Under the pieces are notes generated by a model. It was not told the DNA's origin. It ran no database searches and was given only the letters and a program-made list of their open reading frames with translations. A DNA stretch of 64,000 nucleotides. Origin: Ensifer adhaerens. GTDB lineage: Bacteria; Pseudomonadota; Alphaproteobacteria; Rhizobiales; Rhizobiaceae. Shown here in pieces: positions 1 through 64,000 of the stretch. The first letter of the stretch is position 1. The number at the start of each line of letters is the position of its first letter. The stretch spans positions 1 to 64,000 of the forward strand of contig NZ_JABEKT010000002.1 of assembly GCF_013283195.1 (NCBI RefSeq), read 5' to 3'. Position numbers and translations under genes: made by a program.

Positions 1-22
1 CCGCCCTCGTTCAGTGATCGGG

Positions 23-52
23 CTTATAGACCCCACACCTCGAACACGTCAA
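23..52 (-). promoter_or_regulatory. Strong leftward promoter, rrn-like
   Basis: On the minus strand a -35 TTGACG (52 to 47) is followed by TATAAG (28 to 23, spacer 18) or CTATAA (29 to 24, spacer 17). The sequence immediately upstream (about 53-130) is A/T-rich, like an UP element. The GATCACTGAACGAGGGCGG run at the very edge resembles, from memory, the sequence just after rRNA P1 promoters in Rhizobiaceae. The transcript would leave the window to the left, so the gene it serves is unseen. The promoter itself is well supported; the rRNA assignment is inference. Confidence 0.55.
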
Positions 53-784
53 CAGGCAATTTCAAAAAACTGACAAGAAACGACAACTAACTGAAAATAC
101 AAAGGAAATTCATAAGGGAGTTATCAACAGGGCGAGGTGCGCAAATGCGTTCGACGAAAAAGGCGGGACTACCGGAATTGTTGCCGCAACCGGAGCGGAA
201 CCGTCACCCGTCCATACAACGCCTGTGGCATCAGCATCCGAGACGAACACGCTCGCGGTTGTCATCGCGCGCGCCGGCGACCGGCGCCGGGGCGCCAATA
301 CGAGTTGAAATGCGGTCGTGTCTGCAATCCTGGACGACACTGTTCGATGACAGCGATACCGGACTGCACCTGGAGACAGTCTCCGACCAACACCTCATCG
401 ACGATGTACATCGCCATGCGCGCTGAAAGGGTTCGAAGATGATGAAGGGTTCCGATCAGCTATTGCGAAAACATGCGCTTCCTCGTCTAAGAGCTGCCGA
501 CGCGCTCCAGGCCAGCTGTCTCCAGGTAGGGCCAACGCGAGACGCTACGCTTTAACGGCGCGACCGGTTGGGCGAGGATCACTGCGCGCAAGATCGCCAG
601 GTCGCCGCTCGCCAACGACCCTGATGTTGCCGATCGCGGCGGCGCGATGTCCGACAAGCCTTGCGCTGCCATCTTTTGGACTTATATTGCACTGCACTCG
701 ACGCCGCCTTTCTGGCCCGGGTTTCATGGCTGCATGCCGCCTTCACGCGAAGAACCTCTTCGCGCAAAACCGAAGGACCACTTC
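53..784. other. No recognisable gene (732 bp)
   Basis: The first part (53-130) is A/T-rich and belongs to the leftward promoter. Short open frames exist on both strands (for example 137-442 plus and 110-340 minus), but they have basic, low-information products, no ribosome binding site and no family resemblance. A TTGCGC/TATATT pair around 661-688 could be a weak promoter for the gene at 785. I see nothing else here. Confidence 0.5.
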
Positions 785-1030
785 ATGACTGTTTCGATAA
801 ACAATTTTGATGCTTCTACCGTCAGCGCTTCGGCCCATGTCGATATCGGCGATGCCGTCAGACGCTCGCGCCAGGCCATCGGCTATAGTGTCGACGAACT
901 TGCGCTCACCTGCGGGTTGACCGACGCCGAAATTACCAACATCGAGCTTGGTGCCGATGCCGATCCGGGCAAGCTTCGGCGGATCGCCGCCGCGCTTCAG
1001 TTGCCCGTAACCGCCTTCCTGCTCAGCTAG
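785..1030 (+). CDS. Small XRE-family helix-turn-helix protein (81 aa)
   Basis: A short cytoplasmic DNA-binding protein. Residues about 20-78 form a lambda-repressor-like HTH (IGDAVRRSRQAIGYSVDELA, then GLTDAEITNIELG), ending with a typical tail of the type LRRIAAALQLPVTAFL. The N-terminal 18 residues are unstructured. There is no second domain, so it is probably a stand-alone regulator or an orphan antitoxin-like protein. The ATG is chosen because GAAGGA lies 7 nt upstream; longer frames lack such a site. No toxin gene is adjacent, so its target is unknown. Confidence 0.7.
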   Translation: MTVSINNFDASTVSASAHVDIGDAVRRSRQAIGYSVDELALTCGLTDAEITNIELGADADPGKLRRIAAALQLPVTAFLLS

Positions 1031-1216
1031 ACCGTTCCGGGCGTGGACAGGGTCGATCTTGACGCAAGTCCTGAAGACCCGCTTCACACTTCTTATGGAA
1101 ATGTTCTAGGCGAATGGGCGTCGCGTTCACACACGACGCGGTGCCCACCCACCGACAGTGCCCGCAGCCGAGCCGGCAGCCTGTCGGCGAAACGGCCGCC
1201 CTCACCCGGTAAACCC

Positions 1217-2071
1217 TTACGATAAAACCTGCGCCAAAAGGGCCAGCGGCGTCGGCCGGCTTGGCACGCTCTGATGCAGGAACACGATCCTGCGCTCATA
1301 GGCGGCAGCATCGGGCACCTCGGTCAGGTGAAAGCCATTCCGCTGCAGCCCCTGCCAGGCCGGCACCACCGAGTTTCCCATTCCGTTGGCAACGAGCATG
1401 GCGATGGTCTCCAGAGCGTCCATGTCGCAACGGATATCCGGATCGAGCCCGGCGTCGGCGAGATATTGCGACGACAGCCGTCCGCCCCACGATCCCGGAT
1501 CGTAACGGATGAACGGCGCCTTGCCTATCCGCTCGGGAATGTCGCCAGGCCCCGCCCCATCCCTGCTGATGAAAACAAGCGGTTCGCGGCGGATGACACG
1601 GGCGGTCAATCCTTTCGGCAGCGCAAAGGGCGGTTCGACCAAGACGGCGGCGTCAAGCTCGCCGGAGAGCAGCTGTTCGTAGAGCTGCGACGACGAGCCG
1701 GGGCGCAGCATCAACTTCAAGCGCGGCGCTTGACGCGAGAGTTCGTCTAGAACCTCAGGGAAGATACCCGTCAGCGCCGTCGAGATCGCGCCGATCTTCA
1801 ACTCGGCGGCAAGCCCGCCACCCGCGGCGTCATATCTGAGGTTTTCGGCTTCCCGTATCAGCAGACGCGCCCTCGGCAACAGCGAAAGACAGGCCTCCGT
1901 CGGTTGGGCGGAATGGGCGCCGCGGGCGAGCAAGAGGCAGCCCAGCGCACGTTCGAGCGATTGAATGCGCTGGCTGACAGCGGCGGGCGTCAATTTCTCG
2001 CGCCGCGCGGCCGCTGCAATCGAGCCCGTTTCCACAGTGGCGACCAGGCTTTGCAGGAACCGAATATCCAA
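1217..2071 (-). CDS. LysR-family transcriptional regulator
   Basis: A 284-residue LysR-type regulator of normal family length. The N-terminal winged HTH (residues 1-60, with GSIAAAARREKLTPAAVSQRIQSLE) is followed by a periplasmic-binding-fold effector domain (about 90-280). It is divergent from the glyoxalase-fold gene at 2165, with 93 bp between them holding a LysR-type T-N11-A motif, so it probably controls that gene in response to a small molecule. The effector cannot be read from the sequence. Confidence 0.85.
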   Translation of the reverse strand: MDIRFLQSLVATVETGSIAAAARREKLTPAAVSQRIQSLERALGCLLLARGAHSAQPTEACLSLLPRARLLIREAENLRYDAAGGGLAAELKIGAISTALTGIFPEVLDELSRQAPRLKLMLRPGSSSQLYEQLLSGELDAAVLVEPPFALPKGLTARVIRREPLVFISRDGAGPGDIPERIGKAPFIRYDPGSWGGRLSSQYLADAGLDPDIRCDMDALETIAMLVANGMGNSVVPAWQGLQRNGFHLTEVPDAAAYERRIVFLHQSVPSRPTPLALLAQVLS

Positions 2072-2164
2072 TGGAAACCCTTATTCTCAGAGAAAGAATT
2101 ACATAGTTTTTCTTAGCCTCTCAAGACGGTATCCCTGTGTCAACCGGAGAGACAGGAGTTACAG
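2072..2164. promoter_or_regulatory. Divergent control region with LysR box
   Basis: The 93-bp gap holds ATTCT (2083-2087) and AGAAT (2095-2099) as an inverted repeat that fits the LysR T-N11-A pattern (T2085, A2097). A second dyad is AGAAA (2091-2095) and TTTCT (2109-2113). The block is A/T-rich, unlike its surroundings. It probably holds both divergent promoters and the regulator sites. Confidence 0.45.
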
Positions 2165-2578
2165 ATGAAGTCGCTTTTCCATCTTGCCTACCACGTGAAG
2201 GACCTCGACGACGCCCGCAGGTTCTACGGCGACGTGCTCGGCTGCGAGGAAGGGCGCAGCACGGACACCTGGGTCGATTTCGATTTCTTCGGCCATCAGA
2301 TCTCGCTGCATCTCGGTGAGCCCTTTGCGGTCACGCGGACCGGCAAGGTCGGCAATCATCTCGTGCTGATGCCGCATATGGGCGTGGTGCTGCGCCTTGC
2401 AGATTGGTTCGCTCTGGCCGAACGTCTCGAGCGTAAAGGCGTCAACTTCGATATTCCGCCGGTGGTGCGTTTCGAAGGCGAGCCAGGCGAACAGCGGACA
2501 ATGTTCTTCCTCGATCCGAGCGGCAATCCGATCGAGGTCAAGGGTGTTGCCGATTTCGACGGTCTGTTTGCGCACTGA
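2165..2578 (+). CDS. VOC-superfamily (glyoxalase/dioxygenase-fold) protein
   Basis: A 137-residue single VOC domain. It begins LFHLAYHVKDLDDARRFYGD and ends with the classic FFLDPSGNPIEVKG strand. Candidate metal ligands are the His in FHLAYHV, the His around VGNHLVLMP and the Glu in PIEVKG. Members catalyse dioxygenation, isomerisation or thiol transfer, and the substrate cannot be told here. AGGAG lies 6 nt before the ATG. The divergent LysR gene is the likely regulator. Confidence 0.8.
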   Translation: MKSLFHLAYHVKDLDDARRFYGDVLGCEEGRSTDTWVDFDFFGHQISLHLGEPFAVTRTGKVGNHLVLMPHMGVVLRLADWFALAERLERKGVNFDIPPVVRFEGEPGEQRTMFFLDPSGNPIEVKGVADFDGLFAH

Positions 2579-2700
2579 CGCAAGGAGCCGGATGTGGCCA
2601 AACCGAGTGCGCCTGCGCCAATCGGGAGATCTCGAACAAGATCTCCGCTGAAGAGCGAGGGGCACTAACCCGACCATGAATGCGGGCAGTGCGACCGGCG

Positions 2701-3450
2701 CTATCTTGCGTCGTGAAAGATGATGCCGACGGTGTGCCGCAGACCGGATCGAACACGGCTGACACCGTGCCGAAGGTTGACGCGATAGTTGCCTTTCGTG
2801 CCCTGCACCGGCCGGTTGTGAACGGCAAAGGCAACAGCATCACCTTGACGAAGGGGAACGACCTCGACCCGGCTCTGCATGCGCGGTCGCTGCTCCGTCA
2901 GCACGAATTCGCCGCCAGTGAAATCCTCACCCGGTTCGGACAGCAGGATCGCCACCTGGATCGGAAAGGCCAGATCGCCATAGAGATCCTGATGCAGGCA
3001 ATTGAAATCGCCGGGAACATATTGCAGCAGCAACGGCGTCGGCCGGGTCTGCCCAGCGTCATGGCACTGGCGGAGGAACTGCGTGTGCTCGGTGGGGTAT
3101 CGTTCGTCAATTCCCATTCGGCCGTTCCACTGGTTGGCAACGTCGGCGAGGTGGGGGTAGAGCGCGGTGCGCAGACCGCCCAGTAGATCCGGCAGTGGAT
3201 ACTTGAAGTAGCGATATTCGCCCTTGCCAAAGCCGTGCCTGGCCATATGGATGTGACTGCGGAAATGCTGTTCTTGGGTGTAAAGGGCCGAGATCCGCCG
3301 GCATTCTTCCGCAGAAAGAAGCTTTTCCAGGACCCCGCAGCCAAAGCCGTTCAACTCACTCGAAATCGCCTGCCAATCATAGGCTGCGACGCGTGCTTCC
3401 GCGGATTGGTCAAGCGGCTCTGAAAGGGCCATCGTGGCATGCGGGTTCAT
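2701..3450 (-). CDS. 2-oxoglutarate/Fe(II)-dependent oxygenase
   Basis: A 249-residue 2OG-Fe(II) oxygenase. The iron site is the HQD in CLHQDLYGDL (near residue 155) plus a distal His in NLRHGVSRVRSG, where the following Arg would bind 2-oxoglutarate. Between them lie AILLSEPGEDFTGGEFVL and LRQGDAVAFAVHNRPV, usual core strands of this fold. The start with RBS AAAGGAGG 7 nt upstream is chosen over an upstream in-frame start. It is downstream of alkB on the same strand but 201 bp away. Similar genes accompany alkB/ada in other alphaproteobacteria, which suggests a nucleic-acid or alkylation-linked substrate; this is inference. Confidence 0.78.
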   Translation of the reverse strand: MNPHATMALSEPLDQSAEARVAAYDWQAISSELNGFGCGVLEKLLSAEECRRISALYTQEQHFRSHIHMARHGFGKGEYRYFKYPLPDLLGGLRTALYPHLADVANQWNGRMGIDERYPTEHTQFLRQCHDAGQTRPTPLLLQYVPGDFNCLHQDLYGDLAFPIQVAILLSEPGEDFTGGEFVLTEQRPRMQSRVEVVPLRQGDAVAFAVHNRPVQGTKGNYRVNLRHGVSRVRSGLRHTVGIIFHDAR

Positions 3451-3651
3451 CGGATTGCCTCCTTTGCGATTGGCGCGACGAGGCGTTCCATGCCCCGACA
3501 CTGTGCATTGATCAGGTTCATTGAGCTAACTCCGTTCCTAGCCGGCCCAAGGCGGCGAGTGATCGCGCGCCCTGACCGGACTCTCGTTCCTGCATTGAAT
3601 TCGACGACGTCTTTCTTCAGCAGCTGCACCGCCGAGCGGGCCGGAGGATCC

Positions 3652-4299
3652 TCAGAGAGCGCCGCGAAAAGTCAGGTTGATGCGCATTCGACCAAGGCTC
3701 TCGTGATCGCCATCCTTCAGTTCCGTTACTCCGTGATAGAACAGGCGCGACGGTCCGCCCCAGACCACGACATCGCCGTGGCGCAGCGCGTATTTGCGAA
3801 CAGGGTCATTGCGGTTCAGCCCGCCAAACTGGAACGTGGCGGGAAGGCCGAGCGACACAGAGACGATCGGGTGGGAATGATCGCGCTCATCCTTGTCCTG
3901 ATGGAGAGAAAGTTTTGCGCCCGGCTCGTACCGATTGATCAGACATGCATCAGGTCTGAAATCCGGGTAGCCCGCCTCCGTCGCCGCGGCGAGGGCAAGA
4001 GCAAGGAAGGCCGACGGCAGTGCCGGCCACGGCCTGCCGGTTTCCGGGTCGAGCCTGTCGTAGCGATAGCCGCTTCGGTCGGTGACCCTGCCCGCCGCAC
4101 CACAATTGCTCATCGCGACGGACATCGTGTAGCCGCCCGGCGTCACCATATGCCGGAACGGCGCTTGCGCGATAACCTCACGCAGTGCGGGCAGAACCCG
4201 GTCTTCGAACGGCAGCGCGAAACCGCGAAGCAGGATCGCCCCTTCAGCCATGGTTTCACGCAATGGGTCGATAGCGAACTTGGCGAAAAGATCGGTCAT
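3652..4299 (-). CDS. alkB: DNA oxidative demethylase AlkB
   Basis: A 215-residue AlkB homologue that removes methyl groups from 1-methyladenine and 3-methylcytosine using Fe(II), oxygen and 2-oxoglutarate. Visible signatures are the nucleotide-recognition lid (TPGGYTMSVAMSNCG), the substrate loop DRSGYRY, the iron ligands in LHQDKDE (HxD) and RLFYHGV, and RMRINLTFR at the C-terminus for the 2-oxoglutarate arginines (RxNxTFR). Length matches E. coli AlkB. Its start overlaps the stop of the upstream gene by ATGA, so the two are translationally coupled. Confidence 0.93.
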   Translation of the reverse strand: MTDLFAKFAIDPLRETMAEGAILLRGFALPFEDRVLPALREVIAQAPFRHMVTPGGYTMSVAMSNCGAAGRVTDRSGYRYDRLDPETGRPWPALPSAFLALALAAATEAGYPDFRPDACLINRYEPGAKLSLHQDKDERDHSHPIVSVSLGLPATFQFGGLNRNDPVRKYALRHGDVVVWGGPSRLFYHGVTELKDGDHESLGRMRINLTFRGAL

Positions 4300-4946
4300 G
4301 ATGGCGATCCGGAGAGGAATTTGGTGATGTTGGGATGCAGGACCGGGCGATAACCAGCCCGAAGCGCTTCGACGGTCGATGGTGGCGTCAATAAGCCTTC
4401 AGCGACAATCTCTGGTTCCGGCCCGCGATAACCGCTTTCGGTCCAGCGGAAACAGCGTCCGGACACGACCGTGAACGCAAAACCGGATGCGACCACCATC
4501 GTACCATCCGGCAGATCGGCGGCGGGCGACGGCAGCGGATGGATGCGCTTGCGTCCAAGAGACTGCCTCTCACGATGGAGCACCGCATCGAGTTCGCCCG
4601 CCGACGGCGGCGTGTTCGAGCCGCCGGCCCAGGTGGCCCTGAAACCGGACGCAGCCTCCCGCCTGCAGAAGAAGCAGGGACGGTGGCCGGCCGCCAGCGC
4701 GACGGCCTCGTCGAGAAAGAAAAGTTCGGTCCAGCTTCGACGGGCCATGACGTCCCGCCGCCGATCCCCGTAGTCGCAGACGCAGATCAGCCATGCCTTG
4801 GACGACCACCGTCGTCTCAGAAGGGTCTTCGTCGCGGGATCGTGGATGATGCCGCGGTTGCCGGTGAACAGACCGCGCTGGCCGATGGCGACAACGTCGC
4901 CGAATGGCGTCACACGATTCTGAAGCGGGCGATGATTGGTTTGCAT
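4296..4946 (-). CDS. Conserved protein with CVC and CFFC cysteine pairs, coupled to alkB
   Basis: A 216-residue cytoplasmic protein of no family I can name. It begins NRVTPFGDVVAIGQRGLFTGNRG and carries two cysteine pairs, WLICVCDYG (around residue 55) and GHRPCFFCRREA (around 91). The latter resembles the RPCxRC zinc-binding segment of the Ada N-terminal domain. A TELFFLDEAVALAAGHRP helix leads into it. I recall similar proteins in actinobacteria and rhizobia as uncharacterised. The ATG at 4946 is chosen because residues before it look non-coding. The stop overlaps the alkB start, so it probably belongs to the alkylation response. The function is unknown; zinc binding is inferred. Confidence 0.7.
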   Translation of the reverse strand: MQTNHRPLQNRVTPFGDVVAIGQRGLFTGNRGIIHDPATKTLLRRRWSSKAWLICVCDYGDRRRDVMARRSWTELFFLDEAVALAAGHRPCFFCRREAASGFRATWAGGSNTPPSAGELDAVLHRERQSLGRKRIHPLPSPAADLPDGTMVVASGFAFTVVSGRCFRWTESGYRGPEPEIVAEGLLTPPSTVEALRAGYRPVLHPNITKFLSGSPS

Positions 4947-5316
4947 GCCGGAAGTGTTCCCCGGATCGCGTCTGCGTCCGAAAGCGAGACCATGGTGCGG
5001 CCGGATCACGCAGAGCGCGACACGATCGCCGTGACGACCGCCGCTCTCACGAGTGGCAGCATCAGGTCAGCTTGAGCGAGAACCAGGAAATGCACCACCC
5101 GTTTCCTGCGTATGGGGGGAACGCGCGGCCACCCCGACCGCCGGCATGCAGATTGTGCGGGGCAGAAAGTGCCCCATAGACGGGGATCTCAACACCAGCC
5201 TTCGGCTGCGACTGATCAAGTGATCGCCCCAAGCGCGTGCATTTGCGGCCTGCCGCGCAGGCATGGGTGTGGGCCGCTTTCACCCCCGGTGTTGCAGCCC
5301 TTGGGCGAAAACCGGC
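4947..5316. other. Intergenic, 370 bp, no gene seen
   Basis: This lies between the start of the alkB-linked gene and the end of the peptide transporter operon, both leftward. Frames here are antisense or short and lack ribosome binding sites. It should contain the promoter of the alkB group on its left side and the end of the transporter transcript on its right. I found no clear hairpin followed by a T run. Confidence 0.4.
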
Positions 5317-6277
<961 letters not shown>

Positions 6278-6288
<11 letters not shown>

Positions 6289-7258
6289 GATTGAAACACT
6301 TCACGAAGCCATCATGGCTGAGGGCAGATAGCGGTGGAATTTCGGCGGAACAGACAGGCGTCGCCCTGTGGCAGCGCGGCTGGAACCGACAGCCGGGCGG
6401 AAAGTTGGCAATGGAGGGAACCGTGCCCTCGATCTCCTGCAGGCGCTTGCGCCCTTCCAGTCGGCGCGAACCGAGCTGCGGCAGCGATTTGAGCAGACCG
6501 CCGGTATAGGGATGAGCCGGATGGAGGAAGAGATCGGCGACCGGCCTTTCTTCCACCAGGCGCCCGGCATACATGATACCGACCCTGTTGCACATGTTGG
6601 CGATCACGCCCAGATCGTGGCTGATCATCAGGACGGACGTGCCGCGCGCCGCGCAAAGCTCCTTGACCAGCTTGAGGATCTCGGCCTGGACCGTGACGTC
6701 GAGCGCAGTCGTCGGTTCATCGGCGATCAGGAGGTCCGGGTTGCAGGCGAGCGCGATGGCGATCATCACGCGTTGCCGCATGCCGCCGGACATCTGGTGC
6801 GGATAGGCCTTCACCCGCTCCTCCGGCGCTGGAACCTGGACGTTGCCAAGCGCTTCGATCGCCAGCCTTTCGGCTTCCTTCCAGGTTGCGCCCTTGTGAA
6901 GCACAAACATTTCGGCGATCTGACGCCCGACCGGAGACAAGGGGTTGAGCGCCGTCATCGGCTCCTGGAAGATCATGGCGATCTTCTCGCCGCGAAGCCG
7001 CCGCAGCTCACCCTTCGAAAGCCCCCTCAGATCCCGGCCGTTGAAATTCAACGTGCCGCCGGTCACGGCGAGCGGTTTGCGCAAGAGGCCGATGATAGAA
7101 AGCGCGGTGATGCTCTTGCCGCAGCCCGATTCACCGACGAGCCCATAGGCTTCGCCACGGCCGATCGAGAACGACACGTTGTCGACGACGTTGTGGCTTA
7201 CCCCGCCCGACACGATGTCCAGGCGCAGATCCCTGACTTCAAGCAAATTGTCCGTCAT
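6278..7258 (-). CDS. Peptide/nickel-type ABC transporter ATP-binding protein (DppD/OppD family)
   Basis: A 326-residue partner ATPase of the importer. Walker A is GESGCGKS (42-49), the Q-loop region [14 protein letters not shown], the signature SGGMRQR, Walker [15 protein letters not shown] and the His switch ISHDLGV. The C-terminal extension carries cysteines ([14 protein letters not shown]) of the kind that in related ATPases forms an iron-sulfur or metal site. The frame is open further upstream, but the start at 7258 is fixed by an ATGA overlap with the permease stop and by homology. Confidence 0.9.
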
Positions 7259-8076
7259 AGCTGGCGCGCCTTCATATGCGGGTCCAGCCAGTCGCGCAGG
7301 CCGTCGCCGAAGAGATTGAGCCCGAGAACGGTGACGAAGATCGCCAGCCCTGGGAAGATCGCCGCCCAGGGCGCGATAACGATGAGTTCGCGCGCGTCCG
7401 TCAGCATGTTGCCCCAGCTCGGGAACGGCGGCTTGATGCCAAGGCCGAGATAGGAGAGTGCTGCTTCCGCAAGGATTGCGTCGCCCATGCCGAGCGTTCC
7501 GATCACCAGGATCGGACCGATCATGTTGGGCAGGATCTGCGTGATCATGATGCGGATATCGCCGTAGCCGAGCGTCTTTGCCGCCTGGACATAGCCCTGC
7601 TTCTTCAGGGACAGCGCCGAGCTTCGCGCGATGCGACAGGTCCATGACCAGTTGGTGAGGCCAAGCGCGATCAGCAGGCTGACGAGGCCGGGACCGAGGA
7701 TCGCCATGATCGCAAGCGCGAAGATCAGGCTGGGGATCGCCAGCATCAGGTTGGTGAGCCCGGTGACGAAATCGTCCCACCAGCCGCCAAAGTAGCCGGC
7801 CGAAATGCCAAGCGCCAGGCCGATCAGTGTGTTGATGACCTGCGAGCCGATGCCGACGGCAAGCGATATGCGGGCGCCATAGAGAATGCGGCTGAGAACG
7901 TCACGGCCTTGCGCGTCGGTGCCGAACCAGAACTGCGCATCCGGCGGAAGCTCCGCATTCATCAGGTCGGCGTCGAGCACGGGATCGGTCGGTGCGAGCC
8001 AAGGCGCCAGCAGTGCCGCCGAGATGATGACGATACAGAGGACGCCACCGATGAGGAGATTGAGCCTTAGTCTCAT
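7255..8076 (-). CDS. Peptide-type ABC transporter permease (DppC family)
   Basis: A 273-residue inner-membrane permease. It has an N-terminal anchor (LLIGGVLCIVIISAALLAPWLAPTD) and the usual DppC lead-in PPDAQFWFGTDAQGRDVLSRILYGARISL. Five more hydrophobic segments follow. The EAA loop is EAALSYLGLGIKPPFPSWGNML, which contacts the ATPases. It starts 4 bp after the B-type permease stop and overlaps the D-type ATPase by ATGA. Confidence 0.9.
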   Translation of the reverse strand: MRLRLNLLIGGVLCIVIISAALLAPWLAPTDPVLDADLMNAELPPDAQFWFGTDAQGRDVLSRILYGARISLAVGIGSQVINTLIGLALGISAGYFGGWWDDFVTGLTNLMLAIPSLIFALAIMAILGPGLVSLLIALGLTNWSWTCRIARSSALSLKKQGYVQAAKTLGYGDIRIMITQILPNMIGPILVIGTLGMGDAILAEAALSYLGLGIKPPFPSWGNMLTDARELIVIAPWAAIFPGLAIFVTVLGLNLFGDGLRDWLDPHMKARQL

Positions 8077-8080
8077 GGGT

Positions 8081-9016
8081 CTATCCGTGGCTGATGCGCG
8101 GATCGATGACCGCGTAAAGAATATCGACGATGGTGTTGATGAGCAGGAACCAGAGAACGATGACGAGGATCGCGCCCTGGACCACCGGGATGTCGCGCAG
8201 GCTGACGCTATCGACGAGCAGGGACCCGAGGCCCGGCCAGGAGAACAGCTTCTCGACCACGACAGCCTGGCCCATCATCGAGCCGAACTGCAGGCCGATG
8301 GTGGTGATGATCAGCACCAGAACGTTGCGAACGACGTGCCAGGTGACGAGGCGAAAGCCGTTCATGCCCTTGGCACGGGCGGTACGGATGAAATCAGCGT
8401 TCATCACGTCGAGGACGGCTGCGCGCGTCGTGCGCGCCAGAAGCGCCATCGGCGCGACGCCAAGCGTCAGGGCCGGCAGGATCAGGTTCATCGGCCCGCC
8501 GTCACCGTAACCGAAACTCGGCAACCAGCCGAGCGTCAGCGCAAACAGATACATGCCGAGCAAACCCAGCCAGAACTGCGGCAGAGACAGACCCGAGATC
8601 GCGCCGATCATCGTCAGCGTATCGATGATGCTGCCCGGTTTCAAAGCGGCAATGAAGCCGAGCGGCACGCCAACGCACATGGCGATCGCCATGGCCGCGA
8701 AGGCGAGCTTCAATGTCGGCCACATGCGCTCGCCGATCAGATGGGCCACCGGCTGGCGGCTGCGGAACGACGTCCCGAGATCGAAGCGTGCGAGGTCGGA
8801 CAGGTAGGATCCGAACCGCACATACAGCGGCTGGTCGAGACCGAACTCACGCGTCATCTTCTCGACGATCTTCGGATCGCCGCCGCCCTTGCCATTGGCC
8901 GTCAGGCTGGTGGCGATGCTGCCCGGCACGACGCTGAAGATCACGAAGATCAACAGCGATATCGCGATGACTGTCGGGATCACCTGCAATATGCGGCGCA
9001 CGACGAACTGAAGCAT
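8081..9016 (-). CDS. Peptide-type ABC transporter permease (DppB family)
   Basis: A 311-residue inner-membrane permease. It has the DppB N-terminal helix (RRILQVIPTVIAISLLIFVIF) followed by the periplasmic segment with FGLDQPLYVRFG. The core permease domain has about five helices, ARAKGMNGFRLVTWHVVRNV as the EAA loop, and a C-terminal helix before DPRISHG, the usual ending of this family. It lies 202 bp downstream of the binding-protein gene with a strong stem-loop in between, which is expected to leave it expressed less than the binding protein. Confidence 0.9.
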   Translation of the reverse strand: MLQFVVRRILQVIPTVIAISLLIFVIFSVVPGSIATSLTANGKGGGDPKIVEKMTREFGLDQPLYVRFGSYLSDLARFDLGTSFRSRQPVAHLIGERMWPTLKLAFAAMAIAMCVGVPLGFIAALKPGSIIDTLTMIGAISGLSLPQFWLGLLGMYLFALTLGWLPSFGYGDGGPMNLILPALTLGVAPMALLARTTRAAVLDVMNADFIRTARAKGMNGFRLVTWHVVRNVLVLIITTIGLQFGSMMGQAVVVEKLFSWPGLGSLLVDSVSLRDIPVVQGAILVIVLWFLLINTIVDILYAVIDPRISHG

Positions 9017-9182
9017 TCATTTCCCCCCTCGCCGCGCCCATCCAGAGATGCGCGGGCGATCGTTCTCAGGCGCAATGCCAACCGATGGCGGTCCCGCCGC
9101 CGGATCATCCCCGCAAACGTCAAACCGTAAGAAAATGCTTACGTTATCGACCGTGACGCGAACCTGATATCGGCGAAAGGAA

Positions 9183-9210
9183 CCCCGATATCGCCGAGGC
9201 GATATCGGGG
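9183..9210 (-). terminator. Intercistronic stem-loop after the binding-protein gene
   Basis: CCCCGATATCGCC (9183-9195) and its exact complement (9198-9210) form a 13-bp perfect palindrome with a 2-nt centre, 8 bp past the end of the binding-protein gene at 9219. On the minus strand it is followed by a short pyrimidine stretch (TTCCTTTC). Such hairpins after binding-protein genes usually stabilise the upstream message or cut read-through to the permeases. It could also act as a partial terminator. Confidence 0.65.
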
Positions 9211-9218
9211 CTCGGCGA

Positions 9219-10820
9219 TCAACGGCCAGCTGGAACGGTTTCGTCTACCCAGAGCTTTTCATAGGACTGGATCGCCAGTTCAGCCGAGTTCGGCTGCAGG
9301 CCGTGCAGCCAGGGCTGGTAGGCCATGACAGCCTTGTTGTAGTTGAAGAACCAGACCGGTGCCTCCTCCTGGACAAGGTTGTTGGCCTTGCGCAACAGGT
9401 CGTTCTTTTCCTCGTCCGTCTTGGCGACCTTGGCGGCCTCGAACAGCTTGTCGAAGTCGGCGTTTGCGAACTTCTGGTAGTTGCACGCCGCCTGCGAGGT
9501 CTTGGAGTAGAAGCACTGCATCGCCGTCAAGGCATCAGGACCGCTTTCCGACGACCACATGAACGACTGGAAATCGCCAGCCGGCACGACTTCTGAAAGC
9601 ACCGAAGCCTCGACCGGCTTCGCCTTCACTCGGATGCCGACCTTTTCCAGCATCGGGATGATTGCCTCGACGATCGTCAGGCCCCAGCTTTCGTTCTGGG
9701 TTGCCGTCAACTCGACATCGAAGCCATCGGCATAGCCCGCTTCGGCGAGCAGCGCCTTGGCCTTTTCCGGATCATAGGCGTAGGGCTGGGCGTCCTTGTC
9801 ATAGGCGGGCGACGAGGTCGGCAACCAGCCGCTTGCCCGGTAGGCCTTGTCCTTCGCCAGCCGCTTGATGATCAGGTCGGCATTGATTGCGTAGTTGAAG
9901 GCCTGGCGCACACGCTTGTCCTTGAACGGTTCAAAGTCGAGGTTGAAGCCGACATAACGCGTGTAGACTTCGGCGACTTCGAGCAGGCCCTTCGCCAGTT
10001 CCGGATCGGCCTGATAGGCGACATATTGCGACGGCCCGAGAACGGAGACGTCGATTTCCTTGTTGCGGAACGCGACGTCGCGCGCCGAGGCGTCGCCCAT
10101 GATCAGGATGTTGATCTTGTCGGCGTAGGGCTTGTCCTTTTCGTAGTACTTCTCCCACTTTTCGACGGTCAGCCGCGAGCCGGGCACATATTCGGCGAAC
10201 TTGTAGGGCCCAAGGCCGATCGGGTGGCTGGCGAAACCTTCCTTGTCGGCCTCGCCGGCCGGATAGATCGCAGTGTTGTTGCGCATGAACAGGAAGGCCG
10301 GATCGACCGGATCGGTCAGCGTCACTTCCAGCGTAAAGTCGTCGACCTTCTTCAGGCCGGAAATCGCCTGCGCCTTGCCGGCCATATAGTCGGCGCCGCC
10401 CTTGATGTTGGCGATATAGCGCGAAGGCGGGTAGGCCTTGGCCGGGTCGGCCATGCGGGTGAAGCTGGCGATGATGTCATCGGCCGTCATCTGCTTGTCG
10501 TTGTGGAAGTAGGCGTCCTGGCGCAGCTTGTAGGTATAGACGAGCTTGTCGGCCGAGATATCCACGTCGGTCGCAAGCGCCAGCACGGGAACGTTCTTGT
10601 CCGCGTCCCAATCGTAAAGCGTGCGGTGGATCGCCTTGGCGTAGAACTCGTCCTGCGTCTGCGGCGACGCCTGGATGTCGAGCGTCGAGAAACTGTCTCC
10701 ATAAGGCGCCACAAAGTTGACCGTTCCGCCGGCCCGCGGCGCATCGGCCGCATGCGCGGACGCCACGCCGGCCAGCAACGCTGCCGTCAATGTCGAAAGC
10801 AATGCAATTTTCTTCATCAT
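9219..10820 (-). CDS. Peptide-type ABC transporter substrate-binding protein (SBP_bac_5)
   Basis: A 533-residue periplasmic cluster-C binding protein. A Sec signal peptide (MMKKIALLSTLTAALLAGV, cleavage near SAHAADAP) is followed by the extracellular solute-binding family 5 pattern: TLDIQASPQTQDEF, LRQDAYFHNDKQMTADDIIASF and VRQAFNYAINADLIIK. Ligands in the family range from peptides to opines, nickel and glycosides, and the sequence does not settle which. The ATG with RBS GGAGG 9 nt upstream is chosen over one 6 codons earlier, which would overlap that site. It lies 118 bp downstream of the amidohydrolase. Confidence 0.9.
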   Translation of the reverse strand: MMKKIALLSTLTAALLAGVASAHAADAPRAGGTVNFVAPYGDSFSTLDIQASPQTQDEFYAKAIHRTLYDWDADKNVPVLALATDVDISADKLVYTYKLRQDAYFHNDKQMTADDIIASFTRMADPAKAYPPSRYIANIKGGADYMAGKAQAISGLKKVDDFTLEVTLTDPVDPAFLFMRNNTAIYPAGEADKEGFASHPIGLGPYKFAEYVPGSRLTVEKWEKYYEKDKPYADKINILIMGDASARDVAFRNKEIDVSVLGPSQYVAYQADPELAKGLLEVAEVYTRYVGFNLDFEPFKDKRVRQAFNYAINADLIIKRLAKDKAYRASGWLPTSSPAYDKDAQPYAYDPEKAKALLAEAGYADGFDVELTATQNESWGLTIVEAIIPMLEKVGIRVKAKPVEASVLSEVVPAGDFQSFMWSSESGPDALTAMQCFYSKTSQAACNYQKFANADFDKLFEAAKVAKTDEEKNDLLRKANNLVQEEAPVWFFNYNKAVMAYQPWLHGLQPNSAELAIQSYEKLWVDETVPAGR

Positions 10821-10938
10821 TCCCGTATTCCTCCCCACGTGTTGTTTTGCTCATGGATGAACAAGATCGCGATCTCACCCGACCTCCCGGATCGGCTGAT
10901 ATGCATGGAGCCGCAGCAAGCGGCTCGGTCCGCCGTTG

Positions 10939-12576
10939 TCAGGCGTTCAGTCGCTCGAAGACCACTTCGCCACCCCGGATCGCCAGGGTGCAGCGCGTGT
11001 CGTTGAGGATGTCGTCGGGGCTCGCCGTCAGCATGTTCCTGGAAAACACCGCGATGTCGGCAAGCTGTCCTGGGACCAATCGTCCCTTGACCGTTTCGAG
11101 CTTCTGCGAGAACGCGCCGTATTCGGTGTAGACCTGCAGCGCCTCTTCGATCGAAACCCGCTCGCCAGCATCCATCACCGTGCCTTTGGCAGTCTTGCGC
11201 GTCAGCATGCTGTAGATATTGGGGAAGGGGTTGGGGTGGCAGACCGGCGCATCGCTGCCGGTTGCAGGCTTGAAGCCCAGTTCCTTCCAGGTCTTCAAGG
11301 GATAGCTTGACAGCGCCCGCTCTTCGCCGAGCACCGAGACATAGGCGTCGCCGAAATCATAGATGAACACCTGTTGCGGGCACGGATAGATGCCCGCCTT
11401 CATCATGCGGCGGTGCTGTGCGTCGCTGGAGAAACCGCAATGCTCGATCCGGTGGCGGCGGTCCGCATCCGGCATCGCCTCAAGCGCTTTTTCGTAGGCC
11501 GTGATCAACTGATCGATTGCCGCGTCGCCGATGGCATGGCAAGCCAGTTGATAGCCCTTGGTGTGGGCGTCGAGCACCATCGCCTCGAGTTCCGCATCGG
11601 AAAGGATCTGCACGCCGGTGTTGTTGTCGTTTCCGAGGTAGGGACTCGTCATCCAGGCGGTGCGGCCACCGGCCGAGCCATCGAGGAAAATCTTGACGGC
11701 GCCGACTTTCAACATGTCGTCGCCGACGCCGGAGACGAGCCCGGCCTCGTAGCTCTGCGGCACGATCGAGACCTTGGGATCGCCCAGCAGCACCAGCCAG
11801 GTGCGCACCGGCAATCTGTTTTGAAGCTTGGCCAGATTGTAGGCCTTGATCTCGTCGAAGCCCGCGACCTGGCCGACGGCCGCGTCCATGACGCTGGTGA
11901 TGCCGTAGGACAAAAGCAGATTGCCGCCGCTTTCGATCGCGTCGATCATCTCGTCGGTCGAGGCCTTTGGGATCGCGGCACGAACCAGCCCTTGTGCGTT
12001 TTCCGCGACAAGGCCGGTCAATGCGCCGGAGGCCTGTTCGATCAGCCCGCCTTCCGGCACGGCGGTGTTTTCGTCGACGCCGGCAAGACGGAAGGCTTCC
12101 GAATTGAAGATCGACACATGGCCGCAGGCGCGCACCACCATGACCGGGTGGTTCGGCGCAACCGCATCGAGTTCGGCGCGAAGCGGATGGCGGCCGGTGT
12201 CGAGCTTGGTCTGATCATAGCCGCGCGCCCGGATCCAGGTGCCGGGCGGCGTGCTTTCGGCCTGCTGCCTGATTGCCGCCAAAAGGCTTTCGAGGGTGGG
12301 GGCCGCCTGCGGCGTCGCATCGACCCAGTTCAACGTCAGACCGACGGAAATCAGGTGCAGATGTGCGTCGTTGAGACCGGGGGTCGCGAATTGCCCCTGA
12401 AGGTCGAGAAGCTCGGTCCGCTCGCCGCGATAGGCTTCCATCTCCTGCCTGGTGCCGGTTGCCAGGATCTTGCCCTGCCAGATCGCCAGAGCCTCTACGA
12501 CGCCCTCCGCCAGCCCGCACCAAATCACGCCGTTGTGCACGATCCTGTCGGCATGAAAACACTGTCCCGCTGGCAT
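10939..12576 (-). CDS. YtcJ-like metal-dependent amidohydrolase
   Basis: A 545-residue amidohydrolase_3 enzyme. Metal-binding HxH is in NDAHLHLISVG (residues about 68-76), with further metal or catalytic residues in CHAIGDAAID, HRIEHCGF and GSDAPVCHPNPF. It has no signal peptide and should be cytoplasmic. Family members hydrolyse amides, ureas or formamides of imported compounds. Its position directly upstream of the transporter suggests that it acts on the imported substrate. No regulator is linked; an imperfect dyad at 12774-12807 lies about 200 bp before its start. Confidence 0.82.
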   Translation of the reverse strand: MPAGQCFHADRIVHNGVIWCGLAEGVVEALAIWQGKILATGTRQEMEAYRGERTELLDLQGQFATPGLNDAHLHLISVGLTLNWVDATPQAAPTLESLLAAIRQQAESTPPGTWIRARGYDQTKLDTGRHPLRAELDAVAPNHPVMVVRACGHVSIFNSEAFRLAGVDENTAVPEGGLIEQASGALTGLVAENAQGLVRAAIPKASTDEMIDAIESGGNLLLSYGITSVMDAAVGQVAGFDEIKAYNLAKLQNRLPVRTWLVLLGDPKVSIVPQSYEAGLVSGVGDDMLKVGAVKIFLDGSAGGRTAWMTSPYLGNDNNTGVQILSDAELEAMVLDAHTKGYQLACHAIGDAAIDQLITAYEKALEAMPDADRRHRIEHCGFSSDAQHRRMMKAGIYPCPQQVFIYDFGDAYVSVLGEERALSSYPLKTWKELGFKPATGSDAPVCHPNPFPNIYSMLTRKTAKGTVMDAGERVSIEEALQVYTEYGAFSQKLETVKGRLVPGQLADIAVFSRNMLTASPDDILNDTRCTLAIRGGEVVFERLNA

Positions 12577-12773
12577 CTAAGGCTCCTCTCCTTCGGCCGT
12601 CACTGCAATGCAAAGCCAGGCTTGGTCACAAACCGGGCTCTTGGCACAAACCGTGTCTCCCGCCCGCATCAGTTGCGCGCCGAAACTGGATCGATATCCG
12701 TTACGGTGCGCGCCCTGATCGGCCACAAGTTGTGCAGTTGGGGATGCTAGAGAAAAGGAAAGCGGCCCGCCAA

Positions 12774-12807
12774 TGCATAGAATTTCAGGCGCTATGAAAT
12801 AATTGCA
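12774..12807. promoter_or_regulatory. Imperfect inverted repeat upstream of the amidohydrolase operon
   Basis: The left arm TGCATAGAATTTCA (12774-12787) pairs, apart from the middle 3-4 bases, with the right arm TGAAATAATTGCA (12795-12807). The block is markedly A/T-rich against a GC-rich background. It could bind a dimeric regulator encoded elsewhere. No direct evidence of function. Confidence 0.3.
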
Positions 12808-12981
12808 TAACGGCTCTGGGCCGATCTGTTGACCATCCCGAGGCTGCACCGTGTGGTGAAGCACGTTCCCATGGAGAGTTCGAGCGTGGCACGTTGCACG
12901 CAAACAGCGCTGCCGGCGACCGGAGCCGACCCAGATGCGACATGGTCAGCGACAGCGAAACCAGCGCCAATACCGCACGAA

Positions 12982-13013
12982 AACGGCGCGCGCCAAGAAT
13001 GACGCGCGCCGTT
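12982..13013 (-). terminator. Terminator of the methyltransferase gene
   Basis: AACGGCGCGCG (12982-12992) and CGCGCGCCGTT (13003-13013) form an 11-bp GC-rich stem with a 10-nt loop, 20 bp past the methyltransferase stop. On the minus strand the stem runs into a short T run (TTTT). This fits a rho-independent terminator. Confidence 0.7.
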
Positions 13014-13033
13014 GTTTCTTACGTCAGTCGCAA

Positions 13034-14077
13034 TCAGGCGCGCTTTTGCACCGTTGCATAGACCACGTTGCGGTTTTCCCCGAACGTCACATGCGTTTCG
13101 AAGTTCGAGCCATCGACGCTTTCGTTGACAATGCGCCACATGTCTGATTGCGAGCGAAGCAGCAGCGCCCAGTTCATGAATGTCTCCATGTAGCCGTCGA
13201 CGCCGATATCGGTTGCGAAATTGGCGAAGAGAAAGACGCCGTTGGGCTTCAGCATCTGCAGGCAGCGGCGCGTGAGCTTCACCGCGACGTTGTGTGGGAG
13301 GTAATCATAAAGTCCGGCCGCATAGACGAAGTCGAATTTGCCGAGCTTGTGCGCACGTGTAAGGATCCCGCGAACGGAGCCGTCGATTGCCTCGACGCTC
13401 GTTCCCCGGAAGTCCCTGGTGATCGATCCAACGCTGAACGGATCCTGATCGAGCGCGACCCAACGCTTGATGCGCCCTTCCTTCAGGGCAACGGAACGGT
13501 TCGCCTCGCGCAGATGACCCGCGGCAATCGTCAGGACTTCAGCCTCTCCGCCGCGCTCGGCCGCGATCTGATCGACGTGCTGCGTCAGCAGGTCCCGCCG
13601 TTCCCGCACCGCAACCGACGACGAAGCGTCCTTGGTGTAGTCATAGAGCGCCTTGCCCACCGGCGATGCCTTGGCGATCTCGCCGGCGACGCTCGGGTGA
13701 CCGTAGATGAAGTCGAGCAATTGCGCGTCGCCGGAGTAGCCCCGCGGCTTTTCGAAGGACCACCGGGTAAAAGGGTCCTGGAGGAAGAAATCCGACACTG
13801 GATGATTCTGCGCGATCGGAATCAGTTCCTGCCAAACACTGGGATGAAACTTCGCACGCGTCTCGTGAAGTGCTCCCGCCAATCGATGTATTATCTTCTT
13901 GGGGTCCAGTTCTTGGGCAAATTGCTGCTGTGCAATTTGGAGAATCAGGGCGAGTTCGGCTTTTCCTGTTGCAAACTGCTCATCATAAAACTCACTTCTT
14001 GACGAAGTGAACTCGGTTGCGATTGACTGGGGAGTAATAAGACTTTCGCCATCGAATACGATTTGAAGCTGGCTCAC
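13034..14077 (-). CDS. Class I SAM-dependent methyltransferase
   Basis: A 347-residue cytoplasmic protein. The C-terminal half is a Rossmann methyltransferase: motif I VLTIAAGHLREANRS, motif II WVALDQDPFSV, then FDFVYAAGLYDYLPHNVAVKL and MLKPNGVFLFANF. The N-terminal half contains FFLQDPFTRWSFEKPRGYSGDAQLLDFIYG, a block I associate with rhizobial proteins annotated as extracellular-factor (3-hydroxypalmitate methyl ester) methyltransferases, though that name is not established for this protein. It ends in a good terminator and is divergent from the GGDEF-EAL gene. The substrate is unknown. Confidence 0.75.
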   Translation of the reverse strand: MSQLQIVFDGESLITPQSIATEFTSSRSEFYDEQFATGKAELALILQIAQQQFAQELDPKKIIHRLAGALHETRAKFHPSVWQELIPIAQNHPVSDFFLQDPFTRWSFEKPRGYSGDAQLLDFIYGHPSVAGEIAKASPVGKALYDYTKDASSSVAVRERRDLLTQHVDQIAAERGGEAEVLTIAAGHLREANRSVALKEGRIKRWVALDQDPFSVGSITRDFRGTSVEAIDGSVRGILTRAHKLGKFDFVYAAGLYDYLPHNVAVKLTRRCLQMLKPNGVFLFANFATDIGVDGYMETFMNWALLLRSQSDMWRIVNESVDGSNFETHVTFGENRNVVYATVQKRA

Positions 14078-14394
14078 GCAAAACCCATCCGTTTAATGAT
14101 CTGTTAACGTTATGGGTAACAATGCGCGAACTGCTTCTCGAATTGCAAGTTTTTGTAGAGTATATGGTAAATTCTGGCGGATCCGTATCCATTCGGATAC
14201 ACCCATGTGCCGGCCGTCAGTCTCGGCTAATTTATCAAAATTTAATGGGCGTCTTCTACGATGTCGTTGAGGCTTGCTCGTCCTTGTTGTGGTGCCAATC
14301 GGATGGCAAGCATGGAGTGTACAAAGCAACGCCCAGGGATGGAAAAGCGAGAGCATGTTTCCGTTGAGCGCGACGTAACTCTCTGGACCGGTGC
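14078..14394. promoter_or_regulatory. Divergent promoter region, A/T-rich
   Basis: The 317-bp gap between the methyltransferase and the GGDEF-EAL gene is clearly lower in GC than its surroundings. It contains TGTTA and TAACA arms 10 bp apart near 14101-14120, and a perfect small hairpin GTATCC-ATTC-GGATAC at 14185-14200. I see no gene. The two divergent promoters must lie here, but I cannot place their boxes with confidence. Confidence 0.45.
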
Positions 14395-16392
14395 ATGAAG
14401 CAAACCTTGGCCGACGTCGTTGAGATAGATTTGCATAAGCAGCCGCACAGGCCGCTGCCGGCGGAGCTACGCTCACTTTATCGCCAGGAAGGCGAAACGG
14501 CGCGCCGGGAAGCGACGAGAAAAGGCCTGTGGATCGCCGTCGCGGTCTATCTCCTGTTTTCGATTACCGACTTTCTGCTCATCTCCGACGTCGCTCACTA
14601 CACGATCGCGTCGCGCTTCGTGGTCGGCGCGGTCGCTCTTGCCGTTCTGGAGATCCAGATCCACTTCAGCGTCAAGACGGACTGGTTGGACAGGACGTGC
14701 TCGGGCGCGCTTGTGTTTGGCTATCTCGGCTGGCTGATACCGGCAATGATGACGGCGCACACGCAGAACATGTCCTACTACATGATCTTCGGCGCAATCT
14801 TCATGATGGGCGCGAACCTGTTCTTCATCTTCCAGTTCCGTCTGTCGGTAATCTCGTCGGGCATTATTCTGGGCGCGTTCTTTCTCGACCTCATCTACTT
14901 CTCGCCCCAGAACCCCTATTACCAGCTCGCCTTCGGCACCTTCTATGTCTCCTGTTTCGTGTTCACCTCATACGTCAACTGGAAGCTCAACCGCGAACGC
15001 TACAAGGTCTTCCTCAACGCGTTCGAGGCAAAGGTCCAGCAGCGGGAGGCGACCGAGCGCGGGAAGGCACTGCTCAGACTCTCCAACACCGACTCGCTGA
15101 CCGGGCTCGACAATCGCCGGGCGGTCGATCAGAAGCTGCGCGAATACTGGAGCGACTGGCAGAAGTTCGGTGACAGTTTCGCCGCGATCCTGATCGACGT
15201 CGATTTCTTCAAAAAATACAATGACTGCTACGGCCATCAGGAAGGCGACCGCTGCCTCATTCTCGTGGCCAACACACTGAAAGACTCGATCGGGCAGTTC
15301 GATGCATCCATCGGTCGTTACGGCGGCGAGGAATTCATCATCCTTGCGCGCGTCGAGACCCGCGAAGAGGCCGCCGATCTCGCCGATGCCATCTGCCGCA
15401 CGGTGCAGAGCCTGGCGTTGGTGCATGGGCAACGCCGGGACGGCACGTCCATAGTCACGGTGAGCGTCGGTGCCGCATTCACCAGGCATCAGACGGGCTC
15501 AAAGCTCGAACGGATCATCCACGAGGCCGACAGGGCGCTTTACGCCGCCAAGGCAAGCGGCCGCAACTGCGCCAAGGTCTTTGACCCGAACGACCCTCAA
15601 ACCAGCGACGAGAGCGAGAACATTGCCGCGCTCTTGAAGATCGCAACCAATGAAGACCTGGTCTCCCTCGTCTACCAGCCGATCAGGAATGTCGCGACCG
15701 GCCGCATCGAAGCTGTCGAAGCGCTAATGCGGCTGAGGATGCTGGATGGGGCTGCGGTTCCCCCAAGCCTTTTCATCCCCATTGCAGAACGCACCGGTGC
15801 CATCATCGATCTCGGGCGCTGGGCGATCCGCACCGTGTGCCGCGAGCTTCTGGCGCACGACCACGTGCCTGTCGTCAGTGTCAATGTCTCGCCGATCCAG
15901 CTGAAAACGCCGGGTTTCGCAACATCCGTTGCCGCCATCCTTGGTGAAACGGGCGTTGCCGGCGGCCGGCTCGCCTTCGAAATCACCGAAGGTCTCGAGA
16001 TGGAGATGCACTCGGACGTGTTGCGCTGCATCAGCGATCTCGAGACGCTCGGCATCCGCATCTGGCTCGACGATTTCGGTACCGGCTTTGCCGGTCTGTC
16101 CTGGCTCCGGCTGATCGATTTCGATACCGTCAAGATCGACCGTTCGTTCCTGCACGATTGCAGCACGCCAAAGGGCAAGGCGATGCTGAAGGATATCATC
16201 GGGTTGGTCAGGAATCGCGGCCACAAGATCCTGGTGGAAGGTGTCGAAACCGAGGAGCAAATGGCGCTGATGCGGGAATTCCGCATCGACCATGTCCAGG
16301 GCTTCCACGTCGGCCGGCCTGTGCCCGCGGAAAGCTATCGCCTGACAGCTGATCTCGAGCAGCGCCCGGCCGGCCTCGTAAGGCCAGCCTAG
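14395..16392 (+). CDS. Membrane GGDEF-EAL protein (c-di-GMP turnover)
   Basis: A 665-residue bifunctional c-di-GMP enzyme. Residues about 40-195 form six or seven membrane helices without a periplasmic sensor domain. The GGDEF domain (about 225-390) has DSLTGLDNRRA, IDVDFFKKYND and an intact GGEEF. No RxxD inhibitory site precedes it. The EAL domain (about 410-650) keeps EALMRL, NVSPIQL, EITEG, the DDFGTG loop, KIDRSF and VEGVETEEQ, so both cyclase and phosphodiesterase sites look competent. It stands alone between divergent and convergent neighbours, and its signal is unknown. Confidence 0.92.
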   Translation: MKQTLADVVEIDLHKQPHRPLPAELRSLYRQEGETARREATRKGLWIAVAVYLLFSITDFLLISDVAHYTIASRFVVGAVALAVLEIQIHFSVKTDWLDRTCSGALVFGYLGWLIPAMMTAHTQNMSYYMIFGAIFMMGANLFFIFQFRLSVISSGIILGAFFLDLIYFSPQNPYYQLAFGTFYVSCFVFTSYVNWKLNRERYKVFLNAFEAKVQQREATERGKALLRLSNTDSLTGLDNRRAVDQKLREYWSDWQKFGDSFAAILIDVDFFKKYNDCYGHQEGDRCLILVANTLKDSIGQFDASIGRYGGEEFIILARVETREEAADLADAICRTVQSLALVHGQRRDGTSIVTVSVGAAFTRHQTGSKLERIIHEADRALYAAKASGRNCAKVFDPNDPQTSDESENIAALLKIATNEDLVSLVYQPIRNVATGRIEAVEALMRLRMLDGAAVPPSLFIPIAERTGAIIDLGRWAIRTVCRELLAHDHVPVVSVNVSPIQLKTPGFATSVAAILGETGVAGGRLAFEITEGLEMEMHSDVLRCISDLETLGIRIWLDDFGTGFAGLSWLRLIDFDTVKIDRSFLHDCSTPKGKAMLKDIIGLVRNRGHKILVEGVETEEQMALMREFRIDHVQGFHVGRPVPAESYRLTADLEQRPAGLVRPA

Positions 16393-16651
16393 AGGCTCAT
16401 ATCCGCCTTCGATGATCTCACATGAAAGCGGGATCCTGCAGACGGCCACCATTTTTCGAATTCGTTCGCTGCTTTTTTGAATGCCGCACATCTTTGCGAC
16501 GTATATTTCCGAAACGTCTGGACGCGTCAGCCTTGGCGAACGAAACCCACGGACCGTTCACGTCTCCTGCATCGCCCGGCCCAGCCGAAGCAGTGTTGGC
16601 CGAGGCAGTGCTGAACGTCAGCGGCTCACGTCAAGAGACGTGGCAACCCGC

Positions 16652-17854
16652 TCAACACACTGGCACGTTCAGTGTAAACCTGGTTTCTTCCGACGTTGAG
16701 GAAACACTGATCCGACCGCCATGAGCTTGAGCAATCTCGGCTGCGATGTAGAGCCCCAGGCCGAGGCCTTGCAACTTGCCCTTTCCTTCGCGCCGCTTGA
16801 ACGGCTGGAAGAGCCGAGGCAGATCTGCCTCTGCTATCGGTTCCCCCGTATTGGCGATCCAAAGCTCGAGCGTGCCGCCGCGTCGCGCGGCACCGATGCG
16901 GATCGGTTTGTCCGCGGCGCCATGCGTCAAGGCGTTGCCGAGCAGATTGGAAAAGAGCTGACCAATGCGCTGGTGATCCAGCGTGATCGGTTCATCAAGC
17001 GCAAGATCGGCTTCGATCTGCCTGTCCGGATAGATGCTCCGGTGCTCGGCCACGATCTGCATGAGCACGGGGGTGAGAGGCCGACTGGATCGGTTGAGCC
17101 CTATGCCGCCGCCAAGCCTGCCGCGGGCGAAATCCATCACATTGTCGATGAGGTTTGCCATTCGATCGACACTCTGCTGCATCAGCGAGATCACGGCGCT
17201 GGACTTCGGCGCATGCTCCTCACGTGCCAGGATGCGCGTGCCGGCCGAGATCGATGCAAGCGGATTGCGCAGATCGTGACCAAGGATTGCAATGAATTGA
17301 TCCCTGAGTTCCGAGGTCTCGATTTCGCGATCGAGCTTCAGTTTTGCATCAGCGATATCGGCCCGAGCATCCAGATGCCGGGCGATCAGGTCGGCGAACA
17401 GCCGGAACATGCCCACCGTCACAGAGCCGCTGAGCTTGGCCGGGTTTGGGTCGATGGCGCAGAGCGTGCCGAAGAACACATTGCCGCGCAGATAGATCGG
17501 CACCGAGATGTAGCTCTTGAAGCCATATTGCAGCGGCGTGTGGTGGTTCGCATACGCTTCGCTGGCATCGACGTCGTCGATGACCACAAGCTCGCCACTC
17601 TGGCGGATTTCGTGACAGATGGTGGTCTCGACCTGCAATTCGCCGCCGGTACCGAGCCCGAAATCGATGAGATCAAGCGTCTGGCAGGCGACCCAACGCT
17701 CCTGCGTGACCCGGGCAATAGCGACAAACCCCATCCCCGTCGATTGCTGAATCACGTCAAGAATCGTCGGGACGACCGAGATGCTGGCAACGGCATCCAG
17801 GTCTGCTTGAAAATCATGCGCCAATGCCTGATGTCTCCCGAGGTCGCTTTTCAA
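16652..17854 (-). CDS. GAF-domain sensor histidine kinase
   Basis: A 400-residue soluble kinase with no membrane helices. The N-terminal GAF domain (about 25-165; IGFVAIARV-type start, then YISVPIYLRGNVFFGTLCAIDP) could bind a small ligand or chromophore. The HisKA box is FIAILGHDLRNPLASI with the phospho-His near residue 195. The ATPase domain has the N box LFSNLLGNALTHG, G1 LWIANTGEPI and G2 GLGLGLYIA. No response regulator is adjacent, so it is an orphan kinase here. It converges on the GGDEF-EAL gene across 259 bp in which I see nothing. Confidence 0.9.
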   Translation of the reverse strand: MKSDLGRHQALAHDFQADLDAVASISVVPTILDVIQQSTGMGFVAIARVTQERWVACQTLDLIDFGLGTGGELQVETTICHEIRQSGELVVIDDVDASEAYANHHTPLQYGFKSYISVPIYLRGNVFFGTLCAIDPNPAKLSGSVTVGMFRLFADLIARHLDARADIADAKLKLDREIETSELRDQFIAILGHDLRNPLASISAGTRILAREEHAPKSSAVISLMQQSVDRMANLIDNVMDFARGRLGGGIGLNRSSRPLTPVLMQIVAEHRSIYPDRQIEADLALDEPITLDHQRIGQLFSNLLGNALTHGAADKPIRIGAARRGGTLELWIANTGEPIAEADLPRLFQPFKRREGKGKLQGLGLGLYIAAEIAQAHGGRISVSSTSEETRFTLNVPVC

Positions 17855-18036
17855 TCTTCTGTATAGGCGATTGATCGGGTTTCTGAAACAGACATGCCGC
17901 CGCCTCAGCGCATGTGTGGCTCATCCCCCATCTTTATCGCGCCGTGCTTAGAAGGCCTGCATAGACCGCGGCGACGTCGACCAATAGTTTGGGCGATGCC
18001 ATCGGCGCGTTGTTCTCCCCTCGCAGGCGACCGTGA

Positions 18037-18597
18037 TCAGAAAAGCGATTGCTGCGCAGGCTCAGGCGGACCGAGATGCACGCCTTCGAGTTCCAGCATG
18101 CGGATCTTCGATGTCGAACCGCCCGGAGCCGAAAAGCCGCCAACCTTGCCGCCGGCGGCCAACACCCGGTGGCAGGGAATGATCAGCGCCACCGGGTTCT
18201 TCGCCATCGCCTGGCCGACGTCGCGGGCAGCTTCGGGGCCGACGCCAAGCTCCTTTGCCAGGGCGCCATAGGTGGTGGTCTGCCCCCAACCGAGCCTGCG
18301 TGCGGCGGCATAGATCCGCTGGAAGAACGGATCCTGGCCTTCGAGGTCGAGCTTGATGTCGGTGAAATCGACCTCTTCGCCGCTGAAGTAGCGTCGAACC
18401 GCGGCAACTGCGTCGGCGACGTCGCGCGTCGGCGTACCCGGCTCGCCGGCAACGAGCCGGCGCAGCAGCAACCGTTCGGTCTCTTCAGCCTTTTTGGTCG
18501 GCAACTGGAAACGGGTGACGCCGACGGCGTTCCAGGCGATGCCGCAGAATCCGGCGTCGGTTTCGAAAACAAGGTAGCTGTGAACAGTCTGCGCCAT
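18037..18597 (-). CDS. ogt: Methylated-DNA-[protein]-cysteine S-methyltransferase
   Basis: A 186-residue suicide DNA-repair protein that takes methyl groups from O6-methylguanine. The acceptor is in VALIIPCHRVLAAGGKVGGFSAPGG (PCHRV), preceded by the helix-turn-helix QTTTYGALAKELG and the arginine finger region RDVGQAMAKNP. It lacks an Ada-type N-terminal domain. The start is set by GAGGA 8 nt upstream of ATG, not the longer open frame. With alkB at 4 kb it is the second alkylation-repair gene in the window, but the two are not linked. The symbol is by family; ogt and the C-terminal half of ada are hard to separate. Confidence 0.9.
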   Translation of the reverse strand: MAQTVHSYLVFETDAGFCGIAWNAVGVTRFQLPTKKAEETERLLLRRLVAGEPGTPTRDVADAVAAVRRYFSGEEVDFTDIKLDLEGQDPFFQRIYAAARRLGWGQTTTYGALAKELGVGPEAARDVGQAMAKNPVALIIPCHRVLAAGGKVGGFSAPGGSTSKIRMLELEGVHLGPPEPAQQSLF

Positions 18598-18768
18598 CGC
18601 ACCGTCCTCACGTTTCATACCCAATGAAAATCGTGCGGACGGCCGGCGAATTCAACCCGATTCCTGCGCTCAAAGGCAATCACCAACAGGCATCAGACCA
18701 AACTGGCCGGCAGATCTGCGTCACCACGCTCAGATCGGGAGCAGCCCGACGCCGAAGCGGCAGCGGTC

Positions 18769-19395
18769 CTACTTTGCGTCGATCATCTTCGCCCAGCCTG
18801 CTGCGCGCTCGGCTGATTCGATCAGCACTGCCTTCGGCGCCTTGTACCATTCGTTCTCCGGCAGGCCGCGACGGTTGCGCACGAAGGCGATCGCCGCATC
18901 CAGCGTCGGGAACTCGGCCGGCAGGGTCAGGTGCAGAAACAGCGATACGACGATGACCGAACGCGACCGCCCTCCGCGGCAGTTGATCAGAATGTTGCCC
19001 ATCTCGCGGCGCGGATAGGACGGTTTTTCCGGCAGCACCTGCTCCAGCGCGGCGCGCAGGATGTAGTGGGCTGCCAGCATCTGCGTGTCGGGATTGCCGC
19101 CGCCGTCGATCAGTCCGATCTTGTAGTAACGGATCTCGCCCGGGCCGTAGACGCTGCCCTCATGGTCCGACACCAACTGCGCCTGGCGGACGAAATTGAA
19201 ATCGAGGTTGACGGCGCAGTTGACGACGGTGGTGATGCCGTTCTGCCTTAGGAGATCGAGGTCGCTCGTCCCTTCTTTGCCGGCAATATAGATATCGACG
19301 CCATAAAGCGGGTGTTGTTCATAGACGAGGCTGAGTTTGGCAAGTTCGGCCGACGCCTGTGGCATCGTCTCGGTCTCCTGGATAATGTCCAACAT
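18769..19395 (-). CDS. CX5R (dual-specificity-type) phosphatase, paralogue 1
   Basis: A 208-residue cytoplasmic cysteine phosphatase. The catalytic P-loop is INCRGGRSRS (Cys then five residues then Arg), with Asn where the usual motif has His before Cys. The likely general-acid loop is KIGLIDGGGNPDTQ. An N-terminal GVDIYIAGKEGTSDLDLLRQ block is shared with the paralogue at 32291. Family members hydrolyse phosphotyrosine, phosphoinositides or inositol phosphates. It is last in an operon with an ABC importer and a monophosphatase 17 bp upstream, so a small organophosphate is a likelier substrate than a protein. GAGGAG lies 4 nt before the ATG. Confidence 0.8.
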   Translation of the reverse strand: MLDIIQETETMPQASAELAKLSLVYEQHPLYGVDIYIAGKEGTSDLDLLRQNGITTVVNCAVNLDFNFVRQAQLVSDHEGSVYGPGEIRYYKIGLIDGGGNPDTQMLAAHYILRAALEQVLPEKPSYPRREMGNILINCRGGRSRSVIVVSLFLHLTLPAEFPTLDAAIAFVRNRRGLPENEWYKAPKAVLIESAERAAGWAKMIDAK

Positions 19396-19412
19396 ATTCT
19401 CCTCGTGCCTTT

Positions 19413-20318
19413 TCAGCTTGCCGCCGCGGCAATGCGTTTGTCCGAGATCGCCCGCGCGACGCGCTGCAATGTCGGATAATTTGCGCCGGCGCCTGTGGCG
19501 ATATAGCCGGGACACATGAAGTCGGGCGCATCCGCCGGCACCTTGCCGAGCGTCAGCGGCTCGTAACGGCCGCCGGCATTCTTCAAAATCAACGTCGCCG
19601 CCGCCACATCCCAGGAATTGACGCCGAAGCCGGTCGCCGCATCCGCCCAGCCCGCCGCCACATGGGCGATGCTGAGGGCGGCACTGCCCGGCCGCCGAAG
19701 TGTTGAAAATGTCTCCACGAACTCCCCGAGATTGGTGAGCGCGGCCTCACGGCCATCGAGGCGGAAATCGCGCGACACGGGATAGCCGGTAATCAGCGTT
19801 GCCCGGTTCTCGTCATCGACCGCTTGCGAGGAGATAACCGCTCCATTGAGATAGGCGTGCTCGAGATCGGCGGAAAACATCAAGTCGGCGACCGGATCAT
19901 AAACGACGCCGGCAACGACCTCCCCCTGTTCGACGGCGGCGATCGACACGCACCAGAACGCCAGTCCGCTGGCGAAGTTCGAGGTGCCGTCGATGGGGTC
20001 GACATACCACTGGATATCGCCGTCGCCCACTTGTCCGCCCTCTTCGCCAAGCATGGCCGAATTCGGCTCCTGCGCAAAAATGAAATCGCGAATGGTGGCT
20101 TCGGCGCGCTTGTCATGAATGGTGACGACATCATGCAGGTCGCGCTTGTAGTCGACCACCATATCGGAGCGGAAGGCTTTCAGCAGTGGATCGCGCACTT
20201 CGTCCGCGGCCCCGCGGGCAATCGCGACAAGACGCCTCGACCGCTCCAGCCGTTGTTCGGGGCCTGCCGTCGGCAAGGTCGCTGCGGAGAGACGCTTTTC
20301 CATGTCGTTCTGATCCAT
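19413..20318 (-). CDS. Inositol-monophosphatase-family phosphatase, paralogue 1
   Basis: A 301-residue Mg-dependent monophosphatase of the FIG superfamily. The metal site is complete: LGEEGG (Glu ligand), WYVDPIDGTSNFASG (DPIDGTSNF) and NSWDVAAATLILKNAGG near the C-terminus. Members act on inositol 1-phosphate, histidinol phosphate, nucleotides or sugar phosphates. It is cytoplasmic. It follows three binding-protein genes in the ABC operon and precedes a CX5R phosphatase by 17 bp; the same pairing recurs at 32.3-33.8 kb. The start codon sits directly after AAGGA, an unusually tight spacing. Confidence 0.87.
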   Translation of the reverse strand: MDQNDMEKRLSAATLPTAGPEQRLERSRRLVAIARGAADEVRDPLLKAFRSDMVVDYKRDLHDVVTIHDKRAEATIRDFIFAQEPNSAMLGEEGGQVGDGDIQWYVDPIDGTSNFASGLAFWCVSIAAVEQGEVVAGVVYDPVADLMFSADLEHAYLNGAVISSQAVDDENRATLITGYPVSRDFRLDGREAALTNLGEFVETFSTLRRPGSAALSIAHVAAGWADAATGFGVNSWDVAAATLILKNAGGRYEPLTLGKVPADAPDFMCPGYIATGAGANYPTLQRVARAISDKRIAAAAS

Positions 20319-20333
20319 TCCTTATCGAGAAAG

Positions 20334-20362
20334 GCCGGCGCGCCACCCGATGGCGCGCCGGC
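20334..20362 (-). terminator. Intercistronic stem-loop between binding protein 1 and monophosphatase
   Basis: GCCGGCGCGCCA (20334-20345) and its exact complement (20351-20362) form a 12-bp stem with a 5-nt loop, 6 bp past the stop of the upstream gene. On the minus strand it is followed by TTTCT. It is strong enough to act as a partial terminator or message stabiliser, separating abundant binding-protein message from the phosphatase genes. Confidence 0.65.
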
Positions 20363-20368
20363 ATTGTT

Positions 20369-21499
20369 TCACTTGCTGTAGTTCACACGCCAGAAATCCT
20401 GCCACTCCTCGCGCCGGTCGAAGTCCTCAAGACCGGTCGAAGAATTGTAGCCGAACAGGCGATCGGCGACCGTCATCAGTCCCGAGGGCTCGTCAGCCGG
20501 CATCTTGATGTCTGTGTTGGTCGGCAGCTTGCCGTCCTTCATCTGCGGTGCGATGCCTTCTTCCGTCAGGATGTAGTGGATGAAGAGCTTTGCCGCATTC
20601 GGGCTCTGCGTCTTCGTCGCGATCAGGCCGAGCTTGACGTAGGTCCAGCCGACCCAGGGATTGAGATCCTTGCAGATACCGAGCTTGTAGCCCTTGCCTT
20701 CGTTGTCGCGGAATTTTGCCGACGAGAGCAGGCCGAAGAAGGGCTCCTTCTGTCCAGCCGCCCCGACCGCTTCCGCCACCGGGTCGTCACCGTCCGTGAC
20801 CAGAGGCGCGTTCTGCGCCAGCGCCTTGATCCAGGCGGCCGACGCACTCTTCTCCTCGGTTGCCAGGTCCTTGCCGAAATAGGTCTTGTAGGCGCCGGCG
20901 ACCTTGTCGTCGGCGTGTTTCTCCATCTGGTTGAACCAGTCGGTATAGGTGCCCTTGGTCAAGGGGTCGACGAGCGCAACCTTGCCCTTCCACTTCGGCT
21001 CCGTCAGCTCCCAGATATTGGCCACCGGGCATTTGTCGTAGGCTTCGGTGTTGTAGGCCCAGACGTTGGCGTTGGTCGAAATCGCCAGCGGGTTCTGGAA
21101 CTCCGCCGGGATTTTCGCGACCATGTCGGCCGGCAGGTAGCTCTCGACGAATTCCTGCGGCAGGAGCTGCGCGAGTGCTGCCGGCGCGTCGGTGATCAGC
21201 GCGACATCGCCCTGCACGTTGCCCGCCTGGCTTTCCCGGATGATCATTTCCAACTGGCTGTTCGCCGACACTTTGACGCCGGTCGCCTTGACACCGTACT
21301 TGGCGGTAAAACCCTCGGCCATTTCGACGATCTTGCCGGTGCTGTCATAGACGTTGATCGGCTTTTCCGTCTTGGCCGCGGCGATCAGCGCATCCAGATC
21401 GAGGCCGTCAGCCGCATGGACCTGTGCCGAAAGCAGGCCGGCTGCCAACGCCGCCGCCGTCATCGTCATGCCACGCACTCTGTTCTTTTCTGTCGTCAT
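20369..21499 (-). CDS. Fe3+/AfuA-type ABC substrate-binding protein 1
   Basis: A 376-residue periplasmic binding protein with a signal peptide (cut near QVHAADG). It shares the frame INVYDSTGKIVEMAEGF...KYGVKATGVKV, the block NVQGDVALITDAPAA and the ending EEWQDFWRVNYSK with the next two genes. Databases tend to call such proteins iron(III)-binding. However, the AfuA branch binds hexose phosphates and related organophosphates, and the phosphatases next door favour that kind of ligand. The start is set by GGGAGGGG 5 nt upstream. Confidence 0.85.
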   Translation of the reverse strand: MTTEKNRVRGMTMTAAALAAGLLSAQVHAADGLDLDALIAAAKTEKPINVYDSTGKIVEMAEGFTAKYGVKATGVKVSANSQLEMIIRESQAGNVQGDVALITDAPAALAQLLPQEFVESYLPADMVAKIPAEFQNPLAISTNANVWAYNTEAYDKCPVANIWELTEPKWKGKVALVDPLTKGTYTDWFNQMEKHADDKVAGAYKTYFGKDLATEEKSASAAWIKALAQNAPLVTDGDDPVAEAVGAAGQKEPFFGLLSSAKFRDNEGKGYKLGICKDLNPWVGWTYVKLGLIATKTQSPNAAKLFIHYILTEEGIAPQMKDGKLPTNTDIKMPADEPSGLMTVADRLFGYNSSTGLEDFDRREEWQDFWRVNYSK

Positions 21500-21550
21500 C
21501 GCTTCCCCTCCCAAGGAAACAGCGCTCGGTGATCGGCACCGCCCGTCACG

Positions 21551-22693
21551 TCATTTTCGGTGGTTTATTCTCCAGAGGTCCTGCCAGGCCTCGCGCTTGT
21601 CGAGGTCGTCGCCGGCCGTTGCGGCATCGAAGGCCATCAATTGATCGAGATACTTCGCGACGCCCGAGGGTTCATCGGCCGGCAGGCCGATCGTCGAGTT
21701 GCCCGAAATCTTCCCGTCTTCGGTCTGAGGCGCGATGCCCTCTTCCGTCATCAGGTAACGGACAAACAGTTTGGCGGCATTGGGGCTCTTGGTTTGGCCC
21801 GCGATCAGGCCGAAGCCCGGATAGAGGAATCCGGAAAACGGCTCGACACCGGCGCAGATGCCGAGCTTCAGGCCCTTCGTCAGGTTGTCGCGATACTTCG
21901 CCGTCGAGGTGATGACGAAGAACGGCTCGGCCTGCCCCGGCGCGCCGGCGGCATTGGCGACCGTCGTGGAATCCGCCAGCAGCGGGCCATTTTCGGCAAA
22001 GGCCTTGACCCAGGCAGCCGTCGCGCTTTCGCCGTTCGTCTCCAGCTTCTTGCCGTAAAGGCTTTGGTAGGCGCGGGCGACATCGGCGTCGCGGTGCGTC
22101 TCTATCTGATTGAACCAGTCGGCATAGAGCGGCTTGTCGAAGAGATCGAGCATCGCCAGCTTTCCACGCCATTGCGGCTCGGTCAGCTGCCAGATGTTGG
22201 TCACAGGGCACTTGTCGTATTTCTCGGTGTTGTAGGTGAAGACGTGAGGGTCCGAGACAACAACAAGAGGATTGCGTTGCGCTTCAGGAATATCCTTGGC
22301 GAGATCCGGGGGCGTCCAGCTGGTGGCAATGCCTTCCGGCAGCAACTGTCCGATTGCCGATGCCACGTCGGTTGCCACGCTGACGTCGCCGAGGATGTTG
22401 CCGGCCTGGTGTTCGCGGATCATCAACTCCACCTGCGTGGCTTCGTTGACCTTCTTGCCTGTCGCCTCAACGCCGTATTTTTCCGAGAACTCCTTGGCCG
22501 TGTCGACGATCTTGCCGGTGACCGCATAGACGGTGATCGGCGGCTCCTTCTTTGCCGCCTCGATCAGGGCGTCGAGGTTGAAGGCTTCTTCAGCCTTCGC
22601 CGGCCCACAGGTCAGTGTCATGGCAGCAAGGCTACCTGCGACCGCCCAGGCTAATGGGCGGTCGCGCAACGCGCTGCGTTTCATTTCTGTCAT
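21551..22693 (-). CDS. Fe3+/AfuA-type ABC substrate-binding protein 2
   Basis: A 380-residue paralogue of its two neighbours. The signal peptide ends near CGPAKAEEA. The core has ITVYAVTGKIVDTAKEFSEKYGVEATGKKV, a divergent form of the DSTGKIVEM block, and ends EAWQDLWRINHRK. It is the most divergent of the three at the ligand-facing N-terminal block (AVTG for DSTG), which hints at a different ligand preference. It lies 24 bp after binding protein 3 and 51 bp before binding protein 1. Confidence 0.85.
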   Translation of the reverse strand: MTEMKRSALRDRPLAWAVAGSLAAMTLTCGPAKAEEAFNLDALIEAAKKEPPITVYAVTGKIVDTAKEFSEKYGVEATGKKVNEATQVELMIREHQAGNILGDVSVATDVASAIGQLLPEGIATSWTPPDLAKDIPEAQRNPLVVVSDPHVFTYNTEKYDKCPVTNIWQLTEPQWRGKLAMLDLFDKPLYADWFNQIETHRDADVARAYQSLYGKKLETNGESATAAWVKAFAENGPLLADSTTVANAAGAPGQAEPFFVITSTAKYRDNLTKGLKLGICAGVEPFSGFLYPGFGLIAGQTKSPNAAKLFVRYLMTEEGIAPQTEDGKISGNSTIGLPADEPSGVAKYLDQLMAFDAATAGDDLDKREAWQDLWRINHRK

Positions 22694-22717
22694 GTCGTCA
22701 CTCTCCCGGCTGAGCCA

Positions 22718-23857
22718 TCACTTCTGGTAGTTAACCCGCCAGAAATCCTGCCAGGTTTCGCGCGCATCCCAATCGTCGAGGCTCGTATCCATCTGATAGG
22801 GCAGAACCTGATCGAGAACCTTGCCGATGCCAGAGGGTTCGTCGGCCGGAAGTGCGACGTCGCTGTTGGTCGACATCTTGCCGTCGGCCGCCTGCGGCGC
22901 GATGCCTTCCTCGGTCATGACGTAGTGGATGAAGAGTTTCGCCGCGTTCGGGCTGTTGGTGCCCTTGGTGATCAGTCCGACGCCCGGATACATCCAACCG
23001 AGCCAGGGCTTCAGGTCGGTGCAGAGCCCGAGCTTCATGCCCTTCTCGGCATTATCGCGAAATTTCGCCGAGCTCATCAGCCCCATGAACGGCTGTGACT
23101 GGCCCGGAGCACCGACGGCATCGGCTGCCGCGGCATCCGCATCCGTCAGAAGCGGCGCATTGGCGGCAAGCGCCTTCACCCAGGCTGCGGTCGCGCTGCC
23201 GTCGTCGAGTTCCAGTTCCTTGCCGTAGAGGGCTTTGTAGGCGGCTGCGACCTTGTCATCGCCATGTTTTGCCATCTGGTTGAACCAGTCGACATAGGAC
23301 GCCTTGCCGAGCGGGTCCTGCATGGCGACCTTGCCCTTCCACTCAGGGCCGGTCAGCTGCCAGATGTTGGTGACCGGGCACTTGTCGTAAAGCTCGGTGT
23401 TGTAGGCCCAGACGTTGGCGCTGGTCACGACCGTCAGCGGGCTCTGGTACTGCTGCGGGATTTTCGAGACCATGTCCGGCGGCAGCCAGCTCTCGGCAAA
23501 GCCCTGCGGGATCAGCTGCGCCATCGCTGCCGGCGCATCGCTGATGATCGAAACGTCGCCCTGGATGTTGTTGGCGCGCGCCTCGCGGATGATCATTTCC
23601 AGCTGCGCCGTCGCCTTGACCTTGGAGCCTTCGGCTGCGACGCCGTACTTGGCCGAAAAGGCCTTGGCCATTTCGACGATCTTGCCGGTGCTGTCATAGA
23701 CGGTGATCGGCGCTTCCTTCTTGGCCGCTTCGATCAGGGCATTCAGATCGAAGGCCTCCTCAGCCATCGCCTGCCCGGCCATGAGGCCGGCAAAGGCCGT
23801 CGTCCACAACAGGCAGCGCCTGGTATTGTCCGTTCTTCCATTCTTCCGAAAATGCAT
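22718..23857 (-). CDS. Fe3+/AfuA-type ABC substrate-binding protein 3
   Basis: A 379-residue periplasmic binding protein, first of the tandem triplet and closest to the ATPase gene. It has a long N-region signal peptide (cut near GQAMAEEA, twin-arginine-like RR but without the full motif). It then has ITVYDSTGKIVEMAKAFSAK, NIQGDVSIISDAPAAM and the ending TWQDFWRVNYQK. It is nearer to protein 1 than to protein 2. The ATG with GAGGAG 6 nt upstream replaces a start 17 codons earlier. Confidence 0.85.
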   Translation of the reverse strand: MHFRKNGRTDNTRRCLLWTTAFAGLMAGQAMAEEAFDLNALIEAAKKEAPITVYDSTGKIVEMAKAFSAKYGVAAEGSKVKATAQLEMIIREARANNIQGDVSIISDAPAAMAQLIPQGFAESWLPPDMVSKIPQQYQSPLTVVTSANVWAYNTELYDKCPVTNIWQLTGPEWKGKVAMQDPLGKASYVDWFNQMAKHGDDKVAAAYKALYGKELELDDGSATAAWVKALAANAPLLTDADAAAADAVGAPGQSQPFMGLMSSAKFRDNAEKGMKLGLCTDLKPWLGWMYPGVGLITKGTNSPNAAKLFIHYVMTEEGIAPQAADGKMSTNSDVALPADEPSGIGKVLDQVLPYQMDTSLDDWDARETWQDFWRVNYQK

Positions 23858-23916
23858 CGACTGCTCCTCCTCAGTAAGCGGTGTTCGTCTTTCGGTTGAT
23901 GCGATCATTAATGTCG

Positions 23917-25050
23917 TCAGTTGAGCTTCGCGCTGCGCAGCAGCTTGTCTGCCTCGGCAATGCGCTGGCCGTCCTTGTCGAAGACGTGCAGAGCCTCCGG
24001 CGGCGCGAAAAACCGGACCTTTTCCCCGAGTTCGAGCCGCGGCAGCGCGTGCGTCGTCAGGAACAGCGTGTGGCTGTCGCTCTTCAGCTCCAGGATCCAG
24101 CTGCCGCCGGTCGGCAGGATACCGGTGACGACCATCTTGCCGCTGAAGTTGCCCTGCGGAACGTCTTCCTTCCTTGTCGCGTAGCTGAGCGCCTCCGGGC
24201 GGATGCCGACGGAGCCGATGCCGCGCAGGCTCGGGTAGCGGCTCGACAGGTAAGCTTCCGCCTCCTTGGCGACGTCTGAAGTACCCTTCTTGTCAAAGGA
24301 CAGGATGTTGATCGGCGGGCTGCCGACGAATTCGGCGACGAAACGATTGGCCGGACGGTCATAGATGTCGTTCGGCGTGCCCATCTGCTGCAGCGTGCCT
24401 TCGTTCATCACGGCGATGGTCGTCGCCAGCGTCATCGCCTCCCACTGGTCGTGGGTGACGAAGACGATCGTCGTCTTGAATTCCTTGTGCAGGCGCTTCA
24501 GTTCGGCGCGCATCTCGAGCCGCAGCCGCGCGTCGAGGTTCGACAATGGTTCGTCGAGAAGCAGCACGCCCGGATTGACGGCAAGCATGCGGGCAAGGGC
24601 CACACGCTGCTGCTGGCCGCCCGAAAGCTGCGACGGGTAGCGGTCGCGGTACTTGGCGATGTCGAGCGCCTGCATGACCTTTTCGACCCGGGCCTCGCGC
24701 TCGGCCTTCGGCAGCTTGCGCAGCCGCAGGCCGAAGTCGGTGTTGCGCTCGATGGTCAGGTGCGGCCAGAGCGCGTAGCTCTGGAAGACTAGGCCCATTT
24801 CGCGCTTCTCCGGCGGCACGAAGACGCCTTCGAAGATGGAATCGACCACCCGGTCGCCAATGCGGATCTCGCCGCCCGACAGGTTTTCAAGGCCCGCGAT
24901 CATGCGCAAGGTCGTCGTCTTGCCGCAGCCCGATGGGCCGAGCAGGCACATGAATTCTCCGTCGCGGATTTCCAGATCGAGGTTGGAGACGGCATTGGCG
25001 GAGTTGACGCCATAATTCTTCTGGGCGCCGCGCAGATTGATAGTGGGCAT
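23917..25050 (-). CDS. Fe3+/AfuC-type ABC transporter ATP-binding protein
   Basis: A 377-residue ATPase of the FbpC/UgpC/AfuC type. Walker A is GPSGCGKTT (38-46), the Q loop VFQSYALWPH, the signature LSGGQQQR, Walker B VLLLDEPLSNLD and the switch VTHDQWEAM. A C-terminal TOBE region (about 285-365) serves regulation. It overlaps the permease stop by one base (TGATG) and precedes the three binding-protein genes by 59 bp. As the only ATPase gene here it must serve all three. Confidence 0.9.
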   Translation of the reverse strand: MPTINLRGAQKNYGVNSANAVSNLDLEIRDGEFMCLLGPSGCGKTTTLRMIAGLENLSGGEIRIGDRVVDSIFEGVFVPPEKREMGLVFQSYALWPHLTIERNTDFGLRLRKLPKAEREARVEKVMQALDIAKYRDRYPSQLSGGQQQRVALARMLAVNPGVLLLDEPLSNLDARLRLEMRAELKRLHKEFKTTIVFVTHDQWEAMTLATTIAVMNEGTLQQMGTPNDIYDRPANRFVAEFVGSPPINILSFDKKGTSDVAKEAEAYLSSRYPSLRGIGSVGIRPEALSYATRKEDVPQGNFSGKMVVTGILPTGGSWILELKSDSHTLFLTTHALPRLELGEKVRFFAPPEALHVFDKDGQRIAEADKLLRSAKLN

Positions 25051-26903
25051 CAGCTTCCGAGTCCTTCTGCAAGATTGGTCTTGGTCAGCTTCTGGGCTGC
25101 CAGTGTTCCGAGATAGGCGATTGCCGCGATGATCAGCACGACCGCGTTTGCCGCCTGGGTGTAGTGGTAATCGACAAGCCGCAGCGAATAGGTCGTCAGG
25201 ACATCAGTGCTGGGCACGGCGAGGATGACGAACAGGCTGAGGCCCTTGATGCCGGAGATGAACGGCAGCAGCACACCGGTGACGAGCGAGCCCTTCTGGA
25301 TCGGGATGACGATCGACATCATCCGGCGGAACCAGCCGGCGCCGGCGATCTGGGCTGCCTCTTCCGGGTCCTTACCAAGCTGGGTCATGGCCGAGATCCC
25401 GGCCCGCGAGGCGTAGGGCATCTGGTCCGCCATCAGCGCCAGCACCAGGATGGTGACCGTGCCATAAAGCGCCGGCATCGGGCCTCTTGGAACCGCAAAG
25501 AGCGATAGGTAGGCGGCAGCAAAGGCAATGCCGGGCACCAGATAGGGCAGGAAGGTCACCTGACGCAGGTAGACCGACAGCGCCCGAACCGGGGTGCGGA
25601 TGACGACATAGCCGACAAGCAGGCCGAGGATGCCGGACGCGATAGAGGCAAGGCCGACGATCATCAGCGTGTTCTTAGCCGCCGCCCAGAGATCAGGGCT
25701 CAGGAGTACGCCTGTCTGCAGCGCCACCGTGTGCAGGTCCTGCCCGATCCAGTAGTCGAGCGTGAAGTTGTCGAGCGTGAACTGTGCCGGCAGCTTCATG
25801 ACCGTCGACAGGAACAGGGTGAGCAGCGGCAGTCCGACGCTCAGCATGAAGATGGTTGCGGCAAAACCCGTTGCGGGCAGCCTCAGTTTGCCGAGTCGGC
25901 TCTGCCGGTTCATCGAGCCCTTGGAGCCGATGGTGACGAAGCGGCGCGCTTCGCGCACCAGTCGGGCATCGATCATCAGGGTGATGATGCCGATCAGCAT
26001 GATGGAGGCGGCAACGACACCGGCGACACCTGTCTGGCGTGAGGCGATGCTGCGGAAGAGCGAGGTGGAGAGCACCTCGAACTTGACCGGCAAGCCGAGC
26101 ACATAGGGCACGCCGAACTCGCCCAGGCACTTTGCAAAAATCAGGATCATCGACGACATCAGCGCCGGCCGCATCAGCGGCAGGATGATCTGCATTGCCA
26201 CCTGGTAGCGCTTGGCACCGAGGATGCGGGCAGAATCTTCGAGCTGGGAATCGAAGCGCCGCAGCGCCGAGCCGAACAGCAGGATGACGAAGGGGGTGTA
26301 ATGCAGGGCAAGGATGATGGTGATCGGGAAGCGGCCATAGGCAACCCAGTCCGGCGGCGTCCACCCGAGCGCCTCGAACCAGCCCGGCTGGCCACCGACC
26401 GTGCGGTTCTTGAACAGGGTCGTCCAGGCGAGCGCGAAGGTCCAGGCGGGAAGCATGTAGGGCACGATCAGCGCGGTCGCGAACCAGCGCCGTCCGAACA
26501 TGTCGGTGCGGCTGATCAGCCAGGCAAGAATTGTCCCGATCAACAGCGACAGCAGGATCGCGCCGACGGCAACCGACAGCGTGTTAAACAGAGGTCGCCA
26601 GAAGAGATCGACGGAGACCGGGGACGTGAATGTCCGGTCGAGATAATAGAGCGTCAGATCGCCGAAATCCTTGCCGAGCCGGCGCTCATGCCCGAACTGG
26701 ACACGCACGGCATCGAGCACGATGGAGATGATCGGCACGACGATCAGATAGGTGAAGAGCAGCGCCGTCAGCACGCCGATTAATGTCGTCGGCTCCCGCG
26801 AGGCGACCTTCAACCGGTATCGCCAGACCTGCCAGGCCGAAGGCGCGGACGCCTCGCCGCCCGCTGTCGGCGACGCCTTCGCTGAATCACTTAGAAAAGC
26901 CAT
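25050..26903 (-). CDS. Fused Fe3+/AfuB-type ABC transporter permease
   Basis: A 617-residue inner-membrane protein made of two fused permease domains, as in FbpB/AfuB. Twelve or so membrane helices are visible. The first EAA-like loop is EDSARILGAKRYQVAMQIILPL and the second EEAAQIAGAGWFRRMMSIVIP. A long cytoplasmic N-terminus (about 45 residues) precedes the first helix. It is first in the operon, divergent from the LacI regulator across 621 bp. AGGGGA lies 7 nt before the chosen ATG. Confidence 0.9.
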   Translation of the reverse strand: MAFLSDSAKASPTAGGEASAPSAWQVWRYRLKVASREPTTLIGVLTALLFTYLIVVPIISIVLDAVRVQFGHERRLGKDFGDLTLYYLDRTFTSPVSVDLFWRPLFNTLSVAVGAILLSLLIGTILAWLISRTDMFGRRWFATALIVPYMLPAWTFALAWTTLFKNRTVGGQPGWFEALGWTPPDWVAYGRFPITIILALHYTPFVILLFGSALRRFDSQLEDSARILGAKRYQVAMQIILPLMRPALMSSMILIFAKCLGEFGVPYVLGLPVKFEVLSTSLFRSIASRQTGVAGVVAASIMLIGIITLMIDARLVREARRFVTIGSKGSMNRQSRLGKLRLPATGFAATIFMLSVGLPLLTLFLSTVMKLPAQFTLDNFTLDYWIGQDLHTVALQTGVLLSPDLWAAAKNTLMIVGLASIASGILGLLVGYVVIRTPVRALSVYLRQVTFLPYLVPGIAFAAAYLSLFAVPRGPMPALYGTVTILVLALMADQMPYASRAGISAMTQLGKDPEEAAQIAGAGWFRRMMSIVIPIQKGSLVTGVLLPFISGIKGLSLFVILAVPSTDVLTTYSLRLVDYHYTQAANAVVLIIAAIAYLGTLAAQKLTKTNLAEGLGS

Positions 26904-27257
26904 GCTCTGTCCCCTTGAGATCCCGCCTCGCAACACGATCCGGCTGTGCGCCGGGCGCCTCGCGGCCGAGCCAACATGCGAACGGGGAGATCAGGCAAAG
27001 TCGCACGGGCACCACCCCCGCCCCATGTCGGGCTGGGCAATCTGCCGCGAAAACGCGATGCGTCGTCATCGATCCAATCCTCCCTGTTCGCGACCGACCC
27101 CGTTCAAACGATCCTGTCCGGATCGGGTCCTATGGCCTCCAGCCACTCCTCAGAAGCTGTCGCCAACACCACGAACATAGGCGGAACGAAAATTCCATTT
27201 CAGAACCGCCTATGGAATGCATGATCCATTGAGAGGCTTCGCTTGTCAACAAAAAAA

Positions 27258-27271
27258 TGCACACGTGCGCA
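27258..27271. promoter_or_regulatory. Candidate LacI-family operator 1
   Basis: TGCACACGTGCGCA is palindromic except for one base pair and has the central CG typical of LacI-family operators. The half-site TGCACACG recurs twice at 33.84-33.87 kb, before the second phosphatase operon. A related site (27327-27340) is centred 69 bp away. Confidence 0.55.
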
Positions 27272-27326
27272 ATGATCTATATCATTGTTTTTATTGCATA
27301 TTTTTTTGCTCTGTTACGACTTTCTT

Positions 27327-27340
27327 CGAACACGTGATCA
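27327..27340. promoter_or_regulatory. Candidate LacI-family operator 2 (weaker)
   Basis: CGAACACGTGATCA matches operator 1 at 10 of 14 positions and shares its ACACGTG core. Its centre is 69 bp from that of operator 1, a distance compatible with DNA looping. It is weaker evidence than the other sites, because CACGTG alone is a common hexamer. Confidence 0.35.
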
Positions 27341-27524
27341 CTGCATCGCGACCATCAGCCGAGACGCCTCCAGCGGCATGCGGAACATTGAGGCAAACAG
27401 TCGGGTTTGCAGCGCGCGCGAGGCGTTCGGCGGCCAGCACCAACCAAGGCCAACGACACTTTTTCGTTGGAATGAAACGGCTTTTGTGGCCCAGATGACC
27501 CCGAACTGATTCTTGAGGAAAACC

Positions 27525-28511
27525 ATGGCACGAGGGTTCGTTACGGCAGAGGAAGTCGCAAAGCGTGCGGGCGTATCGCGCTCGGCGGTCTCGCGAACCT
27601 TTACACCGGGTGCCAGCGTTTCCCAGGCAGTCCGGCGCAAGGTGCTGAAGGCTGCGCGCGAGCTCGGCTATCGAGTCAACCGGCTGGCTCAAGGATTGAA
27701 CAACGACCGCTCCAACCTGATCGGCGTCGTCGGCACCAATCTCAGCGCGCCCTTCATTTCCAAACAACTCGATCTCTTGAGCATCGGCCTGCTCCGGCGC
27801 GGACTTCAGTGCCTGCTGTTGAATGCCGCCGATGCCCGCAAGGATATCGCACCGCTGATCGAACTGCTGTTCGAATTCCGTGCCCAGGCGATCGTCGTGC
27901 TGTCCGGCGAGCCTCCGTCCTCGATCGTCGACGAGTGCATTGCCAATGGTGTGCGGCTGATCCTGGTCAATCAGCGGCTTGACCGAACCGACACCAACAT
28001 GGTGCTGAGCGACGATTCGCACGGCGCGGATCTTGCCGCGCTTCGGCTGATTGCCGCCAAATGCCAGAAGGTTGCGGTCGTCTCCAGCGCCAGCCAGACG
28101 CCCGCCCAGGTCCGCCGGGCAACGGCATTTACACAAAGGATGCAGACGGCCGGCGTCGAAGTGGTCGCCTGGTCGGACGGTCCGACCGGCTACGAAAGCG
28201 GCTATCAGGCCGGTTGCGAAATCTTGCGCGACAAGATGATCGACGGGGCATTCTGCGTTACCGACCTCCTGGCGCTCGGCTTCCTCGATGCCGCCCGCAT
28301 TGAAATGCATCGACGCGTGCCTGAGGATGTCTCGGTCATCGGCTTTGACGATATTCCGCAAGCCGGCTGGAAGAGCTACGAGCTGACGACCATCGTCCAG
28401 TCCTTGTCGACCTTGACCGACAACGTGCTAACGGCGCTCGAAACCGACGAACCCGCGACCCGGCTACAGGTGGTGCCCGTCTCGATGATCGAGCGGAAGA
28501 CGGTGCGCTAG
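27525..28511 (+). CDS. LacI-family transcriptional regulator
   Basis: A 328-residue regulator of normal LacI length. The N-terminal HTH is TAEEVAKRAGVSRSAVSRTFTPGASVS with the hinge GYRVNRLAQGLNNDRSNLIGVV. The rest is a periplasmic-binding-fold sensor (about 60-325), ending with SVIGFDDIPQAGWKSYELTT. GAGGAAAACC before the ATG sets the start; an in-frame TTG four codons upstream is less likely. It is divergent from the ABC operon and flanked on the other side by the phosphatase/phosphate-carrier operon. It is therefore the obvious regulator of both, with the imported compound or its dephosphorylated product as effector. Confidence 0.9.
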   Translation: MARGFVTAEEVAKRAGVSRSAVSRTFTPGASVSQAVRRKVLKAARELGYRVNRLAQGLNNDRSNLIGVVGTNLSAPFISKQLDLLSIGLLRRGLQCLLLNAADARKDIAPLIELLFEFRAQAIVVLSGEPPSSIVDECIANGVRLILVNQRLDRTDTNMVLSDDSHGADLAALRLIAAKCQKVAVVSSASQTPAQVRRATAFTQRMQTAGVEVVAWSDGPTGYESGYQAGCEILRDKMIDGAFCVTDLLALGFLDAARIEMHRRVPEDVSVIGFDDIPQAGWKSYELTTIVQSLSTLTDNVLTALETDEPATRLQVVPVSMIERKTVR

Positions 28512-28560
28512 AAGCATTTCCAGGAAAAGTTCAAAGCGATTTCCTGTCAGGAAACGTGGA
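28512..28560. repeat. Rhizobial palindromic intergenic element (candidate)
   Basis: The convergent gap holds TTTCCAGGAAAA (28517-28528) and TTTCCTG-T-CAGGAAA (28540-28554), joined by GTTCAAAGCGA. This layout recalls a short palindromic repeat found in many copies in Rhizobiaceae intergenic regions (CATTTCCAGGAAAAGTG-like, then AAGCGGTTTTCC-like). It may also serve as a bidirectional terminator between the lacI-type gene and the phosphate carrier. Confidence 0.45.
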
Positions 28561-28578
28561 GAAACAAAGGGATAGCGA

Positions 28579-30222
28579 TCAACCGGCCCGGCGGATGCGG
28601 CTTTCGATCAGCAGGCCGCTGTCGTCGAGGATTGGGTGCGCAACCGATGCGATGTGGGCGTTGATGCGCTTGAGGTCGCGCAACATGTCGAGGTGCAGCG
28701 AACTGGTCTCGATGCTTTCCGCCCGGCCGTCGCGCAGGCGCTGCAGGTGCCGATCGGCCGATTGCCGCTCGAGCCGGCGCACATCTTCCTTCACTTCCAC
28801 CAGCCGCCGCGCCAGGCCTGCATCACGCGTTGCAAACACCGTCTGTGCCATGCGCAGATTGTCGAGCGTAATCGCAAAGAGCCGCGTCAGTTCCTCATGG
28901 CCATCCTGCGAAAACGCCAAGCCGCGCGAAATCTTCTTTGCCAGTTCGGCCAGCAGACCCTTTTCGATGATGTCGCCGATATGCTCGAGATTGATGGCGT
29001 AGTCGACGACATCCATTGCCCGCCGCCGGTTGTCTTCTCCGATCTCCGCCTGGCCGAGGCGCGAGACATAGACCTTGATCTGATGCTGCAGCCGGTCCAC
29101 CCGGCCCTCGAGCGTGCTGATGCCGGCCAGTTTCGAGGGGTCCGCATGTTGGAGCGCGTCGCTGGCCTGGACCAGCATGCTCTCGATCAGATCACCGACG
29201 GCGAGGACCTCGCGGCTGGCGCCGGCAAGGGCTGCGACCGGCGTCGAGAGCTTTTCCTCGTCGAGATAGCTCGGCACATCCGACATCCGCGCCGCGTCCG
29301 GCAACAACCGCGCTGTCAGTGCTGCGAGCGGTCGCGACAGTGGCCAGGCCAGCATCGCTAGCGCCAGATTGAAGATGAGATGGGCATCGACGGGCAGCTT
29401 GTCATGCGACAGCGGCAGGATGTCGAGAAATTGCGCGGAGTAGCCGGCAAGCGGCAAGGCGACGAGGCAGCCGATGGCGCGCACGATGAGATTGCCGATC
29501 GTCACGCGCCTGGCGCTGATCGGTGAGCGCAACGTCGCCAGAACCGGCGGCACGGCGCCGCCGAGATTGGCACCAAGTACCAGGACGATAATGAGCCCCG
29601 TGGAAATGCCGCCCGTTGCCGCAAGCGACAGGATGAGGACGACGACGGCAAGGCTCGAGGATGCCAAGACCGCCAGCATGGCCGAGAAGATGAGCGCGAC
29701 AGGCCAGGCATTGTCGAGCATCGCGAGGAAGGCCGAAAGCGCCGCAGATGCGCGCAATGGTTCCGTTGCAAGACCGATCAGATGCAGCGACAACAGCATC
29801 AGCCCAATGCCGACCAGGGCAGCACCACCGCCCTTTCGCGCATTCGAGGTTCCGCGCGACAGGATAACGCCGACCAGAATGAGAAGTGGCGAGAGCCAGC
29901 CGATCCCGAGCGACACGATCCACGCCGTCATCGCAGTGCCGACATTGGCGCCCAGAAGCACGATCTGCGCCATACGCGGCGCCACGAGATTGCGTTCGGC
30001 GAAAGACGCGATCATCAGCGCCGTCGCGGTCGAACTCTGCAGCGCGACCGTTGCGAAAAGACCGGCGAGAAAAGAGCGCACGCCGTCGCGCGTCCCGGCG
30101 GCCAGTCCGGACTTCAGCCTGGCGCCGAAGGCGCGCTGCACGCCATTCTTGACCTCAGACAGCCCGAACAGCAGCAACGCCACGGCGCCGAAGAGATTGA
30201 TGCTGACGATGGTCGATTCCAT
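28579..30222 (-). CDS. Na/Pi cotransporter family protein with PhoU-like tail
   Basis: A 547-residue membrane protein. Residues 1-300 carry the two inverted Na/Pi repeats, marked by ALQSSTATALMIASF and the second VLASSSLAVVVLILS, with about eight to ten helices. Residues about 330-540 are a helical PhoU-like domain (DLIESMLVQASDAL, then VDYAINLEHIGDIIEKGLL). The bacterial YjbB relative exports phosphate when cytoplasmic Pi is high. As the last gene of an operon of phosphatases, this protein could dispose of released phosphate. Confidence 0.87.
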   Translation of the reverse strand: MESTIVSINLFGAVALLLFGLSEVKNGVQRAFGARLKSGLAAGTRDGVRSFLAGLFATVALQSSTATALMIASFAERNLVAPRMAQIVLLGANVGTAMTAWIVSLGIGWLSPLLILVGVILSRGTSNARKGGGAALVGIGLMLLSLHLIGLATEPLRASAALSAFLAMLDNAWPVALIFSAMLAVLASSSLAVVVLILSLAATGGISTGLIIVLVLGANLGGAVPPVLATLRSPISARRVTIGNLIVRAIGCLVALPLAGYSAQFLDILPLSHDKLPVDAHLIFNLALAMLAWPLSRPLAALTARLLPDAARMSDVPSYLDEEKLSTPVAALAGASREVLAVGDLIESMLVQASDALQHADPSKLAGISTLEGRVDRLQHQIKVYVSRLGQAEIGEDNRRRAMDVVDYAINLEHIGDIIEKGLLAELAKKISRGLAFSQDGHEELTRLFAITLDNLRMAQTVFATRDAGLARRLVEVKEDVRRLERQSADRHLQRLRDGRAESIETSSLHLDMLRDLKRINAHIASVAHPILDDSGLLIESRIRRAG

Positions 30223-30276
30223 GAACGCACTCCAGTCGAACGATCTTTTCTGCCCGTCGCCGCGCCGGGCGTCGTT

Positions 30277-30573
30277 TCACTGCCTGCCGCGCCGCAACTC
30301 CTCGCGGAACAACTGCTGAAACGCGGCATACTTCTCGAAGCCCAGATCGCTGATCAGCCGCATGACCGTCGTGGTCGAGACGCCGGCACGCTCAGCCACT
30401 TCCCGTGCGCTGGCAAAGGCGATGTCATAGGGATGGGACAGGGCAAACTTGGCGACTTCGAGCCGCCCGCCCTTGAGCCGGCGGGCGCCAAGGCGAAACG
30501 CCTCCTTCAACTCCGGGACGCTTGCCGGCGGCTTCAGCCTCCAGCCGGGCAATTCAAGCGACTGTTCGTTCAT
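30277..30573 (-). CDS. HTH-only RpiR-family protein (98 aa)
   Basis: A short protein holding only the N-terminal HTH of RpiR/MurR regulators: RLEVAKFALSHPYDIAFASAREVAERAGVSTTTVMRLISDLGFEKYAAFQQLFREEL. Full family members are about 280 residues, with a sugar-phosphate-binding SIS domain that is absent here. Only 54 bp separate its stop from the next gene, so there is no room for a lost SIS domain. GGAGG lies about 10 nt upstream of ATG, and the start overlaps the phosphoesterase stop by ATGA. It may bind DNA without a ligand, or act with another RpiR protein. Confidence 0.75.
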   Translation of the reverse strand: MNEQSLELPGWRLKPPASVPELKEAFRLGARRLKGGRLEVAKFALSHPYDIAFASAREVAERAGVSTTTVMRLISDLGFEKYAAFQQLFREELRRGRQ

Positions 30574-32291
30574 GGGCAAACAACCTCCTTCGCGTCTCGC
30601 TGCAAGGTGATCTCGATCTGCCGCGCACCGTTTTCCGCCCGGTCGAGAAAGGCAGCAAACGCACCCAGGAAGATCGACAGGAAACCGGCGACAGAACCGT
30701 CCCACCCTGTTTCCGGCGCGCGGCCGAAGTTTATGGAAAGGGCGCGGTAAAGTCGCAGTTGCTCCTGCGGTATCGCAGGCAGCGCCAGGTGAGCCGCCTG
30801 GCGCAGGCAGTACCAATCGGCGATGACATCAATCATGCGGCAGGCGGCGATTTGTTCGCTCGACATTCCGCATGCATTTGCAAGCGCGTGCAAGGTATGC
30901 GCCGCCGCGTCAGCATCGAGAAACTCCGCGCAGATACCTGCAAGCGTGGCTTTCGAGACGCGGTTCACCACATCCTGCGGCCACTCCTTGGGGAAATAGC
31001 GGTGGTGAACCAATGCCAGCTTATGAGCCCTCAGGAAGGCGCCGTAATCCTCGGCGCCGAAAGCGAGGTCGTCCGCTTCCGCGAGCTGCTCCGTCTCGCG
31101 GCGATAGGCCGGCGCAAGACGCGGATCCAGAGCCGCTGCCTGCAGCTCGACGGTATCAACAACGATGCCGTCGTTCACAGGCTGAATGATCTTGAAGGCC
31201 GGCGGATAGGCGACCAGCGAAGGCACCGCCACATTGGTGATCTGACGCGCGGCAGGCCCGCGCCGCGTTACGCCCTCGACATGAAGATGACCGCTGAAAT
31301 GCACGGCGAGCCCGGCGCCAAGCAGGGCATCGGCGACAGCCTCGCGCGGCGTGCGCCGGGCGACATTGGTTTCCCCGAAAAGAACGCGCTCGGCCCCGGT
31401 CGCGCCGTCGAACGGATCAAGCGCCGGATAGTGCGAAAAGGCGAGCACGGTCTTGCCCAGCACCTCTGCCCGCGCACAGACATCGGCTATCCACGAGACG
31501 ATGAAGGGTTTCAGACGCAGCATGGCGTTCCAGCCGGCAGCGGTGCTGTCGACGAAAGCGGCCTCCTGGCCGCCTTCAAACGTGCCATCCCGTGGCTCGA
31601 ACACATTGGCGTCAATCATCAACAACCAGATGCCCGGCTCCGGCTCGACCAGATAGGAGGCGTCCATCAACGCATAGCGGTTGCTTCCATCCGGCGAAGC
31701 CACCTCGTAACGCCGGCTTTCAACGTCGTCGGCAAGACCGAACGGCGTTTCCCAATGCAGGTAGTCCGGCTTGCGAAAATAGCCGTAGGCAGCCATCGGT
31801 CCGAGACCGGACGGGTAGCCCTCGCAATACATGCGCTGAGTCACGACGGCGCCCTCGGCCGTCGATGCCGGATCACTCGTCACCCAGACGCCGGCACCGT
31901 CCTGATCCAGGAATTCCTTGGTGTGGTTGCGCCCCGTCGGGCCGAAAATGTCGTGGTTGCCCGGAAGGGCATAGAAGGCGGTGCCATGCTCGCTCGCATG
32001 CCGATCGAGGATGCGGCGCAGGCTCGCCGTCGTCTGCCGCTGGCCGTCGTCGGTGTAATCCCCGAGCAGCACGACATGTCGAATGCCACGCTCGCGCACC
32101 GCGTCCAGCGCCACCGAAAGCGCCCTGGCGCTCTCGTTGAAAACACGGGTCGACTGCCGCGTTTCCGCCCAGCTGCGAACCATCATCCGCTGGCCGTCGA
32201 CGGTCATGCCGGGGAAATCGAAGTCGCCTTCAAGGTCGTGGAAATGCGCGTCGGCGATAACGGCGATGCTCGGCTCGCTGCGTTTCAACAT
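30570..32291 (-). CDS. Calcineurin-like metallophosphoesterase
   Basis: A 573-residue cytoplasmic enzyme. All five dimetal motifs are visible in the first 320 residues: VIADAHFHD, LLGDYTDDG, LPGNHDIFG, FSHYPALDP and FSGHLHVEG. The C-terminal 250 residues are helical and unlike anything I recognise. Family members cleave phosphomono- or diesters. Within this operon a role in opening a phosphodiester (for example a glycerophospho-compound) before the monophosphatases is plausible. It overlaps the CX5R gene upstream by TGATG and the RpiR gene downstream by ATGA, so all three are translationally coupled. Confidence 0.85.
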   Translation of the reverse strand: MLKRSEPSIAVIADAHFHDLEGDFDFPGMTVDGQRMMVRSWAETRQSTRVFNESARALSVALDAVRERGIRHVVLLGDYTDDGQRQTTASLRRILDRHASEHGTAFYALPGNHDIFGPTGRNHTKEFLDQDGAGVWVTSDPASTAEGAVVTQRMYCEGYPSGLGPMAAYGYFRKPDYLHWETPFGLADDVESRRYEVASPDGSNRYALMDASYLVEPEPGIWLLMIDANVFEPRDGTFEGGQEAAFVDSTAAGWNAMLRLKPFIVSWIADVCARAEVLGKTVLAFSHYPALDPFDGATGAERVLFGETNVARRTPREAVADALLGAGLAVHFSGHLHVEGVTRRGPAARQITNVAVPSLVAYPPAFKIIQPVNDGIVVDTVELQAAALDPRLAPAYRRETEQLAEADDLAFGAEDYGAFLRAHKLALVHHRYFPKEWPQDVVNRVSKATLAGICAEFLDADAAAHTLHALANACGMSSEQIAACRMIDVIADWYCLRQAAHLALPAIPQEQLRLYRALSINFGRAPETGWDGSVAGFLSIFLGAFAAFLDRAENGARQIEITLQRDAKEVVCP

Positions 32292-32902
32292 CAGTCCTGC
32301 CCGGATGTCTTGCCGGCGATCATGTCGATCCATTCAGACGCACGGCGTGCCGCGTTGTAGAGCATCGGCTTGGGGGTCTCGAACCATTCGTCGGGACGCA
32401 ATTCGCGATGTTCGCGGATATGGGCGACGGCGGCGTCGAGCGTCGGGAACAGTTCCGGCTGCTGCTTGTGCAGGAACAGCGCCACGAGCGAGACCGACCG
32501 GCTGCGTCCGCCACGGCAATTGACCAGCACATTGCCGCCATCCGCAAAGGGATAGGTTTCACGCTTCGGCATCGCCTGACGCAAGGCGCCATCCAGGATG
32601 TAGTAGGCGCCGAGCATCATGGTATCAGGGCTGCCTTCTCCGTCGATCAGGCCAAGCTTGTAGTAGCGAATGTCGGCATAGCCGCTGGGCCGCAGATCGC
32701 CGCCACCGTCAACGTCGGCCTCACGCACCCAATTGATATCGAGATTAATCGCGCAGTTGACGACCACAGAGATGCCGTGCCGCTTGAGCAGATCAAGATC
32801 GCGTGCGCCATCGCTGCCGCCGATATAGAGGTCTGATTTGTGCGGACCCAGGCCCTTGGCGATCAGGCTGATTGCCGGTCGCGCGTAAACAGGTGCATCC
32901 AT
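32291..32902 (-). CDS. CX5R (dual-specificity-type) phosphatase, paralogue 2
   Basis: A 203-residue paralogue of the gene at 18769. The P-loop is LVNCRGGRSRS, again with Asn before the catalytic Cys. The shared blocks are SDLYIGGSDGARDLDLLKRHGI, RYYKLGLIDGEGSPDT and LFPTLDAAVAHI. It has no signal peptide. It sits second in the operon after a monophosphatase, mirroring the first locus, although gene order beyond the pair differs. The start at MDAPVYARP is preceded by GAAAGGA. Confidence 0.8.
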   Translation of the reverse strand: MDAPVYARPAISLIAKGLGPHKSDLYIGGSDGARDLDLLKRHGISVVVNCAINLDINWVREADVDGGGDLRPSGYADIRYYKLGLIDGEGSPDTMMLGAYYILDGALRQAMPKRETYPFADGGNVLVNCRGGRSRSVSLVALFLHKQQPELFPTLDAAVAHIREHRELRPDEWFETPKPMLYNAARRASEWIDMIAGKTSGQD

Positions 32903-32981
32903 GCCGTATCCTTTCGAGGTCGGGCGGCGCCGAGAGACATGCCACCCATAATTCTCAGTCTTTATTCTTTGACGCGGTCGC

Positions 32982-33824
32982 TCATGCGAGCCGGAGTTCA
33001 GCCACTGGCGCGTCCGCCGACGCGATCGGTATCCGCGACGCCTGGCTGATCCCCGGGGCAATACCGGGGGCGGAAGCGAGCACCGGCCCGCCATGGCGAA
33101 GACTGCCGATTTCCATGAAGGGGCAGACGTCGCCGCCGGCCTCGGCAACCAGCAGCAAGCCGGCAACGCAATCCCAGGAGTTCATGTGCAGCTCGATATA
33201 GGCATCGGAACGACCGTCAGCGACATAGGCGAGCGCCAGCGCGCCGGAGCCAGCCCTGCGGACATTGGTGCCGAGCGCCAAGAGGTCGCGGATGGTTTCA
33301 AGGTAGATCTCGTTGGACACACGGCCGGACCAGCCCATCTCCACCGACGCAGTCTCGAACGCTGTAGTCGCCGAGACTGTAATCGGCTGGCCGTTGCGGG
33401 TCGCACCGACGCCACGCTCGGCAAAATAAAGCTCGTCCAGCGCAGGATTGTAGATGGCGCCGATCTCCGCCCGGCCGTTTTCGATATAGGCGATCGAAAT
33501 GCAGAAATGCGGGATGCTGCGGGCGAAGTTGGCCGTGCCGTCAACGGGATCGACCACCCAGAGACGATTGCTGATCGAGCCACCGCCTTCCTCACCGAAG
33601 AAGCCGTCGTCGGGAAAGTGTTCGGCAATCGCCTTGCGAATATGCGCCTCGGATGCAGCATCCGTCTCGGTCAGAAAGTCCTGCGGACCCTTCATCGAGA
33701 AGCCGCGGCTCGCACTCTCCTCGAAGCCCCGCAGCACGAGCGCACCGGCCGACAGGATGACGTCGCGGCAGAGTTTTGCCCGACCCTGCAGATCGTTCGG
33801 ATAGAATGGTCGTTCCAGGTTCAT
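32982..33824 (-). CDS. Inositol-monophosphatase-family phosphatase, paralogue 2
   Basis: A 280-residue Mg-dependent monophosphatase. It has FFGEEGG, WVVDPVDGTANFARS and NSWDCVAGLLLVAEAGG, so the metal site is intact. It opens the second phosphatase operon and lies 79 bp before the CX5R gene. Upstream are two LacI-type sites only 17-48 bp before the start codon. It is closer to classical SuhB/IMPase proteins than the first paralogue (DPVDGTANF, TETD). AAAGGAG lies upstream, with a two-codon mini-frame in another phase between it and the ATG. Confidence 0.88.
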   Translation of the reverse strand: MNLERPFYPNDLQGRAKLCRDVILSAGALVLRGFEESASRGFSMKGPQDFLTETDAASEAHIRKAIAEHFPDDGFFGEEGGGSISNRLWVVDPVDGTANFARSIPHFCISIAYIENGRAEIGAIYNPALDELYFAERGVGATRNGQPITVSATTAFETASVEMGWSGRVSNEIYLETIRDLLALGTNVRRAGSGALALAYVADGRSDAYIELHMNSWDCVAGLLLVAEAGGDVCPFMEIGSLRHGGPVLASAPGIAPGISQASRIPIASADAPVAELRLA

Positions 33825-33837
33825 TCGGGCATGGCTC

Positions 33838-33872
33838 CTTTGCACACGCGAGCATCTTTGCACACGCGTTCA
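33838..33872. promoter_or_regulatory. Tandem candidate LacI-type operators before the second phosphatase operon
   Basis: CTTTGCACACGCG occurs twice, exactly 18 bp apart (33838-33850 and 33856-33868). Read as 14-mers, TGCACACGCGAGCA (33841-33854) and TGCACACGCGTTCA (33859-33872) are each palindromic at 10 of 14 positions around a central CG. They share the half-site of the site at 27258 beside the lacI-type gene. Confidence 0.55.
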
Positions 33873-33922
33873 TTGGTGACAAGCCCCATTCCCGGCTTCA
33901 ATCACGAGGATGGACGGAACGT

Positions 33923-35257
33923 CTAAGCCACGCGGCCATCGCGGATGATCGAGAAGTAGTCGTCCTGGCCGATCTGTCCGCCCTTGAGTGAGATTTCGAG
34001 GCCATCGACAGCGGGATCGTGACTATGCGCGACGCAAAGCGGCGAGCCAGGAGATTGCGGCAGCGGCAACCGCAGCGTCAGGGCGTCAACCGACAGCTTG
34101 CCGAGCGCGTGGCTGGACGTGTCGCCGCCGGCGATGACGGCGCGACGAAGGCCGGCACGCGTGACAAGCTGCTGCAGCAGTGCTCCCAACCGCTCCCCAA
34201 GCCGATGGCGGGAGCCGTCCTCCAGCGACAGGGCAGCGCCGCGATCGGCCGCCGGCCCGAGCGCCGTATAGAATATCACGCTACGACCGGATGCGAGGCC
34301 CTGCAGACCGCGTACGACTGCGGCCTCAAGAGCCGCAGCTCCATCTACGCCCGCAAAATCCACCGCGTCGAGCGCGATGCCTTCGAAACCGTTGTCGACC
34401 GCATGACGGATCTGCCGCTCGGTCGTTGGCGACACGCTGCCGGATACGACCGCAATCTGATCGACGCGCCCGACCGCAGCAAAAGTGGGTGCCGCGCGCA
34501 GCAGGCCAAGCCGTTGCCATTCCCTCACCAGCGCATACTCCACACCCGACGATCCGCAGACGAACTGGCCAGACGGCGCCTTCAAGCGCCAGAGCTGCCG
34601 CCCGACGACCGCCTGGGTCTCTTCATCGGCCACGTCGAACAGAACAATATCGTCGCCGGCTGCAAGAACCCGATCGCTCGCCGCATCCGCGTCGGCCGCC
34701 TTAAGCGCCGCAAGGTCGACAAGACCACAGCGAAGTGCCGTCTGCGAAACGAGGTGGAGGCGAACATCCGCCTCGTTCATCGGCGTGACCGGGTGCCGGC
34801 TCATGACGGGATGGCGATCGATCCGGTAGGTCTCACCGCGATAGGCGGCAAACAGATTGCCGAACGCGGTATAGCGGCGGATCTGCGGCGCGCCGAGGAC
34901 GAGCGGCACCGCCGCCGCCCCGAAAATGTCGCGACCGATTTCGATGGCCTTGCCGATGCTGCCGAGCTGCGGGCTGGAATCGAAGGTCGAGCACACCTTG
35001 TAATGTGTGATCACCGCACCGAGAGATTTCAGCCAGGCGAAGGCGGGAGCGAGATTGTCATCCATCCAGCCCGGCGTCTGGCTGCGGCTCGTGCCGGCAA
35101 GACCGAAGGCACGGCAATGCGAAAAGCGATCAAGGAGTGAAGCATCCGGGATCTTCAGGAACAGCGCCGTGTCGACGCCCTGAGACGCAAGCGCCTCCAT
35201 CACATCGGTGGAACCGGTCAGGTCGTCGCCGTAAAAGCTGAGCAAAGGTGTCTGCAT
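33923..35257 (-). CDS. oiaK: 3-oxo-isoapionate kinase (DUF1537 four-carbon acid sugar kinase family)
   Basis: A 444-residue DUF1537 kinase. The N-terminal substrate domain starts SFYGDDLTGSTDVMEAL, and the C-terminal nucleotide domain has AVIAGGDTSSHALGKL. In D-apiose breakdown OiaK phosphorylates 3-oxo-isoapionate with ATP, making the 4-phosphate used by the RuBisCO-like enzyme encoded 28 bp upstream. The pairing with a RuBisCO-like gene and apsD/apnL/apnO nearby supports this over other DUF1537 activities such as threonate or erythronate kinase. The long upstream open frame is not used. Confidence 0.82.
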   Translation of the reverse strand: MQTPLLSFYGDDLTGSTDVMEALASQGVDTALFLKIPDASLLDRFSHCRAFGLAGTSRSQTPGWMDDNLAPAFAWLKSLGAVITHYKVCSTFDSSPQLGSIGKAIEIGRDIFGAAAVPLVLGAPQIRRYTAFGNLFAAYRGETYRIDRHPVMSRHPVTPMNEADVRLHLVSQTALRCGLVDLAALKAADADAASDRVLAAGDDIVLFDVADEETQAVVGRQLWRLKAPSGQFVCGSSGVEYALVREWQRLGLLRAAPTFAAVGRVDQIAVVSGSVSPTTERQIRHAVDNGFEGIALDAVDFAGVDGAAALEAAVVRGLQGLASGRSVIFYTALGPAADRGAALSLEDGSRHRLGERLGALLQQLVTRAGLRRAVIAGGDTSSHALGKLSVDALTLRLPLPQSPGSPLCVAHSHDPAVDGLEISLKGGQIGQDDYFSIIRDGRVA

Positions 35258-35285
35258 GGAAGGTCTCGCTGCGATTTGCATTCGC

Positions 35286-36542
35286 TCAGGCGCCCTTGCC
35301 ATCGGCGAACTTTTCAAGGGACTGGGCAAGCTCAATGTGGTCGCGGGCATAATCGGCCAACGAGATGCCGGCAACGGCCGCTTCCCAGGCCTGACGAACC
35401 GCCCGGACGCCCGCCCCGGCACCGCCGGGGTGGCTGACGATGCCGCCGCCGCAGAGATAGAGAAGGTCCGTCGATCCGCCGGTCCGCATATAGGTGTCGG
35501 GGGCCTGACCACCCCATTGCCCGGAGCCGACGACCGGCAGCGGGCAATCCTGCGGCGCAAACAACGGCGTGCTGACGGCCTTGAACGATTTCACGAAGCT
35601 GTCGTCCGGCTCCCAGTACTTGACGCGGATGCCATTGATCTGGAACTGATCGACACCGAGCAGGCGCCAGAACTGCTGCCACACGGAAAATTCCATTCCG
35701 AGTCCGCCGTGACGGGTCAAGACATCCCAGCCATTGCGGTGGGCGTGCAGGATGAGCTTGGAGCGTTTGCGCAGGAAGGCGACGCCGCCCATGCCGATGG
35801 AGTTGATATTGACGACGGCAGCGTTGCCACCGGCAGCAGCAACCAGATCGTGATTGCGCATCATTTCGTCGGGATCAGCGTGCGAGATGCCGAAGGCATA
35901 CATAACCTTCTTGCCGGTCTTCTGCTCGTGATCGAGGATTTTCGGCATGATCGCCGCAACCCGGTCCTTCAGCGGGGAGTAGGCCGGGCTCATCAGCTTT
36001 TCGTCGTCCTTGATGAAATCCACCCCTGAAGACAAAAGTTCGCCCACCAGTTCCGCCGTCTCCTGCGGTCGCAACCCAAGCGCCGGCTTGACGATCGTGC
36101 CGATGATCGGCCGCCCCGCAACGCCGGTCAGCCGCCGGCTGCCATCGACACCGAATTGCGGTCCGGGGTGGGCAGCCGCGAACTCTGGCGGCAGTTTCAT
36201 GTCGACGACGCGGATGCCGGTCATGCCCTTGATCGAATAGACGCCACCAATGGCAATCGTCATCAGCGCCGAAAGGTCGGTGCCAACGGCATCGAGCGGA
36301 AAACAGACGTCGACATCCGCCCGGTTGAAGCGCTTCGCCTCCCCGGCTTCCTCCGGCAGAGATGGCCGGTCTGTCGGCTCGAGATGCCGGATGGCGACGA
36401 CACGCGCGGCCACCCGCGCTTTCAGTTCCTCGGTTTCTCCGGGGACGGCGACGAAGGTCCCGGTCGACTGGTCGCTGGCGATCTTCGCGGCGAGCGCCTC
36501 CACGTCGCCGGCGCTCTCTATCCGGTAGGTCATGCGTATCAC
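35286..36542 (-). CDS. RuBisCO-like protein, 3-oxo-isoapionate-4-phosphate transcarboxylase/hydrolase or decarboxylase
   Basis: A 418-residue form IV RuBisCO-like enzyme. The metal motif is GVDFIKDDEKL (Lys to be carbamylated, Asp, Glu), preceded by TIVKPALGL. The phosphate loop is YLCGGGIVSHPGG. Loop 6 reads QINGIRVKYWE, so the canonical loop-6 lysine context of true RuBisCO is absent and carbon fixation is not expected. In apiose catabolism such proteins are OiaT (giving 3-phosphoglycerate and glycolate) or OiaX (giving L-erythrulose 1-phosphate and CO2). No tetrose isomerase genes are linked, which favours OiaT weakly. The GTG start has AGAGAGA 6-8 nt upstream; an ATG three codons later is possible. 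Confidence 0.85.
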   Translation of the reverse strand: MIRMTYRIESAGDVEALAAKIASDQSTGTFVAVPGETEELKARVAARVVAIRHLEPTDRPSLPEEAGEAKRFNRADVDVCFPLDAVGTDLSALMTIAIGGVYSIKGMTGIRVVDMKLPPEFAAAHPGPQFGVDGSRRLTGVAGRPIIGTIVKPALGLRPQETAELVGELLSSGVDFIKDDEKLMSPAYSPLKDRVAAIMPKILDHEQKTGKKVMYAFGISHADPDEMMRNHDLVAAAGGNAAVVNINSIGMGGVAFLRKRSKLILHAHRNGWDVLTRHGGLGMEFSVWQQFWRLLGVDQFQINGIRVKYWEPDDSFVKSFKAVSTPLFAPQDCPLPVVGSGQWGGQAPDTYMRTGGSTDLLYLCGGGIVSHPGGAGAGVRAVRQAWEAAVAGISLADYARDHIELAQSLEKFADGKGA

Positions 36543-36586
36543 GGGCGGTTCTCTCTTCGGCTCGAAAGGAGTGGCTCTTGCCATCA

Positions 36587-36602
36587 AACTGGTATAATGA
36601 GT
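36587..36602. promoter_or_regulatory. Operator for the apiose regulator, site 1
   Basis: AACTGGTATAATGAGT occurs here, 45 bp upstream of the RuBisCO-like gene and 110 bp before the divergent FadR-type gene. The identical 16 bases recur at 45612-45627 before apnO. The ACTGGT half-site and ACT/AGT ends are like FadR-family operators. The position serves both the leftward gene and autoregulation. Confidence 0.65.
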
Positions 36603-36711
36603 ATCTCAGTTGTGCAAGAAGAATCTCTGAGCGGGCGTCGCCATGCGAACCATTCCTTATCCGCTGGAATCGTGCATATAGGACAGACGCTCAGGCACCG
36701 GTGGAGTTCAC

Positions 36712-37443
36712 ATGATCAGCCAGCCAGAACCCATTGTTCGCAGGAAACTCTCCGACGAGGTTTTCGCCCGTTTGAAGACCTTGATCGAAAGCGGCGAATT
36801 GCAGCCCGGCGACGAGATGCCGTCGGAACGCATGCTGATGGAGCGGTTTCAGGTCGGCCGACCGGCGATCCGCGAAGCGATGCAAGCCCTTGCGAATATG
36901 GGCCTTGTGGAGATCTCGCATGGCGAACGCGCCAAGGTGCTCAAGCTTACGCCGAAGTCGCTCTTCCGCCAAATGGACGTGGCCGCGAAGATCATGCTGT
37001 CGGGTTCCTCGGATTCGCTCGAACATCTGAAGAGCGCGCGCATCTTCTTCGAACGCGGCATGGTGCGCGAAGCCGCGAGCCGCGCAACGGCGGCAGATGT
37101 CGCCGCGCTGAAGGACACGCTCGCCCGCCAACGCGACGCGCTTGGCGATTCCGAAACCTTCATCGCCGCCGACATGGCCTTCCATAGCTGCATCGCGCAG
37201 ATTTCCGGCAACCCCATCTACACCGCCGTCAGCGAAGCGATGCTGGGCTGGCTAAAGGAATACCACACGGAAATGCTGATCTGGACAGGCCGTGAGAACC
37301 ACACACTCGCCGAGCACGAAGAGATCATCGACTGCATCAGCCGCGGCAATCCCGACGATGCCGAACAGGCGATGATCAAACACCTCGAGCGCTCGCGCGC
37401 CCTCTACGCCTTGAAGGGCAAGGCTGAAGGCGCCAACGGCTAA
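36712..37443 (+). CDS. FadR-subfamily GntR regulator of apiose genes
   Basis: A 243-residue regulator. The winged HTH (residues 8-75: LSDEVFARLKTLIESGELQPGDEMPSERMLMERFQVGRPAIREAMQALANMGLVE) is followed by a helical FCD ligand domain (about 95-230) with likely metal-ligand histidines in ADMAFHSCIAQ and LAEHEEIIDCI. It is divergent from the RuBisCO-like/oiaK operon and convergent with apnL, whose stop overlaps its own by 4 bp. The two copies of a FadR-type operator flanking the apiose genes make it their likely repressor. GGTGGAG lies upstream of the ATG. Confidence 0.88.
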   Translation: MISQPEPIVRRKLSDEVFARLKTLIESGELQPGDEMPSERMLMERFQVGRPAIREAMQALANMGLVEISHGERAKVLKLTPKSLFRQMDVAAKIMLSGSSDSLEHLKSARIFFERGMVREAASRATAADVAALKDTLARQRDALGDSETFIAADMAFHSCIAQISGNPIYTAVSEAMLGWLKEYHTEMLIWTGRENHTLAEHEEIIDCISRGNPDDAEQAMIKHLERSRALYALKGKAEGANG

Positions 37444-39362
37444 CGGGGAATGTCGACGCGGGCAACAGCATAGGCGGGCAACCGGATGCTTTCTCCGCAA
37501 AGGTCGACGGCCCTCGGCTCACCGGAGCTCTCTCGCATCCAGTTCTCGTCGAGAACGGTAAGTTTTGACTTACCGATTCGACCGATAGTCACAATCTGAG
37601 CCTGCGGACCGATGTTCGCCAGAAGCACCGTTCTGCCGCTATCCGTAACCGCGCCGATACCGACAAGCGCGTCCGCAGCGCTGGTTTCGACCGCCACGCC
37701 CGCACGGCCCGACAATTCCGCCAGCCACTTCAGCACGTGAAAGAGCGGACGCTTTCCGCCTTCCCTCACCGGTTCTCCGGCGGCGGCAATCAGACCGAAC
37801 GGGCCGCAAAGCGTCGAGAGCGTCAGCACCTCCAGCCCGGCATCGGCCACCGTCGCCGCATAGGCAAGCGTCCATGCGGCGCCGAAGAGGGCGTTGTGCC
37901 GCGGGTCCCTGTTCGCCATGGCAATCCGCCGGCCAAGCGGGTTGTCCTTGGTGGCGCTGCCATAGGGGTTCTGGCGCATCGCGATCGTCGATGGGCCGAT
38001 GCGGTAGGGCTTTTCTCCATAGATCGCGCGAACTGAACGCGTCACATGACGCAAGGCTTCGAACGTCTGCATGACACTCAGATCGTCTGCGGCATGGACG
38101 ATCGGATTGGTGCAATGAGTAAGATAGGACAATGGCTCGGGCGGTACGCGTTTGCGATTGAGCTCGGTGAAGTAGCTGAACATTCCGCCACCAAGCGGCA
38201 GTCCGGGAAACGCACGCTGCGCCGCCGCATAGACCGCTTCGAGTGGCGGGCAATCCGGCCAGACACTTCCGGGCGGCGTCGATTGGCGATCGACCGAAGG
38301 CGACACCGCAATGCTCGAAAGCGTGAGCCCGGTCTTTTCGACATCAGCCGCGATCGCCCGCAGTTCCTCGTCGAGCGGCTGTCGGCAGGGCAAGACGCAC
38401 TCGAGGGTCACCTTGGCGCTGCTCGCCTGCGCAATTCTCCGGAAGCCTGAAAGCGCCTCGCTCCCATGACGGGCGCCCGGATCGAAATGGCAGATCAGGT
38501 GCCGGGCACCAAGCTCGGTTACGAGACCCGCATGGCGCAGCTCCTCGGTCAGATCCTCCGGACGCAGGCCAAGGCCGATCTCGGGGAGCGTCTGGCCGTT
38601 CTCGGCGAGCGAAATCTCGATTGCTCCACCCACCCGTTCATCCGCGACGGCCGACGGAGCGGACTGTGTGATTGTCAGCCGAACCGACTGACGAAGCATT
38701 TCGCCCGCCTTCAGCATATAGGGCCAGGGCAGTGCCAGTGGGCGAACATAGGTCTTGTAGGAACCATCCGTCCAATTGCGTTGGTCTTCCATTTCGAAGA
38801 CATCGCCGGTCATACGGCACTCGGCCGTGACCCCGGGCGCGACCTCATGGGTGATGGCCGAAATGCTCTTGAACGGCTGCCAAGGCTCGATGAAATCAGG
38901 AAAAATGGCCCGCTCGATCGTGCCGTCGCCATGCTCTACCGCAACGGGCCTGCCGGCGATGCCCACGACCGGATGAAGCACGACGAACCCGGCGCGCGCC
39001 GTCTCAAAATCGCGATCGGGCGTGAACTCCGCGGCAAAAGTGACGGATTGTGGGTCGAGCGCGATCCTCGCATCGCAGCGAAGAACGGCCCCGTCCGGCG
39101 CCGCGAACCGGGCCGTGTAGCGGACGGTAGCGTGACCAGCGATTTCCTCGATCTGCACGCCGTCCAGCACCGCTTCGCAGGTGCCCCAATCGCGATCGCG
39201 AACGAGGAACGAAATGCCGCGCAGAACCTCCCGTCCGGCAAACCGGATCGTGCGCAGATTGCCGCCCACCAGGTCGACGCTCAGTTGCCCCGCTTGCAGG
39301 CGTTGCACGGGCGGCTCGCTCTCGTCGGAACCGAACAGGACAAACGCGCGCGATAGCGTCAT
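37440..39362 (-). CDS. apnL: D-apionate lactonase
   Basis: A 640-residue cytoplasmic protein that I assign to ApnL, which hydrolyses D-apionolactone from the dehydrogenase step to D-apionate. The assignment rests on size, on the FAGREVLRGISFLVRDRDWGT start typical of this family and on the operon. There is no signal peptide. The N-terminal half is beta-rich; the C-terminal half, with LGGGMFSYFTELNRKR and ATKDNPLGRRIAMANRDPRH, looks like a glycosidase-type barrel. The start overlaps the apsD stop by ATGA, replacing a longer open frame. Its own stop overlaps that of the convergent regulator gene. Confidence 0.82.
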   Translation of the reverse strand: MTLSRAFVLFGSDESEPPVQRLQAGQLSVDLVGGNLRTIRFAGREVLRGISFLVRDRDWGTCEAVLDGVQIEEIAGHATVRYTARFAAPDGAVLRCDARIALDPQSVTFAAEFTPDRDFETARAGFVVLHPVVGIAGRPVAVEHGDGTIERAIFPDFIEPWQPFKSISAITHEVAPGVTAECRMTGDVFEMEDQRNWTDGSYKTYVRPLALPWPYMLKAGEMLRQSVRLTITQSAPSAVADERVGGAIEISLAENGQTLPEIGLGLRPEDLTEELRHAGLVTELGARHLICHFDPGARHGSEALSGFRRIAQASSAKVTLECVLPCRQPLDEELRAIAADVEKTGLTLSSIAVSPSVDRQSTPPGSVWPDCPPLEAVYAAAQRAFPGLPLGGGMFSYFTELNRKRVPPEPLSYLTHCTNPIVHAADDLSVMQTFEALRHVTRSVRAIYGEKPYRIGPSTIAMRQNPYGSATKDNPLGRRIAMANRDPRHNALFGAAWTLAYAATVADAGLEVLTLSTLCGPFGLIAAAGEPVREGGKRPLFHVLKWLAELSGRAGVAVETSAADALVGIGAVTDSGRTVLLANIGPQAQIVTIGRIGKSKLTVLDENWMRESSGEPRAVDLCGESIRLPAYAVARVDIPR

Positions 39363-40393
39363 CCGAGGAATTCCTCGAGCGGCACGGTGCGCTTTTCCGC
39401 TGCGCTGAGATAGGACGCCTCGACCAGTGCAAAGGTCTGCAGGTTGTCGCGACCGGATGTGTCGGGTTCGCGCCCGTCGCGCAGACACTCGACCCAATGC
39501 CGCTGAATGAGACCGACGCTTTCCTGAATGTTGTGCCACGGCCGCGAGGCCCAGGGCAGAAGGCGAGGCTGCACGTCGCTCACCTCCGTTCCATCCGGCG
39601 AGTGAACGGACAGGCGGTAACTCTGCGACAGGCGGAGCGTGCCCTTGCTGCCATCGACTTCGAGCAAGGTTTCCGGGAAAGGCTCGACCGGCAGCCGGGT
39701 CGCATAGCTGCAATCGACGATGGAGGTGATGCCGGCCGCGTGATCGAGCATCATCGTTGCGACATCCTCGCCTGCAATCGCAGGATTGACCCGTCGCGTG
39801 CGCGCCGTCACAGCCGTCGCATTGCCAAACAGAAAACGGGCGATATCGAGCGCATGAATGCCGAGATCCTCGATGATGAACCGTTTGCCGGTGGCAAGGT
39901 AAGGTTGGCCGGAGAAAACGTCATAGGCAGAGCGGAAGCTGACACGTCCCCAGAAGACTTCGCCAATCGCGCCGCTGTCGATTGCGGCCTTCGCCGCCCG
40001 GATCGGCGATTGCCAGCGGAAGTTCTCATGGATCATGAAGGCGACGCCAGCCCGGTCACAGGCAGCGACCATCGCGGCAGCGTCTTCCATTGTCGGCGCG
40101 AACGGCTTCTGGCAGATCGTCGCCACGCCGTTTGCCGCCGCCATCTCCACCAGGGGGCGATGGCTGGCAACCGTCGTCGCGATGTCGACGAAATCGAACC
40201 CGCCATCGGCAAACAGCGCTTCTGCGGAACTATAGCGTCGCTCAATGCCGAAGGTGTCGCCGACGATCTGCAGCCGCGCCGGATCACGGTCGCAGATCGC
40301 GACGATGCGCGCGCCCGCAGCGTCATTCCAGCCGTGCATCTGGTTGACCGCGAAGAAACCGCAACCGATCAGTGCACCTTTCAATTCCGTCAT
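39359..40393 (-). CDS. apsD: D-apiose dehydrogenase (Gfo/Idh/MocA family)
   Basis: A 344-residue NAD(P)-dependent oxidoreductase. The Rossmann start is ALIGCGFFAVNQMHGW, and the catalytic lysine is in the CQKPFAP block (EKP-type motif). The C-terminal alpha/beta domain has FIIEDLGIHALDIARFLFG, with a probable catalytic Asp/His. Within an operon with apnL and apnO it should oxidise D-apiose at C1 to D-apionolactone. It follows the permease by 3 bp and overlaps apnL by ATGA. The family alone does not give the substrate, so the assignment depends on context. Confidence 0.82.
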   Translation of the reverse strand: MTELKGALIGCGFFAVNQMHGWNDAAGARIVAICDRDPARLQIVGDTFGIERRYSSAEALFADGGFDFVDIATTVASHRPLVEMAAANGVATICQKPFAPTMEDAAAMVAACDRAGVAFMIHENFRWQSPIRAAKAAIDSGAIGEVFWGRVSFRSAYDVFSGQPYLATGKRFIIEDLGIHALDIARFLFGNATAVTARTRRVNPAIAGEDVATMMLDHAAGITSIVDCSYATRLPVEPFPETLLEVDGSKGTLRLSQSYRLSVHSPDGTEVSDVQPRLLPWASRPWHNIQESVGLIQRHWVECLRDGREPDTSGRDNLQTFALVEASYLSAAEKRTVPLEEFLG

Positions 40394-40396
40394 CCT

Positions 40397-41461
40397 TCAA
40401 CCCTTCTTCGCAAGCTGCATCAAGGTCACCTGCTGCTGCAGCCGGCGCTGGGCCTGATCGACGACCACCGCGACGATGATCACGATGCCCTTGATGACCA
40501 TCTGCCAGAAGGAGGAGATCCCCATCATCACGAGCCCGTCCGACAGAATGCCGATGACAAAGGCGCCGATGATCGTGCCACCGATGGTACCGCGCCCGCC
40601 GGACATCGACGTGCCGCCGAGAACAGCCGCCGCGATCGCGTTCAGTTCGAACGAATTGCCGGTCGCCGGATGCGACGCCATCAGTTCCGACGAGATCACA
40701 AGGCCGACGATCGCCGCGCAGAAGCCCGAGAACATGTAGACGAACATCTTCACCCGGTCGACCCGGATGCCCGACATGCGTGCGGCGCGCTCGTTGCCGC
40801 CAACGGCAAAGATGTGGCGGCCGATCGGCGTGTATTTGGCGACATAGGCGGCTGCCAGCGCCACGACGATGAGGATCCAGATCGAAACCGGCAGGCCGAG
40901 CACACGCCCCGACCCGAGGAAGGCAAAGCCCGTGGTCGCAAGCTCCGGCTTGCCGACAAGGTTGGGGAACGTCTGGCCGTCCGACGACAGCAGCGCGAAC
41001 CCGCGTGCAACATAGAGCGTGCCAAGCGTGGCAATGAACGGCGCCACGTTGAGTTTGGTGATCAGCAGACCGTTGATCGCGCCGATTGCGACGCCGACGG
41101 CAAGCGTGATCAGGCAAACCTCGACGATGTTGAAGTAGACGGTGAAACCGAACTGCAGGTCGATGCCGTTGAGGATGAGACCGCCGGCCACCATGCCGCA
41201 GAGCCCGACGATCGACCCGACCGACAGGTCGATGCCGCCAGTGATGATGACGAAAGTCATGCCCATGGCCAGGAACGCGTTCAGCGCCACGTGCTTGGAC
41301 ATCAGGATGATGTTGGCCGTCGACAGGAAGTTCGGCGCGAAGATCGAGAAGAAAGCGATCACCGCGAACAAGGCGATGAAGGTTCTGAGCTTCATCAGGG
41401 TCAACAGGACCGACCCGCTGGAAACGTCCGTCGCGTCGGTGGTCGTGGTTGCCGTCGTCAT
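40397..41461 (-). CDS. Sugar ABC transporter permease (RbsC family), probably for apiose
   Basis: A 354-residue inner-membrane permease of the ribose/xylose type. It has about nine or ten helices, the GGIDLSVGSIVGLCGMVAGG segment, the long cytoplasmic GGNERAARMSGIRVDRVK loop and AIAAAVLGGTSMSGGRGTIGG, all RbsC-family marks. It is encoded between the ATPase (ATGA overlap) and apsD (3 bp), so it is co-translated with the catabolic enzymes. The gene order argues for D-apiose or an apiose derivative as substrate. Confidence 0.88.
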   Translation of the reverse strand: MTTATTTTDATDVSSGSVLLTLMKLRTFIALFAVIAFFSIFAPNFLSTANIILMSKHVALNAFLAMGMTFVIITGGIDLSVGSIVGLCGMVAGGLILNGIDLQFGFTVYFNIVEVCLITLAVGVAIGAINGLLITKLNVAPFIATLGTLYVARGFALLSSDGQTFPNLVGKPELATTGFAFLGSGRVLGLPVSIWILIVVALAAAYVAKYTPIGRHIFAVGGNERAARMSGIRVDRVKMFVYMFSGFCAAIVGLVISSELMASHPATGNSFELNAIAAAVLGGTSMSGGRGTIGGTIIGAFVIGILSDGLVMMGISSFWQMVIKGIVIIVAVVVDQAQRRLQQQVTLMQLAKKG

Positions 41462-43011
41462 TGGGCGAGTTCCCTTGTCGTTTTGTGTCCTTCGGCCGAA
41501 GCCTTGACGATCAGTTCTTCGGTCGCGTCCCGGCGGTCGATCACGGCGACCAGTCGGCCGTTGCTCATGACCGCGATGCGGTCGGACAGAGCCATCACCT
41601 CCTCGAGGTCCGAGGTGGAAAAGAGGATGGCGAGCCCCTCGCCCGCCAGGCGCCGCATCGTGCGAAACACATCCGCCTTGGCCCCGACGTCGATGCCGCG
41701 GCTCGGCTCGTCCATCAGCAGAACCTTCGGCTCCGTCATCAGCGCCTTGCCGATGACCACCTTTTGCTGGTTGCCGCCCGACATCGAGGTCACTTCGAAG
41801 TCGGGGTTGGGGGCCTTGATGGAGAGATCACGGATCGCCGATTTGATGGCCGACCGCTCGCGCTCGCCGGCGATGTGGAAACCGAAGCGCACGAAACGAT
41901 CGAGGCTTGCCAGCGTCAGGTTGCTGGCGATCGAGAGCGCCTGGACCAGACCTTCGCGCTGCCGGTCCTCCGGGATCAGCGCCAGGCCCTCCCGGATCCG
42001 GCGCGACGTATCGCGACCGGCGACCTCGACGCCACCGACACGAATGCTGCCGGTGGAATGGGCATGCTGGCCCATCACGCATTCGAAGAATTCGCTGCGC
42101 CCTGCCCCCATCAATCCATAGATGCCGAGCACTTCACCTGCCCGCACAGAGATCGAGACGTGATCGACAGCAAGACCGCCTGTCTTGCGCGGCAGGCAGA
42201 TATCCTCTGCACGGAATATTTCCTCGCCGAGGCGATGATCGACGGACTTGGCAAAATCCTTGGCGTCGGAGCCAATCATCGAGCGGACGATCCACTTGGT
42301 GTCGATGTCGCGGACCATGGCATGCCCGGTAATCTGGCCGTCGCGCAGGACGGTAATATAGTCGCCGATGCGCATCAGTTCTTCGAGGCGGTGGGAGATG
42401 TAGACGATCGCCACCCCTTGCGCCTTCAACTCGCCGATGACCTTGAAGAGCACATCGACTTCGGCCGCCGACAACGCCGATGTCGGTTCGTCGAGAATAA
42501 GGATTCGGGTATCGAGCGAGATCGCCTTGGCGATCTCGACCAGTTGCTGCTGGCCGATCGGAAGGTCCTCCACCAGCGTCTCGGCGTTGATGCCGGCGTC
42601 GAGCTTGTCGAGGAAATGATTGGCCTTTTCGACCTGTGCGCGATGATCAATGCCGCGAACGCCGCGCATGATCTCGCGCGTGGCAAAGATGTTCTCGGCC
42701 ACCGACAGGTTGCCGAAAAGATTGAGCTCCTGAAATACCATGCCGATGCCATGACGCTGGGCGTCGGCCGGCGAATGAAACTCGACCTCCTCGCCGTCCA
42801 TGAGGATCCTTCCGATCGAAGGCTTCTCCACCCCGGCAATGATCCGCATCAACGTCGACTTGCCGGCGCCGTTCTCGCCGACAAGCACGTTCACGGCACC
42901 GCGCCGCAGCGCCAGATTGGCATGGCGCACCGCGACGATCCCGGAATAGACCTTGGTCACATCCTCCAGGCGTAGCACGCACGCGTCGTCTTTTCCCGGG
43001 TGCATGGTCAT
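41458..43011 (-). CDS. Sugar ABC transporter ATP-binding protein (RbsA family)
   Basis: A 517-residue ATPase with two fused nucleotide-binding domains. The first has Walker A GENGAGKST (45-53), the degenerate signature PIGQQQLVEIAKA and Walker B LILDEPTSAL. The second has a degenerate P-loop (GLMGAGRSEF), SGGNQQKVVIGKAL and VLLMDEPSRGIDVG. This asymmetry is normal for RbsA/XylG. The start at 43011 overlaps the stop of the lipoprotein gene by ATGA; the longer open frame is not used. Confidence 0.9.
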   Translation of the reverse strand: MTMHPGKDDACVLRLEDVTKVYSGIVAVRHANLALRRGAVNVLVGENGAGKSTLMRIIAGVEKPSIGRILMDGEEVEFHSPADAQRHGIGMVFQELNLFGNLSVAENIFATREIMRGVRGIDHRAQVEKANHFLDKLDAGINAETLVEDLPIGQQQLVEIAKAISLDTRILILDEPTSALSAAEVDVLFKVIGELKAQGVAIVYISHRLEELMRIGDYITVLRDGQITGHAMVRDIDTKWIVRSMIGSDAKDFAKSVDHRLGEEIFRAEDICLPRKTGGLAVDHVSISVRAGEVLGIYGLMGAGRSEFFECVMGQHAHSTGSIRVGGVEVAGRDTSRRIREGLALIPEDRQREGLVQALSIASNLTLASLDRFVRFGFHIAGERERSAIKSAIRDLSIKAPNPDFEVTSMSGGNQQKVVIGKALMTEPKVLLMDEPSRGIDVGAKADVFRTMRRLAGEGLAILFSTSDLEEVMALSDRIAVMSNGRLVAVIDRRDATEELIVKASAEGHKTTRELAQ

Positions 43012-43652
43012 TCGCTCACCGTCAACTGAACGGGTACGAACAGCGGCAACTGTCCCTTGGTCGGCAGCGGAAAGGCCCCCAGGGCTTCGATCTTCTTGCC
43101 GACGAGCCCGTCGCGCGAGAGTTTTTCCAGAACGAGGCCGTTGACATGGGTGTTGAACGACTTGCCGTACTGCGCCCACTCGATCTGGTTCTTGAATTCG
43201 TTGAAATTGACGAAGTCGAGGCTGTCGCGGATCGCCGTGCCGCGGATCGCCGGCCCGATCTGCACGCGGGCATCGGCCTTGCCGTCACCATCCGCGTCGA
43301 CATCCACATAGGCCGATCGCGATTTCGTTTCGGCTGCAACGATGGTGCCGGTGAGGCGGGTCGCAAACGTCCAGGGCGCGCTTCCCTGCTTTTCCTTGTG
43401 GCCGTATTTCGCGCCCGCCGCCTCGGGATTGCCTGAAGCTAGTGCGGCCACCTCCTGAAAGCCGCCGGCCTTCTTGTCGAGGTAGGGCACCACTTTCGTG
43501 TCCCAGCTTTCGGCGACCATACGATCGGGATTGAAGCCGCCGGACGCGGCCTCGGCAGCCTCCTCCGCCGTGGGCGTCTTGATGATCTTGCAACCCGACA
43601 GAGCGATCGCACAGACAAGTGCAAGCGCAGCCGCGGCCTTCAACTTCGGCAT
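43008..43652 (-). CDS. DUF2291 lipoprotein of sugar ABC operons
   Basis: A 214-residue predicted lipoprotein. The signal sequence ends ALSGCKIIK, with the lipobox cysteine near residue 21. The remainder matches what I recall as DUF2291: PDRMVAESWDTKVVPYLDKKA, an OB-like middle with VDVDADGDGKADARVQIGPAIRGTAIRD, and FVNFNEFKNQIEWA. Such proteins sit in ribose/erythritol-type ABC operons between binding-protein and ATPase genes, and their job is not established. Overlap with the ATPase gene suggests that it is needed with the transporter. Confidence 0.8.
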   Translation of the reverse strand: MPKLKAAAALALVCAIALSGCKIIKTPTAEEAAEAASGGFNPDRMVAESWDTKVVPYLDKKAGGFQEVAALASGNPEAAGAKYGHKEKQGSAPWTFATRLTGTIVAAETKSRSAYVDVDADGDGKADARVQIGPAIRGTAIRDSLDFVNFNEFKNQIEWAQYGKSFNTHVNGLVLEKLSRDGLVGKKIEALGAFPLPTKGQLPLFVPVQLTVSE

Positions 43653-43729
43653 CGAGGACTACTCCGTGACAGGACGATGGCGCGCGATGGCGGTCTGCGT
43701 CGTCGCGCGCCTGAAGGATCAGTTGAGGA

Positions 43730-44740
<1,011 letters not shown>

Positions 44741-45568
44741 TCAGGTGATGCGGCGAATGCTGTCGGTGATTTCCTGTGGCTCGAACACCCGCTTCCAGTC
44801 GTCGCGCATCAGCATCGGCTTGCCGAACTCGATCGCCTTGTTGCAGGCATCGGAAAAGACACCTTCGACCTCGTCGAAGATCACCGCGCCGAGCACGTTC
44901 ATGTGCCCGAGCAGGAAATCCCGCGCCGCTTCGCGCGGCACGCCGCGGGCGATGCATTCGTCCATCGCCTCGCGCATGACGACCAGCAGCGACGCGCATA
45001 CGGTTTCCGACAGACCGGGCTCCAGCAGGGCCATCTGCTCGACGGTGACGCGGTGAGAGCGCATGACCGGCGCCCATATGAGCTTGGCGATCTCTTCGCC
45101 CTTGGCATAGTCGGCCTCAGGCCCCTGCATCAGCGCAGAGACGATATGCTGCTTGGCGGCGATGCCGCCGAAATGATCCTTGCGCGCGGCAAGCTCCGTC
45201 TCGTCGTTGAAGATCGGCGGATGGCAGGGATGCGTGACGAAGTAGGTGAGATCGTCGCGCTCGGGCAGGTGGCCGGCGAAAGGTGCTGCCGCATCGAGGA
45301 CGACGACCATCGTGCCCGGCGCCAATTGATCGACGATGCCTGCTGCAACCTTGCCGATCGCGGTATCCGGCACGGCGAGAATGACGACGTCAGCGCCATC
45401 AAGCGCCTGCTCGACATTCACTGTGCTGAGGCCGAGTTCCTTTGCCAGACGCGCGCGGCCAAGCTCGCTCACCTCGACGTGGCGCACATCGAAACGCGAG
45501 CCTTTGAGGTTCTTGGCCAGTCGGCAACCCATCTTGCCGCCAGCGCCGAACAAAGCAATCGAGGTCAT
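44741..45568 (-). CDS. apnO: D-apionate oxidoisomerase
   Basis: A 275-residue NAD-dependent enzyme. The Rossmann domain opens SIALFGAGGKMGCRLAKNL, with DVVILAVPDTAIGKVA following. The helical C-terminal domain has LLEPGLSETVCASLLVVMREAMDECIARGVPREAARDFLLGH, as in 6-phosphogluconate-dehydrogenase-like folds. ApnO oxidises D-apionate and rearranges it to 3-oxo-isoapionate, the OiaK substrate. It is first in the seven-gene leftward operon, 33 bp behind a promoter and FadR-type operator. The assignment combines family and context. Confidence 0.82.
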   Translation of the reverse strand: MTSIALFGAGGKMGCRLAKNLKGSRFDVRHVEVSELGRARLAKELGLSTVNVEQALDGADVVILAVPDTAIGKVAAGIVDQLAPGTMVVVLDAAAPFAGHLPERDDLTYFVTHPCHPPIFNDETELAARKDHFGGIAAKQHIVSALMQGPEADYAKGEEIAKLIWAPVMRSHRVTVEQMALLEPGLSETVCASLLVVMREAMDECIARGVPREAARDFLLGHMNVLGAVIFDEVEGVFSDACNKAIEFGKPMLMRDDWKRVFEPQEITDSIRRIT

Positions 45569-45600
45569 GTCGTCTCTCCCAATCAGATCCTGTGACCGAA

Positions 45601-45630
45601 GTCATACGCGCAACTGGTATAATGAGTCAA
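45601..45630 (-). promoter_or_regulatory. Promoter of the apnO operon with apiose operator, site 2
   Basis: On the minus strand TTGACT (45630 to 45625) and TATGAC (45606 to 45601), 18 bp apart, make a good promoter. The operator AACTGGTATAATGAGT (45612-45627), identical to that at 36587-36602, covers the spacer and part of the -35 box, so bound regulator would block polymerase. Confidence 0.68.
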
Positions 45631-45805
45631 TAAGCATATCATCATCCATTGCGCACTTTCGGGTCAATCGAGGACCAGCATCCGGATTTTTGCATCTTCC
45701 GGTGCGCCTCTGCCGAGCTTGTCCTCAAACGTGAGTTTACAAAAGTATTATTATATGATTTTTTGAGTTTGCTGCTGGGAGAGCAGCTTTCTTTGGGAGG
45801 AAACC
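45631..45805 (+). promoter_or_regulatory. ytfQ leader and promoter region
   Basis: An A/T-rich stretch at 45736-45770 (containing TTTACA, TATTATTATATGAT and a T run) should hold the rightward promoter, though box spacing is not convincing. A perfect hairpin GCTGCT-GGGAG-AGCAGC (45771-45787) lies just before the ribosome binding site GGGAGG of ytfQ, where it could affect translation or message stability. Confidence 0.4.
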
Positions 45806-46768
45806 ATGAAATTCGCCAAAGCACTCGCGAGTGCAACGATCCTTGCTGCCTGCACGTTCGGCAGCGCATCTGCCGCAGATCTCGTCGTCGGTTTCTCGCA
45901 GATCGGCTCGGAGTCCGGCTGGCGCGCGGCGGAGACCACGCTGACGAAGCAGCAGGCTCAAGAGCGCGGCATCGACCTGAAATTCGCCGATGCCCAGCAG
46001 AAGCAGGAAAACCAGATCAAGGCGCTGCGCTCCTTCATCGCACAGGGCGTCAATGCCATCCTGCTTGCCCCTGTTGTCGCCACCGGCTGGGACGAAGTCC
46101 TTCAGGAAGCCAAGGACGCCGAAATCCCGGTCATCCTGCTCGACCGGACCGTCGACGCCTCCGACGACCTCTATATGACCGCCGTCACCTCGGACCTCGT
46201 GCATGAAGGCAATGTCGCCGGCAAGTGGCTTGCCGACACAGTTGCCGGCAAGCCGTGCAACATCGTCGAACTCCAGGGCACGACAGGTTCTTCGCCGGCT
46301 ATCGACCGCAAGAAGGGCTTCGAGCAGGCCCTTTCCGGCCACGACAACCTGAAGATCGTGCGCAGCCAGACTGGCGATTTCACCCGTACCAAGGGCAAGG
46401 AAGTCATGGAAAGCTTCCTCAAGGCCGAGGACGGCGGCAAGAACATCTGTGCACTTTACGCCCATAACGACGACATGGCCGTCGGCGCTATCCAGGCGAT
46501 CAAGGAAGCCGGCCTGAAGCCGGGCACGGACATCCTCGTGGTCTCAATCGATGCTGTCCCGGATATCTTCCAGGCGATGGCGGCAGGCGAAGCCAATGCG
46601 ACCGTCGAACTGACGCCGAACATGGCCGGTCCTGCTTTCGACGCGCTCGCCGCGTTCCAGAAGGACGGAACGAAGCCGCCGAAGTGGATCCAGACGGAAT
46701 CGAAGCTCTACACCCAGGCCGATGATCCGACGAAGATCTACGAAGCCAAGAAGGGACTCGGTTACTGA
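45806..46768 (+). CDS. ytfQ: Furanose-type sugar-binding protein (YtfQ family)
   Basis: A 320-residue periplasmic binding protein with a signal peptide cut near SASAADL. The domain shows VGFSQIGSESGWRAAETTLTKQ, QGVNAILLAPVVATGWDEVL and IVELQGTTGSSPAIDRKKGF, the hallmark of YtfQ-like proteins that prefer furanose forms such as galactofuranose. It heads a rightward five-gene unit with ytfR, ytfT, yjfF and a GntR regulator. Next to the apiose genes it could import arabinofuranose, galactofuranose or even apiose. A stable hairpin follows the stop. Confidence 0.88.
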   Translation: MKFAKALASATILAACTFGSASAADLVVGFSQIGSESGWRAAETTLTKQQAQERGIDLKFADAQQKQENQIKALRSFIAQGVNAILLAPVVATGWDEVLQEAKDAEIPVILLDRTVDASDDLYMTAVTSDLVHEGNVAGKWLADTVAGKPCNIVELQGTTGSSPAIDRKKGFEQALSGHDNLKIVRSQTGDFTRTKGKEVMESFLKAEDGGKNICALYAHNDDMAVGAIQAIKEAGLKPGTDILVVSIDAVPDIFQAMAAGEANATVELTPNMAGPAFDALAAFQKDGTKPPKWIQTESKLYTQADDPTKIYEAKKGLGY

Positions 46769-46777
46769 TCCCAGACA

Positions 46778-46815
46778 CGACAGGCGCCGGCGCAAACCGT
46801 CGGCACCTGTTGTCG
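46778..46815 (+). other. Stem-loop after ytfQ
   Basis: CGACAGG-c-GCCG-g-CG pairs with CG-t-CGGC-a-CCTGT-t-GTCG around a CAAAC loop, starting 10 bp past the ytfQ stop. There are single mismatches or bulges and no T run. It is typical of elements that protect binding-protein message from decay and reduce read-through into the ATPase gene 242 bp downstream. Confidence 0.5.
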
Positions 46816-47010
46816 CAAGCCGGGCGATCGGCACCGCGGGTTTGAGCGATGGAACGGGCACGCCCACCTCGTTCTCGCCGCGGGTTGACGTCGGGCCGGC
46901 ATGCTTTGCTCGAGTACGAGGATCGATGCGAAGCAGGACCGGTGCTTCGGCACGCTGAAGCGATGCGGCGCGCCCATTCGGGCGCTCCGCGTTCCACTCA
47001 GGGAGGGATC

Positions 47011-48531
47011 ATGCAGACCATTGGCGACAGCCTGCTTTCCGCGACGCGGATCGACAAGGTTTTCCCCGGCGCAAAGGCGCTGGACAAGGTCGACTTTCAT
47101 TTGCGTCGTGGCGAGGTTCATGCGCTTCTCGGCGAGAACGGCGCCGGCAAGTCGACGCTTGTCAAATGTCTCACCGGCGCCTATCGGCGCGATGGCGGGA
47201 CGATCCTGCTCGAGGGTGTCGAGGTGGATCCGCGCGACACGTTCAATGCGCAGAAGCTCGGCATCGGTACCGTCTATCAGGAAGTCAACCTGCTGCCCAA
47301 TCTGACGGTCGCGGAGAACCTCTTTCTCGGCCGGCAACCGCGCCGGCTGGGGCTCGTCGATGTCGGCGCCATGAACCGCCAGGCGCGCGCGCTGCTTGAA
47401 AACTACGAGCTCGATCTCGACGTCACCCGTGCGCTCGACAGCTATTCCGTCGCCATTCAGCAGGTCGTGGCGATCGCCCGTGCCGTCGATCTCTCCGGCA
47501 AGGTGCTGATCCTGGACGAGCCGACGGCAAGTCTCGACGCCCACGAGGTCGAGATGCTGTTTCGCATCATCCGCCGGCTGAAGGCCCGCGGGCTCGGCAT
47601 CGTCTTCATCACCCATTTCCTCGAGCAGGTCTACGAAATCTCCGATCGCATCACCGTGCTGCGCAACGGCCAGCTGGTCGGCACCCGCGACACGGCCACA
47701 CTCGAGCGGCGCGACCTGATCTCGATGATGATCGGCCGCGAGCTTGCAGCGGAGATCCGCGCAGCGCGCGAAGAGCCCGATGTCACTGGACCGGTGCGCT
47801 ATCGCTTCAAGGATTACGGCCGCAAGGGCCACATCTCCCCCTTCGACCTCGACGTAAAGGCGGGCGAAGTCGTCGGCATTGCCGGGCTTCTCGGCTCCGG
47901 TCGCACGGAGACCGCCGAGATCCTCTTCGGCGCGCACCGCGCCGACAGCGGCACGGCGGAGGTGGACGGCAAACCCGTCCAGCTATCGTCGCCGCGCCGG
48001 GCGATCGCGCACCGGTTCGGCTTCTGCCCAGAAGATCGCAAGACCGCCGGCATCGTCGGCGACCTCTCGGTGCGTGAAAACATCGTGCTGGCGTTGCAGG
48101 CGCGGCGCGGATGGACCCGACCGATCTCGCGCACCGAACAGAACCGCCTCGCCGACCACTACATCCGCGCGCTCGACATCCGCACGGCCGATCGCGAAAA
48201 GCCGATCCGGCTCCTGTCCGGCGGCAACCAGCAGAAGGCCATTCTCGCCCGCTGGCTGGCGACCGAGCCCGAATTCCTGATCCTCGACGAGCCGACGCGC
48301 GGCATCGATGTCGGCGCGCATGCCGAGATCGTCCGACTGATCGAGGGCCTGCGCGAGAAAGGCATGTCGCTGCTGGTCATATCGTCGGAGATCGAGGAAC
48401 TCGTCGCCTATTCGACGCGCATCGTCGTGCTTCGCGACCGCCAGCACGTTGCCGCGCTCGAAGGCAACAGGATCACCGCGGACCAGATCATCGAAGCCAT
48501 CGCATCGGCGAATGAACGGGGAGCGGCATGA
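47011..48531 (+). CDS. ytfR: Sugar ABC transporter ATP-binding protein (YtfR family)
   Basis: A 506-residue double-domain ATPase. Walker A is GENGAGKST (41-49), and the first half has VAIQQVVAIARAVDLSG and VLILDEPTASLDAHE. The second half has GLLGSGRTETAEILFG, LSGGNQQKAILARWL and LILDEPTRGIDVGAH. The start is set by GGGAGGGATC before ATG; the frame is open upstream but the sequence there does not resemble the family. It overlaps ytfT by ATGA. Confidence 0.9.
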   Translation: MQTIGDSLLSATRIDKVFPGAKALDKVDFHLRRGEVHALLGENGAGKSTLVKCLTGAYRRDGGTILLEGVEVDPRDTFNAQKLGIGTVYQEVNLLPNLTVAENLFLGRQPRRLGLVDVGAMNRQARALLENYELDLDVTRALDSYSVAIQQVVAIARAVDLSGKVLILDEPTASLDAHEVEMLFRIIRRLKARGLGIVFITHFLEQVYEISDRITVLRNGQLVGTRDTATLERRDLISMMIGRELAAEIRAAREEPDVTGPVRYRFKDYGRKGHISPFDLDVKAGEVVGIAGLLGSGRTETAEILFGAHRADSGTAEVDGKPVQLSSPRRAIAHRFGFCPEDRKTAGIVGDLSVRENIVLALQARRGWTRPISRTEQNRLADHYIRALDIRTADREKPIRLLSGGNQQKAILARWLATEPEFLILDEPTRGIDVGAHAEIVRLIEGLREKGMSLLVISSEIEELVAYSTRIVVLRDRQHVAALEGNRITADQIIEAIASANERGAA

Positions 48532-49553
48532 CAGCAATACTCAAGAGCTATGCGCTCCGGCTTCTGCCGCAGATCATAGCGCTGGCGGCCATCCTCCTGA
48601 TGGTATCGTTCGTGTTCCCAGGCTTCTTCCGCCTCGAAATTCAGAACGGCCGCCTTTATGGCAGCCTCATCGACATCCTCAACCGCGGCGCACCCGTGGT
48701 GCTGCTCGCGATCGGCATGACCGTCGTCATCGCCACCAAAGGCATCGATCTTTCCGTCGGCGCCGTGATGGCGATCTGCGGAGCGGTGGCCGCCTCGTCG
48801 ATCACGTCAGGCCACTCGCTGGCGATGACGCTCGTGATCACCCTTGGCACCGGCATCCTCTGCGGCCTATGGAACGGCGTCCTCGTCGCGATACTTGATA
48901 TCCAGCCGATCATCGCGACGCTTGTGCTGATGGTCGCCGGGCGCGGCATCGCCCAGCTCGTCACCGAAGGCGCCATCCTCACCTTCAACGATCCGGGGCT
49001 GATCTTCCTTGGCAGCGGCTCCTTCGCATGGCTGCCCCTGCCCGTGATCATCTGGCTGGTCTTCGGCATTCTGGTCGCGCTGATCGTGCGCAAGACGGCA
49101 CTTGGCATGCTGATCGAGGCGATCGGCATCAACCGCCAGGCAAGCACGCTCTCCGGCGTGCTGACCCCGGTGCTGCTGATCGCTGCCTATATGTTGTCAG
49201 GCCTTTGTGCCGCGATTGCCGGCATCATCGCTGCCGCCGACATCAAGGGCGCCGACGCCAACAATGCCGGGCTCTGGCTCGAACTCGACGCGATCCTGGC
49301 CGTGGTCATCGGCGGCACCTCGCTTCTCGGCGGTCGCTTCAGCATCGCAGCCTCCGTGCTCGGTGCAATCATCATTCAGTCGATCAACACCGGCATCCTG
49401 CTTTCCGGCTTCCCGCCGGAATTCAACCTGATCATCAAGGCGGCGATCATCGTCTTCATTCTCGTGCTGCAGTCGCCGCCGGTTCGCAACGCCTTCACCT
49501 TTGTAGCGCTCCTGCGCGCCAGCAGAAAACCGACGGAGCGGCAAGCGCGATGA
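48528..49553 (+). CDS. ytfT: Sugar ABC transporter permease (YtfT family)
   Basis: A 341-residue inner-membrane permease with about nine helices. Family marks are GMTVVIATKGIDLSVGAVMAI, IEAIGINRQASTLSGVL and the long AADIKGADANNAGLWLELDAILAVVIGGTSLLGG block. It overlaps ytfR and yjfF by ATGA on both sides, so the three membrane-complex genes are translationally coupled. It forms a heterodimer with YjfF. Confidence 0.9.
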   Translation: MTAILKSYALRLLPQIIALAAILLMVSFVFPGFFRLEIQNGRLYGSLIDILNRGAPVVLLAIGMTVVIATKGIDLSVGAVMAICGAVAASSITSGHSLAMTLVITLGTGILCGLWNGVLVAILDIQPIIATLVLMVAGRGIAQLVTEGAILTFNDPGLIFLGSGSFAWLPLPVIIWLVFGILVALIVRKTALGMLIEAIGINRQASTLSGVLTPVLLIAAYMLSGLCAAIAGIIAAADIKGADANNAGLWLELDAILAVVIGGTSLLGGRFSIAASVLGAIIIQSINTGILLSGFPPEFNLIIKAAIIVFILVLQSPPVRNAFTFVALLRASRKPTERQAR

Positions 49554-50518
49554 AACCGAAATACCTGCCGCTGACCGCAACCATCGTCATTTTCGTGCTG
49601 AGCTACGCACTTTGCGCCGCGCAATACCCCAACATCCTGTCGACGCGGGTGATCGGCAACCTTCTGACCGACAATGCCTTTCTCGGCATCGCCGCCGTCG
49701 GCATGACCTTTGTTATCCTGTCCGGCGGCATCGACCTGTCGATCGGCTCGGTCATCGCCTTCACCGGGGTGTTTCTGGCTGTTGTGCTGGACAATACCGC
49801 TATCCATCCACTGGCGGCTTTCGCCTTGGTGCTCTTGATTACGACGCTTTTCGGTGCGGTGATGGGTGCCATCATTCACTACCTGGAGATGCCCGCCTTC
49901 ATCGTCACGCTCGCCGGCATGTTTCTGGCGCGGGGCATGGCCTTCGTGCTGTCGATCGACAGCATCGCCATCAAGCACCCGTTCTACGGCACGATGAAAG
50001 CGCTCTACTACAAGCTTCCCGGCGGCGGCAGGATAACGCTCATCGGCGGGTTGATGCTGCTGGTCTTCGCCATCGGCATCCTCATTGCCCATCGCACCCG
50101 GTTCGGCACCGACGTCTATGCGCTTGGCGGCGGCACAGCCACCGCCAAGCTGATGGGCGTCCCGGTCGGGCGCACCACCATCCTGATCTACGCGTTGTCG
50201 GGCCTGCTCGCCGGTCTCTCCGGCATCGTCTTCTCGCTCTACACGTCGGCGGGATATTCGCTTGCGGCTGTTGGCGTCGAGCTCGACGCAATCACCGCGG
50301 TGGTCATCGGTGGAACGCTTCTGACCGGCGGTTCCGGTTTCGTCGCGGGCACCTTCATCGGCATTCTCATCCAGGGCCTGATCCAGACCTACATCACCTT
50401 TGACGGCTCCCTCTCCAGCTGGTGGACTAAGATCCTGATCGGCCTGCTGCTGTTCGTCTTCATCCTGATGCAGAAGGGCATCGTCTACGTGTCCCGCCGC
50501 GAACAGCGGCACGCCTAG
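49550..50518 (+). CDS. yjfF: Sugar ABC transporter permease (YjfF family)
   Basis: A 322-residue partner permease of YtfT. It has VGMTFVILSGGIDLSIGSVIAF, the loop LGGGTATAKLMGVPVGRT and VGVELDAITAVVIGGTLLTGGSGFVAG. The length and the RITLIGG insertion match YjfF proteins. The start is at the ATGA overlap with ytfT. The regulator gene begins 12 bp downstream, so it is probably co-transcribed. Confidence 0.9.
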   Translation: MKPKYLPLTATIVIFVLSYALCAAQYPNILSTRVIGNLLTDNAFLGIAAVGMTFVILSGGIDLSIGSVIAFTGVFLAVVLDNTAIHPLAAFALVLLITTLFGAVMGAIIHYLEMPAFIVTLAGMFLARGMAFVLSIDSIAIKHPFYGTMKALYYKLPGGGRITLIGGLMLLVFAIGILIAHRTRFGTDVYALGGGTATAKLMGVPVGRTTILIYALSGLLAGLSGIVFSLYTSAGYSLAAVGVELDAITAVVIGGTLLTGGSGFVAGTFIGILIQGLIQTYITFDGSLSSWWTKILIGLLLFVFILMQKGIVYVSRREQRHA

Positions 50519-50530
50519 GAAAGGACCCCG

Positions 50531-51286
50531 TTGCACGTCATGTCGCCAGGACGCTTCGCAAGACAACCCGTGAAACGCTCGAGCCACGGCCATGTGGTCG
50601 ACGAACTCGGGCGCGCGGTGATCGGCGGCGAGTTCGCAGCCGGCGATATTCTGCCGGGGGATGTCGAGCTGGCGGCACGCTTCAAGGTGTCGCGCACAGT
50701 GCTTCGCGAGGCTATGAAGACGCTCGCAGCCAAAGGCCTCGTGTTCCCCCGTGCGCGCATCGGCACGCGCGTGATGCCGCAGGCGCATTGGAACCTGTTC
50801 GACAGCGACGTGCTTTCCTGGCATTTCAGCGTCGGTGTCGACGAGACGTTCCTCAATCACCTGAGCGAAATCCGGCTGGCGCTCGAACCGTCGGCGGCAG
50901 CGCTTGCGGCCGAGCGCGCCTCCGACGCCGACATTGCCCAGATGATGCGGCTTGCCGTTGCCATGGGCAACGACGACCACAGCGCAGAGACACTCGCCCA
51001 TGCTGACCTGGAGTTCCACCTGCATCTTCTCGATGCATCGCTCAATCCGTTCATGCGGACGGTCGGCAATTTGATCGAGGCGGCGCTGATCGGCGTATTC
51101 AAGCTTACCAACCCGAATGCCAACCGTAACGAAATCGACCGTGTCGCCGTGACCCACATCCGCATTGTCGAAGAAATTCGCCGCGGTGACGCCGAGGGCG
51201 CCCGGCAGGCGATGGAAGACGTCATCCGGGCGGGCCAGCAGCGACTGATGTCAGACCTGACGGTGCAAGGGCACAGGCCGTCGTAA
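50531..51286 (+). CDS. FadR-subfamily GntR regulator linked to the ytf transporter
   Basis: A 251-residue regulator. The HTH is VVDELGRAVIGGEFAAGDILPGDVELAARFKVSRTVLREAMKTLAAKGLV. A helical FCD domain (about 105-235) has the usual metal-binding Asp/His set in HADLEFHLHLLDAS and THIRIVEEI. It is the last gene of the ytf unit, 12 bp after yjfF, so it probably represses its own operon. The TTG at 50531 has AAAGGA 5 nt upstream; ATG at 50540 is the alternative start and is 14 nt from that site. Confidence 0.87.
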   Translation: MHVMSPGRFARQPVKRSSHGHVVDELGRAVIGGEFAAGDILPGDVELAARFKVSRTVLREAMKTLAAKGLVFPRARIGTRVMPQAHWNLFDSDVLSWHFSVGVDETFLNHLSEIRLALEPSAAALAAERASDADIAQMMRLAVAMGNDDHSAETLAHADLEFHLHLLDASLNPFMRTVGNLIEAALIGVFKLTNPNANRNEIDRVAVTHIRIVEEIRRGDAEGARQAMEDVIRAGQQRLMSDLTVQGHRPS

Positions 51287-51435
51287 CAGGCCGCGCGTCG
51301 CACGCGACCGGTGTCCGAACCCGGACGAAAACACTGTGTCCGCACTCGTACCCCCCCCGCTAATCCTTGCAACTGCCCTTTGCAAAACTTTTAAGATTCC
51401 GGCGCATAACGTGCCGCGGAATCCAGGAGTTGACG

Positions 51436-52692
51436 GTGGAAGCACTACATACCCCGACGATCATGCTGAGCTCTTTCGCCACGCTTGTGGTCTTTGCTGT
51501 GTTCTTCGCGCTCGCTTCGCGTCAGGAGCGCAACAGCCTTGAACTGCGGCTGTGGTCCTGTGCGTTTCTGGTCGCGGCTCTGGGGTTTACCCTGCTGGCT
51601 CTCAGAGGCCCCGACTATTCCTTCGTCGCCGTTTCGCTGGGCAATGCTCTTGCGGTGCTGGGGATCGCGATGATCTGGCTCGGCTTGCGTGCTTTCGACA
51701 ATCAGCCACTGAAGATCGCATCCGCCTTGGCCGGACCGGCACTGTGGCTGCTGGTTACCGGCTTTTCCGACTACGTCCAGAATGACGTTACCAGCAGGAT
51801 CGTGCTGTTTTCGGCGCTGATCTTCGTCTATTCGGCCATGATCGCGGTCGAGATCTTTCGTTCCGACAATTTCCGGAAGCTTCCAAGTTCCTACATCGTT
51901 GCGTTTCTCTTCGCGACGCATGGGCTGTTTTATCTGGTGCGCATCCCGCTCATCTTCGTCTGGCCGCTTTTCGGCAACACGGCGTCGGGCGCCGAGCAGC
52001 CGCTGTGGTACCAGCTCCTAACGTTCGAGTTGTTCATTCATAGCCTGGCGGGCGGCTTCTCGTTTTTCGCACTGATCAAGGAGCGGACGCAGTACAGGTA
52101 CAAGCTGGCGTCGGAAACCGATGCCCTGACCGGCGTGCAGAACCGGCGCGCCTTCATGGCAAAACTCGAGACCTACCTTGCGACAAAGCCCGCTGAAGGC
52201 GCGTTGATGTACATGGACATCGACCACTTCAAGGCCGTCAACGATCGCTATGGCCACGCGGTCGGCGACAAGGTGCTCATCGAATGTGCCGCCGTCATCT
52301 CGCTAGCCGTAGGCGGCCGGGCCTTCCTCGCGCGCATGGGCGGTGAAGAGTTTTCTGCCTGCTTCCCCGGGGTCGACCGGTCGCAGGCCGCAGTGATCGC
52401 CGAAGATATCCGCGTTGCCTTCGAGCACGCGCTCGTCAGGGCAGGAAACACCACGCTTTCGGCAACGGTCAGTATCGGCGTCGCCTTTGTCGGCAACGAG
52501 CAGGAAGCGAGCGAGCTTCTGTCGTCCGCCGACCGCGCACTCTATGCGGCAAAGGCTGCCGGGAGAAACTCCGTCTGGGTCACCGGCAAGGACGGTGCTG
52601 CGCGGTTTGCATCGGGGCTGGCGGCCCAACCGGCCGAGCCGGCGCCTTCCCCGGGGAGGACCGAGAGAGGTTCGATGGCGCACTGCGCCTAG
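51436..52692 (+). CDS. Membrane-bound diguanylate cyclase (GGDEF)
   Basis: A 418-residue protein. Residues about 8-230 hold six or seven membrane helices (the first is MLSSFATLVVFAVFFALAS). The GGDEF domain (about 235-400) has TDALTGVQNRRA, YMDIDHFKAVND and an intact GGEEF in RMGGEEF. The residues before it do not form an RxxD inhibitory site. A proline-rich tail follows. The GTG start has AGGAG 7 nt upstream. It stands alone between the ytf unit and the convergent udh gene. Confidence 0.88.
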   Translation: MEALHTPTIMLSSFATLVVFAVFFALASRQERNSLELRLWSCAFLVAALGFTLLALRGPDYSFVAVSLGNALAVLGIAMIWLGLRAFDNQPLKIASALAGPALWLLVTGFSDYVQNDVTSRIVLFSALIFVYSAMIAVEIFRSDNFRKLPSSYIVAFLFATHGLFYLVRIPLIFVWPLFGNTASGAEQPLWYQLLTFELFIHSLAGGFSFFALIKERTQYRYKLASETDALTGVQNRRAFMAKLETYLATKPAEGALMYMDIDHFKAVNDRYGHAVGDKVLIECAAVISLAVGGRAFLARMGGEEFSACFPGVDRSQAAVIAEDIRVAFEHALVRAGNTTLSATVSIGVAFVGNEQEASELLSSADRALYAAKAAGRNSVWVTGKDGAARFASGLAAQPAEPAPSPGRTERGSMAHCA

Positions 52693-52858
52693 GTGCATCG
52701 CACCTGCCTCAATCGTTGCGTCGACGTGATCGAAGGGCCGGTTTTCTTCTCGACCCCTTTGGCAGAAAAGTTGCGACACGATATCAATCTGCCGGGACTC
52801 GGGCAGCCTGCAGCGCGCCATGGTCGGGCGATGGAGGTCGGCCGCCGTGCCCAGCCGC

Positions 52859-53656
52859 CTACTCCTCGGTAAAGATCGGGTCTCGTGTGAACATTCCGCC
52901 CTGATAGACGGCAAGTGGAGACGATGGCTCCGGCCGGCCGGGAGACAATTCCAGTTCGGCACGAAAACGTTCGGCATTGTCGCGCGGCCGCCAGCCGAGA
53001 TAGGCGGCATGACTATTGTCCCACCAGCGGCTGTCATTGTCCGAGATGCCCCAGACGATCGGGCAGCCGAGCATCGGCGCCCGAAACACGGCTGCGATCA
53101 GAGCGGCGAAATCGTCATAGGACATCCAGGTCGACAGCATGCGGTGGTTGGTCGGCTTTTCCATGCAGCTGCCGATGCGCACCAGCGCGGTCTCCTGGCC
53201 GAACTTTTCGAAGTACATCCGAGCCAGCGCCTCGCCGAAGCATTTCGACACGCCATAGAGGCCATCGGGACGCATCGGCGCATCCGCCGCCACGGGCTCG
53301 TCCTGCCGGTAGAAGCCGACCGTATGGTTGGAACTGGCGAACAGAATGCGCGGCTGGCCATGCGCCCGCGCGGCTTCATAAAGATTGTAGAGGCCCAAAA
53401 GGTTCGCATTGAGGATCTTGGAAAACTTGTCCTCGACCGAAATGCCGCCCAGATGAAGAACGGCGTCGCAACCCTCGACCAACCGATCGACGGCCGCCGC
53501 ATCGCCGAGATCGCAGGTCATGATCTCCTCGTGTGGCGCCGCGCTGCCGAGATCGGCAATATCCGAGACGCGCACGACCTCGGCCAGATGGGCAATACGC
53601 GGCCGCATGGCACGGCCCAGTGCCCCCGCGGCCCCGGTGATCAACAATCGCTTCAA
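52859..53656 (-). CDS. udh: Uronate dehydrogenase
   Basis: A 265-residue short-chain-type NAD-dependent enzyme that oxidises D-galacturonate or D-glucuronate at C1 to the aldaro-1,5-lactone. The Rossmann start is LLITGAAGALGRAMR; the catalytic Tyr-Lys pair is in GLYGVSKCFGE, with Ser in FASSNHTVGF. Blocks such as LYNLYEAARAHGQPRI and ETALVRIGSC match Agrobacterium Udh as I remember it. The start is TTG with GGAGG 7 nt upstream, a rare codon that may limit expression. It is divergent from the regulator, and its promoter carries the shared operator. Confidence 0.93.
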   Translation of the reverse strand: MKRLLITGAAGALGRAMRPRIAHLAEVVRVSDIADLGSAAPHEEIMTCDLGDAAAVDRLVEGCDAVLHLGGISVEDKFSKILNANLLGLYNLYEAARAHGQPRILFASSNHTVGFYRQDEPVAADAPMRPDGLYGVSKCFGEALARMYFEKFGQETALVRIGSCMEKPTNHRMLSTWMSYDDFAALIAAVFRAPMLGCPIVWGISDNDSRWWDNSHAAYLGWRPRDNAERFRAELELSPGRPEPSSPLAVYQGGMFTRDPIFTEE

Positions 53657-53723
53657 GTCACATCCTCCGCCGCCGGCGCGCTGTCGGTCCGGCTATCGAT
53701 ACATTGCATTTGAGCCCAACTCA

Positions 53724-53751
53724 TCATACATGTTGGTGCAATTGCGTCAAT
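53724..53751 (-). promoter_or_regulatory. udh promoter with uronate operator, site 1
   Basis: On the minus strand TTGACG (53751 to 53746) and TATGAT (53729 to 53724), spacer 16, make a strong promoter. TCATACATGT (53725-53734), shared with the kdgD promoter, covers the -10 box. Here the second half (TGGT) departs from the palindrome, so binding may be weaker than at site 2. Confidence 0.62.
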
Positions 53752-53847
53752 AAATCGGTCCTGTGATGCCATAGGCCGAATAATCTGGCATATGGGTGGA
53801 GCAAAGAGAGCTGACGTGACGGCCAATGGCCACGAGAAGGAGACGAG

Positions 53848-54600
53848 ATGAGTGTTCAAACGAAGCTGGAGCCGGGCACCGGAACAGGCACGTTGACCTC
53901 GAGGCTTGGCGACACTTTGCGACGGGCAATAACCGGGGGGCAATTCCCACCAGGCAGCAAGTTACCAAGCGAGGCGCAACTCTCAGAGATCCATGGCGTC
54001 AGCCGAACGGTCGTGCGCGAGGCGATCGCAGCTCTTCGAGCGGACCGCCTGGTCGAGCCGCGCCAGGGTGCTGGCGTCTTCGTCCTCGACACGCCGCCCG
54101 TTGCCGGCGCCGCACCGCTTTTCCTTCAGGACGTTGATCCGGTGCGCGTATCCTCGATGATCGAACTCCTGGAACTGCGCACGGCGGTCGAGGTGGAAGC
54201 CGCGGGGCTTGCGGCCCTGCGCCGCTCGCCGGCACAGGAAGAGGTGATCATCGAACGGCACTATGCGGTGCGCGCCTGCCTGAATGCCGGCATCTCCAGC
54301 GTCGAGGCCGACTTCGCCCTGCATCTCGCCATAGCCGAGGCCACCAACAACCCGCGGTTCCGCGAATTCCTGGCCATGATCGGGCGCAACGTCATCCCGC
54401 GCGGCGCCCTGCGCAACGACGACAGCGAGCAGGACCAATCCGCCTACATCGCCATGCTCGACAACGAGCATAACGACATCGTCTTCGCCATATCCAACGG
54501 CGACGAAGAAGGCGCCCGCGAGGCGATGCGGCGTCATCTGCGCGGCAGCCAGGCGCGTTACCGCACACTGCTTCGCGAACAGCGCGCACCTGTACGATAA
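53848..54600 (+). CDS. FadR-subfamily GntR regulator of uronate genes
   Basis: A 250-residue regulator. The HTH is LGDTLRRAITGGQFPPGSKLPSEAQLSEIHGVSRTVVREAIAALRADRLVEPRQGAGVFV. The FCD domain (about 100-235) has EADFALHLAIAEAT and LDNEHNDIVFAI, the usual metal and ligand helices. It is divergent from udh and 68 bp upstream of kdgD. Matching operator sites overlap both promoters, so it should repress both until a uronate or aldarate intermediate binds. AAGGAG lies 5 nt before the ATG. Confidence 0.9.
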   Translation: MSVQTKLEPGTGTGTLTSRLGDTLRRAITGGQFPPGSKLPSEAQLSEIHGVSRTVVREAIAALRADRLVEPRQGAGVFVLDTPPVAGAAPLFLQDVDPVRVSSMIELLELRTAVEVEAAGLAALRRSPAQEEVIIERHYAVRACLNAGISSVEADFALHLAIAEATNNPRFREFLAMIGRNVIPRGALRNDDSEQDQSAYIAMLDNEHNDIVFAISNGDEEGAREAMRRHLRGSQARYRTLLREQRAPVR

Positions 54601-54604
54601 TTCA

Positions 54605-55574
<970 letters not shown>

Positions 55575-55575
55575 G

Positions 55576-56712
55576 ATGAAGATCGCAGCCGTCCGCACGC
55601 ATCTCCTGGAGCACCACCTGGCGGTGCCGTTTCAAAGCGCCTCGATGCGCTTCGACCGGCGTGCCCATGTACTGGTGGAGATCGTCTGCGACGACGGCAC
55701 CGCGGGCTGGGGCGAGTGCCTTGGCCCGACCCGGCCGAATGCCGCGGTGGTCGCGGCCTACACGCCCTGGCTCATCGGCGCCGATCCGCTCGAAACCGAA
55801 AAAATCTGGGCACGGCTCTATAACGCGCTGCGCGACCAAGGCCAGCGCGGGCTGGCGGTGACTGCCCTTTCAGGCATCGACATCGCGCTTTGGGATATCA
55901 AGGGCAAACATTTCGGCGTGCCGGTCTCCACGCTGCTCGGTGGTCGCTTCCGCGAAACCGTCAGCGCCTACGCCACCGGCAGCTTCAAGCGCGACGGCGT
56001 CGACCGCGTCGAGGACAATGCCGCCGAAGTCGCGCGCTATCGCGCGGAGGGTTTTCACGCCAGCAAGATCAAGATCGGCTTCGGCGTGCAAGAAGACCTT
56101 GCCGTGGTGCGTGCGGTGCGCGAGGCCGTCGGGCCGGACATGCGGCTGATGGTCGATGCCAATCACGGTTACGACGTGCTCGAAGCGCTCGAATTCGGCC
56201 GCAAGGCCGCCGACCTGGACATCGACTGGTTCGAGGAACCGGTGGTGCCGGAACAGCTGGGCGCCTATCGCGAAGTGCGCGCCGGCCAGCCGATACCGGT
56301 TGCCGGCGGCGAAACCTGGCACAGCCGATGGGGCATGCGCGAGCCGGTCGAGACCCGCGCCGTCGACATCCTCCAACCCGATCTGGCCGGTGTCGGCGGT
56401 TTCACCGAGGCGCGCCGCGTCGCCGACATGGCAGCACTTCACGGTGTGCGCATCGTGCCGCATGTCTGGGGCACGGCAATCCATATTGCCGCCGCCCTGC
56501 AATTCATAGCGGCGATGGTGCCCAATCCGGTTCGCGTCAATCCGATCGAGCCGATCCTCGAATTCGATCGCACCGAAAACCCGTTCAGACAGGCGGTGAT
56601 CAAAACCCCGATCGAGCATGAGCAGGGGGTGGTCAAAATCCCCTCTGGCCCGGGACTTGGCATCGAGATCGACCGCGATGCGCTTGCCGAGTTCCGGATG
56701 AGGGATGATTGA
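55576..56712 (+). CDS. gci: D-galactarolactone cycloisomerase
   Basis: A 378-residue enolase-superfamily enzyme (mandelate racemase/MLE subgroup) that opens D-galactaro-1,4-lactone to 3-deoxy-2-keto-hexarate. The catalytic Lys region is SKIKIGFG, and the metal ligands lie in LMVDANHGYD, DWFEEPVVPEQL and VAGGETWH. The general-base His is in RIVPHVWGT. It resembles Agrobacterium Gci nearly block for block (LYNALRDQGQRGL, AYATGSFKRD). It starts one base after the kdgD stop. Confidence 0.92.
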   Translation: MKIAAVRTHLLEHHLAVPFQSASMRFDRRAHVLVEIVCDDGTAGWGECLGPTRPNAAVVAAYTPWLIGADPLETEKIWARLYNALRDQGQRGLAVTALSGIDIALWDIKGKHFGVPVSTLLGGRFRETVSAYATGSFKRDGVDRVEDNAAEVARYRAEGFHASKIKIGFGVQEDLAVVRAVREAVGPDMRLMVDANHGYDVLEALEFGRKAADLDIDWFEEPVVPEQLGAYREVRAGQPIPVAGGETWHSRWGMREPVETRAVDILQPDLAGVGGFTEARRVADMAALHGVRIVPHVWGTAIHIAAALQFIAAMVPNPVRVNPIEPILEFDRTENPFRQAVIKTPIEHEQGVVKIPSGPGLGIEIDRDALAEFRMRDD

Positions 56713-56713
56713 G

Positions 56714-57595
56714 ATGCTGGTCAGAACGCTCTCCGGTCGCCCGTCCAAGATCCCGCTGCCACCAGGCACGGTCGATACGCAGATGCATATGTATCTGCCC
56801 GGTTTTCCCGCCCTTCCCGGCGGACCCGCGCTTCCCGCCGGCGCCCTGCCCGATGCGGATCAATACAGACAATTCATGCGCTGGCTCGGCATCGACAGGG
56901 TCATCATCACCCAGGGCAATGCCCATCAGCGTGACAATGCCAACCTGATCGCCTGCCTGAATGCGATGGGTGACATCGCCCGAGGGGTCGCCGCCTTCGG
57001 CGCGGAAACCTCGGATAGGGAGCTGGACGCCTGGGCGGCGGCCGGCATCATCGGCGCAAGGATCATGGACCTGCCCGGCGGCGGCGTTGCCCTCGATGAA
57101 CTGGAAGCCGTGGATGCCCGTGCCGCCGCACGCAACTGGATGGTCGCCGTCCAGTTCGACGGCAGCGATATCCTCGAGCACGAACCGAGGCTTAAGAAAC
57201 TCAAATCCCGTTGGGTCTTCGATCATCACGGCAAGTTCTTCTCAGGCGCCGCACCGGATGGTCCCGAGGTCGCAGCCGTCAAGCGGCTGATCGATGGAGG
57301 CAACTGCTGGTTCAAGTTCGCCGGCGCCTATGAATCCTCAAAGACCGGCGGTCCTGACTATGCCGATGTGGCAGCCCTTTCGCGAGCGATCGCCGCTCAT
57401 GCGCCGGAGCGCATCGTCTGGGGCAGCAACTGGCCACACAACCTTGCAAAGACCAATGCCGACTATCCCGACGATGCTGCGCTGACAGACACGGTCCTGG
57501 GCTGGCTGCCCGACGCCGAGATCCGTCATCGCGTGCTCGTCGAAAATCCTGAACGGCTCTTTGGCTTGAAGCCATTCACGGACGGAGGTGCCTGA
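56714..57595 (+). CDS. gli: D-galactarolactone isomerase
   Basis: A 293-residue amidohydrolase-superfamily barrel that moves the lactone between the 1,5 and 1,4 forms, linking Udh to Gci. It shows VDTQMHMYLPG (the family HxH place, here QMHM), VIITQGNAHQRDN, WVFDHHGKFF and IVWGSNWPHNL. Modification of the first metal motif fits an isomerase rather than a metal hydrolase. The ATG at 56714 has AGGG 9 nt upstream; ATG at 56705, overlapping gci, is the alternative. Confidence 0.88.
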   Translation: MLVRTLSGRPSKIPLPPGTVDTQMHMYLPGFPALPGGPALPAGALPDADQYRQFMRWLGIDRVIITQGNAHQRDNANLIACLNAMGDIARGVAAFGAETSDRELDAWAAAGIIGARIMDLPGGGVALDELEAVDARAAARNWMVAVQFDGSDILEHEPRLKKLKSRWVFDHHGKFFSGAAPDGPEVAAVKRLIDGGNCWFKFAGAYESSKTGGPDYADVAALSRAIAAHAPERIVWGSNWPHNLAKTNADYPDDAALTDTVLGWLPDAEIRHRVLVENPERLFGLKPFTDGGA

Positions 57596-57655
57596 AGCCA
57601 CCCGCATGCGTCCGGAGCGAGGAGGCTTCGGCGTTTCAAGAAGGAGGAGGACACA

Positions 57656-58630
57656 ATGAATATCGCAAAAACGCTTTGCCTGGCCCTGGGCGTTGCCCTT
57701 GGCGCCGGCAGCCTGCAGGCGCAGGAAATTACCCTGCGCTCGGCCGACATCCACCCGGACGGTTATCCGACCGTCGATGCGGTGAAATACATGGGCGAGC
57801 TGGTCGCCAAGCGCACCAACGGCCGCATCAAGATCGACGTCACCAACAACGCAGCGCTTGGCAGCGAGAAGGACACGATCGAGCAGACCCGCTTCGGCGT
57901 CATCGACATGAACCGCGTCAACGCAGCACCTTTCAACAACCTGGTACCGCAGACCGTGGTGCTCGGACTTCCCTTCCTGTTCCGCTCGACCGAACACATG
58001 CACAAGACCGTCGACGGCCCGATCGGCGACGAAGTGCTGGCCGCCTTCGAACCGCACGGACTGGTCGGACTTGCCTTCTACGATTCCGGCGCGCGTTCGT
58101 TCTATTCGACCAAGAAGCCCATCGAGAAACTCGCCGATCTCAAGGGCATGAAGGTTCGCGTCCAGCAGTCGGATCTCTGGATCGCCATGATGGAAGCCTT
58201 CGGCGCCAATGCCACGCCGATGCCTTTCGGCGAGGTCTATTCCTCGCTTGAGACAGGCGTCGTCGATGCGGCCGAGAACAACTGGCCGTCCTACGAATCC
58301 TCCCGGCATTTCGAGGTTGCCAAGAACTACACGCTCACCGAACACTCCCTCAATCCGGAAATCCTGGTGATCTCGAAGCTGAGCTGGGACAAGCTTTCGC
58401 CCGACGACCAGAAGGTTCTGAAGGAAGCGGCGAAGGAATCGGTCGTCAAGATGCGGGAGCTCTGGACCGCGCGCGAAAAGGCCTCTGAGGAAAAGGTTCG
58501 CGCAGCCGGCGCCAATGTCGTCACTGTCGACAAGGCAGAGTTCTCCGCGGCGATGAAGCCCGTCTACGACCGCTTCGTCACCGATCCTCAGATGAAGGAT
58601 CTGCTCGAGCGCATCCGCGCCATCAACTAG
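57656..58630 (+). CDS. TRAP transporter substrate-binding protein (DctP family), probable uronate binder
   Basis: A 324-residue periplasmic protein with a signal peptide ending near GSLQAQE. The DctP fold shows [57 protein letters not shown] and [22 protein letters not shown], where the Arg in VRVQQS would bind the substrate carboxylate. It is followed by both membrane subunits and preceded by uronate enzymes, so galacturonate or glucuronate is the likely ligand. A C9 tract follows the stop codon. Confidence 0.9.
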
Positions 58631-58705
58631 CCCCCCCCCACAACGGAGTGTCCGGTTTCATCGGCCGGGCCCTCCTCTCGTCTGCAGCCTATGGAGGATA
58701 CGGCA

Positions 58706-59227
58706 ATGTGGCATTTTTTGCAGGCCGTCAGGCCTGCGCTTACCCGGCTCAGCCGGCTCTCGCTCTACATCTCGGGTGTGGGACTGGTCTCCATGACGGC
58801 CATCGTCGGCTGGCAGGTCTTTGCCCGCTACGTGCTCAACGACACGCCCAGTTGGTCCGAACCTCTGTCGCTGCATCTGATGTCCTGGTTCATCCTGCTC
58901 GGCGCCGCCGTCGGCGTGCGCGAGAGCGTGCATCTCGGGCTCGACTTCGTCCGCCACTCGGCATCGCCAGCTGTTCAGCGCCTGATGGATCTCGTCAGCC
59001 TTTCCCTGATCGTGCTCTTTGGCCTTTCGATGAGCTTCTATTCGACCCTGCTTTCCGTCGGCACCTGGGCCGCGACGATCCCCGTGCTCGGCTGGCCGGG
59101 TGGCGTCGACTTCTTTCCGATGATCGCCGGCGGCCTGCTGATCGCGCTGTTTGCGGCAGAGCGGCTCGCCGATGTTGTGCTCGGTGAGGCCCCGGTCGCC
59201 GATATCGTTATTCAGGAGGCGGCATAG
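58706..59227 (+). CDS. TRAP transporter small permease (DctQ family)
   Basis: A 173-residue membrane protein with four helices. The DctQ signature is VGWQVFARYVLNDTPSWSEPLSLHLMSWFILLGAAVGVRESVHLGLDF. The ATG at 58706 is chosen because GGAGG lies 8-9 nt upstream; the ATG five codons earlier would overlap that site. Its stop shares a base with the GTG start of the large permease, so the two are coupled. Confidence 0.9.
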   Translation: MWHFLQAVRPALTRLSRLSLYISGVGLVSMTAIVGWQVFARYVLNDTPSWSEPLSLHLMSWFILLGAAVGVRESVHLGLDFVRHSASPAVQRLMDLVSLSLIVLFGLSMSFYSTLLSVGTWAATIPVLGWPGGVDFFPMIAGGLLIALFAAERLADVVLGEAPVADIVIQEAA

Positions 59228-60507
59228 TGGCCTACAGCATTCTCTTCGGCACCTTCACCATCCTGATGATGATCGGCATGCCGATCGCGTTTTGCCTCGG
59301 CATCGCGTCGCTGGCGACCGTCATCTACATGGGCCTTCCGCCGATCGTCGTCTTCCAGCAGATGAATTCCGGCATGAACGTTTTTGCCATGATGGCGATC
59401 CCGTTCTTCATCTTTGCCGGCGACCTGATGGTGCGCGGCGGCATCGCCGATCGGCTGATCCGATTTGCCGCTGGCATCGTCGGCCACCTGCGCGGCGGCC
59501 TCGGCCAGGTCAACATCGTCGCCTCGACGCTGTTCGGCGGCATTTCCGGCTCCGCCGTGGCCGACGCATCCGCCGTCGGTGGGCTGATGATCCCGCAGAT
59601 GGCGGCGCGCGGTTACGACCGCAGCTACGCCGTCAATGTCACGGTCAATGCGGCGATCATCGCGCTGATGATCCCGCCCTCGCACAACATGATCCTCTAT
59701 TCAATCGCCGCCGGCGGCAATGTCTCGGTCGCCGATCTCTTCACCGCCGGCATCCTGCCCGGCCTTCTGCTCGCCGCAGCGCTGATGGTCACGGCCTATG
59801 TGGTGGCGCGCAAGAAGGGATACCCATCGGAGCCCTTCCCGGGGCTTCGCCGCCTCGGCTTCTATCTGCTCGCCTCGCTGCCGGGGCTGCTGCTGATCGG
59901 CATCATCTTCGGCGGCGTACGCTCGGGCATCTTCACGGCAACGGAAAGCTCTTGCATCGCGGTGTTCTATGCCCTGCTCGTAGCACTTCTCGTCTACCGC
60001 GAACTTGATTGGAAAGGCTTCGTCGAGGCGGTGCTTCAGGCGGTGCGCACCACCGCGATGGTGCTGCTGGTGATCGGCACCGCCGCCTCCTTCGGCTGGC
60101 TGATGGCATTCCTGCAGGTCCAGCAGGGCATGGTCGCCGCCATCAGCGCGATCTCCGACAATCCCATCATCGTGCTGTTGCTGATCAATATCATTCTGCT
60201 CCTGCTCGGTACCTTCATGGACATGGCGCCGCTGGTCATCATCAGCACGCCGGTGCTTTTGCCGGTGGTCAAGGCGTTCGGCATCGACCCGGTGCATTTC
60301 GGCGTGGTGATGATTTTGAACGCCGGCATCGGCCTCAACACCCCACCCGTCGGCACCGTACTTTTTGTCGGCTGCGCCGTTGGCGGCATTTCGATCCGCG
60401 AGGCGATGCGCACCATCTGGCCGTTCTTCGGCGCCAGCATCGCCGTCCTGATGCTCGTCACCTACATCCCCGGCCTGTCCCTCTGGCTGCCGAGCCTCTT
60501 CCGGTAG
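59227..60507 (+). CDS. TRAP transporter large permease (DctM family)
   Basis: A 426-residue membrane protein with about 12 helices. Marks are MPIAFCLGIASL, ASTLFGGISGSAVADASAVGGLMIPQM, ALMIPPSHNMI and the repeat GIGLNTPPVGTVLFVGC, the two sodium- and substrate-binding regions of the transporter. It starts with GTG at the small-permease stop, with AGGAGG upstream. A GC hairpin follows its stop. It drives sodium-dependent uronate uptake, with the substrate inferred from the operon. Confidence 0.92.
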   Translation: MAYSILFGTFTILMMIGMPIAFCLGIASLATVIYMGLPPIVVFQQMNSGMNVFAMMAIPFFIFAGDLMVRGGIADRLIRFAAGIVGHLRGGLGQVNIVASTLFGGISGSAVADASAVGGLMIPQMAARGYDRSYAVNVTVNAAIIALMIPPSHNMILYSIAAGGNVSVADLFTAGILPGLLLAAALMVTAYVVARKKGYPSEPFPGLRRLGFYLLASLPGLLLIGIIFGGVRSGIFTATESSCIAVFYALLVALLVYRELDWKGFVEAVLQAVRTTAMVLLVIGTAASFGWLMAFLQVQQGMVAAISAISDNPIIVLLLINIILLLLGTFMDMAPLVIISTPVLLPVVKAFGIDPVHFGVVMILNAGIGLNTPPVGTVLFVGCAVGGISIREAMRTIWPFFGASIAVLMLVTYIPGLSLWLPSLFR

Positions 60508-60512
60508 CCAGA

Positions 60513-60536
60513 GGCCCGAGCGTTCAGGTTCGGGCC
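60513..60536 (+). terminator. Hairpin after the TRAP operon
   Basis: GGCCCGA (60513-60519) and TCGGGCC (60530-60536) form a 7-bp stem with a 10-nt loop starting 6 bp past the dctM stop. No T run follows, so termination may be incomplete and the next gene could be partly co-transcribed. Confidence 0.4.
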
Positions 60537-60600
60537 GATCCACAATTCGACCGCATTGCCCCGGCATCGCACCTGCGACACCGGGATGGAGGCGAATCGC

Positions 60601-61557
60601 GTGGCGCAGCGATCGGATGACAGACGTTTCACATCACTGGAAGCGCGCATCGATGCGGCCGCGCACCGGCTGCTCGACAGGCTTCCACGCGATGGCATCC
60701 CTGGCGGTCTGACGGAATTTCTCGTCTTCGGCATCAAACAGGCTTTCGCATGTCTCTTCGGCGGCGCCCTGCTCGCGCTGATGATTGCAACCAAGCTGTT
60801 CTGGCCGGACGAGATCGGCCTTGCCCGCTACGATTTCCTGTTCCTCGCCGCCCTCGGCATCCAGCTTCTCATGCTGGCCTTCAAGCTCGAGACCATTGCC
60901 GAAGCCAAGGTCATCCTGATCTTCCATATCGTCGGCACGCTGATGGAGATCTTCAAGACGTCCGTCGGTTCCTGGATCTATCCGGAACCCCGCGTCTTTC
61001 GCATCGGCGGCGTGCCGCTGTTTTCAGGGTTCATGTATGCCGCCGTCGGCTCCTACCTTGCTCGCGTGACCCGCATTCTCGATTTGCACTACACCCATTA
61101 TCCTGCGCGCTGGGCAACGGTGCTCCTGGCTCTCGCCATCTATGCCAACTTCTTCACCCACCACTTCGTCGTGGATCTGCGCTATCTGCTGTTTGCCATC
61201 ATCGCGATCCTGTTCTTTCGCACGACCGTGCACTACCGCGTCTTCCGGTTCCGGCATCGCATGCCGCTGCTGATCGGCTTTCTGCTCATTGCCCTGTTCA
61301 TCTGGTTTGCCGAGAATATCGGAACGTGGTCGCGCGCCTGGATCTATCCCTCGCAACACGCCGGCTGGACGCTGGTGTCGCTGCAGAAGCTGGGTGCGTG
61401 GTATCTGCTGATGATCCTGTCCTTCGTGCTGGTCACGCTCGTCCACCGACCGCGCCCGCTGCAAGCGATGCATCAACTTCGGCAGGCGGGTGACCTGCCC
61501 ATCGCGACGGCTGACCGAGGCGCCATCATCGGCGAGGCACCGCAGATCAGCCGGTGA
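60601..61557 (+). CDS. DUF817 membrane protein
   Basis: A 318-residue integral membrane protein with about eight helices. The sequence TEFLVFGIKQAFACLFGGALL, the middle EIFKTSVGSWIYPEPRVFRIGGVPLFSGFMYAAVGSY and ENIGTWSRAWIYPSQHAGW fit what I know as DUF817, whose function is not known. GGAGG lies 8 nt before the GTG start; ATG at 60586 is an alternative. It follows the TRAP operon by 93 bp on the same strand, with no evident promoter of its own. A link to uronate use is possible but unsupported. Confidence 0.75.
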   Translation: MAQRSDDRRFTSLEARIDAAAHRLLDRLPRDGIPGGLTEFLVFGIKQAFACLFGGALLALMIATKLFWPDEIGLARYDFLFLAALGIQLLMLAFKLETIAEAKVILIFHIVGTLMEIFKTSVGSWIYPEPRVFRIGGVPLFSGFMYAAVGSYLARVTRILDLHYTHYPARWATVLLALAIYANFFTHHFVVDLRYLLFAIIAILFFRTTVHYRVFRFRHRMPLLIGFLLIALFIWFAENIGTWSRAWIYPSQHAGWTLVSLQKLGAWYLLMILSFVLVTLVHRPRPLQAMHQLRQAGDLPIATADRGAIIGEAPQISR

Positions 61558-61596
61558 TATCAGGGGAAATATCCGTTGGGGGTGGTTCTGGCGTTG

Positions 61597-62490
61597 TCAT
61601 TTCAGCACAGCTCTGAGCCGGGGAGCCGCGAAATCGACGAAGGCTCTCAGTTTCATCGGCACGTGACCCTGCGGCAGGTAGACCAGCTGAACCGGCAGCG
61701 CCGGATGTTCGAACGTCTCCAGCACCGGCACAAGCAGACGATCGGCAACCGCGCGTGCCGCCTGATAGGACAGAACGCGTGTCAGGCCGAGCCCGGAAAC
61801 GGCAGCGTCGACTGCGGCCTCGGCGGTGTTGACCGCGAGGCGTGACCGGATCGGGGCAGTGATCTCGTCCTTCCCGTCGACAAAGCTCCAGGTCCGGTTC
61901 GACATCAAGCCTTCGAACGTGATGCAATCGTGGTCGGCAAGCTCGCTCGGATGACCCGGCTGTCCATTCCGGCCCAAATAGCTTGGGCTCGCGTAGACGA
62001 CCCGCCTTATCGTGCCGAGTTTCGTGGCGATCAGGTTGCTGTCCGGCAGGTTGCCGATCCTGAGCGCGACATCGATGTGATCGTCGACGAGATTGACGAG
62101 CCGGTCGCCCAAAGACAGGCGCATGTTGACGTCAGGGTTGGCCTTGAGGAAATCGACGACGACAGGCAGCACGTGCAGCCGTCCGAAGACGATTGGCGCC
62201 GTCATCGTCAGATCGCCCTTGATCGTCGTGTATTCCCCAGCCGCCACCCGTTCCGCCTCGTCGACACGCGCGAGGATTTCTCGCGCCGCGTCGACATAGG
62301 TTCGCCCGGCCTCCGTCAGCTGGATCCGGCGATTGGTTCGGGTGAGCAATTGCGCACCGAGATGGGTTTCCAGTTCCGAAACCTTGCGACTGACCGTCGC
62401 CAACGGCATGCGAAGCCGCCGCGATGCGGCAGACAGGCTCCCGCCCTCGACGACGCCGAGAAGCACGGTCATTGCATCCAGTCGATCCAT
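61597..62490 (-). CDS. LysR-family transcriptional regulator
   Basis: A 297-residue LysR regulator. The HTH is MDRLDAMTVLLGVVEGGSLSAASRRLRMPLATVSRKVSELE. The effector domain begins near residue 90 (GDLTMTAPIVFGRLHVLPVVVDFL), typical of the AaeR/DmlR-like group. It is divergent from the glutathione transferase gene across 213 bp and probably controls it. GGAAGGCAA lies directly before the ATG. Confidence 0.87.
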   Translation of the reverse strand: MDRLDAMTVLLGVVEGGSLSAASRRLRMPLATVSRKVSELETHLGAQLLTRTNRRIQLTEAGRTYVDAAREILARVDEAERVAAGEYTTIKGDLTMTAPIVFGRLHVLPVVVDFLKANPDVNMRLSLGDRLVNLVDDHIDVALRIGNLPDSNLIATKLGTIRRVVYASPSYLGRNGQPGHPSELADHDCITFEGLMSNRTWSFVDGKDEITAPIRSRLAVNTAEAAVDAAVSGLGLTRVLSYQAARAVADRLLVPVLETFEHPALPVQLVYLPQGHVPMKLRAFVDFAAPRLRAVLK

Positions 62491-62703
62491 TTGCCTTCCA
62501 GTTTACGAGAATCCATCTACCAGAATGACATTCTACAACCAAATTCCGGAAGGGCATAGATTGTTGAGGAAGGCGGTTCATTCCGAAGCGCCCGTGGACG
62601 CTGAGCTCGCTCCGAGAAAACCGGTTTTCGCTGCCGAATGATTGCACATGGTGCTTCCGGCGGCTGATCCGTCGGCGGGCCGCGATACAAGAGGACACGA
62701 AAG

Positions 62704-63315
62704 ATGAAACTTTACCGCCATCCACTCTCGGGCCACTCGCACCGCGCCCAGCTCTTTTTAGCCCTGCTTGGTGTGCCGCATGACCTTGTCGACGTCGACC
62801 TCCTGGCAAAGGCCCACAAGGCGCCCGATTTCCTCAAGCTCAATTCCTTCGGACAGGTTCCGGTGCTCGACGATGACGGCACGATCGTGAGCGACTCTAA
62901 CGCCATCCTCGTGTATCTCGCCAAGAAGCTCGGTCGCTCCGACTGGCTGCCGGAAGATCCCGCCGGCGCGGCGAAAGTGCAGAAATGGCTATCGGTCGCC
63001 GCCGGCGAAATCGCGTATGGCCCGGCCGCTGCAAGGCTCGTGACCGTCTTCGGCGCGGGTCTTCGGCCGGAGGAAGTGATCGCCAGGGCGCACCGCATCC
63101 TGCAACTGATCGAAGCCGAACTCACCGACCGCGACTTCCTGCTCGGCAGCCGGCCGACGATCGCCGACGTCGCGCTCTACAGCTATGTCTCCAGTGCGCC
63201 CGAAGGCAACGTCGACCTCAGCGGCTACGCCAACGTCAAGGCCTGGCTTGGACGCATCGAGGCCCTGCCCGGTTTCGTGGGCTTCCAGAAAACGGCGGCG
63301 GGCCTCGCCGCCTGA
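62704..63315 (+). CDS. Glutathione S-transferase
   Basis: A 203-residue cytosolic transferase. The N-terminal thioredoxin-like half shows [23 protein letters not shown] (Ser in SGHSH is the catalytic candidate), [11 protein letters not shown] (cis-Pro) and [12 protein letters not shown], with Asp-Ser in place of the usual Glu-Ser that holds glutathione. The helical half has [14 protein letters not shown], the N-capping box. GAGGA lies 9 nt upstream. Members detoxify electrophiles; the substrate is unknown. Confidence 0.87.
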
Positions 63316-63374
63316 TTGCGCTGCCGGTGCGGAACGCTCCGCCCCGGCCTTTCCCGTCAGCAAGGAGAAAGCCG

Positions 63375-64000
63375 ATGCCGGACACACTTGCACCGACCGC
63401 CGCCGCGTCCCCCTGGCACGAGGGCGAACTTGCCATTCAACGCAGTCTCGGGGTCGTCGAACGCATGGACGCGCCGGGCCGCAACTTCGTTCGCGCCTTC
63501 ATGCCCGAACAGCACCGGCAGTTCTTTCCGATGCTGCCCTTCATCGTCCTTGGCGCCGTCGATCCCGCCGGTGATGTCTGGGCAAGCCTGCGGGCGGGCG
63601 AACCGGGTTTTATCCAGGCACCGGACGCACACGCCCTCGAACTTCAGCTCCCCCGCGACGGGAACGACCCCGCAGACAATGGCATGGAGGACGGCGACGC
63701 TATCGCCTTGCTGGGCATTCAGCTTGAAACCCGGCGCCGCAACCGGCTGAACGGCACCATCCGCCGGCCGGCGGACGATCGCTTTGCCGTCTCCGTCGGC
63801 CAGAGCTTCGGCAACTGTCCGCAATATATCCAGCTGCGGGATTTCTCGTTCGTGCGTGAACCAGCCGCTCCACCGCGGACGCGCGCCGTTCACCTCGGCG
63901 GTCTCGATGCGCGCACGAAAGAAATCATCGCTAACGCCGACACGTTTTTCGTCGCCTCCTATGTCGACCGCGACAACGGTGAGCGGCAGGTCGATGTTTC
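63375..64000 (+). CDS. Pyridoxamine 5'-phosphate oxidase-fold protein, 3' part outside the window
   Basis: At least 208 residues are visible and the frame is still open at the window edge. EGELAIQRSLGVVERMDAPGRNFVRAFMPEQHRQFFPMLPFIVLGAVDPAGDVWAS is the start of a PNPOx-like flavin-binding domain. FAVSVGQSFGNCPQYIQLRD and IIANADTFFVASY follow. Such proteins are often fused to a ferredoxin-reductase module, which would lie beyond the edge. AAGGAG is 6-8 nt before the ATG. It follows the transferase by 59 bp and may share its promoter. Confidence 0.82.
   Translation, partial: MPDTLAPTAAASPWHEGELAIQRSLGVVERMDAPGRNFVRAFMPEQHRQFFPMLPFIVLGAVDPAGDVWASLRAGEPGFIQAPDAHALELQLPRDGNDPADNGMEDGDAIALLGIQLETRRRNRLNGTIRRPADDRFAVSVGQSFGNCPQYIQLRDFSFVREPAAPPRTRAVHLGGLDARTKEIIANADTFFVASYVDRDNGERQVDV

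Follow-up and report, generated by a model that had tools for sequence, protein, structure and literature searches.

A conserved transporter and phosphatase module with LacI-type regulators in Ensifer adhaerens and its predicted role in inositol-phosphate use

Gene content of the locus

The DNA analyzed comprises positions 1 to 64,000 of the forward strand of the Ensifer adhaerens contig NZ_JABEKT010000002.1, which will be referred to as the window, and the region of interest extends from position 18769 to 33824. The organism lives in soil and has root-nodule symbionts among its relatives. Genes were identified by family profile scans (Pfam, NCBIfam) combined with gene calls and inspection of catalytic motifs, and family scans and gene calls recovered every gene named in the original prediction (Table 1). 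Operon A on the minus strand encodes a permease, an ATPase, three binding proteins of the SBP_bac_11 family, an enzyme of the Inositol_P family (IMP) and a CX5R phosphatase of the DSPc type (DSP); the ATPase gene overlaps the permease gene by 1 base. Operon B, on the same strand, encodes a second IMP, a second DSP, a Metallophos enzyme, a protein of 98 amino acids with a helix-turn-helix (HTH) and a Na/Pi carrier with PhoU. Both operons are present and syntenic on pSymB of S. meliloti, the permease being 89% identical to its counterpart there, and relatives of either DSP were found in 89 plasmid records. Since synteny and plasmid records agree, the locus is far beyond what chance would produce.

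Table 1: Features of the locus and the evidence for their assignment
Feature	Position	Strand	Evidence
Fused ABC permease, 617 aa, heads operon A	25050..26903	-	PF00528, two BPD_transp_1 stretches
ABC ATPase, 377 aa	23917..25050	-	PF00005; Walker A, LSGGQ
Binding protein 1	22718..23857	-	PF13531; 90/90 near-invariant family positions kept
Binding protein 2, longer ORF (gene call start 22621)	21551..22693	-	PF13531; 88/90 near-invariant positions kept
Binding protein 3 (modelled)	20369..21499	-	PF13531; 90/90 near-invariant positions kept
Inositol monophosphatase-family enzyme A	19413..20303	-	PF00459 2e-46; GEE, DPIDGT, WDVAA
DSP-type CX5R phosphatase A	18769..19395	-	CRGGRSRS; DSPc 1.9e-6, below cut-off; two alignments
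LacI-family regulator	27525..28511	+	PF00356, PF13377
Na/Pi carrier with PhoU domains	28579..30222	-	PF02690, PF01895; TIGR01013 above cut-off
RpiR-type HTH, 98 aa	30277..30573	-	HTH_6 7.4e-6, below cut-off
Calcineurin-type metallophosphoesterase	30570..32291	-	PF00149; D.H/GD..D/GNHD/GHLH
DSP-type CX5R phosphatase B	32291..32902	-	DSPc 7.6e-7, below cut-off; fold model
Inositol monophosphatase-family enzyme B, heads operon B	32982..33824	-	PF00459 4.3e-58; motifs
Putative LacI operator, operon A	27257..27272	.	TTGCGCACGTGTGCAT as read on the minus strand; 2 of 12 positions off consensus
Two putative tandem operators, operon B	33840..33873	.	ATGAACGCGTGTGCAA and ATGCTCGCGTGTGCAA as read on the minus strand

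Both IMPs carry intact GEE, DPxDGT and WDxxA, the motifs of the inositol monophosphatase family, and with 159 and 197 bits they exceeded the PF00459 cut-off of 27. They are predicted to act on inositol phosphates. The loop CRGGRSR is present in both DSPs, C129 and R135 are invariant in an alignment of 27 rows, and the model of DSP B (pLDDT 86.2) found its best fold matches among dual-specificity phosphatases, whereas the DSPc scores of 28.1 and 29.4 bits both missed the Pfam cut-off of 33.5 (PF00782). PDB sequence searches with the DSP profile yielded distant relatives only. The DSPs gave no match to the Pfam model of the PTP-like phytases, DSPc alone being reported at E values up to 0.001. 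The sole PDB sequence match of the metallophosphoesterase was LMO2642 (2xmo), and inspection by eye revealed no obvious signal peptide. The regulator predicted to belong to the RpiR family does possess an HTH of the HTH_6 type, but the HTH stands alone and reached 26.3 bits compared to a cut-off of 28.3; no match to the sugar-phosphate (SIS) domain was obtained. The Na/Pi carrier exceeded the curated cut-off of TIGR01013 (354 versus 306 bits), which places it in this family, and is proposed to be a phosphate exporter.

Among the NCBIfam models, the permease scored best with PhnU2, reaching 138 bits where the cut-off is 593, and the best models for the ATPase were UgpC and a phosphonate model, both below their cut-offs. 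The binding proteins have the type II binding-protein fold of the FbpA ferric-binding proteins, and the AlphaFold2 model of binding protein 3 (mean pLDDT 90.7) is predicted to adopt a fold of the FbpA/AfuA type. In comparisons with Foldseek and VIA-align this fold was about equally near to iron, citrate and hexose-phosphate binders and thus does not separate these ligands; PDB sequence searches with the binding-protein profile returned distant relatives only.

Conservation of the module and its neighbourhood

For comparison, 80 loci of 20.6 kb each were kept out of 247 relatives. The core, defined as fused permease, ATPase, binding protein, IMP, CX5R phosphatase and LacI regulator, was complete in 73 of them and is a conserved module; the phosphatases are thereby shown to be conserved together with the transporter across genomes, a point proposed earlier as a check. 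The LacI gene was found in 77 of the 80 loci, the metallophosphoesterase in 27 and the Na/Pi carrier in 14. No IMP gene was detected in two loci with transporter and DSP (L035 and L041), and in two Marinomonas loci the DSP is the only module gene and adjoins an iol operon.

The importer had been described as being of the AfuABC/FbpABC type. Superfamily and ABC type agree with this description, whereas AfuABC itself does not: binding protein 3 matched AfuA at just 8.2e-5, while the AfuA-type neighbour found in L054 did so at 3.5e-94, and no close kinship with the AfuA subfamily was found. The alignment to AfuA has approximately 21% identity, and single residues such as the sugar contacts His205, Asp206 and Glu229 were not trusted at this level. 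An AfuA-type binding protein stands as a separate neighbour of the module in 10 of the 80 loci, for which reason membership in AfuABC was dropped; hexose phosphates are therefore conceivable partners of the module. In Shinella, an IMP gene directly follows AfuABC-type genes.

The fold of the binding proteins would also agree with an FbpABC-type importer of ferric iron, possibly one for iron chelated by inositol phosphates. The adjacent tyrosine pair, which is the iron-binding feature of FbpA proteins, is not conserved, however, as YY occurs in 8 of 110 binding-protein relatives at scattered positions and in none of the three proteins of the window. A LacI-type protein is the constant regulator, and to our knowledge neither cytoplasmic phosphatases nor a LacI gene are usual in iron systems. 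Iron import, which we regard as very improbable, was dropped because of the absent tyrosine pair and the constant LacI-type regulator.

Phytases of three kinds (PhyK-type, MINPP and beta-propeller) were detected in 13 of the 80 loci. A PhyK-type histidine-acid phytase (HAP) is encoded in five loci, and the homologous copy on a Klebsiella plasmid matched the 3-phytase 2wnh at 6e-83; beta-propeller phytases (BPP) are encoded in two Devosia loci. MINPP-type genes occur in six loci, where the Vibrio gene and one of five Halomonas-type genes were checked and the others assigned by similarity; the gene in L082 was seen by tblastn and went unreported in the PF00328 search of its genome. Among the HAP and BPP genes of genomes holding the module, 12 out of 37 lie inside the 20.6-kb loci (p ~4e-20 under random placement, and 5e-7 if five events alone count as independent). 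Genes for inositol catabolism (iol) are present in 10 of the 80 loci, adjacency being limited to Marinomonas and Devosia, and one Devosia locus (L077) combines phytase, module, Na/Pi carrier and iolG/iolB. At the level of whole genomes, iolE scored above cut-off in the window's genome and in 37 of 50 holders of the module, compared to 66 of 398 genomes of a phylum sample. The remaining 13 holders, five of which have a MINPP-type gene adjoining the module, indicate that use as a carbon source is not universal. A genome search for HAP and beta-propeller phytases found neither kind in the window's genome, and the organism may therefore scavenge products of other organisms. The association with phytases and iol genes points to inositol phosphates as the substrate.

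Operator-like sites

A strict palindrome search with CG or GC as centre found the motif in few loci, and a search tolerating up to 4 mismatches gave 234 matches, the mean for shuffled loci being 59; for the final counts the motif was defined by 12 fixed positions. Of 74 permease genes, 65 are preceded by the palindrome TTGCAC(N4)GTGCAA with at most one mismatch of 12, compared to none of 92 ATPase genes and none of 26 phosphoesterase genes. An operator-like site was found for 38 of 762 other genes, and each of these 38 shares it with a module gene. Among 12 Na/Pi carrier genes tested, 7 have a site with at most one mismatch no more than 400 bases away. The palindrome is most likely the LacI operator.

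In the window, the site of operon A occupies the same place as the site upstream of other permeases, and an alignment with five Ensifer/Sinorhizobium relatives demonstrated that the sites of both operons are kept with small changes. As weaker variants of the site precede each operon, the two probably form one regulon.

Two unlinked phytase genes, one of the MINPP type (L103) and one of the beta-propeller type (L120), are likewise preceded by exact copies, and in three other loci exact or near sites accompany an IMP gene, an MFS transporter gene and a HAP phytase gene beside LacI genes. No site of their own was found for PhyK-type phytases and the KdgM porin adjoining the module (0/5 each), and 20 of 25 unlinked HAP and BPP genes have neither an upstream site nor an IMP-MFS-HAP operon. 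Sites of the same pattern lie upstream of further genes (L121-L130), and L122 and L123 contain a different ABC operon accompanied by a LacI gene.

The genes for a RuBisCO-like protein and a DUF1537 kinase lie on the same strand upstream of operon B, 98 bases from the gene of IMP B. Were they members of the operon, the substrate might be phosphorylated apiose or a four-carbon acid. The genes sit in an apiose-type neighbourhood, and a four-carbon acid kinase gene is also found near the S. meliloti locus, there on the opposite strand. However, relatives of either gene at 1e-10 were found in only one of the 80 loci (L096), and the operator-like sites lie between kinase and IMP B. Their membership in operon B is highly improbable and was dropped on account of this rarity and the intervening sites.

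Proposed function and known systems

The original prediction, in which a phosphorylated polyol (for example inositol phosphate) is imported and dephosphorylated step by step in the cytoplasm and surplus phosphate is exported, is supported by the comparative evidence from phytases and iol genes, as well as by the operator type that two unlinked phytases share with the transporter, the phosphatases and the Na/Pi carrier. We consider it likely that the two operons represent one LacI-controlled system for the use of inositol phosphates. The binding-protein-dependent ABC importer of the FbpABC/AfuABC superfamily would bring inositol phosphates, probably partly dephosphorylated products of phytate, into the cytoplasm, where the CX5R phosphatase would remove phosphates from the more highly phosphorylated forms and the IMP would take the final phosphate, delivering myo-inositol to the iol pathway. 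In a subset of alphaproteobacteria, the metallophosphoesterase would allow further substrates to be used, which may include phosphodiesters such as glycerophosphoinositol, and the co-regulated Na/Pi carrier would export accumulating phosphate. Some relatives have a phytase gene of their own beside the module or under the same operator, whereas the organism of the window would use inositol phosphates freed by others.

It is unlikely, though less so than iron import, that another organophosphate is imported (a hexose or pentose phosphate, a glycerophosphodiester or a phosphonate), with IMP and DSP acting as general phosphatases and the phytases being merely co-regulated phosphorus scavengers. 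The best models of permease and ATPase, all below cut-off, the AfuA-type neighbours and the gene order in Shinella would fit such a substrate, and enzymes of the IMP family can be promiscuous. On the other hand, the module is clustered with three kinds of phytases and with iol genes, a LacI-type protein is its constant regulator, and the phosphonate genes next to the Vibrio locus come with a regulator and a transporter of their own.

Phytate ranks among the major stores of organic phosphorus in plants and soils and is usually pictured as being dephosphorylated outside the cytoplasm, followed by uptake of inositol. PhyK-type HAP, MINPP and beta-propeller phytases, which address the same nutrient and, for some relatives of the module, lie within the locus or under common regulation, act outside the cytoplasm, unlike the predicted cytoplasmic enzymes of the module. 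The iol pathway would consume the product of the module and starts from free inositol. Ugp, an importer of glycerol-3-phosphate and glycerophosphodiesters with the cytoplasmic phosphodiesterase UgpQ, works in a similar way with a different binding protein and different enzymes. AfuABC of Actinobacillus, described as an importer of hexose and heptose phosphates (PMC4546632), shares fold superfamily and ABC type with the module and takes up an intact phosphorylated carbohydrate. It differs in that the permease in the AfuABC-type cluster has 738-761 amino acids compared to 617 in the module, which is constantly accompanied by cytoplasmic phosphatases and LacI. The pyridoxal-phosphate binding protein P5PA demonstrates that the superfamily fold can bind another ring phosphate; it shares 16 to 19% identity with the module binding protein, and excerpts of its description name no phosphatase or phytase partners (PMC8427247). 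Uptake of free inositol has been described, and excerpts of two articles name no bacterial inositol-phosphate importer (PMC12482443, PMC9430895). Among the open-licence literature matches listed, titles and abstract openings gave no description of an inositol-phosphate importer with these genes.

On balance we favour a dedicated route in which intact inositol phosphates would be imported, sensed by a LacI-type regulator and dephosphorylated in the cytoplasm, with at least three kinds of phytases recruited independently and phosphate exported in some alphaproteobacteria, such that plant-associated bacteria may gain carbon and release phosphate. If true, the existence of a dedicated importer that has a regulator and phosphatases of its own would alter the view of who owns the products of phytate and would account for some annotations as 'iron ABC transporter'; if phosphate is exported, rhizobia would keep the carbon while giving phosphate back in the vicinity of roots. 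As pSymB of S. meliloti carries the same operons, these ideas can be tested directly in that organism.

Gene content and conservation of the module

The window is the beginning of a contig in a 7.07-Mb genome, for which Ensifer canadensis provides the nearest plasmid record (DSP proteins 94 to 95%). Family scans and gene calls found the gene content of the original prediction, namely the importer, the phosphatase pairs, LacI, the phosphoesterase, the RpiR-type HTH protein and the Na/Pi carrier. Catalytic motifs are all present in both inositol-monophosphatase-family enzymes (IMP), both CX5R phosphatases (DSP), the phosphoesterase and the ATPase. The same two operons flank a LacI gene on pSymB of S. 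meliloti, with two binding proteins versus three in the window.

Features of the window and of loci in other genomes
Feature	Record	Position	Content
Operon A	window		minus strand; in order fused permease, ATPase, three binding proteins, IMP, DSP
Putative operon A operator	window	27257-27272	TTGCGCACGTGTGCAT
LacI gene	window	between operons A and B	
Operon B	window		in order IMP, DSP, metallophosphoesterase, small RpiR-type HTH, Na/Pi carrier with PhoU domains
Putative operon B operators	window	33840-33873	two tandem sites
Apiose-type neighbourhood	window	33923-46768	RuBisCO-like protein, DUF1537 kinase, GntR/FCD regulator, Gfo/Idh dehydrogenase, PGDH_C protein, two Peripla_BP_4 proteins, sugar ABC transporter with DUF2291 lipoprotein
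640-aa protein	window	37440-39362	between Gfo/Idh and GntR genes; no Pfam match at E ≤ 0.001
IMP-MFS-HAP operon	L101, Vibrio	3299-8115	beside LacI genes/sites
IMP-MFS-HAP operon	L109, Erwinia	3582-12891	beside LacI genes/sites
IMP-MFS-HAP operon	L115, Pantoea	1-9299	beside LacI genes/sites
SBP_bac_8 ABC operon	L122	4749-9966	exact operator-like site in front; LacI gene last
SBP_bac_8 ABC operon	L123	1-4850	exact operator-like site in front; LacI gene last

Searching a one-genome-per-species collection with the DSP alignment yielded 247 relatives, the best 80 of which were kept as loci (L-numbers). All six core genes (fused permease, ATPase, binding protein, IMP, DSP, LacI) were detected by tblastn in 73 of these best 80. 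Among the seven exceptions, three Marinomonas loci (L028, L051, L053) carry DSP alone, IMP was not detected by tblastn in L035 and L041, and L074 and L097 lie on short contigs. Judged from record titles, the holders among the best 80 are alpha- and gammaproteobacteria. IMP and DSP are fused into one protein in Celerinatantimonas and all but one of the enterobacteria of the set; the phosphoesterase occurs in 27 and the Na/Pi carrier in 14 of the 80 loci. The system is real and conserved, and its distribution is patchy; an even sample of 398 Pseudomonadota genomes contained a DSP relative (E ≤ 1e-20) in six, including the genome studied here, and three of these, with only 124 to 141 bits, may represent a sister type.

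On a conjugative Klebsiella pneumoniae plasmid (L011), module, phytase and a KdgM porin are flanked by IS elements. A sister system was observed in Paracoccus, Pannonibacter and Alloyangia (L016, L017, L018), comprising an ABC importer, an MBL-fold hydrolase replacing IMP, and a DSP relative; LacI adjoins in two of the three loci, and operator-like sites stand upstream in L017 and L018.

A common operator-like palindrome

The palindrome TTGCACATATGTGCAA or TTGCACAGCTGTGCAA is located upstream of the permease gene in both classes. Scored as TTGCACNNNNGTGCAA (12 positions, at most one mismatch, within 400 bases upstream), it preceded 65 of 74 permease genes (42 exact), 21/75 LacI genes, 7/12 Na/Pi carriers and 14/60 IMP genes, and none of the 92 ATPase or 26 phosphoesterase genes. 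Sites were also counted before 38 of 762 other genes, each of the 38 being shared with a gene for permease, LacI, IMP or Na/Pi carrier. Exact sites were rare, with between 0 and 4 in each of 50 genomes, and those of a reversed control pattern numbered 0 to 2. The sites of operons A and B are conserved, slightly altered, across the window and five Ensifer/Sinorhizobium relatives. Since LacI and the sites are constantly together, we infer that LacI binds these putative operators. The SBP_bac_8 operon, a different ABC operon, may also make use of this type of operator.

The RuBisCO-like protein and the DUF1537 kinase upstream of operon B were rejected as members: relatives occur in one of 80 loci (L096), and operator-like sites stand between them and the IMP gene of operon B. 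Both fit a catabolic neighbourhood of what we take to be the apiose type.

Phytases and inositol catabolism at the loci

Phytases of three kinds are encoded in 13 of the 80 loci. A PhyK-type histidine acid phosphatase (HAP) is present in those of Erwinia, Pantoea, Klebsiella, Enterobacter and Celerinatantimonas, and a homologue encoded on a K. pneumoniae plasmid matched the Klebsiella 3-phytase structure (6e-83). The MINPP type occurs in Vibrio and five Halomonas-type loci, an assignment for which one of the latter five genes was tested and the other four follow by similarity. Two Devosia loci carry a beta-propeller phytase (BPP; D. limi homologue, PF02333 at 8e-45 in the family scan). Phytase positions and orientations differ among the groups, which argues for repeated recruitment to the module.

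Searching 50 of the 80 genomes with PF00328 yielded 32 genes in 25 genomes, 10 of these genes inside loci; the MINPP-type gene of L082, seen by tblastn, was absent from these 32. PF02333, searched in another, overlapping 50 genomes, gave one gene each in five genomes, two inside loci. The location of 12 of 37 HAP/BPP genes inside loci corresponds to p ~4e-20, or ~5e-7 counting only five events, under a rough model (20.6 kb per 5-Mb genome) that ignores gene clustering. Among the 25 unlinked HAP/BPP genes (22 + 3), two have an exact site directly upstream, namely the BPP of Devosia limi (L120), which has another site with one mismatch, and a MINPP-type gene in Marinomonas rhizomae (L103). Three others (L101, L109, L115) are part of IMP-MFS-HAP operons that have LacI genes next to them. 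Exact sites precede IMP in L101; L109 and L115 have two-mismatch sites before IMP and exact sites before neighbouring LacI and AfuABC-type genes. The remaining 20 of the 25 showed neither an upstream site nor such an operon. An AfuABC-type permease and binding protein are divergent from the operon in L109 and L115.

Genes of myo-inositol catabolism (iol) were found in 10 of the 80 loci, eight from Marinomonas, adjoining the module or DSP, and two from Devosia. Five of the eight contain iolA, E, D and C plus G and B; the Devosia loci contain iolC at 56% (L065) and iolG, B and D (L077). NCBIfam cut-offs were exceeded by iolG, B, E, D and an IolC-type fusion in L053, and by iolG and iolB in L077. 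In L051 and L053 the lone DSP gene stands beside an iol operon; iol genes also adjoin the sole DSP of L028. An iolE above cut-off was present in the genome studied here and in 37 of 50 holders, compared with 66 of the 398 sample genomes (odds ratio 14, kinship ignored). Speaking against a universal carbon role, 13 of the 50 holders have no iolE above cut-off; these include Vibrio sp. HDW18 and four of the five Halomonas-type genomes in which a MINPP-type gene adjoins the module.

Candidate ligand and proposed pathway

The solved folds nearest to the model of binding protein 3 (pLDDT 90.7) belong to proteins that bind ferric iron, Mg-citrate, hexose phosphate or pyridoxal phosphate and show 13 to 22% identity, so that the ligand cannot be read from the fold. 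In the binding-protein alignment, 11 columns are basic in 22/22 sequences, eight of them occupied by a single invariant Lys or Arg, as would suit an anionic ligand. No tyrosine pair like that of iron binders is conserved in the sequences compared. The three binding proteins of operon A keep 90, 88 and 90 of 90 near-invariant positions, which suggests related ligands.

Gene content, co-conservation, the common site and the company of phytases and iol genes uphold the main line of the original prediction, import of a phosphorylated polyol or sugar followed by cytoplasmic dephosphorylation, and inositol phosphate is quite probably the substrate class, being the best supported. Inositol phosphates would be bound by the importer, DSP would dephosphorylate polyphosphorylated forms, IMP would remove the last phosphate, and LacI would sense either an inositol phosphate or inositol itself. 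Transport by the Na/Pi carrier would be outward, as reported for YjbB of E. coli. The only PDB sequence match of the phosphoesterase is LMO2642, presumably a phosphodiesterase; diesters such as glycerophosphoinositol are therefore possible substrates in alphaproteobacteria.

The importer, predicted to be of AfuABC/FbpABC type, belongs to the same superfamily as AfuABC, which imports intact organophosphate as proposed here, but is not AfuABC itself. Ugp, another importer of intact organophosphates, resembles the module in its way of working. The passages on inositol and its uptake in a review (PMC12482443) and a survey (PMC9430895) do not mention a bacterial inositol-phosphate importer. No description of such a system was found in titles and abstract beginnings among the open-licence papers listed, and the system is apparently new to the literature.

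AfuABC-type transporters were also observed in L013, L014 and L054, in the vicinity of the module or of a paired IMP and DSP. In Shinella such genes are followed by IMP and in Rhizobium leguminosarum by a HAD phosphatase; in Aminobacter the transporter stands beside the module, its binding protein having been compared with AfuA.
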